NCBI GenBank assembly: GCA_946699065.1
Contig: CAMPDV010000007.1
Location: 496,001 to 560,000, forward strand
Length of the DNA stretch: 64,000 nucleotides
Source: Loxodes magnus
Lineage: Eukaryota; Ciliophora; Karyorelictea; Loxodida; Loxodidae
Reading direction: 5' to 3'
The notes under the pieces are model-generated. The model searched no databases. It saw only the letters and a list, made by a program, of their open reading frames with translations, and was not told where the DNA came from. Shown piece after piece: positions 1 through 64,000 of the stretch (positions are counted from its first letter, which is position 1; every line of letters starts with the position of its first letter). The position numbers were made by a program, and so were the translations under genes.

Positions 1-845
1 TCTCAGTATAGAGTTATCTCCACATAATTTAAAAACATGTTGTAGAACTTTTATTTAATCTAAAGCATAGTATGGAGGTGATATTACTCTTTGATCTACA
101 TCATGGACTTAAAGAAATAATTAATAAAATAACTAAATCTTAAAGGTTTATATCAAGAGTGGCTTTTAAACTTCTTAATCGACATTTAATGAGTCTTTTT
201 GATTTTATTTAAGCTTAATTTCTTTTGTCCACTTGAAAGCAATAAGTTTATGCGCTTTTACTTTAATTTAAATTAAACAGTTAAGAGAATTCAGACAATG
301 GTATAGTATTTTTATTGTCAAAATGTTTTAATACAATTTACCATATCATTGATTTTTAAGTAAAATTCTCTAATTAGGGTAGATCGAAGCTTAAACAGAA
401 TGTAATTTCAAATAATTAAAAAATTATTTTAATGATAAAGGGAATCAATAACCCTTTTATGAATGCCTCTAAAAAATGAACGTATGCTTACGGCGAGCAG
501 ATTCATCATTTTAGTAGAAAACGATTAAAATACATTCTATTAGATAATTTATGCAAAATTGCATAAATATATTATTTAAAAGACTATTTCCATTTATAAA
601 AAGAGAACATATTCATACAATTTTTTAAATGAACTCATTTTAAGCCATCCTCCAACTTTATTTAGTAACATTCTGTTTATGTGATTAAATTTTTATGAAT
701 ATAAATATATTCAATTACTTTTACTATAGGGCTATTATTTAGGAATTTATTAATTGTAAAATTACTTCAGGAAGATTTACAAAAATTACTTTTATACAAT
801 TAAAATTTCATTAACCAAAAATGCAATAAAAAGGAATTCCTAAAA
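1..845. other. AT-rich stretch, no assignable gene
   Basis: No conserved domain or RNA is recognisable. A plus-strand frame from an ATG at 72 is formally open when all three stop codons are sense, but under that code every frame is open, so openness is not evidence. The inferred residues are mostly hydrophobic, as expected from translated AT-rich DNA. Confidence 0.4.
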
Positions 846-992
846 ATGACTAATTCAAAAAAATCTTTCTCAATGAATAGCTTAATAGATTTCTAGAGAT
901 TTTCAATCTTTAAAAGGAAAATTATATAAATAACTTTAAGATAAGATGAAATTAATGAAGAACCTGTGATTGGGATATAGTAAGATGATTGA
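846..992 (+). CDS. Possible small protein (48 aa)
   Basis: Starting at ATG 846 and reading TAA/TAG as Gln, the frame gives a 48-residue polar protein beginning MTNSKKSFSMNS and ending in an acidic stretch (DEINEEPVIGIQQDD) before a TGA. The change from hydrophobic translated-AT sequence upstream to balanced charged residues here is the only support. No family is recognised. It could be the tail of a longer gene or a chance frame. Confidence 0.25.
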
Positions 993-1172
993 GACTAAGA
1001 GATCTAATTAGGTTATATTTTTAATTTTAGCGTAATTTTTGTGATTATTTCCAAGTAAATATGTCACAATATTTCTAAAAATTTAGTTTCTTATAATTTA
1101 TTATATATAAATAACTAGGGAGGAACAATCCTCCAACTGAGATTGACTTAATATTGGTACCAGAAAGTACCT

Positions 1173-1415
1173 ATGAACGAAGAACCAAACAAGAATCTTG
1201 ATAGAGCCAAGAGAAGACAAGATGAAGAGGCATCAAGTTAAGTTAATGATGAAAAATGCCAGATACTAACCTCTCTTAGAGAGCTCTCCAATCCCGGTCT
1301 TATAGAAGACAAGACTCATAAAGGAATGCTAGTACTGAGGAAGACTTCAGCATCGAATTTTTTTACTTTAAAAGAATTTATTAAAAGGTGGTCGCCATTG
1401 CTACACACTCTCTAA
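1173..1415 (+). CDS. Orphan ORF in a GC-richer island
   Basis: A GC-richer island begins near 1110. From ATG 1173 one frame reads as a charged, Lys/Glu/Arg-rich protein (starts MNEEPNKNLDRAKRRQDEE) and runs into a terminal motif (about 1386-1415) resembling the end of the dispersed repeats seen elsewhere in the window. The island is therefore probably a fragment of a mobile or repetitive element rather than a host gene. No known domain is seen, and the end of the ORF is not defined. Confidence 0.3.
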
Positions 1416-1741
1416 TCTTATTTATTTATTTACTATTATTTAAATTATTTGAGCTGTTCAAATTTAATTATTTATTGAGTATAGAAAAATTACATAATAA
1501 CCTTTAAACATTGGTTTTTTATTTAATTTTGAAAAGAATATTTAACTGATATCATCTTTACGCTTTTAATAAATAGTTATTAAAGATTAAACGATAAAAA
1601 AGCTGTTAAAATTAAAAAAAATGTTTCTTTAAATTTAAAATTAAAAGTATTCAGTGAAAATTTAAAATTACTTGAACTTCTTAATAGTTTATTAATTATT
1701 TTCTCTTATTCATAAACTAATTATTTTTTTTTTTATTATAA

Positions 1742-1785
1742 AAGCTGAGGGCCAGTGAGGTACTACGCGCTCTTTAATCTTATCT
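1742..1785 (+). repeat. Copy of dispersed-repeat terminal motif
   Basis: A short GC-rich motif with core GAGGTACTACGCGCTCT followed by TTAATC and an AT-rich tail. It matches the distal ends of repeats at 4348, 32981 (reverse), 47490 (reverse) and 54330. It stands alone here, without a recognisable body. Confidence 0.5.
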
Positions 1786-3092
1786 TTTTTATAATTATAA
1801 TTTTAATCTTTAAATTAAATTATCAAAGCTATATATTTATAATCTAAAAAATTGCTTTAAAATTATATGAATAAACTAATTTTAATTTACTTTTTTTAAC
1901 TGTGATATGAGTAAAAGAGTAAAGTATTATTAACATTTTTATAAAGATATAAAAAATTTACAAGAACTCTTTTCTAAAATTGTCATAATTAATCGAAGAA
2001 AATTTGTAAAATCTTTATAAATGTTAGTTTCATTAAATTTATAGGTATTAGATAAATTAAATTTTTAAATACAATTATAAAATCAGCTAAGTATTAAGAA
2101 TGATTTTTATCTTAATTCTAATTCTTGTAATTTTAATCATTTAATAAAATCCTAGGTAAAAAATTATTTTTTAGAGCATTGAGATTAAATTTATTTAAAC
2201 TCAATATGCAATTATTTAAATTAAATTTTATATGAAAATTAAATTAAAATTTTTGAAATTAAAAAAGATAAATTTATTAATTAAAAAAAAGAGTTTTGCC
2301 ATAAGTTTAATTTGAATAAATAAAGTTAATTAAATATTGTCTTTATAATAACTCACTTTAATATAGATCCATGCTTTGCTAAGATTAGTTTTTTATTTTT
2401 TAATTATTTGCTTAAAATAAATAATACATTAAATATTTCTTAAATGAATATTTATTATTTATAAATAGTTAATATAAAAGAAAAATTTAAAGATTTTTTA
2501 TAAATTCAGTATATTAGTACTATATTAAAAAATTATAATTTCAAAATATATATTAAAAATATTACTTTTTTCTTATAAATTTCAAACTAAATCAAATTAG
2601 AAATAATTTAAAAATTATAAAAGTATTTTAAGACAACTAGTTCAAAATAAAAATTCTCTTATCTGGGCTTAATTATACGTAAAAAATATTAAAATGCTTC
2701 ATTTATATTGAATTAAAATAAATCAATAAGATTTAATATTTTAAATTTGATAAAATAAAAAAGAATATAAAAATATAGAATGAATATCAATCTATTTTAT
2801 TTTTTCAATGTTTTTTATTATTATAATCAAACTAAATATTTACATTTCTTTGGATTTTCATTATTTCTGGATTTCCATTTTCATTGTGGTTGGATTCCTC
2901 AATTATTTTTTTATTTAAATAGCCATATCTCATACTTTTAGGGTTTCTTCTATCTAATCATATTTAGTTTGTTGCTATTTATAAAAATATTGTGAATTCC
3001 TCTGTAAATTCTCTGATACTCCTATCTTTTAACTAAATACTAACTAATTTTTATCAGATATTTGACAGTTTTGCATTATTATATTAAATAAA
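1786..3092. other. AT-rich stretch, nothing recognised
   Basis: Almost entirely A/T with many homopolymer runs. I see no conserved frame, RNA gene or repeat. Confidence 0.4.
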
Positions 3093-3965
3093 ATGGCTTC
3101 GAAGAAATAACAGAACTTTGAAAAAATATTTAAACAGGAAAACTCTCTAAAAAATAAAAAAACGAAATAATTACAAAGAGTGAAAGAGAGAAATATGATT
3201 GATATGACGAACATTAACCACTTGGAAATCCAGAACCAAAAAACTTCTGACACAAATTCAAAAAGAAATATTATCTAAGTCATTGAAAGAATTTATGTTC
3301 AAAAATAGGTTTATCACTGATAAAGTAGAAAAATTAGAAAAATTAATAACGTCTTTGCTTGAGAATCAATATTAATCAATATTAATCATCATAAGAAATA
3401 GAAAATAAACTGGAATAAAGAATTCTTCAAATATAATAATAAATTCAGGTAGCGCCATTTTCTTTTTAGCAGAATTAATTAGATCCTTTGGAAATAGAAA
3501 ATGAAGCCTCGAATTAAAATAAACAGTAAACGTTTATTTAAAATAAGTAGTAAATTTAAATTAAATAAGTATTACAGGAATAATATTTTAAAAGAAGAAT
3601 AAAATGCTACGTGTGCAATAAATAACACCAATGAAAATACTACTAACTAAGTGAAATTTAAAGAAAGAATAAATAAGATATTTTTAGAAAACTATTTAGG
3701 ATATATCCAACATAAAGCGGAAAAATGTATAGAAAAAAATTCTTTAATTCAAATCTTAATCCTTGGATAAATAATTAGGAACGATACATGCAAGACTAAA
3801 GCTATTCAGAATATTAAAGGATGGTGCATTAATGAAGTGCTACACCACCTAACTATGCCTAGTAGAAATTCAAGACAAACTAATGGAGACAAGCTGATAG
3901 AATAGGTCATATGCTGGCTGCTAAAGCTTTAGCAAAGCTTTTTAACTTTAATTTTAACTTTTATT
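3093..3965 (+). pseudogene. Dispersed Alba-like ORF, copy A (probably degenerate)
   Basis: This block is repeated in inverted orientation at 37640-38606. Both begin ATG-GCT-TC.-AAG-AAA and their best conserved part (about 3675-3900 here) reads in one frame as a 70-80 residue globular segment containing IFLENYLGYIQHKAEK, a central block (SLIQILILG) and KAIQNIKGWC. The order (short helix, beta strand ending in Gly, AI/KA helix) resembles the Alba nucleic-acid-binding fold, but this is a tentative match by eye. Between the start and this block the two copies differ by indels that shift frame, so at least one is broken. At its 3' end copy A runs directly into a different repeat. Confidence 0.4.
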
Positions 3966-4366
3966 AAAAAACTTGGATTTAGAGCAGTCAGAAGAACTAG
4001 TAGGTAATATAGTGCAGTGTATATTGTATTGCGAGTAATCTACACTAGATTCCACCACGGGGAAGGGTGAAAAAGCTTGGAATAGACAAGCCCAACTTGA
4101 CCAAATGTTCTCGCTAGCAGAATGAAAGTTTGACTAACAAGTTTACTAATGACTTGAAAAATTATTCTTATTTGGATCTTATTCAAGAAGACTGGAGATT
4201 TGTTTCAAGATTTAAGAATAATTTTTAATAAGCAGACTCCCTCTCAGAGAAGCTGATGTGACTCATTGGACAAATAGAATGAACAACAAGAAATAATTAG
4301 AACTATTTTTTAATATTAAATATTCATTTTTAAATATCTTTGCACCAACAAGGTGCTACGCACCCA
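3966..4366 (+). repeat. Dispersed ~120-aa-ORF repeat, degenerate copy
   Basis: Homologous to the reverse-strand copies at 32981-33378, 46070-46409 and 47490-47892. Shared landmarks are the block reading CTAGTAGG, a CACCACGGGGAAGGGTG segment, ATGAAAGTTTGACT, TTATTTGGA.CTTATTCAAGAAG and the distal motif AAGGTGCTACGC near 4350. The reading frame seen in the 33-kb copy is disrupted here by indels. It directly continues the Alba-like copy A, so the two are joined, either as parts of one element or by insertion. Confidence 0.6.
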
Positions 4367-4893
4367 ACAATCATATTTAATTATTTACTTATTTATTATT
4401 TATTTTATATTTCTGTTTTATTAAGAATAATTTCAATATTTAAGGAAGTATGTCATAATTAAAAAAATAAAAACTTCAGAAGAAAATCTTAAACAAAATA
4501 AAAAATTAGAAATTATCCTTAAAATATATAAATAAATCTACAATTAATCATTTTTTAAGAAAGTCAAATATATCAAAACAACGAAATTCTTAAAAATTAA
4601 AGGCCTATTCCTTTTGAAGATTTCCTAAATAAGAAAATTATCAATAATTAAGGTTTTAATACGATGAAAAACAAAAAATGCGCATATTATTTTAAAACAT
4701 AACATTATAAATTTTTAATTTATGAAACTAAAAAAATATTTGAATTATTGTGAGGATAAATTGAATAATTTCGATTAAAAAACTAAATTTTTATTTAAAG
4801 AAAAAAATGTTTAAAATTTTAAATAATTAATAACTATTTAAAGAATCTTATTGATTGTTGATATAAAAAATTTTAAATCTAAAATGATAAAAA
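4367..4893. other. AT-rich spacer
   Basis: Nothing recognised. It includes the region just downstream of the large minus-strand gene, so its 3' untranslated sequence must lie here. Confidence 0.4.
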
Positions 4894-7800
4894 TCAAAAT
4901 ATATAACAATTTCTTGAACTTCCACATCCACAAAAATTTTGATTTTATCTTCTTGGACTTTGATTAAAATAATCTATTTACAAAGATCCTCTTAAATTTC
5001 CGACTGCTTCTTGTTCCTATATTTAATTTGCTAGAAATTAAAGTTCTTTATGTATTTCATATCCTTCTTCTACTTAATTCAATACTAATTCTATTTACTC
5101 TCTTCTTTTAAGTTTTCTCAATGCTTTTATACTCACTTCGCATTAATTCTTCATAAATTTCTCGTATTATACTCTTAAATTATCTTTATATCCATTAAAT
5201 GGATTGTAAACTTTATAAGTATAACTCAAAGTTTCACCAAAAGAAATTTAGTTATATATTAATCTTCACGTATGTGAAAATTATTTTGGCTATTCTTCCA
5301 CTTAAATTTATTATTAAATAACATACGTATCTTAAGGTAATAAAGCAACTACTGTTTATTCATCTGTAAATCCTTCAAATTTTACTAATTTTATATTTTA
5401 AGGTCATTATTGATTTCCTATATTTTGTATTTCTCATTTTATTAATACTTTCTCTCCTGCGTAATGTTCCTGTACTTCTTAGATTTATTTTATATATACT
5501 TAAGGAAATTCTAAAATATTCAAGCATAAATGATATTATTCTGAAATATCAATTTAATTTTCTTTCAACACAAAAGTAGAGTTATAAATTTATTCTATAT
5601 GTCCTCTTAAATCTATTTATACTTAAACAACAGCTGATTAGTTTTATATTAATTATTACTAAATCTAGTAAGTTTATTAAGTTTCTTTTTGGTATAGATA
5701 AACATCTTATCTTTAAAAAGTATTTCCAATACTTATAATTTACCTAAAATAAAAAATTACATTTCTATTTGAATAATTTATCCATTATAAAATGATTAAT
5801 TGTTTTATTAGCAAAATATTTAATTTTAATTTTACTATAATTTTTTTATAAGTCTTTTTAGTTTAAATATATCTCCATTATTAATATTATTTTAATTTTC
5901 AATTGTTTGTCCATTTTCTATTTAATTTTATTTATCTAATTATTAAGTTTAAGAAGATTAGGAAATAATATGTTATTTATAATCTTTTTATTCACACTTA
6001 ATATTTAGATTATCTGTTGAATTATTTCTTTCTTTTCATTTTTTCTTTTCATTTCCTTTTAAACAATTTTCTCTTTATAAGTTTTCTATTAATAATTATT
6101 AGTCAAATAAAATTTAACTTTGATATTTATCCAATTCTTTTAAATCTTCAAGTTATTATAATATATTTGAAATAGGTGAATTAGACTCAGGAGATTAAAA
6201 TTTAGGGGAATAATCTTTACTTTATTCGTTGCTATTTAGCCTTTTCTTTATCGTTTAAATTAACTGATTAAGAGCTTAAGATGCTTAGTTTAGCCTATTT
6301 AGTGTTTATTCCGATTACTAATATCCAAAATGTTGTTCTAATTTTCTGTTATTTTGAGATTATTTAGAGAATCCTTAAATTTATGATATTAAATTTTATT
6401 TTTCGTTTTATAAATAATCTATTTTTTATTAGTATTCCTATTATAATATTTGAATATCTTACTTAATACTGTTTTATAGTTTTTCTATTTATTTTGTCAG
6501 ATTTTCATTTTATTTGTTTAATTATTAATTTTATTCATATTTCTAATTAAGTTTTGCTTTATTCTCGTCTATTTTTTATTTAAATTTATCATTTTCTAGT
6601 TATAAAACACTATTTAGTTCTTTTATTTTTTCATTTTATTAGCTTAGAAGATTAATTTCTTCCTTCAGTTAATTAATTTTATCTTCTTGCTATTTTATTT
6701 GAGTTTGTGCTTCAATATTTTATTTCTATATTACTTTTATTTAGTTTTATAACTCTTAAAATTATTTTTCCTTATTTTCATTTGCTTCATTTTAATTATT
6801 CTTAAGAATTTTTATTTACTAACGAAGTTCTTAATTAATTTAACTGAATTAATCTGTATCATTTTGTTAATGATTAAGTTTTTCTTTTTCTTCTTTAAGT
6901 TATTTTTTATAATCTGATATTTCAATTTCTTTTGATTCTGTTTATCTTTATAAATCATCAAGTTAACTTTAAATTTTATTTATCTAATCATCTTTTTATT
7001 ATAAGTCCTTTTTTAACTTTTCAACTATTTGCTGATTTTATGAGGAATTTATTAAAATTTCAGCTTAGTATTTTTGAATTGTTTGCTAGAATTAACTATT
7101 TTCAGCTTGAATTTTCTTAATAGTTTCTTATTGCTAATCATTTGTTTCTATTTTATTTGAATTTTATTAATCTTAATCTTTAATTTAGCTATTTAAACTA
7201 CTTATTAATTTTTCTTTTTATTTTATGGTTTATTCTAACTTCTTATTTGCATCTTCATATATTTTAGTTTGCTATTTTATTTTATTAAGTTATTATTCAA
7301 GATCCATTATTTCTAATTTATTTTCGTTTTATTCATTTTAAGATTAACTGTATAATGTTTACAAATTATTATATTTTAGCTGTAATTCTTCTAACTAAAG
7401 TTTAATTTTTTAACTTTCACTTTCTTAATTTTTTATTATTTTCTATTAATTTTTAATGTTTTCCTTAGCTTATTAAATTTGACTTTCTTTAGATTGAATT
7501 TCTTGCTATTTGGTCTCTATTATTTGCGTGTTTTTTTCTATTATTTATTGTAACTCTTGCTTTTCTTATAGTTATTTTAATTATAGTTAATTCTTTTCAT
7601 TAGCAAGATATTATATTTATTTTTGGTGTTCTTTTTAAAGATCTTCTACCTTTTATTCTTTAATTTTAAGTCTATCTTTTATTTTACTTATTTCAATTTC
7701 TTTTAATTATTAACTTTAATTTATTTTGCTTTTTAAATTTTCATTTTCTTTAGTAATTAAATTTAATACTAAAAGCTTTTGTTCATATCCTATTTTAATA

Positions 7801-10667
7801 TTTTAATGTTCGTCTATTTATTTTTTATATTATTCTATTTAGATTTCTAGCTTATTCTTGTTTTATTTTATATCTTCTTATTAATTTTAATTTTCTAAAT
7901 TATTTATTCTTTCCTATAATGAAATTTATTATTATTAGGCTTGATTTAGTTCTGCTTCCTTGTTTAAAAGTTTATTTTACAATTATTAAATGAATTACTA
8001 ATTTTCATTATTATTTTTCTATAATTATTATTTTTCTGTTTAGAAATTCTCTTATATCTACTTTATCTCATTTGAAAGAGACTATTATTACTTTTGTTAT
8101 TCCTTTTTTAGATTTTCTATTTCTTTCTCTTAGGTCTTAAGCTTATCTTAAAATTAAATTACTTAATTATCTTTTACCTAAATATCTTATTTAAGTTATT
8201 ATATTAAATTTTCATTTTATTTAGTTATTTAATTTAAAACTTAAAGCTTTTACTCATAATCCATTTTAATATTTTAATATTCAGATTACTTGCTTTAGTA
8301 TTCTTTTACCTAAATTTCTTCTTTCTTATATTTTTATGCGTTTTCTTCTAATTAAGACTTTAATTAAGTATTCTAATCTTCTAAAAGTTTTGTTCTTTCT
8401 TATTCTATTTTTTATTATTAAAATTAACTTTTAACTTCATCTAATTCCCTTTCTTTGAGCTAAAGTTGATTTTGCAATTAGTTTATTGTTAATTAGTTTT
8501 CATTTTTAATTTCATTTACAATTTAATTTTCATTTTGGTTGCTTTGCTTGAATTAGTTATTCTCGTTTAGAAGAGATTAAATTTGTAAAGTTTATTCTTT
8601 TTTAAGATTATCTAGTTCTTATTCCTTTTTTTTAAGCTAATCTTTAATTTTGTTTATTTCAATTTCTCTTTAAGCAGCTGTTTGTTATAAAAGATTTTTT
8701 TCAACTTGAAAATTGCTGAGATTTTGATTTAGCCTTTTAATATTCTAATCTTTATTCTAATTAAATAGTTGAGTTTCTTTTAATTCTTTCAAATTCTAAT
8801 TTAATGCTTCTTATATCTATAGTTTCTATTTTTCACTTTATTCTTGATTATTTTTTAGCTCTTCTATTTGATTTAGTAATCCTGTTTATTTTTCCTAGTA
8901 ATCTTAAATAATCTAATTAATAGATTTTTCTTTTTATAGCATGATTTTTTTAATTTCCATATTTTCTTATTATAAATCTTTATTATTTGTTTATAATTAT
9001 TTTATTTCTTACTAGCTGCTCTAAAGTTGCTGCTGAACTGAAATTTGCAATTACTAAATGAAACTATTGCTTTATTACAATTAATTTTCGTATTACTATT
9101 TTTATTGTACATTTTCTTTAGATATATTTAGTACTTATTCTGCTTAATTTTGCTTATCTCTTTGTAAAATTTCCTACTAAGCTTTCAATTAGTTCTATAT
9201 TTAAAATAGATTTTCTTCTTTTTGACTTAGAGATAATTGAAGGGTTTTATTTTACTCTTAAGTTTAGCTTATTTAGTTTCTTAGAATAAACTAAATTTTC
9301 TCAGTTTCTTAAAGGTTTCCTTTAAGCTCTTCTAATTGTTTTTATTTTTTCTAAAGTTCTTGATTACTATAGTTTATTTAATTCTTCTAATTTAAATTTT
9401 CTTAATTAAGATATTAAATTTGATTTTCTTTAGATTAGATATCTTGCTAAATAACTTCTATTACTTATAAGTTCTTTTCTATTATTTTTTGTAGCTCTTA
9501 TTTTTCTTCTTACTATTTTAATTATAGTTAATTTTTCTCATTTATAAGATATTATAATTGCTTTTGCTATTCTTTTTGAAGGCTTTCTTTTTCTTGTTCG
9601 TTAATTCTAAGTTTATCATTTAGTGAATTTATTACGCTATCATATTAAACTACTGATGAATTTAGATTAGCTTCTTTTTTCTAGATTTCTATTGATAAAT
9701 ATTCGATTTGCTATTTTAGTTAGAAGTTTTCTTATTGAAATGCTTAAAGATACTAAATTTATTCTTACTATTTCTAAATATGTATTTGCATTTCATTTAT
9801 TTTCTAGCTAAATTAATTTATGATCAATTACTCTTTTGGATCTGGTTAAGGTTAAAAACCATTATTTGTCCTATCTACATAATCTTTCTCTGGGGGGTAT
9901 TTCGGTGGTTAATCTTCTTAATTACTATATTTTGTATTATCTTAAAGTGTATCTTACTTTTTTTATTAAAAAATAAGATTAAAATTTTTATTTTACTCTT
10001 AATCATTTTAGATTTCTTCTAAATAATGTTCTTTCAAAGCGTATATTATGCCAGGTTTTCTCGACTTATAAAATTATATCACTTTTTCTTGATCATGTTT
10101 ATAAATATTTGCTAATTTAAGAAGCACATTTTTCTCATTTTCATTTAATTCCATGTTTTTTGTAATTTTAACCTGGTCCTTATTGAAATAAGCTAGCAAT
10201 TGAAGTAATTTTCCTTAGAACTCATCTAATTACTTCATTCTTTAACATTATTATTCCATTTCTGCTAAACTTTATTGGTAATTCTCTTCTTTAGAGCTTA
10301 TTTTTAGATTTCTATCTAGGACATCTAAGTCCCATTATGCTTGTTTGGTTAAATCATAATCAGACCTGGATTCCAATATTTTCATTGGCTTTTCTCTATC
10401 TCTTATTTCTTATAAAATATTGAATAATCTTTCAGTCTTTTCATTTAAATCTTCAAGATCAGACCTGGTAATTTTATTGATTTCAGGTGAATTTTAACAA
10501 ATCTTAAAGATAATATTTTGGCATCTATTAGAGATTATTTAATAAATCGAGTATTATATTTCTGGCTGACTACATAGAGTCATTAATTTTTAAAGTGATT
10601 ACAAGCTGCCACTAAACTTTCCTTCTTAGCTCATAGTTTAGAAATTATTTTGAATATCCTGCGACAT
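4894..10667 (-). CDS. Giant Gln-rich coiled-coil protein with C-terminal FW (NBR1-like) domains and CaaX box
   Basis: With TAA/TAG=Gln and TGA=Trp the minus strand from ATG 10667 to TGA 4894 is one 1918-residue frame, interrupted only by a 17-nt GT...AG intron at 5744-5760. Residues 1-220 form a domain (contains RSDYDLTKQAQWDLDVL) shared with the neighbouring paralog. About 1400 residues of Gln/Glu/Lys/Asn heptad-rich coiled coil follow. The C-terminus holds an FW-like domain split by the intron, then a canonical FW domain (VLIKWEIQNIGNQQWPQN; second Trp pair in HTWRL; TLSYTYKVYNPF). The tail ends in Cys-Tyr-Ile-Phe just before TGA, a CaaX prenylation box. Inference: a lipid-anchored scaffold; FW domains in NBR1 relatives bind partner proteins. 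In-frame TGAs fall on conserved FW Trps, and the total coding length is an exact multiple of three after intron removal. Confidence 0.85.
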
Positions 10668-13532
10668 TTTAATTATAGATAAAGGAAAAATTTAGGTTAA
10701 ATACTTGTTTTTTAAGAAAATCAATTTTCTTGATTTGAATTTTCATATTTTAAATAGCTAGTATCTAGATATCTATCTATCTACATTCACTAATACATTT
10801 AAATTTTAAGGTTAAGCCTATTTAATAATTTCATATACTTCTAATTTTTTATCTTATTTTAACTTTAGTATCTTTAGTTATTATTACTTATTCTTTATTT
10901 TCAACTCTTTTAAAGTCTATTATAAATTTTCAGAGAGTTAAAATTAAAATAAGCGAAAGAAAATGAGAAAATCAGCTTAAATATAAGTATATTTCTAGAA
11001 TTAATTTAAATTAAAAGTATCATGCAGTTTAGATATTTTTATCTTATCTCAGATTCTTATACTAAACTTAACTCTAAGTAACTAAAAACACTTAACTTAG
11101 AATTAATATATGGCTTGCTTATATTAGCTAGATTTAAATTATTCATTTTAGCATTTTTAGATAAGTTATTTAAAATAAAATTTAAGATATTTAAAATATA
11201 AAAATACTTTATATTTTAGAATTAAAAATAAATTATTTAATAGAGAAGGATATGCATTGCTCAGTCCTTTTAAAACAAAATAAATTATAATAAATTTATA
11301 GAATTAAGGATTTCCTGGATCTTTAAGTTACCAAGTTTTATAAAAATGTTTAAAATATTAAATTTTGTAGATTTTTAATTTATTCATAGCAAATGTCTAA
11401 GAATTATTTTATTTTTTTAAATAGACAGAGTTTACTTAGATGAGACATAGCTAAATTATATAAAAATTTAATTAAAGAAAAATAGAAAACCATTTTAAAA
11501 GTTATTAGGGAGGTAGAATTTAGTTTAAGAAAAAATTCATTAATGAGAAGTATTTATAGTTCATAATTTTCATATTTTGCTCTAAAATTTCTTCTATTAA
11601 GTTTGAAAAATTCTTAATGCAATGACTGAAATTTCGAACTAGCTTAAATATATGAATTCAGTAGAAAAATATTATCAAAGAAATTCATTCTATGGCAATA
11701 AGAATTTGATGATTTAGACTACCACTTTATTTTGCTAATTTTCATAGATTATAAAAAATTTGATGAGAGCAAATTAATTTGCTCTTTTTATGAATGCATA
11801 TGAAGATTCAAAACTTTTATTACCTTTTTTTAAAATTTTAGAAATGAAAGTTTTATTGTTGAATAGCTAATGAAACTAAGCAGCAGAAAGAAATCATGAT
11901 TCAATAAAATTTTAGAATATCTATGATTATTAATACTCTTGTTGTAAATATAAGAGTAAAATCTGCTGCACTAATATAAAGTTAAAAACTAATTTAAGCC
12001 TGCTTTCATCCAAAAGCAATCTATATCTATTTATCAAACGAATGATAATTTAAGTTTCCTAAAATAAAATAGCTTTTAATTAGTTATATCTCATTTATAT
12101 ATTTCATACAAATAATTGCGTAGTGTAAATCACTTAATATAATTATAAAGAACTAATAAGTTAAATTTATAAATTTTTTAATTTCTTTGGTTCTCCTTTT
12201 TCTTAAGAGATGAAGAATCATAAATTATAATATAAAATATTTTTAATAAAAGTAATAAATCTATTTAAAGCTAACTAAATTATAATGAGCTTACTATTTT
12301 TTAAAATCCTTTATTTTATGATTTATAAACTTAGTAATTTTATGAGGATAAACAAAAAGATAAATTTTATATAGAGTCTATAATAAAAATTATAGCTCTT
12401 TTATACTTTAACTTTTTCTTTATGATTGTTAATTTAAAATTAGCTAAAACTCATCAAAAATTAATAATAATAAAATATTAAAACTTCTATATTTTCCCTT
12501 CAATTTTAGTTATAAATTAATAATTTAATACAACTTTTCTAAATTAAAATTGTAGAATGTATCAGCTAGTTTATTTAAAATGCATATAAGCTTTAAATAA
12601 TAAATAGTAAATTAAATTTACATCAAATATTTATTTAAAAAATAGTTAAAATGCTTTAATTTATCTAATATACTTGCAATGAATCTAAATTAAATAATAA
12701 AATAAACAAATATCTATTATTAACTACTAAAGTTTCCTGCCTTCTTTATAATGAAGAAATTAAATCAACTATTTTATATTATTTCTTTAAGTTATATAAT
12801 AATTATCTCTTCCATATAAGCTTTTTATCTCTTATTTATTTAGTTTATTGGAGGTTGAATAATATCCTCAATTTAGGAATTGTTGATATTGTTACTACGT
12901 TAGCCTCTTTTTTATATTTTATACAATAGACTTTAATATAATTTTATCATTCAGTTTATCATAAAAAGCTGATTATATCAATTTTACTAGCAAACTATAA
13001 AATATGATCTTTTGCACTACATAAATAAATCTCAAAAACGTGAATAGACTTAAAACAAGTTTTTAGTGAATTATAGTTATAATATATTAATTAAAGTAAA
13101 TAATTATTCTTTTAATTATTACTAAATTATTAAAACTTAATTTAATCTCCATCATCTATTACTCTATAATTATCCCCAATTATCCTATTATTTTCAAATC
13201 TTTTATTTTATGTTTAAATTAATAATATAATCTTAGATGCTACAAAGCTCTTTAATTATTCAATTTTTAGACTAGTAAATAAAAACAGTCATGTTCTATT
13301 CTTTAATAAAACTGAAAAAAGATATAATAGAGAGTTTTTTATACAGTTTATTTTAAGTTGCTATTTTATTAAGCATCTTTTATAAAATTTTTAATTTATG
13401 CAAATCTTGATTGCTTTAGAATTATCTTAATAAATACATAGTTATAGCTTTGCTATTTTTAAAATATAGAGATGATATTTATTAAGTTTATAGCAAATTT
13501 TAACTTAAGTTTTAAAATGATTTTAAAGTTAT
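10668..13532. other. AT-rich intergenic stretch
   Basis: Lies between two same-strand paralogs. I looked for a remnant of the FW module missing from the upstream paralog and found none. No other gene or repeat is recognised. Confidence 0.4.
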
Positions 13533-15872
13533 TCAGTACTTTTTTTATTAATCATTTTACTAGTAGATGATGCTTTGGCTATTCTACTAAATGTTTTGAA
13601 TGCTTTATAGTTATAATATCGCTTTTTAGATTTCTTCTTTTTTTAGTTCTACTAATCTTGAACTTTCACTTTAAATATTTTAAATTTTCTTTCCTTACTG
13701 ATTTAACTGGCTATTAAAGCTAGTGCATTGATTATTAAATATTTAAACTTGCTCTTGAAGATCTTACAGTAGTTTATTTAAGGTACTTTCAGTTGCTAGA
13801 TCTTGTTCTATTTTTTATAAAGCAGGTTAAAGTTGTTGATTGGAATTTTATAAAATTTATTAAAGGAATAATTAACTTCCTTAAGCATAGTTTCTTAATT
13901 AATCAGTTATTATTTTAAGAACTTCTCTTAAGTTTTATTACAGAGATTGGATTTTTTAAATGGGCTCTGTTAAATTATATTGCTTTTAAAGTTGAAACTA
14001 GATTTAGTCATCTTAGGCAGACTTAATAGTTTAAGACAGTTGACTAAGTAATTAATTGTCATTTTCTAAATTAGCAAGTTATTAATTAGTAATATTCTAA
14101 ATTTTCTATATCTCTTGACTTAATTTGTTCTCTAGATATTTGTTTTATAAAAGTAGATTCTAGAATTTCTACTATAGTTATTATTTCTCTTACGAAACTG
14201 CTTCTATTACATTTTTCAGTTCTTATATCTCTTTCTTAGAAGCTGCTTTTTCTTCTTTTTATTGATTCTCAATTATCATTAACTAATCTTTAAGTTGTTT
14301 TTCTTTAGCCTCACTTTGCCTACTCACTTAGATTAATTCCTCTTATTTTAGATTTAAATTATAATTCAATTAGTAAATTTATTATTATTGCTAATAGAAT
14401 TTATTTTCTAATTCTTCTTTCTGCTTTGAATTATTTAGGACTTTTTACTTTTATACTTCAATTAATTATTGCTATAATTTCAAAAAATTTTGATGATATT
14501 AATTTTTGTATTTTACCATATATTCCACCATCTCTTAGACATCTTAATTCTCTATAACAATCATTTCCGTTTATGATTTTAATATCTACTAAATATTGTT
14601 TTTTAGTTACTAAATCTAAAGCAGCTCTTTCTAAGTTTAGTCTAGTTATTAGACAAGTTAATTTTATCTTTAAGTGTTTTCTTGATTCAATTAAATGATT
14701 TGCTCATTTAAATTCTAAATTTTTACTTCTTAACTATCACACTTTCTCATTTAATCTGCATTTTATTTTTGAAGTTAATCAATTTAAATCAATTTTTCTT
14801 CTTTCTGTGCTTTTAGATCATTTATGAAATTTTAACTTAATTTAACTTCATTTTATAGTTGCTATATTGTTCATTCGTAGCTTCTATTATCTTTATTAGG
14901 CTATGTTTATTGAAATTTTTAACTTGTTTATAAAACATAAGGAATTCAATTTTGCTTTACATCTTATTATATTTCCTAATTCACCTATTATTTCTACTAA
15001 TCAAATATCTAAGTTTCTATCTTTTAACACTTTTATTATTGATTTTCTTTTATATCCTTTAAAGGTCTCTTTTGATCTATAAGTTAATGTTAATATTATT
15101 CTGCTGCTTTAGGCCCCATAAATTAGCTTTACATAAATTAATTTTAAGTTTAATATTTTGCTAATACTACATCTCTTTGTCCCTGATTCTTTGGCGTTTG
15201 TTATTAGAAAATTAATAAAAAGTTATTATTTTGTAATTTTTCATCCTATATCTAATCTAAGTAATTCTCAAATAAGTTGTTTAATATTTCTTGCTTGTTT
15301 GTATTATAAGCTCCTATTATTTATTATTTATCATGCCTATAAATTAATGAAATCTTTTCTAGAATTATCTTTTCATTTTCACTTAGATTTTCGCATTTTA
15401 TCTCTGTGTTTTTGTTCAGATTGAAATATCCAATCAACTAAAGCAATTTTTCTTAAAAGCAATCTAGCTACTTTGCTCTATCACATTATAATTACAAATT
15501 TTCCAATTTTTTTCTATAATTCTCATCTTTTTAGTTTAATTTTAGATATACTTCTACTACTTCTAGTTCCCACTATATTTATTTGACTAAATCATAGTCA
15601 GATCTTGGAAAAAGAAGATTTAGTGGATTTTCTCTATTTCTAATTTACAGAATAATCTAAATTATTTTTTTAAATTTTTATAAAATCTCATTCAAGTCAC
15701 TATTAGTGATTTTGCTTAGTTCTGCAAAATTTTAGTTCAGTTATTAAAGCATGCTTTAAAGTCTATCTGATATGATTTGGTAGATAGTGTATTATATTTG
15801 ATTCTAATCGCATAGAGAAATAGACTTTTAGATTTCTTCTTGAATAGAGATGAATTTTTCTTATTAAGCCAT
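13533..15872 (-). CDS. Coiled-coil paralog lacking the FW module
   Basis: From ATG 15872 a single frame of 780 codons (779 aa) runs to TGA 13533 without introns. Residues 1-230 align by eye with the N-terminus of the 1918-aa protein: IQYTIYQIISDRLQ versus IQYSIYQIISNRCQ, and RSDYDLVKQIQWELEVV versus RSDYDLTKQAQWDLDVL. The rest is Gln-rich coiled coil. It stops after a Lys-Lys-Tyr, with no FW domain and no CaaX box. TGA is read as Trp in two places (QNWIP, YEWTI). Either it is a naturally short paralog or its 3' half was lost. Same strand as, and 2.9 kb upstream of, its full-length relative, which suggests tandem duplication. Confidence 0.75.
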
Positions 15873-18374
15873 TTTATTAATTAAATAGTAAGGTAATATA
15901 ATATCTATTTATAAGAGAACTTAATTATTATATAACCTTTATTCTCATAATCACGCTATTTTGTTATTTCATTCCTTTAATTTAACTATCGCTATATTCT
16001 CTTTATTTCTTTAATAATTCAAATCTCAAGTGCTTTCTTTATAATTTTTTAGCAATTTTCATTAATAAATACCTTTATAAAGAAAAGAAAATGAACTTAG
16101 TTAAAGTTATTGAATAAACAAATCTAATCTTATTAAATAAAGGATACAGCTAATACACGCTCTTTATGAGATTTAGAGATTAAATAGTTCATTTATTATA
16201 AAAAAATTAAATGATACCATATCTTCATCAAACCAGATTACTTAGCATTAATAGCTTATTATCTCTTTTATTTTTATAATAATAACTTTAAGTCTATAAT
16301 AATTATAAAGATTAGCGAGAAAATTTAGTGGTATTTTTAAATCACAAACAATTAAAACTCCTTTATATAATAATTTTCTATTTGGATTATTTTTGGATAA
16401 ATATATTCTATTATAATATCTGCTATTTCAAATCTTTAGAATTATCTTAGCTGTAGATCCTTCTATCTCTTATTATTAGATATTCTGCTCCATTTTTACT
16501 CAATTTTATCTTAAAAGGGCGATAATTAAACTTAGCAGTTCTGAGTTGAAATTTAGATAATAATTTGCTTATTATTTTAATTAATTATTTAAATTATTGC
16601 AGTTAGATTATAAAGCTTCGCTTTTATTTGATAAGCGAAACTAAGAACATGATAGAAAAGGAAATTTGAATAAACTTATCATATTTAAATTGTAGCAAGA
16701 CAGAAATATTTGAGCAGTATTATAATGATTATCTATTAAAGCAAAAGGCTTTTAAATAAAGTTATAGTCATAATTTAGCAATAAGCTTAATTATACTCTA
16801 AATAGATTAATTACTTCAAGTTATTTATTTGTAATTTTTAACTTTCTATAACTAAAATTCAGATCAGCTTCTTTAAGCCTTTCTTATCTGATTATAATTA
16901 ATTCTATTACTAAGTCTAAGCTTGTAAGTATATTGATATTTTAGTCAGAAAATAAAGATATACAAAAGTGTATTAATTAAATTACCTAAAAATAAATAAA
17001 AGGTAAAATAAAGCCCTATCTTAATTTAGATAGCCCAACTTTTAATAAAAGAATAATCTTATAAGGTATCTAGCTTAATTAGATAAAAGCTAACTACCTA
17101 ATATGCTAGATTCTATTAGTGGAAGGTTATAAAGATTCCTTATAAATTTAATGATAATGATAATTAAAATCTCATAATCCTAGTTTAAATTAATAATACA
17201 AATATACAATTTTAAGTTATTCTGATAAAGGCTTTTATTTAAATAGAACTATTATTAACTTAAGCTATAATAATAGGAATCTAAGCATTATTTATATAGT
17301 TATTGGCTTATAATTATGCATCATTATAAATAATCAATTTTAGTGTTAAATAATTAAGTTAGTCAACTTTGAGCCTAGTTTTTGTGTTTGCAGCTGTTTT
17401 AGAAATATAATTTGGATTTATAAAGTGATTTTAAGTTTAAAAATGAATATTAGAAGCTAAAAGATGAAAATAGATTATTTTTAGTAATTTTATTAGGTGA
17501 AATATTATAAACTCTATTGCTAAGAAAAACAATAAATATTAAACATTTTTAACGAAGTCTTTGTTAAATAGACTTAATATAAAGAAACAAATCTTCTAAA
17601 TTTTATTTTGGTTCAGCTTAAATCTTCCAAAGTAATGCTTATTTAAAAGCGATTCTAAAAGCTAATAGATATAATTTAAAAATGCTAAGGATGAATAAGT
17701 ATATAGTATAAAAATAAGAAAGATATTGTAGAATCTAGATTCTTTATTAACGAATCTTCATCAATTAACTTTAATTGCTAGTTTTCATCGATATAAGGAG
17801 CACTTATATTAATAAAAATATTAAGAAATACCTGATTTTGAAGACATTTCTTAAAAATTAAATAATAGCAATCTTAAATGTTTTAAAATCTTAGAAATTG
17901 CTATAGCTTTTTAAATAGACTTAAGAAATTCCTTGTATTTAAAATTTTTCTCAATTTAACTTTAGTTCAAATAAAGGAAAAATTTTAACGAAATAGCTTA
18001 CAATTAATATATAAGGTAATCAGCATACTTTTATTATGCAGAGTTAAATTAAGATGTAAAATACTATGGATTTTACACTAACTAGCTCTTAAATAAAATT
18101 ATAACAAGAAGTAATCTCCAATTAAAAAAGTTTAGAATTTACTAATTCTATTGATAAGAGAATTATGTTAAAATGTGCTATTAATATAACTTCGTATAAA
18201 CCTAACTCTTCTTTAGTTTTGACTCCAGTAAAAGCCTAAAACATTTTTAGTGAAAATAAGAACTTGAGAATTATGAAATTTTCAAATTATTAAATAAATA
18301 ATATATTTAAAAAATTTATTAATTTAACTTAAATAGTAATTTAAAAATTTAAAATTAATAATCATAATCATTTA
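15873..18374. other. AT-rich stretch, nothing recognised
   Basis: No frame here shows conserved motifs or a clear shift in residue composition. A minus-strand frame near 18250 beginning MFQAFTGVKTKEELGL is weakly protein-like but cannot be supported further. Confidence 0.35.
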
Positions 18375-18536
18375 TTAGCTTGATTTCTACATTTGCTTGG
18401 TTGATAACGATTAATGTAAATTGTTTTAAAATTTCAAGGAATCATTTCACTCTTCACTAGGATCATCTTCTTCCATTAAAAACGGTTGGAGATAATTTAT
18501 CCCTTCTTAATCATAAGAATTTTAATCCAATCTCAT
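18375..18536 (-). CDS. Small acidic hypothetical protein
   Basis: From ATG 18536 the frame reads MRLDQNSYDQEGINYLQPFL followed by an acidic patch with EEDDPSEEW, where the Trp is a TGA. The first plausible end is TAA at 18375-18377 (53 aa); if that codon is read as Gln the frame would continue. Codon composition is distinctly protein-like compared with the flanks. No family is recognised, and it may be the 5' exon of a longer gene. Confidence 0.4.
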
Positions 18537-21185
18537 TAGATTAAAAAATTTAATAATGCTGAATGAAATATTTTTCAATTATCTTTAGAAAGGAAATTAT
18601 CCTTTAAATAAAAAAATAAAAAAGATGATATGAGAGATCTGTTAAATAAATAGAGAAAATGTAAGGAAAATTTAAAGTTATTAGTAAAAATAAAAATAAA
18701 TAATTAGAAGTTGGAAATATCGAAATATAAGCTATATTAAATAATAGCAAAAATAAATAATATCTTTTGCTGTTTTTACTTCAATACTAAATTTTTTTAA
18801 TAAAGGCTATTTAATTTAAGAAAATTTGCTGACTTATTTTAAATAATTTGGTGTATTGAAGAAAAATCGTGAAATGGTTAAATTTATTGATTTTAAAATA
18901 ATAGTAAAAGATATAATTTATTTTATTCATAAATATACTCTTATCATGTGTTTACTAACTATTTAATTTTCATACCTTATTTAATAAAAAACATTTTACT
19001 AAATTTCGAAAAAAAATTATTTATAACAAAAATAAAAAAAAGCCAAATATAGTTTTTTTAAACTAATTAAAAGATATTAAATAATAAAAATTATTATTAA
19101 TTTATTTATTTTAGTTTCTACTTTGTTAGAAACTTAAATTTATCATTCTAAGTAAATAAATTTTAGAAGGAGAACAAATTTTTTGAAGCTGGTATTAATA
19201 AAAATTATATTTAATTATTAAATGAGAAATAGCAGAATTAAAAAAATCCCAGTCAATTATTTATCTAATTATATAGATATTTATTAGGAATGCTTAAATT
19301 TAAGTTACTTTATTAGTAAAAAATTAATTTATCTCAATTGAAATAAAATTTCATCTGAATTTTGATCAAATTTTCTAGCTTCATACTCTATCATGCTACA
19401 TTAATTTATTGAATTAAAAATTACCTTATCTCCTTTATCTGAGCCTTATTGTTTAAAAATTTCAGCAGCTTTTAATTAAGATATTTTGCTTATCTTGATA
19501 TATATTTTATCTTAAATTAAATATTCATATATCTATAACAAAAAAACAAAATTTATAATTGCTCGCATTATATATAGGAATGTAGAATCATTTTACATAA
19601 ATAAAATATAAATAGAACTATCTTAAGGATTATTTTAAGCTAAGTCTTTAAAAAACTTAATCTTATCGCAAAACTTCTAACTAAATTATAATAATTTTAA
19701 GATAAAGAAAGCCTTTTTTAATTAAATTTAAATAAATTTGTACATAATAAAAGCATATCTCACATTAAAATATAATAATTCTATAATTGCTTAAAGATTA
19801 TAATATGTTTTATAGAAATAGCTTTAAAATCTAATAATTATTTATGATTTTATTATTTTTATTATTTAGCATTTCAAAAATTATATGTTTATAATTCATC
19901 AGATAACTTAATTTAGTCTATGAAATTTTTAGCTTACAAAATGAAATTTAAGATTATTTTTTCTTTTCTATTTTTTTTAATGAAAGTGAGATATTTCTTT
20001 GGATATTCTTTCGTTTTATTTTACAAATAAAGTTTTTTTAATATCTGATTTATTTTATTTGATATTTTCCTTATTTCAGTTGTATATTCTATTTGATTTA
20101 AAAAATTTATTTTTAGTTTTTTCTTTAATAATAATTATTTATTTTATATATATTTGATTGTTATATTCAAATTTATATATCATCACCAAAAATATTTCCT
20201 AAAAGCACTATTATTTAAATGTACTCAGATTATATCTTCATTAGTTTAGATTCATATTAACTATTCATGTATAATTAAAATTCCCTTAGCATGTTGCTTT
20301 CCTCTCTTTTAAAAATTAATAAATTAATTGATTTTTAATAGCTGTAGTATACAATCTACTTAATGGTATCAACTTTAATAAAATAAGTTTATGTATTTTA
20401 AGATTAAAATTGTTAACTTATCTCAAAATGTCTATTCCTTTTAATTTTTACTTAGTTAATTTAAAAGTTTAAAAACCAGTGAAATTAAACATTTAATCTT
20501 TTATTATTAAAAATAAATCTTTTTTTAAGTTTTTATTGCTTCAAAAAGTAAAGTTTATTAAATTTACTTAGTTTAGTCTTATTAAGCGTCTTTTCTATAT
20601 TTATTTATCTTTATTTTTTCTTAGAAGTTGCTGTTTAGATTGTTATAGTCTTTTGTTAGTATTATATAGAATTTATTGAAACCATTCTAAGTTTACCAAT
20701 CTAAGTATCTTTATATAATACTTTAGTCTTGTTTTTGTTTTGTTTGCTTTTATTAAAAATTTTGGATAACTTAAATTATAAAAACTTTTTCCTATTAACT
20801 AAGTTACTAGATCTGTAAAAGTCTTTCAATAGATAAAGCTGGAAGAAGTAATTTAGAAAAAGAAGCTTAGTTTTATAAAGTAATATTAACTATTTGCTTT
20901 AGTATGCCACTTCATGATATTCTTTGATCTTATTTTATCTTAAAACTTAAACTAAGCCTCATCCATTAAATTATAGGCAACTTTATTTTCCTTTCTCTAG
21001 AAATAAGATTTAAATTTGAATTTCTTTTAAAAAAGTTTTGCTACATAAACATTTTAATTATTTGAGCCATTATAAATGTAAGTAGATTGGTTTAGTTTTA
21101 GCTTTAAAAGGATAATTTGCAGAGTTTAAGTTAAATAAGATAGTCTCTTATTAGTTGTTCAATTAATAAATAAAAAAATAAATTT
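18537..21185. other. AT-rich stretch, nothing recognised
   Basis: No conserved frame, RNA or repeat seen. The T-rich part from about 19980 to 20950 could hide a Gln-rich minus-strand frame, but nothing conserved is visible. Confidence 0.35.
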
Positions 21186-22945
<1,760 letters not shown>

Positions 22946-23039
22946 ATTTTAAGATTTTATTAATTTTTCATTAAATAACAATAATGGAGATTACAAGCAA
23001 AAATTAAAACTAAATCGCTTTCAATTAGCAATTTTGTAT

Positions 23040-23465
23040 TTAAAACAATTCTCTGAATATTTAAACCAATTCTTCAACCTTTTAAACAAGTAACTCCCTT
23101 TTAATCCTTTTAATCCTTTTAATAACTTAAATATTTATATAACATTCTCTTAATTAGTGCATCACTACATTTATTGGAGTAAAAGATAGATGCCTTTTGC
23201 CAGATCTATTAGCAATTTCTCTTTCTTCCTTCTATGATTTAATAACATTCTTACATTAGACACTGAAATAAAATCCTTTATCATTAATCAAATGTTAATA
23301 TATTTTAATATCTATTCTTAATTATGCTACCCATTTTCCATCTTAGTGTTCTTATTAAATTTTAACTGATTCAGTCAATAAAATACCTATATCATTCTAA
23401 ACAAACACTTAGACATATCATCTCTAGTCTAAGATTCTTCATCACCTCTTTATTTACGAAATAAT
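23040..23465 (-). CDS. Hypothetical protein upstream of the CDPK gene (start unresolved)
   Basis: One minus-strand frame over about 23450-23040 has clear protein character: GILLTESVKIQQEHQDGKW, then GFYFSVQCKNVIKS, then a helical basic tail. The first candidate stop is TAA 23040-23042; if read as Gln, the next in-frame TGA is at 22968-22970, only 22 nt before the kinase ATG. No in-frame ATG is visible, so a small 5' intron or an upstream start is likely. The family is not recognised. Same strand as the kinase and immediately upstream of it. Confidence 0.5.
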
Positions 23466-25489
23466 TAGGCTACTGAATGATTAAAATAGCTGTATTATAT
23501 AAGAGTATATAAATGCACATATAGCATGTATAATTTCAAGTGAATTGTATAAATAAAAATTAGATTAGGAATTTAACTAAATTAATAAAAAGTATTATAT
23601 TTGCTTAAAACTATCCCTATTATATGAGATACCTTTAACTATTTGTATTATATTTTATATCCCTTTCTATTATTATTTAAACTTGTTATGTTTAGGTTTT
23701 TTGGAGCTTAAGGAATAGACTTTATGATTTTGATTAATTAATCATATATATTGAAGAGAGAATTAGATTAGAATTTTGATTGGTGAGGTGATATTTTGGT
23801 AAAGTATAAAGAAATGTTCTTATAATGCCTTATTTTCCTCTTTTTAATGGTAAACGAGATGAATTATCTATTTACTCGAAGTTTGCATATCTTATAATTA
23901 TTTGAGATGAATATAAAATGAAGCTAGAGGAAATAATTTAAAGTGGATGTATTAAAGAAATATCATTCTTTCTATTATCCTTCTTGTTAAGTAAATTATA
24001 CATAATTTTTGGAACTAAGGTTTAAATTGTTTTCTTATTAATTCATCTTGCATAAGCTAAATTCTTTTATCTTACTTCAAGTATATTAATTTAAATTCAT
24101 ATTTAATAAAATTTCAAAAATTTAAATTAATAAAAGAAGAAATTTAATTAGCCCAATTTAAGGGAAGAATTATGAAGATTAGCCTATAAAGAATTCTTAT
24201 TATTTCATATTAAGAAGAATGTATTAAAATAAGCTTCAATATCTCTTGCATATATCAAATTTAGTTTATTATACATATACAATCAGATCTATACCTTAAT
24301 TTAAGCTTCTTACTAAAATAACCATACTTTTAGATTGATAGCTATATATAAATATAATACATATGATTATTAAATTTTACAAATCCAATCCCTAATTTAT
24401 TAGATGAATTTACAAATATAAAAAGAATTAAAGTATATACATTCAAATTAATAAGTATTAGTATGAATAAACTAAAATAGCCAATTTAGAGTTGCTATTT
24501 AGGCTTATTAGTATTGAGTACTTTGTAGACTATTATAACTGCTTCTTTTCCTTAGCTTAAATTAATTGTTCTAACCCATTTTTCTCTTTATTTCCTAATT
24601 ACTATTCAATCAATAGCCTTTTTATTTAATTTATCTATAAGAGGGTTAATATTCCTTAGTTATGCACTTCTTTATAAGTTTTATTAAATTTTCAAAAGGA
24701 AGGAGTTATCAATTGGTGTTTATATCTATAGATTCAAACTAACCATTGTGAAGTTAAGCTATGAAAGCTGATAATTTTAATTTTTGCTGATATAATTTAT
24801 AAAGGAAAGAGAATGAATAACTATGAGTGATGTATAAGCACTAAAATTAATAATAAATTAACTTATTTATAATTTATAAATCCTATCTATATCAAGTTAA
24901 GCTTATTAACTTAATCACATATTTTAGATTGAAGGATTATATAATCTATACACTTAACTTTAATACCAGTTTGAAGTTGAAATTTTAGAAATTAACTTAG
25001 AATTTTTCTATTAAAATTTAAGAATATATTTAACTAAAATATCTTAACTGAGATGATAATGACCCAAATTAATAAAATGAATATAAATTGAGAAGAATAT
25101 CAAGTTATAAATAAAAAAACTGTAAAATTAAATCTATGCCAAATCTGAGCTTATTGCTTTAAGCAAGATCCTGAACTTTATTTTTTTAATCTAAAACTTA
25201 GACCTGAATATTTTTTGGTTTTATAATTGTTTCTTTATGATGGCTTTTTAATGAGATTCAATAATTAAGGTTTAATAATAAAATAAAAAATAATAGTTAA
25301 CTATTAAATTGAGTAAAATATAAAGCTTCTGCTCTATGTTCAAATATTATTAATAACTTTAGAACTTCTTAAAGACTTTTTCTTTTATTCATGAACTTAA
25401 GAGAAATCGTTTTATATAAAATAGAAAATAATCAAATAGTAAATTATTGTTATGAAGAAATATTTTAAGATTTAATGTTTAAGGAGTGC
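23466..25489. other. AT-rich intergenic stretch
   Basis: Nothing recognised on either strand. Confidence 0.4.
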
Positions 25490-25949
25490 TCATTCAAAAT
25501 ATTTGCACATCATAATTTCTTTTTTCTTAAGTCCACAAGATTCATAGAATGGGATGTTTTCTTCGCTACAGGTCAAGATAACTTTGTAGCATTGTTTATC
25601 CTTTGCTATTCTCATGAGTTCTTACACCAAAAGTTTCCCTAATCCTTATCCACGGTATTTTTTAAGTACTGCTACGTCTTCAATATGTCCCTGTTTTCCA
25701 CCTTAATGTATAAATTTCTACTCTACAAATATAGTAGCAGTTCCTATTACGTTATCATTAGCATCTACCACCACAATCGTTTAATAGATTTATGAAGGCA
25801 TTTAAAGCCAAATCTCTGCATTTATAAAAATTACATTAGAACTCAGATTCAGATATATTTCCTACAGTAGTTAACTCCTCTAAGCACGTTAAAAATCCTT
25901 TTTTGTAGTCGTCTAATTCGAGTGGTCTAATCTTGTATTATTGCTACAT
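25490..25949 (-). CDS. GNA1: Glucosamine-6-phosphate N-acetyltransferase (GNA1 type)
   Basis: A 146-aa GNAT-fold enzyme, the usual size for GNA1, which makes N-acetylglucosamine-6-phosphate from glucosamine-6-phosphate and acetyl-CoA in the UDP-GlcNAc pathway. Recognised by the family-specific run VVVDANDNVIGTATIF, EQKFIHQGGKQGHIEDVAV (70-88), the acetyl-CoA loop RGQGLGK (93-99), CYKVILTCSEENIPFYE and a final FYESCGL block. A 19-nt intron (25816-25834) must be removed to join the N-terminal half to the catalytic core. The start MQQQYKIRPL uses TAG and TAA as Gln right after the ATG. Stop is TGA. Substrate assignment rests on motif similarity only; another small GNAT enzyme is less likely given the EQKFIHQ...GHIEDV signature. 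Confidence 0.9.
25816..25834 (-). other. 19-nt intron in GNA1 gene
   Basis: GTAATTTTTATAAATGCAG on the minus strand. Splicing changes the downstream frame so that the catalytic core becomes continuous with the N-terminal start. Confidence 0.8.
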
Positions 25950-26089
25950 GAGTTTAGGATTATTTTAAATAAAATTAGTGAAGAATAAACAAGCTCTTTT
26001 AATTGAAAACTCACTCAATGTTTTATTAGAATAATAACTAAAAAAAGGATTAGATAATAATAAAAGCTTCTTAGTAATTTAATTATTAA

Positions 26090-26470
26090 TTATAGCCAGT
26101 CTTAAATATAATCCTCATATAACCTAATTCTCTTTTTATACATTTCTATAATGCCCGAAGAACCTTTTTTCTCTAAAGTGAAGCTTTATCTTAATTTTAA
26201 TTTATCTTATTGATTATAAACGATCTTTTTAAGTCTAAAGTCTCTTATTTGCTTAATTGGATAGATATATACCTAATATCTAATTTTTATAATAGCTAAA
26301 GAATAAATATTAGCATCTTAAATTTTAATGTTTCATATTTCACTTAGATCTATTCTAACTAAATCTCCAAATCACCTCTTTCTACTATTACATAATCGAT
26401 TTATATCTCTTAAGTGGTAGCTTTGAATTGCATAAATAACCAATTTGTTATGAAAATCTAATTTCGAGTT
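26090..26470 (-). CDS. Possible hypothetical gene, frame uncertain
   Basis: Two overlapping minus-strand frames look protein-like. One starts MQFKATTQEIQIDYVIVERG; the other has no ATG but contains HNKLVIYAIQSYHLRDINR and IRDFRLKKIVYNQQDKLKL. They may be exons of one gene or one may be real and the other a shadow. No family is recognised. Upstream of, and on the same strand as, the acetyltransferase gene. Confidence 0.3.
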
Positions 26471-27550
26471 GCTTATTTTTAAATTAAAAAAAGGTTAAGA
26501 AATAAAAGAAATCCTTAAATCAAAAAAATTAAAATAAGATATAAGGAAAATAAAAGCTTAATATCAACATTTAAAACAAGTTAAGTAATAGAAATAATTA
26601 TGAAAGTTGGAGACAATAAAGTACTAAAACTCTTATTATTTAAATATAAATATACTATGATCTCTAGGAATTTTAATAATAGTTAATAAAAATATTATAC
26701 AAATCAAATAATTTATTCAATGCTATCTTGCGAAAAAATTATAAGAACAAGTTTATTATTTAATTCACAAGCTTGTCTTTAACTTAAAATATAATTAAAT
26801 TTGATAATAGAAGTTTGATTCTTTTAATTAGGACTTTTAAATTTAAGTTTTCTAATTTAAAAGAGCCAGAGTTAAATAAAAATAAAAGTCATAAGCTTAA
26901 TAGGGGACTATATATTCAATGAAAATAAAGCTAATTGAATTTTTACCTTAAATATAGAATAACAGCACGAAATCAAAAAATAAAATTTGCAAAAGATAAG
27001 CTGAAGAAATAAAACTGATTATTTATGGTATTTCTTGCTATTAATGCCTTATTCATTTATAAATATTTAAATTTTGCTAAAATTTTAGATTTAATGAGTC
27101 ATGCAATAATTATTTGCATAATTAAAATTATAAATGTAATTCTCTTTTAATAAGCAGGCATTCTTTCACTACAATTTTTATTTATTTATTTACAATTATT
27201 TATTTTATTCTTAATGCATATAAACCATTATTTTTAAAGTGAAGGGATTCAATTACACTTAATTTCAGATAATTAACTTTTATAATTAATACTTGAATAA
27301 AGATTAATTTAATGAAAAGTCTAGCAAATTTAAAGGAAATAAAAACGAAATTATGAAATGTTAAAACAGAAAGATCAAGTAATGAGATTTATAAACGTAT
27401 TTGATCTGCTCCTTTATAAAAGTACATAAACTAAATATTAACTAACTTAAAGCAGCTTTCGATTATTTTATGCTTATTTCCTTAGATTAATATTTAAAAA
27501 TTTAAAAAATTTAAGATTAAATTAAATCAAAATATTTGAAGAAATAAAAA
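26471..27550. other. AT-rich stretch, nothing recognised
   Basis: No conserved frame or repeat. Confidence 0.4.
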
Positions 27551-28845
27551 TCAGAAAATCAAACAATTCCCAGATGGTTTACCTTTCTTGTTTAGATCTA
27601 AAGCTTTCTATTTTAAAATCTTCTTAAGCTATTTATAACTAAAAATACTACTATTTGTTTATAAAATAACATCAACTAGATTATCGATTCCTAAATGGTT
27701 AGATCATCCTTCCTTTGCAAACTTTTAAAACAGCAAAATATCATCTCTTTTTTTCAATTTTTTGAATATTTTTGCTTCGTCATTATTTAGTTTCTTAATG
27801 AATATTTTATATTCAAATTTTAAAGGATCATTTAAACTAATAAAAGGATTTTCAACATTATAAGCATAAAACATACTTCCAAAAGTTGTATCATCAACTC
27901 TCAGATCTCAGGTATGCCTATATTTACCCGGTTTTCATTCTATCTTTAAAGTTAAATAAGGCTAGCAAGATTAATTAGGCATCAAAGATTAAATATTTAT
28001 CTTTTCTTTAAACTGATCTGTTTACACTATGCTTATATTATCTGGCCATTATTCTTATCCTACGTTTTAGATATTTCATTCTATTTTTTCCTTTTAGTCA
28101 GCAATATGCTCTTAAACATCTTCAACAAAGTTTATACAAACTTATGGTAATTTTTTAACATAAAAACTTAGTTTTAACTCATTTGAAATCTATATTTTTT
28201 TATCCAAAACAATTACAAAAGTTTAATTATATTGACTCTCTTGGAATTTTGTCAAATCTAGTTAAATTTTTAATAAAGAAAAAGATTTTTATACAATTGG
28301 ATCGCTGATTTAATGAAATTTTTAAGCTTCTTTTTAGTAAATACTGATTTAACTAGGTGCTCATATCGAATTTCCTGTATTCGTAGTTTTGCTAAATAAA
28401 GGCTTACAATTAAAATTCCTTTTTCGAGTCACAATAGAGATAGTTAAAGTTTTGGTTACATTCTATTTAACCCTGAATAATTTCTTACTTGATATTAATT
28501 TTAATTTTCTATTACTTATGACTAATTAACTCTCTCTTATAATAAATAAAAAGCTTTGCAATTATTATATTTTTCTATCTCCATTTCTAGTTTCTAGGTA
28601 AATTTCCCATAGAATTTATCACTTTGGCCATTTATTTTGCAATCCTAAAAAGATTTCAAAATACTTTATGAATAATTGATTTTCTTTTTTTCCTTAAGTT
28701 ATTAGCTTATTTCTTAAAACTACTGATATATTTGCTAATTTTTATCTTAAGCCTTTTTCTTTTACTCGCCTAGTATTCCTTACATGAAGTTAAAGCCTTG
28801 CTGAAATTAGTTAAGAATGTCTGGGTTAATTTAAAGGTTAGACAT
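27551..28845 (-). CDS. FW (NBR1-like) domain protein with CaaX box
   Basis: 420 aa from ATG 28845 to TGA 27551 after two 16-nt introns. Residues 1-119 are a Gln/Lys-rich helical segment. Residues 120-225 form an FW-like domain (TTNTGNSIWAPSQISIYQKE). About 235-330 is a canonical FW domain: IEWNIQNVGQEQWPDN, IEWKPGKYRHTWDLRVDD, FGSMFYAYNVENPF. The C-terminal 90 residues (FQKFAKEGWSNHLGIDNLVD) align with the 31-kb paralog. It ends GNCLIF directly before TGA, a CaaX box with Phe at the last position, which favours prenylation. Several FW tryptophans are encoded by TGA and others by TGG. Divergently oriented to its closest relative at 31322. Confidence 0.88.
28392..28407 (-). other. 16-nt intron, FW-domain position
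   Basis: GTAAGCCTTTATTTAG on the minus strand. It sits just before the Phe/Met-Lys/Gln-Ile strand of the first FW-like domain, the same position as introns of 17, 18, 18 and 19 nt in the four paralogs. Confidence 0.8.
28473..28488 (-). other. 16-nt intron, coil/FW boundary
   Basis: GTAAGAAATTATTCAG on the minus strand, at the junction between the N-terminal coil and the FW module. Same position and length as in the paralogs at 31700, 42214 and 51326. Confidence 0.8.
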
Positions 28846-31321
28846 TTTAATGAATATTATAAAATAATTTTTTAACTATTAATCTCCTAAATTATTTAAA
28901 CCCTCAACATATGTTTAAATCTTCTATTTTTAATTAATTTTTTATAGCGAAAAACTTTAAAAAAGTGTATTTACATTTTTTGTTAATTAAAATAAAAATA
29001 TTATAGTAGAAAATTTTAAGGTAATTTATTTAAAAAAAGGAAAAATAATACTTACTTAGAAATTTAACAGGCTTTATCAAATATGTTCTAATTACATTGA
29101 TATCATCTATAAGATTAATAATAAAGGCTAATATTAAAAGAAATTATTAGAAATTTATAAGTAAAATAGATCTAGAATAATTAATGGAATAGTCATTTAT
29201 TAGTTTATGTTTATGTAGTTTTGCTTCTTTTATGATAAGTTCTTAAATAAATTTCTTAAGATTATCTTTTCTTTTAATATGTAGTTTGTGAGATAAATAG
29301 GAGAAATATGCTTATAATTTAATAATTTGAAGTTATAATTAAGAAATTAATAATTTTAAGGAATAAGGAAATATTCCTATATTTTAAAGTTGATTCATAA
29401 ATTAAGTTTAATTTAAGTTAATTACATTTACAATTTATAGAGGCCAAGGGGAGCTTTTTTGAATAACTTTGATTTATGAAAATATATTATATTTTATAAT
29501 TAAAATTAAAGGAATTATTCTAAGTTTAATTTCTATGCTACTTAGTTTCTATAAAATAGTTAATTGATTATTAAAGTATTAATTAAAAGAAAAACTTTTA
29601 AATTTGTAGGAAATAATAAATAGATTTAAATAAATAAAATCATTTAGTTTATCTTTTTACTTAATTAGTGGTCTGCTATTATCAATATAATTTAATTCTA
29701 TCACTTTTCTTCTTTTACTTTTTTCGATTTATAAGTTTATTTACTACTCAACTATTATTTTTTATATTAATTTATTAATTTTGTAAGAGAAATAACTAAT
29801 TTTAACCCTATCCAAAAGATAATAAATTTTACATATAAGCAAAACATTTCGAGTAAAATACACTAAGCAATATAAAGATAACTTATAAAATAATAAAAAG
29901 ATAACCAGTTGGAAGTAAAGATCTTAATTCTTTTATAAACTTAATAATCTTCTTAGTGGTAATATTAAAATGATTATGATGATATCTAAATATATATACA
30001 AATATTAAAATAAAATACACCTATTAATGTTAAATCTAATTATATTAAGATTATATCAAATATAAACGCATTTTTATTTTAATTATAAGTAACTATATTA
30101 AAATTAATTAATAAATTGCATTAATTATATTAAAAGTTATTAGTATACTAATTAGTATATTAATTAGTATATTAATTAGTATATTAACTAGTATATTAAT
30201 CATTAATAAAATCGCATATTAATTTTAAAAATATTTACTTTATTTAAGTTTCATAATTAAAGGATTTTATGTTAACTTTCTAATAAATTGGTTTATAAAA
30301 GGCTATAAGAAAATCTGAAGCTTAAATTAAATATAAAATAATAAGGATTATATTATAATATTAAACTAATAAACTACTATTATATAGTTTAATTATATTT
30401 TTTAATAGTCTTAGACAATACTACTATCAGTATAGATAATTAAATTTAATCTAGATTAATATAGCACTATTTTCATTAATTAAGCTTAAATTTATAAACT
30501 CATTATAATAATAAACAGTTTAATTTAAGAATATTTAATTAGTTCAAAAATATAAATTGCTTTATTTTATATTTCTTAGTTTATAAATAAATGAAATAAG
30601 CTTAATATTAAATTTAATATATGCCTAATATTTAATAGCTAGTTTTTACTTAGATATAAGCAATACCTTAATATATTATTATAATGGTATTAGATTTTTT
30701 TATTTTGTATAATTTATAAATAATTAAATTAAATTAATTCCACTATTTTACAAACTGCTGTCTTTTAAATTTCAATAAAATAAAGTTAAAAGCCTAGTAA
30801 ATATAATAATAATTAAATATAATTTTATAAGCTGAAGCTAATTTTAAAGTTAATTAGAAGCCTTCATTGAATATAAATATAAGATCTCTTAAATAATGAA
30901 AACAGCAATCCAGTTTATAAGCATTAGGTTAATAGAATAATTATAAGGAATATTTACCTTTAAAACATTAAGTTTAGCTTTTATTTAAAATCTAAACATT
31001 ACTAACACTAGCTACACTGTACAATTCATTTTTAGTTGCATTAGCTGCAAATAAAGCATACCAAATAAAATAAAAAGGAATTCTATAATAAAACTAATGC
31101 AATCTTTTAAATGTTAAATTATAAAATAAAGTAAATGGGTAGCAAATTATTAAGGCAAAGAGAAGACTTACTTAAAGTTAATTAAACTAAGATATTAACA
31201 ATAATCTTTAAATTAAATTAAGGAATTATGAAGATATTTTAATTAAACTTTATGCTTATGGGCTAAGATTTATTGTCATTTATTAACAATTAAAATAAAG
31301 CTTTTAATTATTTTATAATTT
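28846..31321. other. AT-rich spacer between divergent FW genes
   Basis: Presumably contains both promoters, but no element is recognisable. A short tandem repeat lies at 30139-30200. Confidence 0.45.
30139..30200. repeat. Short AT-only tandem repeat
   Basis: Four to five units of about 15 bp with consensus ATTAGTATATTAATT, almost perfect apart from one C and the edges. Confidence 0.8.
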
Positions 31322-32639
31322 ATGGATCTAATGACGTAAAGTTATTAAGATCTAACTCGATCCTAAATTGAAAGCTCGTTATAGAAATTCTAGGAAAGAT
31401 TAGACTTAATAAAAATAAATAAAGATTAAGAATAATAAAATGAAAACAAATAACTTAACTAGATAGAAACAGAAACATATAATTTAAACGGAATCAACTT
31501 TAAGGAAATTATTACTTGATAAATCAAAAGCTAGATTTAAAATCCTAATTTATAATAGTTATCTGCTTAAGTCTTAGTAAAGCAAATTTAGGATTTGAAT
31601 CAAAAAAATATTCAATTACAACAGCTTAAACAAACTTGGGATTAATAAATAAAATAATAAGAAATTGAATAATTAAAAATGTATAGTTAACAATATAAAG
31701 TAAGTCATTATTCAGGGAAGGCTTGAATGAATTTAAAGCAAATAATAAGTTTATAGAGGATAAAAAGTAGAATTAGAATTGTAAGTTTATTATTTTAGTA
31801 AAATCACAAATTTAGGAGAAATTGCATTAGCACCAAATTTAATTAGTATTTACTAGAAAGAAAGTTAAACTTTTCATCGATTTAATGAAGTTTTAAATAA
31901 AAATTAGTCGCAGATAATTAAAATTCAAATAGATTTAACGTAACACAATAACGATTAATACATTCAAACATTCTCACTTTAACTAAAAGAACAAACAATT
32001 ATTTCAGACGAGTGCGCTATATATTTAGATACTTTACCTTTACCTAAAGTTGCTATCAAATAATTTCTTGACTGGCAAGAGCATTTTGCAGAGGAAAAAG
32101 TTATTATCAAATGAGAAGTTAAAAACACTGGAAAATAACCCTGACCTTAAAATACAAATCTAGTAAGTTTAGATAATTTTACAAAACCAATTTTTGTTGG
32201 AATTATGCAAATAAATTAAATATCCCTTATTATTTGCGAAATCATAACAGAATGAAATAATGGAAAATATTCTCATTAATGGTAACTTCAAGTAGATAAT
32301 ATTTTTTTTGGAGATATTTTGACTTATAGCTACAACATCAATAATCCGTTCAAGGATTAAAATGATCCATTGAGAATCGAGTGATAATATTTCTTAAACA
32401 GTTTAAATGAAATTTAGAGAGAGTAAGTAAAAAGACTTAAAAAGAGAAAAGATATTGAATACTTTTAGAAATTTGCGAAAGATGGATGAGCTAAACATTT
32501 AGGATATGAAGCATTAGTGGAAGCTATTATGCTTTAGAATGGGAGTTCTAAATATGAAGATTATGAAAATACCTTAAAAAAATCTGCTAAGGATAAAGGT
32601 TTATCTACATCACCAAGTGAAAAATGCAATATTTTTTGA
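31322..32639 (+). CDS. FW (NBR1-like) domain protein with CaaX box
   Basis: 427 aa from ATG 31322 (a second in-frame ATG lies 9 nt downstream) to TGA 32637-32639, with introns of 16 and 18 nt. Residues 1-125 are Gln-rich coiled coil. Next comes an FW-like domain (LEWIQSKQQVYRGQ...ITNLGEIAL...ISIYQKE), then an FW domain at about 238-331: VIIKWEVKNTGKQPWPQN, ITEWNNGKYSHQWQLQVD, FGDILTYSYNINNPF. The tail (FQKFAKDGWAKHLGYEALVE) matches the 27.5-kb and 40.7-kb paralogs, and the protein ends EKCNIF before TGA. The Trp of KWEV, the first Trp of PWP and the Trp of TEWN are all TGA. No RING or known N-terminal domain. Confidence 0.9.
31700..31715 (+). other. 16-nt intron, coil/FW boundary
   Basis: GTAAGTCATTATTCAG; positional homologue of introns in three paralogs. 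Confidence 0.85.
31781..31798 (+). other. 18-nt intron inside first FW-like domain
   Basis: GTAAGTTTATTATTTTAG. Its length is a multiple of three, so the frame stays open either way. Comparison with paralogs carrying 17- and 19-nt versions at the same place shows that it is spliced. Confidence 0.8.
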
Positions 32640-32980
32640 GTTCCGCTCATCTATCAAAAACTAAATTTAAAAAGGAAATTATCTATATTTATTTTTTATT
32701 TTTATTATGAAGATATTTTATTTTAAACCATTTTTAATTTAATTTTAAATATACATAATTTAATTTTACTTATAGAAAAATATATTAGAAAATAAATTAA
32801 AGATTTCTTATTTTAGTTAAAATTTAAGAAAAATATAATAATATTAATAAAAAATGTAAAAATTTAGATATCAATATGAATAATATATTTATGAATTAAA
32901 GTAACATGATTTATAAATTAATGTGATATCACCATTCTTAGTATTATCAAGATTAAAAGTTAAATAATAAATAAAAATGA

Positions 32981-33748
32981 TTATAGAGAGCGTAGCACCT
33001 CGTTGACGCGCAGCTCTTTCAGTATTAATATTTAATATTAAAAAGTGTTCTCATGCTTCTTGATTTCATTCTACTTGTCCAATGGTTCACTTCAGCTTCT
33101 CCAAATGGGAAACCTTCCTATTAGAAATTATTCTTAAATCTTGAATCAAATGCTTCAGTCTTCTTGAATAAGGTCCAAATAAGAATTAGTAATTATTAGT
33201 TTGCAGGTCTGTCAGTCAAACTTTCATACTACTAAAGAGAACCCTCAGGCAAGTTAGGCTTATCTCTTCTGAGCTTGTCCACCCTTTCCCATGGTGGCAT
33301 CTAGTGCGAGATTACTCGCAATGCAGTATACACTGCACCAGATAACCTACTAGTTTTTCTGACGTGGCCAACATCCATTTTATATTTTTTAATTCTTCTC
33401 CATTATTTTTAATTAAAAATTCAATTTCCTTCTAATTCTTGTGTCTTATAATTCTGTCCGAAGGTTTGAGTGAGATGATGATAGAGGAGTTCTAATCTTA
33501 CAATAAATATTACAGCTGATTTAAGTCCTTCTAAATTTAAGAGTTAAAATTTGTTTTATTTTGACTATTGAAGGTCTTTCCGTTCCAGGGTTTCTACAAT
33601 CAGCTAAAGCAGAGGAAGATATAGTCAATTATGGATATTTAATTTTCTCCATCTCTGGTTTTGCTATTCTTTTCTTCACCACTTGAATAATGGCCTCAGA
33701 TCCTGTGGAGGTTCCGTCTGCTAAAATTTGTAAATCTTCATTTTTCAA
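32981..33748 (-). mobile_element. Dispersed repeat carrying a ~119-aa ORF (best copy)
   Basis: The most intact copy of a family also at 3966, 46070 and 47490. From ATG 33378 the frame runs 119 residues to TGA 33019-33021: starts MDVGHVRKTSRLSGAVYTAL, then MPPWERVDKLRRDKPNLPEG, YESLTDRPA and ends RSMRTLFNIKYQY. It finishes with the terminal motif whose reverse complement reads GGTGCTACGCTCTCTATAATC. Upstream (33380-33748) another frame contains ILADGTSTGSEAII, similar to the 3' end of the Alba-like ORF copy B (ILADGKKLTEVASKM). I infer a mobile element that combines both ORFs. No transposase or reverse transcriptase motif is seen. Confidence 0.55.
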
Positions 33749-35194
33749 TTATATAATAATTGAAATAAAGCAAATAATCTTTAAAATAATTTTTATTTTA
33801 TGAATTTTTATCTTATTGAAGTTTCTTAGGTGAATATAAAACTTGCTTCTTAACTGCAAGCTTAAATTTGATTAGTAAAAATTTGAAAGAAAAATTAATT
33901 GAAATATATAAATTATTTAAAAATAAGAAATAATATTTATTTAAGCAAAACGTATCAAAGAAATGAAATTTAAAATTTAAATTAAAATGATAAATATAAT
34001 TTGAAAGTCTATCATTTTATTTGTCTCTATTTATTTATATAATTAAAATCTAAATGAACCACCAAAGTTTTTTCTAATTTTTATTTTTATTATATAATCT
34101 TTACTTAGATCTTATCTATAGATTGCAAGCTCAGAAATAAATTTAATTTTTACGCTTTTCTGCTTTTTATTCGATATATAATTTTATCTAAAGATCTTAA
34201 ATTTAATTAATAAAGTTTCCAATTTGACTAAAATAAAGTATAACTTAGAAGCAAAAATTAAGTTAATTGTAATTTTATAATAATAATTATTATTTATTTC
34301 ATTATAAAAGCAACATTTAAATAATAATAAAATCATCCTTTATCTAAATCTCAAGTAAAACTAAGACAATCCAAATTAAATCTCAAATAAAGATTAAAAA
34401 TTTATTTTCCTTTATGTTTATAAGAAGAGCAAAGCTTTAAATATCTTCTTCATATAAGTTGAGTAAAAGTTAAAAATTGTTTGAATCTTTTTTATAAAAA
34501 AAGTTTTTTAAAAGCACGCTAATTTATAGATATCAAAATAAAAGGGACACTACAATTTTTTAATTTAATAAATCATAATATTTTGATGAAAAGAAAATTA
34601 ATACAGAAATTTTCTGAATAAAATGCTTAATTTTTATATCATAATTATAAAAATAATATTATTTTTATTTTTTATCATTTATATTATTTATTTTTATAAG
34701 ATAAGTTTTTACAAAAATAAAAAACATAAAACTATTAAATTAAAAATGTGAATTTATAGTAAAGATAAAAAATTAAATAAATAAAATATAGTTAAATAAT
34801 AATTAATTTTGTATTCTAAATATTTTTACTTTCTTAGAATCATTATTTAGAATTTTCCAGTTCATTTATTCTAAAATGCCGCATAATGGAAGATGTATTT
34901 AATTTTTATATAAAAAAAGAAGAGAAAAATTTTGCGATCTTAAAATACTTTTCTTCATTTCTTGGTTAAAAATGAAAATATTCTCAGTTTAGTTTATTTT
35001 AGCTTTATAGTTTAAAATTTCCGTAAGAATAATTGGAAGTATTTTTAGTTTTAATTTACTCTTTTTTTTAAGAAGAATAAATAAAAAATTCTTTCAGGTC
35101 TAAAAATTTTTAATTTACAAACCCCAAAAAGCTAGATCTTAATAAAAAATAATAGAAATAAATATGGAAGACTAAAAGAAGATGCTCACTTAAC
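33749..35194. other. AT-rich stretch, nothing recognised
   Basis: No conserved frame, RNA or repeat. Confidence 0.4.
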
Positions 35195-36062
35195 ATGTCA
35201 AAAACAGAGAAGAAAATAGAAGAAGCTTATCAAACTACAACCATGTCCTAGTAAAAGGCAGTTTTCAAAACTTGCTTCAACCGCCCTATACTTAACTAGA
35301 CGCCCTCCGACCGCTGAAAATCCTAAGAATAAAAAATATCTGAGGCCAGTGAATTCTAAAAGGTAAAGTCTGAGTAGCTAGAACAATTTGAAGTAGTAGC
35401 AATGATAATAACCAAATTTAGCCAGGAGGTGAATAGATTCACTGTTCAAACTGATTACAATATGAAACATATACCTCAACGGACTGGCTCCAAACAAGAA
35501 ATTCCAGGCCCGCTTTGAAAAGGAAGTCCAGAGACTTAGAGATGAAGTGAAAGACTTTAAGAAACATCTAACGGAAAATCTCGAGAAGTCTGACAAAGTT
35601 TAAGAACAGCAGTAGCAGCAAGTAATAGCTCCTGAAATGATGGAACTAGAAGAAAATGGCATTCCTTACCTAAAACTCTCCTTCCGCAAAACACCAATAA
35701 ATAAAAATTTAGAAATAATGCTAACTGCGCGACAGTGCTTGGTACCTCTATAGATAATGCCCAACGTTCATAGAAAAATAAAGGGGTTACTGGAGAATTT
35801 AAACCTATCAGGAGCAGTAAGCGAAAAAGAACACAAAATTTAAGAAGAACGCAAAATCGCCTCTACTGTGATCCAAGTGGAAGAATGTGCAAGAGGAAAA
35901 CTTCACCCTTAGATAGATTTAACATTGTACCAATTGAATACATCTTCATGCGCAACATAGTTAGAAGAGCCACAATACTTTGATTTTTGGAACACACCGA
36001 AAGGAAAACCGAAAACCCGACGAAAAGTAGAAACAGGCACTAAAATTTTTAAACGAATTTCT
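35195..36062 (+). pseudogene. Frameshifted orphan gene in a GC-richer island
   Basis: From ATG 35195 the frame reads MSKTEKKIEEAYQTTTMSQ and continues through FEVVAMIITKFSQEVNRFTV to about 35460. Protein character then moves to another frame (GLAPNKKFQARFEKEVQRL, a coiled coil; later GIPYLKLSFRKTPINKNLEI and FDFWNTPKGKPKTRRKVETG). A loss of two bases (or one extra base) near TGAAACATATACC would explain the switch. The end is about 36045-36062. Base composition is much richer in GC than the flanks. The order coiled coil, globular part and basic tail is reminiscent of element-encoded nucleic-acid-binding proteins, but no domain is recognised. Confidence 0.5.
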
Positions 36063-36317
36063 CATTATTCATTAATTTAATTAAATAAATGGTTATCAAA
36101 TAATTTTATTTTAAAAACAATTAGTTAATTTAATTCTTATTTAGGAGGATAATTTAATAGGCTGAGTATTTATTTTTATATGGAATTTATTTATACAAAT
36201 GCGCTTTTAACATTGAGATATTAAAATTAACATAATAAACTATTTAAATTATATTTATAAAGATATTTAAAAACCTTTTTAACTCTAAATAAATTTAATT
36301 TACTATTTATATAAAAA

Positions 36318-36845
36318 TGGAGGTGTTCAAAATCAGGCTGTATTTCTCAATTCTCAGAAATATAAATTAAAAAGTTAAGCTTCACAAACTGCAATTTGAG
36401 GAAAAAAGAAAGCTCGAAAAATAAAAAAACTGCTAATTAAATTCAAGACTTTTACACTAAAATCTTTTACTAGATTACTAGTAAAGCAAAATTTAAACTA
36501 AACTTATATTAATATCCCTAATCTTAATCTGCTCTAAGAGATTTTATGGACATAAAACCTGCAATATAAATAGTAGCAAAGAACGAAAGAAATTTAAGAG
36601 ATTCTAGTACTACAGAAAAAAGACAAACCAAACAAGGAACTGCAGTTTTTTAAAAAATATAAAAAACTATAAAATTGGATTTAGTCTTTTACATAGAGAT
36701 TAATGGGAAAAAGTTGAAAATTTTAAAGAATAAAGTAAATTTAAAGCTTGCAAATAATATTATTATGATAGATGTAAATGAAAAACATGAAAGATTCAAA
36801 TTTGAGAAATTGATTGGCGAAAAAGTATATAGAAGAAGATAAAGA
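36318..36845 (+). CDS. Possible orphan ORF
   Basis: A plus-strand frame over this stretch has protein-like content, best seen in LDLVFYIEINGKKLKILKN and IIMIDVNEKHERFKFEKLIG, with an internal ATG at about 36545 (MDIKPAIQIVAKNERN). The start and end are not defined, and AAA-rich sequence can mimic Lys-rich coding, so support is weak. Confidence 0.3.
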
Positions 36846-37165
36846 AGGGAAATAAGGTATCAAGTGTCTTTAGCAAGAACATACAATTTTTGGAAAATAT
36901 TAAAGATAAAAAGTTCTTAAGCATAATATTTAAAAATAGCTAATCTATTCGAAGTGAATTTAATAAATTATTATTACAGTTATTATCTAATCATAAAAAT
37001 TTCAATATAATTAATCTTTTTAAATTAAATATATAAATTATATAATTTAAAAGATGCTATATAATATATTTTTATATCTTTGCCGTTCCAATTTAGATTA
37101 AAATTATTCATTGTTTTTTACATTTTAATATAAAAAATATGTAAGGGGTAAAATAAAAATTTTCG

Positions 37166-37639
37166 CGGCACCAAAAAGGCAGGAGTTAACGACATCCAAG
37201 AAAGACTAATTCTAGGAAAAGGTAACCAAAAAAATCTGCTTAAAATCGAATCTCACTTCTGAAGAAAAGCTTAGGGAATAGGCAAAATTATTATACACTC
37301 GGAAGTCTCGAATCTCACCACAGAGCAGTAAATAAGCCATGATTAGTTTATAAAAGTGGCACTAACCTCCAGGAAGAGATAATAAAGCTGAAGAAAGATA
37401 ATAAGAGATTGATGGAAAAATTTAAATTGCAGAGGAAATAGAAACGAGACACATGACCTAGGAAGAGACCTAACGCATTTTGAAATATAACACAAGACCA
37501 GAACACTTAATCATAACACTAACAATAGAAGCAGAAAGAACTGGTCAGCTAAATATAAAAATAGAAGATAACCAGCAACAATTGCAGTATTAAACGAACC
37601 TACAAGAATAAGGAAATGAACTCCTCTTAAATCATCTTT
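37166..37639 (+). pseudogene. Zinc-knuckle gag-like family, truncated copy
   Basis: Starts with the same conserved segment (CGCG.....AAAA.G.AGGAGTTAAC.ACATCC) as the copy at 52594 and follows it through the coiled-coil block (recognisable by ILKYNTRPEHLI and LTIEAERTGQLN). It breaks off before the zinc knuckle. It abuts the inverted Alba-like copy B at about 37640, so the truncation may be an insertion or recombination junction. Confidence 0.6.
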
Positions 37640-38606
37640 ACTATCATTTTACTTGCTACTTCCGTTAACTTTTTCCCGTCTGCTAAAATTGTTCTTACTT
37701 ATATTTCATCAAGTCCTGTTGCTTTTCATTTCGCCAATTAGTTAAAAAAAAGTTAAAGTTAAAAAGCTTTGTTAAAGCCTTAGTAGACAGCCATCTGACC
37801 TATTCTATCACCTTGTCTCCATTAGTTTGTCATGAGATCCTTCTAGGCTTAGTTAGGCGGTATAGAACTTAATTAGTGCACCATCCTTTAATATTCTGAA
37901 TAGCTTTAGTCATGCATGTAGCGTTCCTAATTATTTCTCCAAGGATTAAGATTTGAATTAAAGAATTTTTTTCTATCAATTTTTCCGCTTTATGTTGTAT
38001 ATATCCTAAATAGTTTTCTAAAAATATCTTCTTTATTCTTTCTTTAAATTTCGCTTCGCTAGTAACAGTATTTTCATTGGTGTTATTTATTGCATACGTA
38101 ACATTTTATTATTCTTTTAAACTATTATTCCTTTAGCACTTATTTAATTTAGATTTACTAGTTATTTTAAATTAATATTTACTGTTTATTTTAATTTGAG
38201 GTTCCATTTTCTATTTCCATAGTATCTGATTAATTCTGTTAAAACGAAAATGGCGTAACCTGAATTTATTATTAAATTTAAAGAATTCTTTGTTCCAGTT
38301 TGTCTTCTAATTCTTATGATTATTAATATTGTTTCTCAAGTAAAGACGTTATTAGTTTTTCTAATTTTTCTACTTTATCAGTGAGGTATCTATTTTGAAC
38401 ATAAACTCTTTTAAGGGCTTAGATAATATTTCTATTTGAGTTTGTGTCTGAAGTTTTTTTAGTTCTGGATTTCCAAGTGGTTAATGTTCGTCATATCAAT
38501 CATATTTCTCACTTTCACTCATTGCAATTATTTCGCTTTTTTATTTTTTAGAGAATTTTCCTGTTTAAATGTTTTGTTCAAAGTTCTGTTATTTCTTAGA
38601 AGCCAT
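37640..38606 (-). pseudogene. Dispersed Alba-like ORF, copy B
   Basis: Inverted counterpart of the copy at 3093-3965. From ATG 38606 it has the same start (ATG-GCT-TCT-AAG-AAA) and the same best-conserved block (IFLENYLGYIQHKAEKLIEK, QILILGEIIRNATC, KAIQNIKGWCTN). It extends beyond copy A into a further segment (LDEIQVRTILADGKKLTEVA) that would supply the last strand and helix of an Alba-like domain. A one-base difference from copy A close to the start shifts the frame, so the N-terminal part is not reliable in at least one of the two. Confidence 0.45.
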
Positions 38607-38877
38607 TTTATGTATAATAATAAAAGTTTTAATATTAATTTATTTATAGAGTCAATTAATAATTTTTTATGTAAGTTATATGAATGAAACTCATTATAAT
38701 ATCCTCCTTTTCTCAAATAATAAAGTGCATTGCTTTATTTCAGGCTTTTTATTATTGCTATTCTTAGGTATTTAATAATTCCTAAATTTATTCAACTATA
38801 GTTCGTCTAATTTTTGCATAATTTATCTTATTATCTAAAATAATTTTAAAAGCTTTAATATCTTAGTTTATAAATTT

Positions 38878-39846
38878 TTAAATATTTCTCAATAGTTTCT
38901 TTAACTTCTTTATGAAGATAATAATGATTCTGACCTTTGTATTGAAAGTTTGTTCTTCTATGATAATAATTTTCTTCAAATTACATCTTCTTAGGTTTTT
39001 CATAATAATAATTAATTATAGTGGATCTAATATTATTTTGTTAGTCACTTTTAAATTCAGGTTTTTTTGTAGATCTTTTGCTGCTTCTTTTGAAGTTTTA
39101 AAAATATTTCTTCGTTTTCTTCATTCCAATCTTATTCTTGATTTGAATTTCGGCCCTCTTCTTGCTCTTTTTGATTATAACGTGTCCTTTAGTTCCTTTA
39201 AACACTTTTTTCAATAGTGTTGTTATATTTGCCTCCATTATGATTAGTTTAATTCCAGTCCTTGATATAGTTTCTTCTATAGATTTTACCTTTTCTTGAG
39301 TAATATATTTAGCTCAGATTGGTCCATTGCTTTTTTCCCTCTATTCTTTGTTTTTATTTGAGCTATTAGCAGTGTCTTATGAGGTATCTTTCTTTTTGCA
39401 GAATCAACATCTTAATATATTTCTCCGATTATAGGTATAAATTAGTTTTTGGTCTTTCTCAATGTCCTTAGGATTTTAATTGATTTAGTTTTATTTAACT
39501 ATAGGTTATATCTATAATACATACTAGTTGATTCTCTATTCTATTTGTTTAATAAGAAATTTGCCTATTCTTCTTCCGACTTGCGACTAAGTTCCTTTTT
39601 TATCTAATAATTTTCTTGTTTAATCTTCACAGCTGTTTATAGCAAGATCTTAATATTTTCGTATAATTTAGGACTTTAGATTATAATCTAATTCTATAAG
39701 AACAGTTGCTATATCTTTTTTAGTAGTTCTTAGATATATTGTCTTATTTTTGGAAATAGAGGTTTAATGCCCTTTATATTATATACTATTTCCTTGGCTT
39801 TTTATAGAATTTATAATTTTTTATATTTTCCTCTTATCACGAGCAT
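38878..39846 (-). CDS. Hypothetical Lys/Gln-rich protein
   Basis: From ATG 39846 one frame gives about 322 residues to TAA 38878-38880. It is basic (KSEEEQANFLLNKQNRES, KRKIPHKTLLIAQIKTKNRG) with one Trp/His/Cys-bearing helix pair (SQWRQIQQHYWKKCLKELKD). No domain is recognised. It lies just upstream of Alba-like copy B on the same strand and may be another ORF of that element or an unrelated gene. The choice of stop is uncertain. Confidence 0.35.
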
Positions 39847-40719
39847 TAAATTAACAAAATGAGTTATAACAGTTTTTCTTGGAGAATCAAGACCTAAATT
39901 TAAATAATCTAAGTAAATGAAAAATTAAAACCGTTTTATGAATTGCAATTAAGATACAATAAGAGAATAACAAAAACTATATTAAAATATAAATTCTGCA
40001 ATATGAAAGAATATCTGGTAAGAACATGCTAATAGCTTAACAAAATTTAAATAACACAAGATAAATATAATTTGCAGCAAACTAAAATAGATATGATGCT
40101 AACGAGAAGTAATTTTTAAAGAAGAAAATTTATTAAGGATTTAAACAAATAAAGGAAGCTAATCATATAATAAAGCAGAAAATAATAGAAGGAAATACAG
40201 AACGCAAAATCATAAAAGAATATTAACAGAAAAATTAAAGGGAAAGAATAAGTAAAAATATTTAAACAATTTGTAACAAGGAATATTTAATAAAAAAATA
40301 AGTTTAGACATAAATAAATTCACAATAATCCTATTAAAAAAAGTTAATCTATTATTGATATAATATATTTCCTTTATTTTTAGTGCAAAACAATTTTAGA
40401 AATATTTTTCATTGTGCTGAAGCTTTAAATAAAATAAGAACAATTTAAAATAAAAATTTTATTAAAACTTCTATTTGACTTTGTTTTATTTTGGATATAC
40501 TTTTACTTAAAATACTTAGAACAAATAAATAAAAAATAGATTAAATAGTTTATAAAGTAAGTATCATTAGTAATTTGAGTTAGATTATTACATTATTATA
40601 TTATTATATTTAGAAATAAAATTTCTTATAAAATAATATTTAAGAATTATGTTAGATGTTTATACTTATTTCTATTGTAATATTTGTTAAATAGTTTATT
40701 TTTCACTTTATAACTAAAA
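39847..40719. other. AT-rich stretch, nothing recognised
   Basis: Lies upstream of the double-RING gene; presumably includes its promoter. Confidence 0.4.
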
Positions 40720-43159
40720 ATGGATTAAAGGGGCTGAAGTTTCTAATAAGCTTGTGCTTGTGGAAAGTAATATAGTACTTCGGATTGTCCTATTTTTATG
40801 TCAATTTGCAATCATATTATTTGCTACGAATGCCTATAGAAAAAAAAGATAAATTAAGCTTGATATTGCATTTGTGGAAGATAATTATAATAAAATGAAA
40901 TTGAATAAAAGAAAATACCTCTAGCTTCTATTAAAGAAATTAAATAAGAAAACTACAACAACTGACAATATAATGAGCCCGTAAATTAGTAACCTAATAC
41001 AGAGAAGTAATGACAATTTAACTAAGCTATTCCTAAACCATTATTATAATAGTATTAATAATAAAACTTCTATTCACCTTAATAATAACCAGGTAATTAC
41101 GAATTTTCTTTTTAATAAAACTCTTTTAACTAGCAAAATATTAATGCTTACGGAAACTATGCTAATCCAGTACCCTTTGCTTAATAAAACTAAATAACGA
41201 ATTTGTAACTGCATAGAGATATTTAACCTTAGCCTTAAGCATAGTTGTATAACTTTAACCCTAATCAAGCATATTAGCGAAACTCTATTGATTAGATATA
41301 ATTTTAAAATCCTTTGGTTATAAATTAAAATATTAGCAAATTTTAGTAGAATCAAGAGAAGTTTCAGTAAAGCACTTTAATTTAGCATTAGAACACAGAG
41401 AAAATGCTTTGTCCATGCTGTTAAAGTGACTATAATATTTCCTAAAATATTCCTCTAATTCTCTCATGTTATCATAATATATGTAGAGATTGTGCATTTT
41501 AATCTATTAGAAAACATAAAATTATTAAATGTTATCATTGTGGACACGAAACGAAGAAAGAAAGTGAAGAACTTCTGGAATTAATAGATCATGAAAAAGC
41601 TTAAAAAGTAAAAGCCGAAGAATAAAGCAAAAAAAAGCTAAAAGATTAACTAATTGAGCAAATAAAAATCCATACTTAAAATAACAAAAATTGAAAATAA
41701 GAACTTATTAACCTTAAAAAAAACTTAAAAGAAAAACTAAAATATATAAGCATAATTATTGAGGAAAAATATAATCAGCTAATTAAAAATATTTTAGCAT
41801 TTAAGCAATAGTAACTAAAGCAAAGTAGCATTCAAATAATTGAAGATTTAAAGAGAGTAGAATAGTAAATGGACATTATTAAGTCGTCTGAAGTATTTAA
41901 TTTTATAGAAAATTAGTTGTAAGAGCGAAGTTTAGGTGAAATAAAAAATATATTGTAGTAATTAAATTTAATTACTAGCTAAAAAATTGAAAATTTAGAA
42001 TAACAAGAAAACATTTAAAATACTGAAATAACTGACAATTTCAAAAAATACTAAATGTAAATAGAAGATTAATGATGTTTAAATTGCGGAAGAGAAAGAT
42101 TAAACATTAAGAATTTATAATAAAAATAAGAACTAAAGGAGAAAAATTATGAAAGCAAAGTATAAATTTTAGAAAAATAAGTTGAACAATTAATAGCATA
42201 GACTTAATATAAAGTAAGTTATTATTCAGGGAAAACTAGAATGGATTAAAAAAGATTAATGATTATTTAGAGGATAAAAAGTAGAATTAGAATTGTAAGT
42301 TTATTATTTTAGTAAAATCACAAATTTAGGAGAATTAACATGAACACCAGATAAAATTAGTATTTACTAACAAGAAAATAAAACTTTTCATCAAATTAGT
42401 GAATCTTTATAATAGAATCAATCATTAATAGTAAAAATTATATAAGATCTTGAAGGTTACAATGAAAAATATTATATTTAAACTTTTATTATTTAGTTAA
42501 ACTAACGAAATAATATTTCGAACGAATCTATTATAAATCTTGAAACTATTCCTTTACCTAAAGTTGCTATCAAGTAGTTTCTTGATATATAAGAGCATTT
42601 TGCAGAGGAAAAAGTTAAAATTAAATGAAAAATAAAAAATATTGGAGAATAATAGTGACCTTCTGATACTAAGTTAGTAAGCTTGGATAACTTAGGAAAA
42701 ACTTCTAATGTTGGAGTCCTTTAGCCAAATTAATCTTTAAAAATTCCTTATGAAATTCAAGTAGAATGAAATGAAGGATAATACTCACATAAATGGCAAT
42801 TTTACGTATGTAATATACCTTTTGGAGAAATTTTAACTTACACTTATAATATTTATAATTCGTTTATTTAAAGAAATGATCCACTTAGAAAATAATATAT
42901 TGAGGCTTTTTATAACCTAAGCGAAAAAGAAAAAAAAACAATAAGGAGACTAAAGTCATATGCTTAGATTTCTTAATTTCAGAAATTTGCGAAAGATGGC
43001 TGATCTAAGGCTATTGGAAATAAAGCTTTAGTTGATAACATTTTGTTAAAAAGTCCGAGCACACAACTGGATGATGTTGAAAGTTTTTTAATAAAATATA
43101 CGAAAGATAATGGCTTAAAAGTTCCTTCAAGCAAAGATAAACTATGCTATATCTTTTAA
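40720..43159 (+). CDS. Double-RING, coiled-coil, FW-domain protein with CaaX box
   Basis: 801 aa from ATG 40720 to TAA 43157-43159, with 16- and 18-nt introns. RING-like finger 1: Cys12, Cys14, Cys30, His32, Cys35, Cys38, Cys50, Cys52. A Gln/Pro/Asn-rich linker follows (about 90-225). RING-like finger 2: Cys231, Cys233 or Cys234, Cys250, His252, Cys255, Cys258, Cys271, Cys274. Coiled coil fills about 280-490. Then come an FW-like domain (FRGQKVELE...LTWTPDKISIYQQE) and a canonical FW domain (IKNIGEQQWPSDTKLVSLDN, VEWNEGQYSHKWQFYV). It ends DKLCYIF. Two RING fingers suggest an E3 ubiquitin ligase; together with FW and a lipid anchor this suggests a membrane-tethered adaptor. If the TAA were read as Gln, the protein would run 143 codons further. 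Confidence 0.87.
42214..42229 (+). other. 16-nt intron, coil/FW boundary
   Basis: GTAAGTTATTATTCAG, after a Gln-Tyr-Lys sequence shared with the 31-kb paralog. Confidence 0.85.
42295..42312 (+). other. 18-nt intron inside first FW-like domain
   Basis: GTAAGTTTATTATTTTAG, identical to the intron at 31781. Confidence 0.8.
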
Positions 43160-43684
43160 CACTTATTTACTTATTATTTTCATAGAGTTAATAATATATT
43201 TAATAAGATAAGTTACCGGTTTTCTCTCCTGCCTTAAGAAAAGTATTATTAAAATCCTTCTTTCAGCTTTTTTTATTTTTTCTTATTTCTATTAAACTTA
43301 AAAATTTTTCATTAACAATAAAAAATGATATAGCTTTTATTTTTATTTTTCTTAGACTTATATTTATGCATAGAAATATAAGATTTACTTTTTAGCGCTA
43401 TAAAAAGAGTTTCATTATATGAACTAAAACTTTAAAAATCTAAATAAAATATGAATATCATTTAGACATTTACTCAAATATTAAAAATAATCTTAAAAGA
43501 TTTTGAAGCTTTATTTAAATAATAATTTTTCGTAGAATTAATTCGACATCATGTGAATATAATTAAAATCTTCAAGATTATCATTTGAAACTAATTAATT
43601 TTAGCTAATTTTAAGCTAGGATCATCTTTAATTAGATGAAATATTTCCTCAAATCAAAGACAGTAAAAGTTTTATATTTATTGC

Positions 43685-44430
43685 TCAAATGTGCATATCT
43701 TCATCTGAATCAATTTCAAACTGAAATTATTCTTCTTTCTCTTCAATAAGCTCGAAGAATTGTTCTTCTTCCATCTTCTTGTAATTTTTTCTACAGCTTT
43801 TTTAAATAAATTCTAAGGTCATCGCTATCCTTTTTAACTTTTTTTTTAATAATAATTACTAAGATCTTGTTTGAGTAGTATCACATTTGAATCAACTAAT
43901 ACCGATTTTTTTCTGTAAATACGCTTAAAGCAACTATAATATAGCCTCCTCGATGTTCCTAATTCCTTTTGGTGCTGCTCAAACACTCTTTTTCATTTCA
44001 AACATTATCTCCATAAATGTCCAGTCTTATGACAATAATAAAAGCAATTTATTAAGAATTTGAAGTAAATTTTTTATTGCTTTTATTTTTTGTTCGATTT
44101 TCATTTTGTCTTTTTTAAGGTTATTTTTTTTAAGGCAAATAAACTTCTTCTTTAATTTTTTATGGTTAAGCTTCAAGTTTTTTTTCTATTAGTACAATTT
44201 TGTAAGTTAAGTCTTGAAACTAAACTTAACTTGCTAAGTCTTGATCTTCCTTTTTTATCTTAAAAAAGAAGCCGAAGATTTCATTTTCCACCTTTAGAAT
44301 CTATATTTCTGTATTCATTTTCTCAATTAAGGAACAAAGTTAAATAACGTCTTGTTCATGGGGTTTCTCAAGCTTTTGCATTTTGTTGGAAAATTCAGTA
44401 TTTCTCAATTCTTAATGGGAGTAGGTTCAT
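43685..44430 (-). pseudogene. Zinc-knuckle gag-like gene, diverged copy
   Basis: The upstream part (about 44400-44070) reads as an acidic coiled coil (MQKLEKPHEQDV, IEKMNTEIQILKVENEIFG) followed by a basic region. Next is a CX2CX4HX4C zinc knuckle in another frame (CFYYCHKTGHLWRQC), aligned with knuckles in the copies at 48, 53 and 59 kb. A C-terminal frame from near 44020 to TGA 43685 is convincingly coding (MKKSVWAAPKGIRNIEEAI, then an acidic end FEIDSDEDMHI). The three parts are in different frames, so there are indels, unrecognised introns, or two adjacent ORFs. Confidence 0.5.
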
Positions 44431-45240
44431 CTTTTTTGAATTCTTGGTTCTTGCTTATAAACTTAGAATTAAGACTGATCTATTAGATTAGAATTTAAGG
44501 TTTAAATACCTGCTCTTTTCTTTTTTTTAATTTTATTATTTAAAGTCTAATTAATTTTACTTATTTATTTAAATTAAAAATAGCACGAATAAAAAAAACA
44601 ACTACATGAATATAACAAAATATAAAAATAAATAATTACATTTTTATAAGTTCCAATCTTTTTCACCTTACTTTTAGATTTTTTCTATTTATTAAAAATA
44701 AAATGAATTTCCTTTTAAAATAAAAAAATATAAATATTACTTTTAAAATATTTAAATTTAAAAAAATATAAGATGATTATATTAAATATTTATTTAGATA
44801 CTTTAGATTTTTAATTTTATGAAAATTCTAATTCTTTTTATATTTAAGAAAAAAAATCAATTGAAATCTAAAAATAGTTAAGTTAAAATTTATTAAAGTA
44901 ACTTTTTGTTATAAACAAATTAAGCAAAAGTCTTTCTAAATAAATAAAAATTAGACATAAAAATATAAAAAGTAAATAAATAAATTGAATTTAAAAATTG
45001 AAATAATAGAATTTGAATTTTTCCACATTTATTGATATAAAATTACATATCTAATAATTAACTTTTTTTAATTCTTTTAATTTAGATTAAAAATGCTACA
45101 ATTAAACATTATTGAATTTTTATTTGTATATTTTTTTTATAATTTAATAAAATATAAATAAAATAAAAATTAAGTTAAAATTTTAAATAATATAACATAA
45201 TTTATTAACGTGGCATAACCTTTATTTGATTTGCCACTAA
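44431..45240. other. AT-rich stretch, nothing recognised
   Basis: Very low GC; no conserved frame. Confidence 0.4.
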
Positions 45241-45944
45241 TCAAAGAGTCTAAAGTTTAAAATTGTCTTAAGTGTTGTTCCATTTCCAATCTTCTTCTGA
45301 GTCTTCTTCTTAGAATACAAATCTTGCATTACTCCATTCATCCTCTTTTTTATTACAGGTATCTTGCTTCAACCATGTTCAATTCCAAGCATATTCAAAT
45401 TTCTTATTTATAGAGAAAATACGATGTCCTTCAGGAGTTCATTTCTTATGTACGTCTTTTTTCTGTATAGAAAACCTTCTGGAATTCAGTTAAAAATTTA
45501 TGGATCTCCATAGCTTAAAACTTTCAATTTTTATTTTTATTAGAATTTTCAGCAATATCTTAAAATGCGACATATATCCTGCAATACAGCATTAATTTCT
45601 ATTCTTTAATATCGGAATTTTGCTGGTTGAGGAATCGGTTCTACATTCTTGGGGCTATTTGCTGTTGTATTTTTTAGAAATAAACTTTCAGTCAATTCCG
45701 ATAATTGATTGAATTTGGATTCTATTTATTCAATTCTCAGATTGACTGTCTTGTAATTTTCATTTTGTATATTTTTTATTTTAGGTATTAAGTATGAGAT
45801 TTTGCCTTCAAGCTCTTATACGCTTCTTAAAAGTTTAAAATTCTCCTATTACAAAGCTTTTAGTTCTTAGAGTTTATTTTGCTAATCGTACTTTGATTAG
45901 GATGGATCCTGTTTAGAAGAGACTTTTTGCAAGAAATGTTCCAT
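45241..45944 (-). CDS. Hypothetical coiled-coil protein with Trp-rich C-terminus
   Basis: ATG 45944 starts MEHFLQKVSSKQDPSQSKYD, followed by a coiled coil to about residue 95. A globular region (IEINAVLQDICRILRYCWKF, VLSYGDPQIFNWIPE) and a Trp-rich acidic end (RIFSINKKFEYAWNWTWLKQ, EEDSEEDWKWNN) come next, before TGA at 45241. The last two parts are in different frames. A 20-nt intron starting GTTTTCTATACAG and ending AAAAAAG would join them (227 aa); one missing A in the A6 run is the alternative (234 aa). Five Trp in the C-terminal region come from both TGA and TGG. No family is recognised. Confidence 0.65.
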
Positions 45945-46069
45945 TTTTAACATATATAATATTTAAATAAAATAAATTATTTCTAATTACTTAACTATCT
46001 TTATTTGATCCTTAAATTGTCATAAAATAACTCCAAAGAAAATTAAATGAGCACATTAAAGAAACTATT

Positions 46070-46409
46070 AAAAATAATTATAATATTTAATATTAAGAAA
46101 ATGTTCTCATGTTTCTTGTTAAAATTCTAGAGGTCCGATGAGTCATGTCAGCTTCTCCAAATGGGGAATCTTCTTATTAAAAATTATTCTTAAATCTTGA
46201 GTCAAATGTTTCAGTCTTCTAAAATAAGGTCCAAATAAGAGATAGTTATTAAGTCGGTAGTTAGAAGGCCCGTCAGTCAAACTTTCATACCGCTAGAGAG
46301 AACCCTCGGGGTAAGTTAGGTATGTCTCAACGGAGCTTATCCACCCTTCCCCGTGGTGGTATCCTGCACCAGATTACCTACTAGTTTGGCTGGCACGGCC
46401 GACATCCAT
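46070..46409 (-). repeat. Dispersed ~120-aa-ORF repeat, copy
   Basis: From ATG 46409 the start MDVGRASQTSR matches the 33-kb copy. A deletion removes the segment around the AV-YTAL block, and later frame changes break the ORF (readable pieces: RYESLTDGPS, FGEAD-like block in another frame). The terminal GGTGCTACGC motif is missing or very diverged. Confidence 0.6.
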
Positions 46410-46849
46410 TTTATATATAATAATAAATTATTTACTTATCTTAATCAAATTTTCAGTTTATTTTAGTTTATAACTTTAAATTTATGATTTTTACTTGAAT
46501 TAAAGCTACATTCATTTTATTTGAATTAAAATTTTATACTAAATCAGTTAATTAGCCTTTTTACTACCAATTTCAGTAAATTTTTTAGGTAGTATTTTTT
46601 TTATATAAAATATTCTATTACTAAACAACCACTAATTTCTTACCAAATTTATGATTGAAATTTTTATTTTAAACTAAATTTCAATAATTGATTAATTTAT
46701 TTTATTTTAGTATGAAAAATCAATTTAATTAAATTATTGCTTTTATCAAAAGCATTATTTTTTAGTTTAGCGATACAATAAATAATAGATTAAATATTTT
46801 CACACTTCAGAAGATAATTATTTTAAAATAATTTCTATCAATTTCTCAT
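46410..46849. other. AT-rich spacer
   Basis: Nothing recognised. Confidence 0.4.
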
Positions 46850-47265
46850 TTATTTTACTTTCTTACTATTATAAGTCTTGCATAGATTTTTGAAATCTTT
46901 CAAGTATGTATTCTTTATTTTAATATGATCTTTCTTCAATCCAGTTTATCTCCTATTATAATCGGCTTGTGAATTTCGTTTATATTCATCATTATTTAAA
47001 ATAATTCCATGCTCGAAAATTTCTTTCTTCTATAGTTTTCCTTCAGAAGCATAGTAAATTTTATATAAAATTAAGTTGCTTTAATTTCTCTAATCTTTTT
47101 TCTCTCTAAAAGTTGCATTTTTTGTTTAGTAGCCTACTTTCTTACAGTATCAGAATCTCCACGATCTTTCCTTTTCTAGTAAAAGTAGGAATTTTAGGTT
47201 CAGAAGCATAGATTAAATAAAATTTATTGATTTTTTATCTTTTATAGTTTAATAAAACTGCCATA
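46850..47265 (-). CDS. Possible hypothetical gene with apparent frameshifts
   Basis: Minus-strand pieces look coding: MAVLLNYKRQKINKFYLIYA from an ATG near 47265, then KGKDRGDSDTVRKQATKQKM, then YYASEGKLQKKEIFEHGIIL and DYNRRQTGLKKDHIKIKN to a TGA. The pieces lie in shifted frames, with no canonical tiny intron visible between them. It may be a decayed gene or contain unusual introns. No domain is recognised. Confidence 0.35.
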
Positions 47266-47489
47266 GGGCAAAATATAATTTAAATATATAATTTCTTTAT
47301 AAATTCAAATTGTTTAATTTTGTTATTTGATGCTGTGATTCTATTAAATAAAGTTCGCTTAAGATTATTTTTAGAATTAAGTTTTAGATTTGAGAAAAAT
47401 CTTATTAAATATTGTTTATTTATTAATAAAAGTTTAAAATTAAAATATATAATTTTAATTTATATAAATCAGTAAAAAATCAATAAATG

Positions 47490-47892
47490 CGATTATAGAG
47501 CGCGTTGCCTCTCGTTGGAGTGCAACCTTTCCAGCACTAATGTTTAATGTTAAAAAAATGTTCTATTACTTCTTGTTGACATTCTATTCGTCTAATGAGT
47601 CACGTTAGCTTCTCCAAATAGGGAAACTGCTTATTAAAAATTATTCTTAAATCTTGAACAAAATTCTCGAGTCTTCTTGAATAAGATCCAAATAAGAATT
47701 AGTAATTAAGTCGTTAGTAGGTCCGTCGGTTAACCATTCATACTGCTAGAGAAAACTCTCTGGCAAGTTATGCTTCCTCATCCGAGCTTATCTACCCTTC
47801 AAAGTGGTGGCATCTAGTGCAAGAATACTTACAATGCAGTATACACTGCACCTTATTGCCTACTAATTCTCTTACCCGCAACCTACATTCAT
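47490..47892 (-). repeat. Dispersed ~120-aa-ORF repeat, copy
   Basis: Aligned over its whole length with the 33-kb copy, from an ATG at 47892 (MNVG...) to the terminal motif (reverse complement contains GGCAACGCGCTCTATAATC). Several indels disrupt the frame. It is followed after about 40 bp by a zinc-knuckle gag-like copy on the same strand. Confidence 0.65.
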
Positions 47893-47934
47893 ATTTTTAT
47901 AATAATAATAATATTAATTTTAGGTTTTCCGTTT

Positions 47935-48857
47935 TAGGGATTTCCAACCCTGTCAGGAGGACAGCAGTTCGGGCTCCCTGCTGTTAAATATAATTGTTTG
48001 GGACGTCCAATTTTAGCGAGATTGGGAACTCGGGTTTTTCCAGATTTTCCCTCCTTTAACTTGCCTTTGTTCCATCTTAATCTTGTATATTGAACTATCC
48101 AGGATGCAATACATTATTTTCATTATTGCTTCTTCTTTTTTCTTTTTTTGTTGTTCATTTATCCGATAGTTTCTTATTTCTATTAGAATTTCTAACACTT
48201 CCGATAAAAATGTCAAACGCTTCCACAGCAGAAACATTTCTTTTTTATTTTGAATTATTTTCCTTGATTTGTTTTCTCTTTCTAGGCTTCGATTTCCATT
48301 TGTATAGCTCCAGTTTCGCTTTACTCTTTCTTAAAATTTTACAATTTCTCTTCTACTTTTCCGAGTCTGTTATCCAGTTCAGTCTGTTTCTAAAGCTATT
48401 TTAGGATTCGTTAGTCTGACTTTGTGAGATATTCCAAAAGGCGTTAAGATCTCTTTCCTAGAACATAAGTCTTGACTCAATTCCTTCTGCTAGGTCTAGC
48501 TTTGCCATCAGCATATCATTGTCCTTCTTCAATCTCTTGACCTCTTCCTGGAGGTTCAGTACCACTTTGATGAGCTACTCTATGCTCATCTGGCCAGAAG
48601 GGTTGAACTCTGATACCTCCTGGTGGAGAACATATTTCATCTGTTTCCTCGGTTTCTCGCTTGAGATTGAAGTTTCCGTGTGTATATTCTTCAAGGTTGG
48701 CTTTCGTTCGTTTTGTTATATTCCAAGTTGTTAGTTCAGTTTTGGTTAAGGTTGTGATAGAGAAGATTGTTAATATTATTAAGACTTGGTTTCTTGCTTC
48801 CTCCCTTCTTTTTTGCTTAGGAAGAGGTGGTATAGAAGCCTGACTTGAAACCTTCAA
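47935..48857 (-). pseudogene. Zinc-knuckle gag-like gene, copy with frameshifts
   Basis: From ATG 48857: MKVSSQASIPPLPKQKRREE, then LTTWNITKRTKANLEEYT. The frame then moves to MKYVLHQEVSEFNPSGQMS and a coiled coil (LNLQEEVKRLKKDNDMLM, RDLNAFWNISQSQ), then to QTELDNRLGKVEEKL and a CX2CX4HX4C zinc knuckle (CFCCGSVWHFYRKC). The order N-terminal Pro/Lys part, coil and zinc knuckle is that of retroelement gag or LINE ORF1 nucleocapsid-like proteins. The same blocks occur at 59 and 53 kb. In this code the knuckle's Trp is TGA. At least two frame changes mark it as decayed or containing sequence errors. Confidence 0.6.
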
Positions 48858-49156
48858 ATTTTTTTTTCATTCATATTTTTATTAACATAATATTTAACCT
48901 TATAGAATATAAAATAATGAAGTATTAAATTAAACTAAAAGTAGAATAAGAAATATTAATAAATTCTAGATATTTAAATAAAAAGAAAACTTTATTCTTA
49001 ATTTAAATCTAATTAATATAATTATTTATTTAAAGTCAAATGGAACTGCATTATTTTATACTGTCTATTCATTTATTTTAATACACTTCTTTTTTTATTT
49101 TCTAAAAGAATGTTTTTAATTCTTCAACGAATATCTTTTATTTAATAATTGAGAAA
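48858..49156. other. AT-rich spacer
   Basis: Upstream of the 1021-aa FW gene; no element recognised. Confidence 0.4.
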
Positions 49157-52100
49157 ATGTAAGAAAATAATGATAAGACTAACTTTACTTAAAATTTATA
49201 ATAAAATTATTTTAATATATACCAGGAAATAAACTCATAGGAAAAATGTGAAAGAGATAAGTAAGGAAATTCAAAAGAATAAAATGAAATATACTTATTG
49301 AATTTATCTCTAAATTAGACAAATTAAAATTCTTTGCTTTAGATAGATTTAAATAAGGATAATGTAGAAGCAAAATAAGTGAATTAAGAAAATGAAATGT
49401 GATAAAGTTAAAATTAAATTCCTAATTTTGATATCAATGATTTAAATCCATTAAACCGAAATTAAGATCAATTAGCTTTATAAGAAGCTGATTAAATAGA
49501 GCTGAGAAACTTGGATTAATAATTCCAAAACATATTTTAATAAAAAGACTAAAAATTCATATAATTTCCATAATAAGAAAGAAACAAAATTTTGTAAGAA
49601 AACGAAATGAAATAGACCCTTTACTATTTCAATTATAAAGATTAGGATTTTTATATGAAAAACTAATAAATAAATTAAATGCCTGAAGATATATAAAGTT
49701 TATCATAAAATCAAGAAAGTCTAGTTGAATTAGAAAAAAATGAATAATTAAAAAAAATATTTATTTAACAATAAAACGAAATTGATCATCTAAAGCGAAG
49801 CATTAATTAAAAATAAAATATTATAGATTAAGGATAATATTTAAATTAAGAATTATAAAACTATATTTAAGCATTACAAACTGAAAAAAAAGAATAAATT
49901 TTATAATAAAATGCATAAAAATAGAGAAATTTCTAAAATATAATTGAGTAAATGCAAAAAGAAGGAATAACAACTAAAAATATATACGCTGATTAAGTAC
50001 AGAAAAATAATTATATAGAAGAAAAAATAAAAGATAAGTTATAAGATGAAAAAGAACAATTATAAACAACTATATGCTAATAAAATAGCTAAATTAAATA
50101 TATGGATAATAAAATACAGTTACTTGAAAAAGAATTATAAGATGGTTCAAGAGGAAATTAAAGAAACTAAGAAATATAATCACTTGAGTTATAAGAAATT
50201 CAATTAAAAAAATAAAATGAAAGTCTAATATTTTAGCTAAGTTAATTATAGATTCAATATCAAATAAGTTAAGATAAAATTTAATAATATAAGCAGACAA
50301 TAGAGGAAAATAAGGAAAAGATATTGTAACTAGAAAAAGAAATCCAGAACTATTAAAATTAATTAAAAAAAGAATATTAAAAATGTTAAAAAAATATTGA
50401 GTTCCAAGAATCTAACTCTTAATAAATAAAATAAAAAAGTTAAGAATAAAATGGAAAAATTAGAAATTTCTCAGTAGATATTGCTTAAAATATTTAGAAA
50501 AATTAAGAAATATAAAAGCCTGAAAATATTTTATAAAACGAATAATATAATCTACAAGATTAAATATAAAACCTGAAATAAAATAACTAAATATTTAATT
50601 AGTAAGCTAATATGAATGAATAAAAATATCAGCAATAAATAAGTGACTTAAATGAGAAAATTTTAAAATTATAATCAGAAAAAAATAGTCAGAATTTAGA
50701 TTTAATGCAAGAGAATTTTTAACTGAAAGAACTTAATAAAATTTTAAATGAGCAATTAATTTAGACAAAGTAAGATTTTTTAATTAAAGAATAAGAATTT
50801 TGAAATAAGTAAGAAGAAATTTTAACTGAATCTAACGATAACAAAACTGTAAATGAAAGTTTTAATATCATTGAAATAGATTAAAACATAAGCTCATAGA
50901 TCCTTTAAGAAAACTTAAGTTTTTCAGAAGAAAGTGGTATAGAATAAAAACTGCTAAATTTGGAAATTCATAATTTCTCTGAAACTTTAAGCAAAATTAT
51001 AAGAATATAAGAAAAAACTATAACATAATTTAGAAAAGATGAGAATCTAATTATAAAATAAGAATCTACATAAAACGAATAAATAATTGATATAGTTAAG
51101 AATTAGTTGGATGTTATAAAAGAATCTTAGTTGACTTTTAGTTAAATAATAATAGATTAATAGAATCAAATAGGTAAACTTAAGGAATAAAATCGAACAT
51201 CTTTGGAAATAATGAAATAAGAACACGATTAATATAAAATGTCGAGTGAAAACTAAATAAGAGTCTAGCAATCTTAAATAGAGACTCTATAAGGCAATTT
51301 TTTAAAGTTTGAAAATTTGTATAAAGTAAGTTATAATTTAGGGAAAGCTAGAATGTCTTCAAAATAATTGTATTTTTTTCAAAGGGGGAAAAATAAATAT
51401 TATCTTGTAATTTTTTTATTATTAGTAAAATAAATAATATTGGAGAGTTAGATTGGCAAAATTCTGTAAGTTTACATTAAAAAGAGGCTAATAAGTACTA
51501 TTAAATTAAAAAAAATATTATAAAATATTAATAATATGAAATGAAAATTGAAATAGATTTAACTGAGTATAATGAGTCTTTGTGGGTACAAAATTTTATT
51601 CTAAAATTAAACAAATAAATTGACATTTCTTAAGAATCTAAAGTAGTATTAAATATTTAAAAGTAACCCTTAGTAGAGATAAAGTAGAGATAAGAAGTTA
51701 AAACCCATTTAAGCTAAGAATAAATAACAGTTTAGTGAGAAATAGAAAATTTAGGAGAATAATCGCTACCATAAAATACAGTTTTAGCTAGTATTGATAA
51801 TTTCACAAAAGATATTTAAATTTGTGGAATAAAGCCAAAACAAATTCTGCTTTTAAACTTTACTCTTGAAGTAGAAAAATAAGCGGGCAAATACTCTCAC
51901 TAATGACAACTAAAAGTTGATTAAGTTGTTTTCGGTAAAGTTTTAACTTATTCTTATGATATTTATAATCCCTTTAGTGGCAATGACGATTTTTTAAGAT
52001 CTTGAACTTTTAATTGTTTAAAATAAATGAGCTAAATAAACTAATAGAAGTTTAAAAAACTTTAAAAAAGAAGTTAATTAATTTAGTTTAAAAAACAAGT

Positions 52101-52257
52101 GGAAGAGGGTTAGGATCTAAAAACTGATATAGAAAATTTAGTAAATATGATTATAAATCAAGAAGAGGAAAAGCATATCTAGAGTTTGGTTGATCAGCCA
52201 GTTCCATCTCAAAATAAATATGTATGTGGTGAATGCAAAGAATGTCTAATTTTTTAA
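49157..52257 (+). CDS. Long Gln-rich coiled-coil protein with FW domains and CaaX box
   Basis: 1021 aa from ATG 49157 to TAA 52255-52257 after 16- and 19-nt introns. Residues 1-720 are Gln/Glu/Lys/Asn-rich coiled coil, with Gln mostly encoded by TAA. The FW-like domain has INNIGELDWQNSVSLHQKE. The second FW domain is diverged: VQWEIENLGEQSLPQNTVLA lacks the Trp of the WP pair, but KYSHQWQLKVDQVVFGKVL and TYSYDIYNPF are kept. The Cys-rich tail YVCGECKECLIF ends in a CaaX box, with extra cysteines that could be palmitoylated. The start is the first in-frame ATG with protein-like codons after it. If TAA were Gln, only 30 more codons would follow to TGA 52345. It resembles the 4.9-kb gene in architecture but has a different N-terminus. 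Confidence 0.85.
51326..51341 (+). other. 16-nt intron, coil/FW boundary
   Basis: GTAAGTTATAATTTAG; positional homologue of the introns at 31700 and 42214. Confidence 0.85.
51407..51425 (+). other. 19-nt intron inside first FW-like domain
   Basis: GTAATTTTTTTATTATTAG. Left in, it shifts the frame by one; removed, it gives IFKINNIGE, matching FKITNLGE in the paralogs. Confidence 0.85.
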
Positions 52258-52593
52258 CTTTTAAAATTTCATAATTTATTTAAAAATAAGATTCAAATTA
52301 TTTTCTTTTTAAAATTTATTAAAAAATTATTGAAATTATAGTATTGATTGGCAATAATTAAAATAGTCTGAGTTCAATTCTACTTTACGAAATTTTATAA
52401 AATAAAGAATAATAATAAATAAATTATTTAAAATAATTACAGTTTTCATTTTAGTAAATAAGCTTTAATTTATTTAATTATAGCTTTTTCATAAGAAATT
52501 AATAAATTAAATTTTATTATACTGAATTTATTAATTTTAATATGAAAAGGTATAATTAAAAAAGAAAAAAGGATTTCAGGATTCAAACCAGGA
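52258..52593. other. AT-rich spacer
   Basis: Contains the 3' flank of the FW gene and the 5' edge of the next repeat; nothing else recognised. Confidence 0.4.
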
Positions 52594-53463
52594 TTCTTCG
52601 CGACTCCTAAAAAGTAGGAGTTAACAACATCCTAGAAAGACTAAGACCAGGAAAAGGGTAACAAAAAGGTCACCCATCAGGATGAATCTCCCACCTCTGA
52701 AGAAAAGCCTAGGAAATAGGCTAAGAATATTATGAGCTCGGAAGTCTCGAATCTCACCACATAATAGTAAATAAGCTATGATTAGTTGAATAAAGTGATG
52801 CTAGACCTCCAAGAAGAGGTCAAAAAGTTGAAGAAAGACAATTAGAAGTTAATGGAAAAATTGAGCTTGCAGAAGAAATGGAATCGAGACTCATGACCTA
52901 AGAAAGAAACCTTAACGTATTTTGAAATATGTCATAAGACTAGAGCAGTTAATCTCAAAACTAACAATAGAAACAGAAAGAACTGATCAGCAAATTAGAA
53001 AAATAGAAGAAAATCAGTACAAATTGCAGCTTTAAATGGAATTTAAAGAATAAATGAATGATCCAATGAAAATTGAAGGTGAAAACAATTCAAGATTTAA
53101 ACCTAAACGACAAGCAAAAAGATGCTACTAATGTAACTCTCAAAAGCTGTTGTGGAAAAGATGCTAGAAATTTCTCAATTTCAAGTAAGAATATTGAAAC
53201 TATTAGAAGTAGTTGGAGAACAAAAGGAAGAAACAATAACAAATAAAGCTATCAGGAGGAAGAGAAAGATTATACTGTAAAAAATTTGGGGAAATTTACA
53301 AAAAAAAGACATCTAGCATCTAGGTGAAAGAAGAATTAAAGAACAACATGCATGGCGAAGAGAAGAGTTGTAGAAATTTTCAGACTTTTATATTAAACCT
53401 CTAGAGCAATCTAGAGGCTGAAGGGAAAGAGGTGGAAACACCTCCAAGAACTCCAAACACTTA
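52594..53463 (+). pseudogene. Zinc-knuckle gag-like gene, longest copy
   Basis: Contains the family coil (LNKVMLDLQEEVKKLKKDN, KLMEKLSLQ, RNLNVFWNMSQDQ), then LEQLISKLTIETERTDQ and MNDPMKIEGENNSRFKPKRQ. The zinc knuckle reads CYQCNSQKLLWKRC, in which the expected His is Leu, so zinc binding is probably lost. The tail is rich in Lys/Glu and ends EVETPPRTPNT before a TAA at about 53461. Several frame changes are needed to follow the homology. The Thr-Pro repeats in the tail are not seen in the other copies. Confidence 0.6.
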
Positions 53464-53559
53464 ATTTTGTATTTTTATTTAATATAAAAGGCTAATAAAT
53501 CTTATTCTTGCAAGTTCTTATTAAAGTCTTAAACTCGACAAAGCTTTCTTGCAGATAAT

Positions 53560-54300
53560 TTAAAGTTTGGTAGATGTTTATATAAATGTTACTTTTTCTT
53601 TTAAACTATATTAAAAAAGAAGTTAAAATTTAGTTTATAGTTTTGAAGAAGGCCTTGAAAACCACCAAATTTTTTACCTGTATTCTCCTAAAATAAAGGT
53701 TTGCTTAGAATTTCATTAGTATGCCATCCTTAAATGTAGTTCAGGCTCTTGAATAAACTATTTTTAAGATATTTGAATCTTGAATTGTTGAAATTCTTTC
53801 TATATGTTATTAGGTCTTTGTTAGTCAAATTTTATAAAAATCGTTCAAAATAGCATATTACTTTTCGTTATAAATTTCAAAGTTTTTTCAGCTTTTTATG
53901 TGAGGATGTTACTTTTAGTATATATAGCAACGTATTTTTTACTTATATCACATTAAAAATTGTCTATGCGTTCATATCCCTATTATCCATAGTTTTTTTT
54001 AAATAATTTCCTGCTATTATATCTCTTTTCCTACCCTTCTTTTATTTAATATTAGAATTAAGAAAATTTAAAATAAAAAATTTGAGGAATTTAGTTTATT
54101 TATTAATCTATTTCGTCTATCTTTTGTCACATTTTTGATTAAATATTATTGAATTGCCGCTTCAATATATGGAAATTAAAAGCTTAGCTCTTCGTCTGTT
54201 TTTGTAGCATCTATTCTAATTTTTTAAGTTTTAATTCTTATTACTTTAACCCTTATTATAAGTTTGCTATTCTTTGAGGACTGATTGTGCAAATTCCTCT
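53560..54300 (-). pseudogene. Alba-like ORF family, highly degenerate third copy
   Basis: The reverse strand contains diverged versions of landmarks in copies A and B (an ATTCAAGAGCCTG...AAGGATGGCATACTAATGAA segment, and an AAAAATACGTTGC region). Similarity is patchy and no frame can be followed. Confidence 0.3.
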
Positions 54301-54329
54301 TAACATTAGTACTATTCTTATTATTAAAA

Positions 54330-54365
54330 AGAGCTGCGCACCAACTAGATGCTACGCGCTCTATA
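54330..54365 (+). repeat. Dispersed-repeat terminal motif
   Basis: GAGCTGCGCACCAAC then TAGATGCTACGCGCTCTATA, the best plus-strand version of the conserved terminus. The two GC-rich arms could pair (GAGCTGCGC with GCGCTC), giving a small hairpin. Confidence 0.6.
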
Positions 54366-55889
54366 ATAAATTTATTTATTTTATTTAAGCTTTTGTTCAG
54401 TCTGAATACCCTATAGTCTTATTTTTAAGATATTTTTTAAGAGAGATTTGTTATTTTTTGGAACCATTTCATATTATATTAATAAAATAACTTTTGTTAT
54501 TGTGTCATTAAATATTTAAAGCTATTTTATTTTTTTTAATTAATCTTATATTCTGTTTTCTAATATTTGAATAAGGGGCAATACAATTACATTTTAAGTT
54601 TCTCCAGTTCTTGTTTCTTTGAAAAAATCGAATGAAATAATTAAATATCATATTCTTTTGATGGAAAATAAACTTTGATAACTTTAATCTGGAAAAGAGA
54701 CTAATAATATGTGAGAAAAAAAGTATCTTAACAAAATCAAATTCTTCTAAAATAAAATGACAATTTAAAAAACCAAAAAATAAAAAAATTAAGTATAATT
54801 ACAGATCATATAGTATTTAATAACCTTTTAAAACTTTAAAAATTATATTAATATTTAATCTAAGAAATAAAATTTAAAAATATTTCAAAAATAAATATAA
54901 AAAAATAAAATTAAAACTATTTATTCATTTTATATTTAGATTTATAATAAATTTTAATAAACTTTAAAATATATAAAAGTTATTTTAAAATAACTATATT
55001 ATTTTAAAATAAAATTACTAAAGATGTAGGTCACTTGCTAAGCTAATATAAACTTAAATTTTATAGATTTGAATTTTGGTAGAAGTGAATTTTTTTTACT
55101 TATTCTAAAAGCATTCAAAAAATAATTTTATAAAAATTTGCATATCCAAAATAAAATGAATTTATTTAAATTATTTTTTTATTTACATCTGTATTTTATG
55201 TAAACTTAACTAAAAATATGTATCATTTTATTTAGTTTTTTATTTAATTTAAAATAAATTAAAGTAAAGAATTTGCTATTATTGTTTTTTAATTTTAATG
55301 AGAGAATAAAAATTTAATAATTTAAGATAATTAAAATTAAAAGAGCTGATAGTAATTAACTATACTTCTTTAAATAAATAAATAAATAAATAAAGACTTT
55401 CTTCAATGATAAAATGGAATAATATAAAATTTTTAATTTTTATTTAACCTTAATTTATAAATATAATGCTAGTATTTTTATTAAAATTTAATGTATTTCT
55501 TTTTATTAAATATAATGCTTTCAAAATTAATAAAATTGCGATACTTTATGAAACAGTGTATGGATCATTTGAATTTTTTATATTAATTTTTTATTTAGTA
55601 AATAATTTATTAAAGAAATTTAATTTATACCTTTAAAAATAGATTATTTTTTAATTTTTAAATTTAACAATTATTTTAGTTGAAATAAAGATGAAATTTC
55701 AAAATTTAATAATTAAAAAAATTAGATATAAATAAAAAATGTTAAATTTAGTTAGCAAATTTAAAATTTTTTACTAAAAAGAAAATATAATTTAAAAATT
55801 ATGAATTATATAGAATTTAAAATTTTTTAATCATTTTTAATGAAAGTTTTATAAAATAGAAATATTATAAATTATTTAATTTAAATAGG
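54366..55889. other. AT-rich stretch with a short (AAAT)n run
   Basis: Nothing gene-like. A tetranucleotide AAATAAATAAAT run lies at about 55373-55394. Confidence 0.45.
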
Positions 55890-56177
55890 ATGGGTCTTAA
55901 CCATAAAGACGATTGAAAGAATCTCCCAATGACAAACCTGACAGAGGAGCACTAATTCTAAATACTGGGACGAACTAGTCACTACATCATAGGCTAGTAA
56001 ATAAATTTGTAATTGCCTGTAGACATCCTGTAATTTGGAATTGACATATGTAACCTCTCCTACGATTAGAAAAGGGATCTTTATAGGAATAATTTAATCA
56101 AGTGAGACTTTAATTGAATTTTTTACAGTGCTACATGTCATTGAAAGGATATACGCACTTTACTCAATTTTTTCTAA
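55890..56177 (+). CDS. Orphan 95-aa ORF in an isolated GC-richer island
   Basis: An isolated GC-richer block in very AT-rich DNA. From ATG 55890 one frame gives 95 residues with balanced composition: MGLNHKDDWKNLPMTNLTEE, ILGRTSHYIIGQQINLQLPV, DILQFGIDICNLSYDQKRDL, IKWDFNWIFYSATCHWKDIR, ending before tandem TAA-TAA at 56175-56180. Several Trp are TGA. The frame ends where the GC content drops, which supports coding. No family is recognised. It may be a fragment of an element or a small host protein. A structured RNA was considered and rejected. Confidence 0.5.
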
Positions 56178-57079
56178 TAAAAAAAATTAAAAAATTGGCT
56201 AATATATAATTATTAAAATATTTTATAGAAATAAGAAAAATTAAAACATAAAAATTTATTTTTTATTTTATATTAAAAAATTTGAAATTTTTTATCAAAA
56301 CTTAATTTTTCTTATTCAGTAAAATTTATTAAATCGCAATAAAGATGTGAAAAAATGTTAATTAATATAAATATTTGTTTAATATTATTTACTAAGATTC
56401 TTAAACTAAAATCTTTACTCATTAAATAAATCTAAGAAAAATATGAAATCTGATAAAATCAAATATAATTAACGATTTATTTATTATACAAATATAAATA
56501 GCATTAAATATAAATGCATTTATAATTTTAAAACTAATAATATAGTTTTTAATTTTCAACTGAATTAAATATTTACATTTTAAATAAATATTATTTTGAA
56601 TTCTATTAGAAAATTTAATTTTTTAATATTTCTTGATTTTAAAAAATGTATAGGAAATTTTTTTAAATACTTTCCTTTAAAAATTAAAAAATATTATTAT
56701 AATTGTATTTATTATTAATTATCCTTTTTTTCAAATTATAAATAAAGTAAAAATAAAATTTTATTTGAAATTTTAGAAAAAAATGTAGCAAAATTTTCAG
56801 TTAATTTCCATGTTTTTCTCTATGAATAAATTAAAAATTTTTTAATTAAACAGATAATCAAAAAAATTAGAATATCTTAATTTTAATAAAAATAAATAAA
56901 TATTAATTGGAGAAAATTAAATAATTAAATTAGATAAGATAAGATAAGATAAAATTAAGGTTTAGTTTCATAAATGATTTCACCATTATTTTAGAAAGAA
57001 AAATTATTATTGAAAATAATTAAAAGTTTATTAATTTAGAAGTTTAATTATAAAATAGAGTATTTAATCAATGTGTTTC
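56178..57079. other. AT-rich stretch
   Basis: Nothing recognised apart from a short (AGATA)n run near 56934-56952. Confidence 0.45.
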
Positions 57080-58010
57080 AAAATCAACATTAAGGATTAA
57101 GAAGTTAGGTACATTAGATGGAAGTTCATAAAATTTTGAAACTTTCATAAAGGTACAAGAATATTTACAATTTATATTTGTATGAACTAACTAATAAAAC
57201 TAAACAAATTTGAGGATAAGTTATTAAAAATGTTAAGATCCTCAGTTTAAGAAAAATTTAATTTTTTGCTTCATTGCTGCAAGAAGGAATATATAGTAGA
57301 TTTACATAACCTTAAAGGATTAAAAATAATTTTTTCTAACAATCATAAGGAATTATAAAAATTATTTTATATAAGCAAAAACATTGAAAAAAGGTTGTTT
57401 AAAAGAGAAATCCTTGGAATGGACTAGAAGTAGACTTAAAAATTTATTTTTCAACATATTAGAATTATTTTAGATCTGGAAAAAAGTTTTAACTCAAACA
57501 TAACATCGACTTTAACAATAAAGGGTTAATTTGCATACATTCTGCAATGTCTTCAAGGAGTAGTATGAACTAAAATGGAAGAACTAGACCAAGATCTATG
57601 ATTTATACAATAACAAAGCTAAAAAGACTTATGATACAAGAAAAGAAAAATCAAGATCAAGAAAATAGAAACAAGAGTGAAGAAAATAGAGCCAGTCTTA
57701 CTTCAAATGGAATAATAACAAATATAAATGACTAAAAAATCAATCTCAATAGAAATAGAAAGAGTTTAAACAAGAGCAAATACTTACAAGAAGAAATACT
57801 ACATCTAAAGTAGTGTATGATGCCTCTGGAAAAATTAAAAACTAAGTAAGATAATCCGCAAGCATATTTGGAAAAACTTTACAACCCTTTATCCAACAAG
57901 CGATGGAAAATTATAAAAAAGAAACTTAATAAATAGGCATAACATAGTCTAGAAGCGAACTGATTTTAAGCAGGGAATCTAGAACCTGATTCTACTTAGG
58001 AGTGAGAAAT
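57080..58010 (+). CDS. Possible element-derived gene, frame shifts inside
   Basis: Protein-like content appears in a first part (TLDGSSQNFETFIKVQEYLQ) reminiscent of the start of copia-type gag proteins, then in FVFKREILG/KGQFAYILQCLQGVVWTK and then, in another frame, YDLYNNKAKKTYDTRKEKS and VVYDASGKIKNQVRQSASIF, ending near 58010. The parts are not in one frame and the true one is ambiguous where two look plausible. The gag resemblance is only suggestive. Confidence 0.35.
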
Positions 58011-58639
58011 TAAAAGAAACATTTCTTTTCCTAGAAAATCTTTTAATTTGATTTGATTTAAAAAGAGAAAATTATAAAATAATCTAGTTATAAATATTAA
58101 AAAAACAAAGGAAAGCTTATACTTAACGAGAAAAATCTATGAATTTCGAAAGTATTTTTCAAATTTTTATAACTTAGTTAAAAATATTTTTAAATATTTA
58201 AACAAATGATGAATAAGATTGAGCTACCACAAATAAAAACCTTATAAAATATTTTAGAAATTTTTTCTTTTTAAGTTAAATATGCTTAATATTTAAAAAA
58301 TATAGATTTTTAACATAGAAAAAATTAATAAAAAATAAAAAAATTGAGAAATTAAAAATCAAATAGAAGCATAATTAAATAAAAACATACCTAATATGTT
58401 AGAAATTAAATTTTTGATTCTAGAAATCAAAGATCAATAAGTATTTAAAAAATTTTGCTAAATATAAATAGTAAAAAATTCCACAGTTTTGAAAATAAAA
58501 ATAAAAGTTATTGAAATAAATAAATATCATTTTTTTCAAAATGTATTCTTTAAATACACTTTATCCTATTTGGTTGCAAATTTGATTGATTGATTTAAGA
58601 AAGAAAAGCATATTCTTAATGGAGATCTTTTATTGTTAT
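58011..58639. other. AT-rich stretch, nothing recognised
   Basis: No conserved frame. Confidence 0.4.
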
Positions 58640-59597
58640 TATTAAAATGGTTAAATTTGGCAATTTTCGAGGATTTTCACCTCTTCATGCCGGTCCCAGA
58701 TTGCTCCGGGATTAAAATAAGGTTTATAAGTCTCTACTCCTCTCCCACTCACTTGTTCTTGTTGTCTTTAACTATGTCTTCCGTTCAGCAAAGATTTCTT
58801 CCTATAAATATTTTCAAGCTAGTTCATGAATAGTCTCTCTATAATTTTCCTTTGCTATAATTGTCTCTTTTTCTTTTGCTACGCTTTTTGTTTCCTTTAT
58901 TTTCTCCAATACTGGTTCTTAAAGTTTAGGAATTACTCACATCGTCTTCATAGGTGTTTCTCTGAATTACAATAGTAGCACTTTTTAACTACTTTGATTA
59001 GCTTGGCCTTCTTCTTGTCAATTACCTCTATCAGCATTGGATCACCTGTTTGCTCATTGAGTTTCATTTGCTGTTGCAGTTTCTCTTCTATTTCTCCAGG
59101 TTTTTGCCCAGTTCCGTCTGTTTCTATTGCTAATTTTTGGATTAGCAGTTCTGACTCTGTGATATGTTCCAAAATGCACTTAATTCCCTTTCTTAGGACA
59201 TAAGTCATGACTCGATTTCCTCTTGCTTGCTCAGATTCTCCATTAGCTTATCGTTGTCCTTCTTTAGTCTCTGACCTATTCCTGGAGGTTTAGTACAACT
59301 TGGATGAGCCATTCCATGCTCATCTGGCCAGAAGGATTAAATTCCGACACCTCCTGGTGTAAAGCAGACTTTACCTGCTTTCTAGGCTTCTCTAGTGAAG
59401 TCGGTGTTATGTATGCTTACTTTTCTGAGCCTTCTTCTGTTCCTCTTGTCAAATTCCAGGTTGTTAATATTACGAAAAAGGTTAATTTTGTGAAGAAGAC
59501 GACTGCCAAGAAGTGGTTTCCTGTTTCCTGCTTCCTTCCTTTTTGGCTTAGGAAGAGGTGGTATAGAAGCCTTTCTTGAAACCTTCAACATTTTTTT
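58640..59597 (-). pseudogene. Zinc-knuckle gag-like gene, copy
   Basis: Begins MLKVSRKASIPPLPKPKRKE (ATG 59597), then LTTWNLTRGTEEGSEKQAYI, KPRKQVKSALHQEVSEFNPS, a coil (MEWLIQVVLNLQE, RELSAFWNISQSQN), IEEKLQQQMKLNEQTGDPM and the zinc knuckle CYYCNSEKHLWRRC, whose Trp is TGA. Downstream a Lys/Glu/Thr-rich tail (ENYRETIHELAWKYLQEEIF) continues to about 58650. It is the best preserved N-terminus and knuckle of the family, but frame changes occur after the N-terminal part and within the coil. Confidence 0.6.
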
Positions 59598-62500
59598 ATT
59601 TTTATGGAGATTTTTTAATGAAAGATAAAGCATATGTCATAAATAAACGTAATAAACTAATGATTTCGGAGATTATCAAGAAATAGAACTAACTTCTTGT
59701 AAATTAATTTATTTTGAAAGCATTACATTTTTTACAAGTGTCTATAATTTTATTTTACATAGAATTCAACAACTGCTTCGTACTAATAAAAACTTATATT
59801 ATGAAGTATTCATTTTATCAAAGCTGAAAAAGGATTTATGAATATTTTCATTTTAGATAGTTTAATACGATTACTAAAACAATAAACTAAGAAATTGATA
59901 GAAAAAACTTACTAATAATATGATTACTTTGAATAAATTTTATTAAGATTATAGAAATAAATAAATAAAAGCTTATTATAAATTTAAAATATAGAATTTT
60001 TAAACTTAAATATCTAGTAATTCACATAATTGGAATATATTAGATAGAGATTATTTAGTTAATTTCTAAATTTAATTAAATTTTAAGTAATGAGTTAGCA
60101 GAACTCTCAATTAAATTTACTAACAAATATTTTCTCATCTTAAAAAAGAGTTGTTAATCTGGTCCTTTTTATTTTAAAGTAGAATAAATCCAGAAGCCAT
60201 TCTGGAATATTCTCTTAATGATAAGAAAGATTAAGCTGAGTAAGCATACCTACAAAAGAAATAAAGAATTTGAGCTTTATTTAGTTAAAATTTTACATTT
60301 GATGTGCTTTTTTATAGAAAGTAATAGGATGTTAATTTCAATTTAGTAAGTATGATTATATAAAGATAAATAAGGACTTAACTAAATTCTTATTCTTATT
60401 GAGCAGTCATTTTAATTAATAAAGGCTGATAAGCTAGTTGCTTAAAAATTATTTGGAAATATTTTCCCTTATTTTCAGAGCTTTGTAATATTTTAATAAT
60501 TAGTAATTTTTAAGATAATTTAAATACAAGCAATTAATAAGCTTTATTTAGATAAAGGGCTAGGATGAATACAATGTTAATAGCATATATTTAAGAAATT
60601 GAAAAAGAACTATAAATTTAAATTTTCTATTTCATAATACTCAATATAATTTGACCAAAGAAATAGTTTCCATATACTAGCAAAGGCTTTATGCTATATG
60701 ATCTAGCATAATTTGGAATAAAGATATTCCTAATTAAATGATTTGGAAGATTACATCTAGGAATAAGAGTAATTTTTAATTGATTTAATTTAATTTTTAT
60801 AGAGTCTAATTAAATAATTTAAATGCTTTAGAATTTATAGCTTATACAAGCTTGTAAGATAAATTAGAGTTAACTTATTCATTTTTATGCAAATTAGAGA
60901 AAACAGATTTAAGATTAAAATTTTTCTTAATTGGGTAAAGAGGATTTTAAATTTTTGAGCAAGATAATTAACGTAAGAAAATCTTAGAAACTAGAGAACT
61001 TTATAAATAAAAAGATAAATAAAGAATAGAAAAATCAATTAAGATATAAATATGAGTAATATGAGTAAAATCTGATATGTCTTTAAAGAATCATAGTAAA
61101 ATAGTGCTTATTCATTCAATTTAAAACCTTATACATCTAATATAAAATTGCATCATTTTATTATAAACTCAAAATTATATGAAAATAGATAAAAAAAATT
61201 AAATGATGAATCAATTATATAAGAAATTTTTGATTCTACTAACTATATAAATTAAAAAAAATTTGTTTGAGATATATTTTGTTTTAAGTTTTAAATAAGT
61301 AATTGAAATTTATTTACAAAATAGGAAACTTTTAATAAGTATATAGCATAAACTTTTAAAAATTAATAATACATTTATTTTTCAAATGCTCACTATCTTA
61401 CTTTATTACTCTTAACTGAATTATTTCAAATTTAATTATCCTATTTTTTCTAGCAAAAAAAAACAACAATTTTAGTTAGACAAATAGATAAATCTAAAAG
61501 GTTAATCACTTTTCAAACTCATCAAAATTCCATTCTGATTTTTAACTTTCAACTCATTTATGGGTTAAATTTATTGTTAGTAACAATATAACTATATAAT
61601 TATAAGAAAAAGTTATAATTAATTGTGTCTTTTATTTGTTTGAATAACTATTTATTTCGATTTTTTTATTTTTTCTTATTAATATCTAATTAAATAACTT
61701 TCGGATCTAAATTTAGATAATTAACTTATTTTTTTCTTATAAGTAGATGCTTTAATTTATTAACTTTTTAGCTAATTTTAATTAGTATTTCCATATAACT
61801 TCTTATGTGGTATTATCTTGATATATAATTTAATTGCTATAATGAAAATGAAAATTTCTGTGTTCTAGCATGCACTCATATTGATATTTATTTATTTATA
61901 TTTTAGAACTTTTCTATATAAGCTTTTATTAACTATGAAGATCCTTTTTTACTCATCTATTAGAAGTATCCAAAAATTATTTTTTATATCTCAATACATT
62001 TTCAAAACCCGCAGTTTTTGAAATGATAAAGATATACAATTATCTCAAATACAAAATAATTATATTAGATATTAATTCTTAAAAATAGAAATTAAATAAA
62101 TGCAGCATACTTAATTAATAATCTAATAAGCTTTTTAACTTCTAATAAGTTTATTTTATAGTTATCCAATATATTAAAAAGCATCATAGTAATTAGAGTT
62201 TTATAAATACATATTAAGAATTGCTAAATTACTAATTATTTATTTGTAGTTATAAAGGAATAATATTCACTAGAGCAATTCAGAAATATTACTATTTTAT
62301 ACCTATTTTTACCACTTATTAGATAGATCTTAATTATTCCTTATTAAATCTTCTAGAAATAAGAGCAGAAAATATTCAAACTTTACATAATTATTAGATT
62401 ATCAAATTTAAGGATAATGTCAAAAGAAATGATTGCTTAATATTAAAGATATTTGCACGCTTTAAAATTATTAAAGCTTGACAAAGAAAATTGAATTTGG

Positions 62501-63108
62501 TTTATTTCTTGCTAATTATTTAATTTCTAATCAAAAGATTTAAATTAATTTTCATCTTAGAATTAAAAAAACTATTATGATTGAAAATCACTCTTAGCCC
62601 TTAATTCAACTTTCTATTTAAAATTTAAAATATATTTAAAGAAATTAAGCTTTATACTAAGCTTATATAATATAAGAATAAAGAGAAATAAAATTTAAGT
62701 TAAATCAAGATTAAGATAAATAGTCAGATATAAAGATGGAACTATTTTAGCAGCTGCAATTCCTTATGAGATTAAAAAGAATTGACTTCTATCTTATTTT
62801 TATACTTATTTAATAAGCATTCTATTTGAATTATCTTAGAATTGAGTCTAACTTAGTTTCCATATTATATAAAACAATCTAGAATGCAAGCTAATTCTTA
62901 AGAATATTCTAGAACAGATTATTTTTCTTTGAATATAGCTTTATATGCAAAACGTTATTTTCTTAAATAAGCTAAAAGTTTATTTTTCCTATATAAAGCT
63001 AAATTAAAAAAATATAAGAAACTAATATAACAAATAGGATTAGCTCAAGTAAGAAGGTACTTAAGATAATTAAAATGTTTATAATTTTAATTTATTAGTG
63101 CTAATAAA
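59598..63108. other. Long AT-rich stretch, nothing recognised
   Basis: No frame with conserved motifs, no repeat shared with the rest of the window, no RNA gene seen. Confidence 0.4.
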
Positions 63109-63919
63109 ATGAACTAAAAGGAAAAAGAATCCAGTAAATAAAAAATTCCAAACTCACATCTATTCACTATTACTTCTTAGTCTCTTCTTGAGGAAGAACC
63201 GCTGCCTCCTTAAAATAGAGAATAAAGTGCAGAAATAATAGAGAGAAATAGTAAAAAGTCTCATACCTATGCTCCTAATTAAGAAATGTCTAATTCTGAT
63301 ATATAAAATACTCAACTAATATCTAATACTTGATGTGGATAGAAGTAAAGCAACCTGTTTAAAAAATACAGCTCTGATTATTAGAGCTAAATTTAGAACT
63401 AGTAAACAAGAATATTTCAAAACCGGTTAGTTCATCGAAAATCTTCAAGTCCCAATGATTTAAAAAATAGTAAGAATAAATCGGAAGCACTTGAGTATCA
63501 AAACAGATGTAGGCAAAAGTTATTTATTCTAAGCAAGTAAGAATATGAATTATAATAAAGTAAGAAAAGGACAGAGGATAAAATATAATAATTGAAACAG
63601 AATAAAAATGATATTCCATTAGATTAGATAAATCAATTTAATCAAATACTCTAACAGATAAAGCAGAAAGAAAGAATAATTCAATGAGAGACTCATCAAA
63701 TTATTAAATCTATGAAACAGTTTAAAAATCCTTAAGATATATAATCAGATATTTTGATCAATAAAAAAGATAAAAAATCTCATATTAGGTAATTTTTAAT
63801 TATTTAGACAAAAATATTTTTAGAAAATAATTTTCAAGAACCTTAATGTATTAATATACATAATAATGGTTATTATAGGAAGTTCCTTTTTGTATTTTTT
63901 TCATGCTTTTGATGCATAA
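63109..63919 (+). CDS. Tail-anchored coiled-coil membrane protein (SNARE-like?)
   Basis: 263 aa from ATG 63109 to TAA 63917-63919, with a 19-nt intron at 63789-63807. The N-terminal half is polar and disordered (EEEPLPPQNREQSAEIIERN). Residues about 145-225 form a coiled coil (RTEDKIQQLKQNKNDIPLDQ, LQQIKQKERIIQWETHQIIK). Splicing the intron brings in a C-terminal hydrophobic segment (VLIYIIMVIIGSSFLYFF) followed by only five residues. Coil plus a single C-terminal membrane span is the layout of SNAREs and other tail-anchored proteins, but no SNARE zero-layer residue was verified. Without splicing, the frame ends in a poor hydrophobic tail, so the intron is well supported. Confidence 0.65.
63789..63807 (+). 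other. 19-nt intron in tail-anchored protein gene
   Basis: GTAATTTTTAATTATTTAG. Removal joins SHIR to QKYFQK and creates a clean C-terminal membrane span. Confidence 0.65.
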
Positions 63920-64000
63920 TAACAACTATTTTAAGTTTTGCTTTGTTAATTTCATAAATTTTGTTTGCCATCAATTTAGATTAAAAGTATTAATTTCTTT

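What the first reader, a model, noticed from the sequence alone, without database searches (positions are those of the whole stretch)
4894..52257. All three stop codons are sense codons, and TAA as well as TGA also terminates: proof from a conserved CaaX box
Seen: TAA/TAG occur at Gln-type positions and TGA at invariant Trp positions (kinase DxWSCG; FW-domain KWE and PWP). Five paralogs end with Cys-x-Ile-Phe immediately before a stop. In three (4894, 27551, 32639) that codon is TGA; in two (43159, 52257) it is TAA. A CaaX box works only at the very C-terminus, so TAA must terminate there although hundreds of other TAAs in the same genes are read as Gln. This separates a fully ambiguous Condylostoma-type code from one in which only TGA stops.
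Basis: partly seen in the sequence, partly recalled or inferred. Interest (0 to 1): 0.9.

Follow-up and report, generated by a model that had tools for sequence, protein, structure and literature searches.

The report
UAA doubles as minority stop codon
In a ciliate that appears to be Loxodes magnus, the codon UAA normally means glutamine but also seems to end a minority of genes, just after a tail motif that must be the last thing in the protein; its genetic code would then be more ambiguous than the standard table says, though the codon UAG does not look like a stop.

Summary
Five FW-domain (PF16158) paralogs end Cys-x-Ile-Phe; the next codon is TGA in three and TAA in two. The genome (705.7 Mb) matches the Loxodes magnus macronuclear assembly (706 Mbp), for which UGA is published as the only stop. 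I read tails elsewhere in it: FW paralogs, 40 Ras/Rab proteins, 20 housekeeping genes. Of 93 ends that could be placed, 82 are TGA and 11 TAA (9 after collapsing copies); three TAA ends are Ras/Rab prenylation tails. All 19 placed housekeeping ends are TGA. After TAA the next in-frame TGA is 63-426 nt away or was not reached, in UTR-like sequence. So TAA very likely ends a minority of genes. The "Condylostoma-type" half fails: TAG was never seen as the sole end and is read inside tails two or three codons before TGA. Unexpected: 7 of 9 terminal TAAs are followed by C, against 8% of coding TAAs and 2 of 82 terminal TGAs. I recall, but could not read, a 2022 suggestion of rare UAA stops in karyorelicts. 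No RNA or ribosome data were available.

The parts
43157..43159 (+). terminal TAA directly after CYIF; next in-frame TGA 43586-43588; first TGA in any frame 166 nt further on; no GT in the 20 nt before it
43145..43156 (+). C-terminal CYIF (CaaX-type) box
42230..43156 (+). last exon of the 43159 gene with the FW (N_BRCA1_IG) domain
42214..42229 (+). 16-nt intron GTAAGTTATTATTCAG (inferred from the frame change; same place in the 32639 paralog at 31700-31715)
40732..42213 (+). upstream exon as called by the coding model, Cys-rich start (gene start not determined)
52255..52257 (+). terminal TAA directly after CLIF; next in-frame TGA 52345-52347
52243..52254 (+). C-terminal CLIF box
51655..52254 (+). 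FW-domain tail of the 52257 gene
32637..32639 (+). terminal TGA after CNIF
32037..32636 (+). FW-domain tail with CNIF box
27551..27553 (-). terminal TGA after CLIF
27554..28153 (-). FW-domain tail with CLIF box
4894..4896 (-). terminal TGA after CYIF
4897..5496 (-). FW-domain tail with CYIF box
22160..22162 (-). in-frame TGA read as the Trp of the kinase DIWSCG motif

Best explanation
The organism (very probably Loxodes magnus) uses the karyorelict ambiguous code (UAA and UAG = Gln, UGA = Trp or stop), and in addition UAA ends a minority of genes. SHOWN by sequence: prenylation-type C-terminal motifs are followed at once by TGA or, in about one placed end in ten of a non-random sample, by TAA; the sequence after the TAA looks like UTR. 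INFERRED: deep inside an mRNA the UAA-reading tRNA-Gln wins; close to the poly(A) tail the release factor eRF1 wins, as proposed for Condylostoma and Parduczia by Swart et al. 2016. UAG may escape because two tRNAs-Gln (anticodons UUA and CUA) could read it but only one reads UAA (general knowledge of wobble, not tested here). A C at +4 and the T-rich run after it accompany terminal UAAs and may favour release there, but cannot suffice, because UAAC and UAACUU/UAACUC are not avoided inside coding sequence.
For: (1) 93 placed ends: 82 TGA, 11 TAA (9 after collapsing L041-L043); by class FW 28 TGA/8 TAA, Ras/Rab 35/3, housekeeping 19/0. (2) TAA and TGA stand at the same place in related tails: Rab CNC-TGA (L080) and CNC-TAA (L093); FW 32639 TGA and 43159 TAA; FW L051/L054 TGA and L056/L057 TAA (relatedness of the last pair judged by eye). 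(3) Next in-frame TGA after TAA: 63, 75, 87, 120, 141, 153 and 426 nt; none in the 197 nt read for L042 and L043, 71 nt for L093 and 17 nt for L104, against a published median 3'-UTR of 41 nt (PMC11441545, passages). (4) GC of up to 60 nt after TAA 15.7%, after TGA 17.7%; coding about 31%. (5) In the last 10 codons before TGA ends TAA 4, TAG 13 of 817 codons, against 104 and 49 of 3293 codons inside kinase and FW domains (Fisher p 8e-4); published transcripts show UAA and UGA, not UAG, depleted for about 20 codons before stops. (6) +4 C in 7 of 9 terminal TAAs against 219 of 2830 model-called coding TAAs (p 6e-7) and 2 of 82 terminal TGAs.
Against: No transcript, ribosome-profiling or peptide data were available. 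Published work calls UGA the only stop of L. magnus, and a 2019 survey found UGA as stop with UAR reassigned in karyorelicts. An unsupervised gene model on 264 kb plus eight short loci recovered ATG starts and TGA ends (69 of 241) but only 0.4 TAA ends; a four-base version on 314 kb gave 67 TGA of 360 and about 0.3 TAA. It also missed the two TAA ends of the window, so it is insensitive. TAA stands in frame 9 codons before the TGA stop in Rabs L075 and L099. The TAA-against-TAG contrast is not significant when the last 10 codons are compared with codons 11-20 (p 0.16). Three of nine TAA ends (L056, L093, L104) could lie in a 17-25 nt GT...AG intron, and the frame of L104 rests on introns inferred by similarity. 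Most boxes outside the 14 full-length FW matches were recognised by eye next to a stop, and the counting script accepted only TGA or TAA. The +4 pattern was noticed after the fact on nine cases.
Confidence: 0.85

Rival explanations
1. Only UGA stops. The TAA copies are stop-lost genes in which TGA mutated to TAA; they are read through as Gln and are decaying or make longer proteins.
For: G to A is likely the commonest change in so AT-rich a genome (window 22% GC; mutation bias itself not measured), so stop-lost genes would often show TAA. The FW family is large, with many segmental copies (122 matches). All 19 placed housekeeping ends are TGA. Five fetched tails (L062, L063, L097, L105, L111) could not be placed and might hide other stop-lost codons.
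Against: In the 14 full-length FW tails outside the window's own copies and in the 19 housekeeping ends, where the place of the end is set by alignment, no stop-lost codon other than TAA is seen. Ras/Rab genes with good domain matches are affected (L089, L093, L104). Near-identical copies L041-L043 keep box and TAA. The extension would be 21 aa or more of very AT-rich sequence and would bury the prenylation motif. Neither the UAA depletion before stops nor the +4 C is predicted.
Confidence: 0.08
2. Fully ambiguous Condylostoma-type code: UAA, UAG and UGA all terminate.
For: TAA and TGA both end genes. In Rabs L068 and L069 TAG sits where 14 other tails have TGA directly after CCK, and is followed by TGA.
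Against: No printed tail has TAG as its sole end; TAG is read within prenylation motifs two or three codons before TGA in L061, L067, L088 and L090. UAG is not depleted before stops in published transcripts.
Confidence: 0.05
3. The TAA lies in a short 3'-terminal intron (TAAC as a branch point) and the true stop is a TGA further on.
For: Introns here are short: 16-17 nt for those inferred, published mode 17. L056, L093 and L104 contain a GT...AG pair 17-25 nt apart around the TAA (read). TAAC followed by T resembles a branch point.
Against: 43159, L041-L043 and L046 have no GT in the 20 nt before TAA; 52257, L057 and L089 have a GT but no AG within 40 nt of it (read). The three introns inferred in the FW genes lack TAAC. 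Splicing would remove the prenylation motif.
Confidence: 0.02

Closest known systems
Karyorelict nuclear code (NCBI table 27), Loxodes magnus and Parduczia sp.
   Same: UAA and UAG = Gln, UGA = Trp inside and stop at the end; assembly size, short introns and UAA scarcity before stops agree with L. magnus (PMC11441545, passages)
   Different: The published description of L. magnus names UGA as the only stop; here TAA ends 11 of 93 placed genes. I recall that the abstract of Seah et al. 2022 (Peer Community J 2:e42) says a small minority of transcripts may use stop-UAA; that paper is not held
Condylostoma magnum code (Swart et al. 2016, PMC4967479; sections 9 and 11 and passages seen)
   Same: A codon is sense inside and stop near the mRNA 3' end; UAA stops exist
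   Different: Condylostoma also stops at UAG; TAG stops were not found here
Blastocrithidia code (PMC12153298, abstract and passages seen)
   Same: All three stops are sense codons; UAA is both sense and stop and is rare just before genuine stops
   Different: There UAA and UAG = Glu and UAA is the sole stop; here UGA is the main stop and UAA the minor one, = Gln

Membership tests
Karyorelict nuclear code (table 27) | UAA and UAG in frame within conserved coding sequence | tested here: met
of 136 kinase-domain matches listed, one row shows no in-frame stop (read by eye); 104 TAA and 49 TAG in 3293 domain codons.
Karyorelict nuclear code (table 27) | UGA = Trp inside | tested here: met
   TGA at the DIwSCG Trp of the window kinase and of L007, and at several FW Trp positions
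Karyorelict nuclear code (table 27) | UGA is a stop | tested here: met
   82 of 93 placed ends; TGA emerges unsupervised, 69 of 241 ends
Karyorelict nuclear code (table 27) | UGA is the only stop | tested here: not met
   TAA at 11 of 93 placed ends, 9 after collapsing copies; sequence evidence only
Loxodes magnus | assembly size and gene architecture | tested here: met
   705,730,643 bases against 706 Mbp; 16-17 nt introns against mode 17. rRNA identity not tested
Condylostoma-type code | UAA terminates | tested here: met
   sequence evidence only
Condylostoma-type code | UAG terminates | tested here: not met
   no tail with TAG as sole end among those printed; two undecided CCK-TAG-TGA tails (L068, L069) and five unplaced tails
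Context-dependent termination near poly(A) | stop lies within tens of nt of the poly(A) site | not testable with these tools
   no RNA data held
Protein prenylation CaaX box | Cys-aliphatic-aliphatic-X at the extreme C-terminus | tested here: met
   14 of 14 full-length FW matches outside the window's own copies have TGA or TAA directly after the box; prenylation itself not testable

The most novel reading that the evidence does not exclude
Loxodes reads UAA as a stop through an extended signal: UAA followed by C and a T-rich run (UAACUUU-type) near the mRNA 3' end, distinct from its UGA stops, which avoid C at +4. One organism would then have two stop signals of different length and context, one of them in the middle of being lost or regained.
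Probability: 0.3. Interest if true: 0.8.

Novelty: new variant of a known kind. Interest (0 to 1): 0.62.

Why it matters
The published gene predictor for Loxodes ends genes at UGA only, so the minority that ends in UAA (11 of 93 placed here, a non-random sample) would be mis-ended or given false extensions that hide their membrane anchors. The case also shows UAA and UAG, usually reassigned together, behaving differently as stops in one code, which bears directly on how eRF1 and suppressor tRNAs compete while a genetic code is changing. Table 27 would need UAA marked as a possible stop.

Tried and rejected
A first codon-usage gene finder drifted and was dropped. Unsupervised model with free start and end codons on 264 kb plus L001-L008, then 314 kb plus L001-L008: the first run recovers ATG and both recover TGA, but there is no power for TAA; many segments lie in repeats. 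Among 107 model segments of 120 codons or more on the 264 kb, 28 have TGA exactly at the model's coding end, 1 has TAA; segment ends are also introns. Avoidance of TAAC or TAACTT/TAACTC inside coding sequence was tested and not found. In-frame TAA within 60 nt after TGA ends was counted (64 of 82); by my estimate the noncoding TAA rate (7%) would give as much. Homologs of the FW tail in the large protein collection: none at E 0.001. No Rfam family at gathering score and no tRNA (bacterial-code ARAGORN) in the window. Pfam scan of 20 model-called pieces on the right flank was used only for orientation; an alignment of 42 such pieces was not used. A candidate TAA end in a RING gene at 93194 was left out because its C-terminus is not sharply defined. 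A whole-genome count of short degenerate tail patterns was judged too noisy and not run. dN/dS was not computed.

How the 93 were made: 94 tails were fetched (34 FW, 40 Ras/Rab, 20 housekeeping). Dropped before the count: L048 and L066 (copies of L047 and L051) and L062, L063, L097, L105, L111 (end not placed), leaving 87; added were the five window ends and one on the same contig at -12946. Seven of the 82 TGA ends have no prenylation motif and are not housekeeping: FW L047, L049, L050 and L052, taken as the first TGA after the domain, and Ras/Rab L077, L079, L086, which share a tail. The -70836 paralog (CKII-TGA) and six diverged FW tails on the contig were seen but not counted. L068/L069 are counted as TGA after CCK-TAG, L095 as TGA after CC-TAA-Asn; both leave the earlier codon undecided. 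In tails with introns, codons 11-20 upstream may include intron sequence.

Full report
WHAT IS THERE. The window is 22% GC and lies at G000:C7:496001-560000 of a genome of 705,730,643 bases in 7,843 contigs. The macronuclear assembly of the karyorelict ciliate Loxodes magnus is 706 Mbp, with introns of mode 17 nt and 3'-UTRs of median 41 nt (PMC11441545, passages seen). The introns inferred here are 16-17 nt. I take the organism to be L. magnus; rRNA was not checked.

THE FIVE PARALOGS. They share a domain matched by Pfam N_BRCA1_IG, three of five above the curated cut-off, and a tail whose last four residues are C-x-I-F in all five. Three are followed by TGA, two by TAA. In the two TAA-ended genes, as modelled, TAA occurs 70 and 124 times before the end. 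TGA serves as the Trp of the kinase DIWSCG motif and of several FW positions.

EXTENDING THE TEST. A search of the genome with the FW tail of the 43159 gene, without its stop, gave 122 matches. I read 34 tails. The cleanest subset is set by the alignment alone: besides the window's own 43159 and 32639 copies, 14 matches reach query residue 197-200, and all 14 have TGA (10) or TAA (4) directly after the four-residue box (in L044 and L046 one codon beyond the reported match end). Three of the four TAA tails are near-identical copies (L041-L043); the fourth is L046 (CKIY). Two further TAA ends turned up among partly matching relatives (L056 CLVF, L057 CGIF), where the box was recognised by eye. 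Outside the window on the same contig are another CYIF-TGA and a CKII-TGA paralog.

AN INDEPENDENT FAMILY. Ras/Rab proteins typically end in CC, CxC or CaaX motifs that must be C-terminal (general knowledge). Of 150 listed matches I read the tails of 40. 38 could be placed: 35 TGA, 3 TAA (L089 CLIF-TAA, L093 CNC-TAA, L104 CCN-TAA). L080 has CNC-TGA where L093 has CNC-TAA. L095 reads CC-TAA-Asn-TGA and L068/L069 read CCK-TAG-TGA; there the earlier codon cannot be assigned. L104 is the weakest: its frame rests on introns inferred by similarity to L083 and L094, and only 17 nt were read after the TAA.

A CONTROL SET. Thirty matches to histone H4, ribosomal proteins and two other core proteins were found; 20 ends were read and 19 placed, all TGA, from seven gene families with paralogs. 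The seven H4 matches each run past residue 103 and report one TGA inside, which fits a TGA stop, but their letters were not read.

THE COUNT. 93 placed ends: 82 TGA, 11 TAA; collapsing L041-L043 gives 9 TAA. By class: FW 28 TGA/8 TAA, Ras/Rab 35/3, housekeeping 19/0. The counting script accepted only TGA or TAA after each motif; that no other codon ends a tail rests on the alignment-set subsets above and on my reading of the printed tails, with seven tails left out (two copies, five unplaced; listed in Tried and rejected). The sample is not random. TAA ends are scattered among TGA-ended relatives, which suggests several changes between the two stops; no tree was built. The next in-frame TGA after TAA is at 63-426 nt where found, and up to 60 following nt are as AT-rich (15.7% GC) as after TGA ends (17.7%). 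For 43159 the first TGA in any frame is 166 nt further on, so a UGA-only code would leave that gene without a stop near its end.

WHY NOT TAG. TAG is read inside the prenylation motif in L061 (C-TAG-I-F-TGA), L067 (C-TAG-I-L-TGA), L088 (CC-TAG-Y-V-TGA) and L090 (C-TAG-C-TGA). In the last ten codons before TGA ends TAG is seen 13 times and TAA 4 times in 817 codons, although TAA is twice as common as TAG in conserved domains (104 against 49 of 3293; Fisher p 8e-4). Against codons 11-20 (25 TAA, 29 TAG of 631) the contrast is not significant (p 0.16), and in some Rabs TAA stands in frame 9 codons before TGA (L075, L099). The published L. magnus transcripts show depletion of UAA and UGA, but not UAG, for about 20 codons before the stop; the passages I saw do not explain the UAA part. 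A minority stop function of UAA would.

AN UNEXPECTED CONTEXT. The base after the terminal TAA is C in 7 of 9 cases (copies collapsed), against 219 of 2830 model-called coding TAAs (p 6e-7) and 2 of 82 terminal TGAs. Position +5 is T in 8 of 9 and +8 in 8 of 9. Inside coding sequence TAA is followed by C as often as other A-ending codons are (7.7%; CAA 7.5%, AAA 8.4%, GAA 7.7%), and TAA followed by CTT or CTC is not avoided (52 of 3038 against 239 of 13664 for other A-ending codons). So this context does not cause termination by itself. It was noticed after the fact on few cases. Restricting to the six ends that cannot sit in a short GT...AG intron (43159, 52257, L041, L046, L057, L089) leaves 4 of 6 (p about 0.0005-0.001).

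MECHANISM. Shown: position and identity of the terminal codons. Inferred: translation by suppressor tRNA is the default and eRF1 wins near the 3' end, the model of Swart et al. 2016 for Condylostoma and Parduczia (PMC4967479, sections 9 and 11 and passages read). UAG may be protected because two tRNAs can read it (wobble, general knowledge, untested).

AGAINST. Published work names UGA as the sole stop in L. magnus and a 2019 survey reports UGA as stop with UAR reassigned in karyorelicts (PMC6935857, passages); Swart et al. found UGA at the ends of all Parduczia transcripts they inspected. My unsupervised model found no TAA ends, but it also missed the two in the window. Stop-lost genes read through as Gln remain possible for single cases; the restriction to TAA where the end is set by alignment, the Ras/Rab cases and the UTR-like sequence downstream make this unlikely as a general account.

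PRIOR ART. I recall from memory the abstract of Seah et al. 2022 (Peer Community J 2:e42) stating that a small minority of karyorelict transcripts may use an ambiguous stop-UAA. The paper is not held. Searches of the held library listed no paper that, going by listings and the passages I read, demonstrates UAA stops in Loxodes.

Noticed in passing
terminal TAAs at 43159, 52257, L046, L056, L057, L093, L104: Terminal TAA is followed by C (mostly CT and then a T-rich run) in 7 of 9 cases with copies collapsed; terminal TGA is followed by C in 2 of 82.
   Followed up: partly
contig C7 around the window, window coordinates about -120000 to 52257: A large tandem cluster of FW-domain genes; 122 matches genome-wide, many on C7, C103, C282, C422, C180 and C348, with no homolog at E 0.001 in the protein collection.
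   Followed up: partly
L068, L069: Rab tails CCK-TAG-TGA: TAG stands where 14 other tails have TGA; TAG stop with a TGA backup, or Gln.
   Followed up: no
L095: Rab tail CC-TAA-Asn-TGA beside a relative (L103) with CC-Ser-Ile-TGA; undecided reading of TAA.
   Followed up: no
window coordinates 93194-93769, right of the window (L021, minus strand): RING-finger gene whose conserved end is followed by TAG and TAA but by no TGA in any frame for 178 nt.
   Followed up: partly
window 42214-42229 and 31700-31715: Paralogs share a nearly identical 16-nt intron (GTAAGTTATTATTCAG / GTAAGTCATTATTCAG) at the same place.
   Followed up: no
L105: A small-GTPase tail where one frame reads CCNC-TAA and the domain's own frame reads on to TAG-TGA; not resolved.
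   Followed up: no
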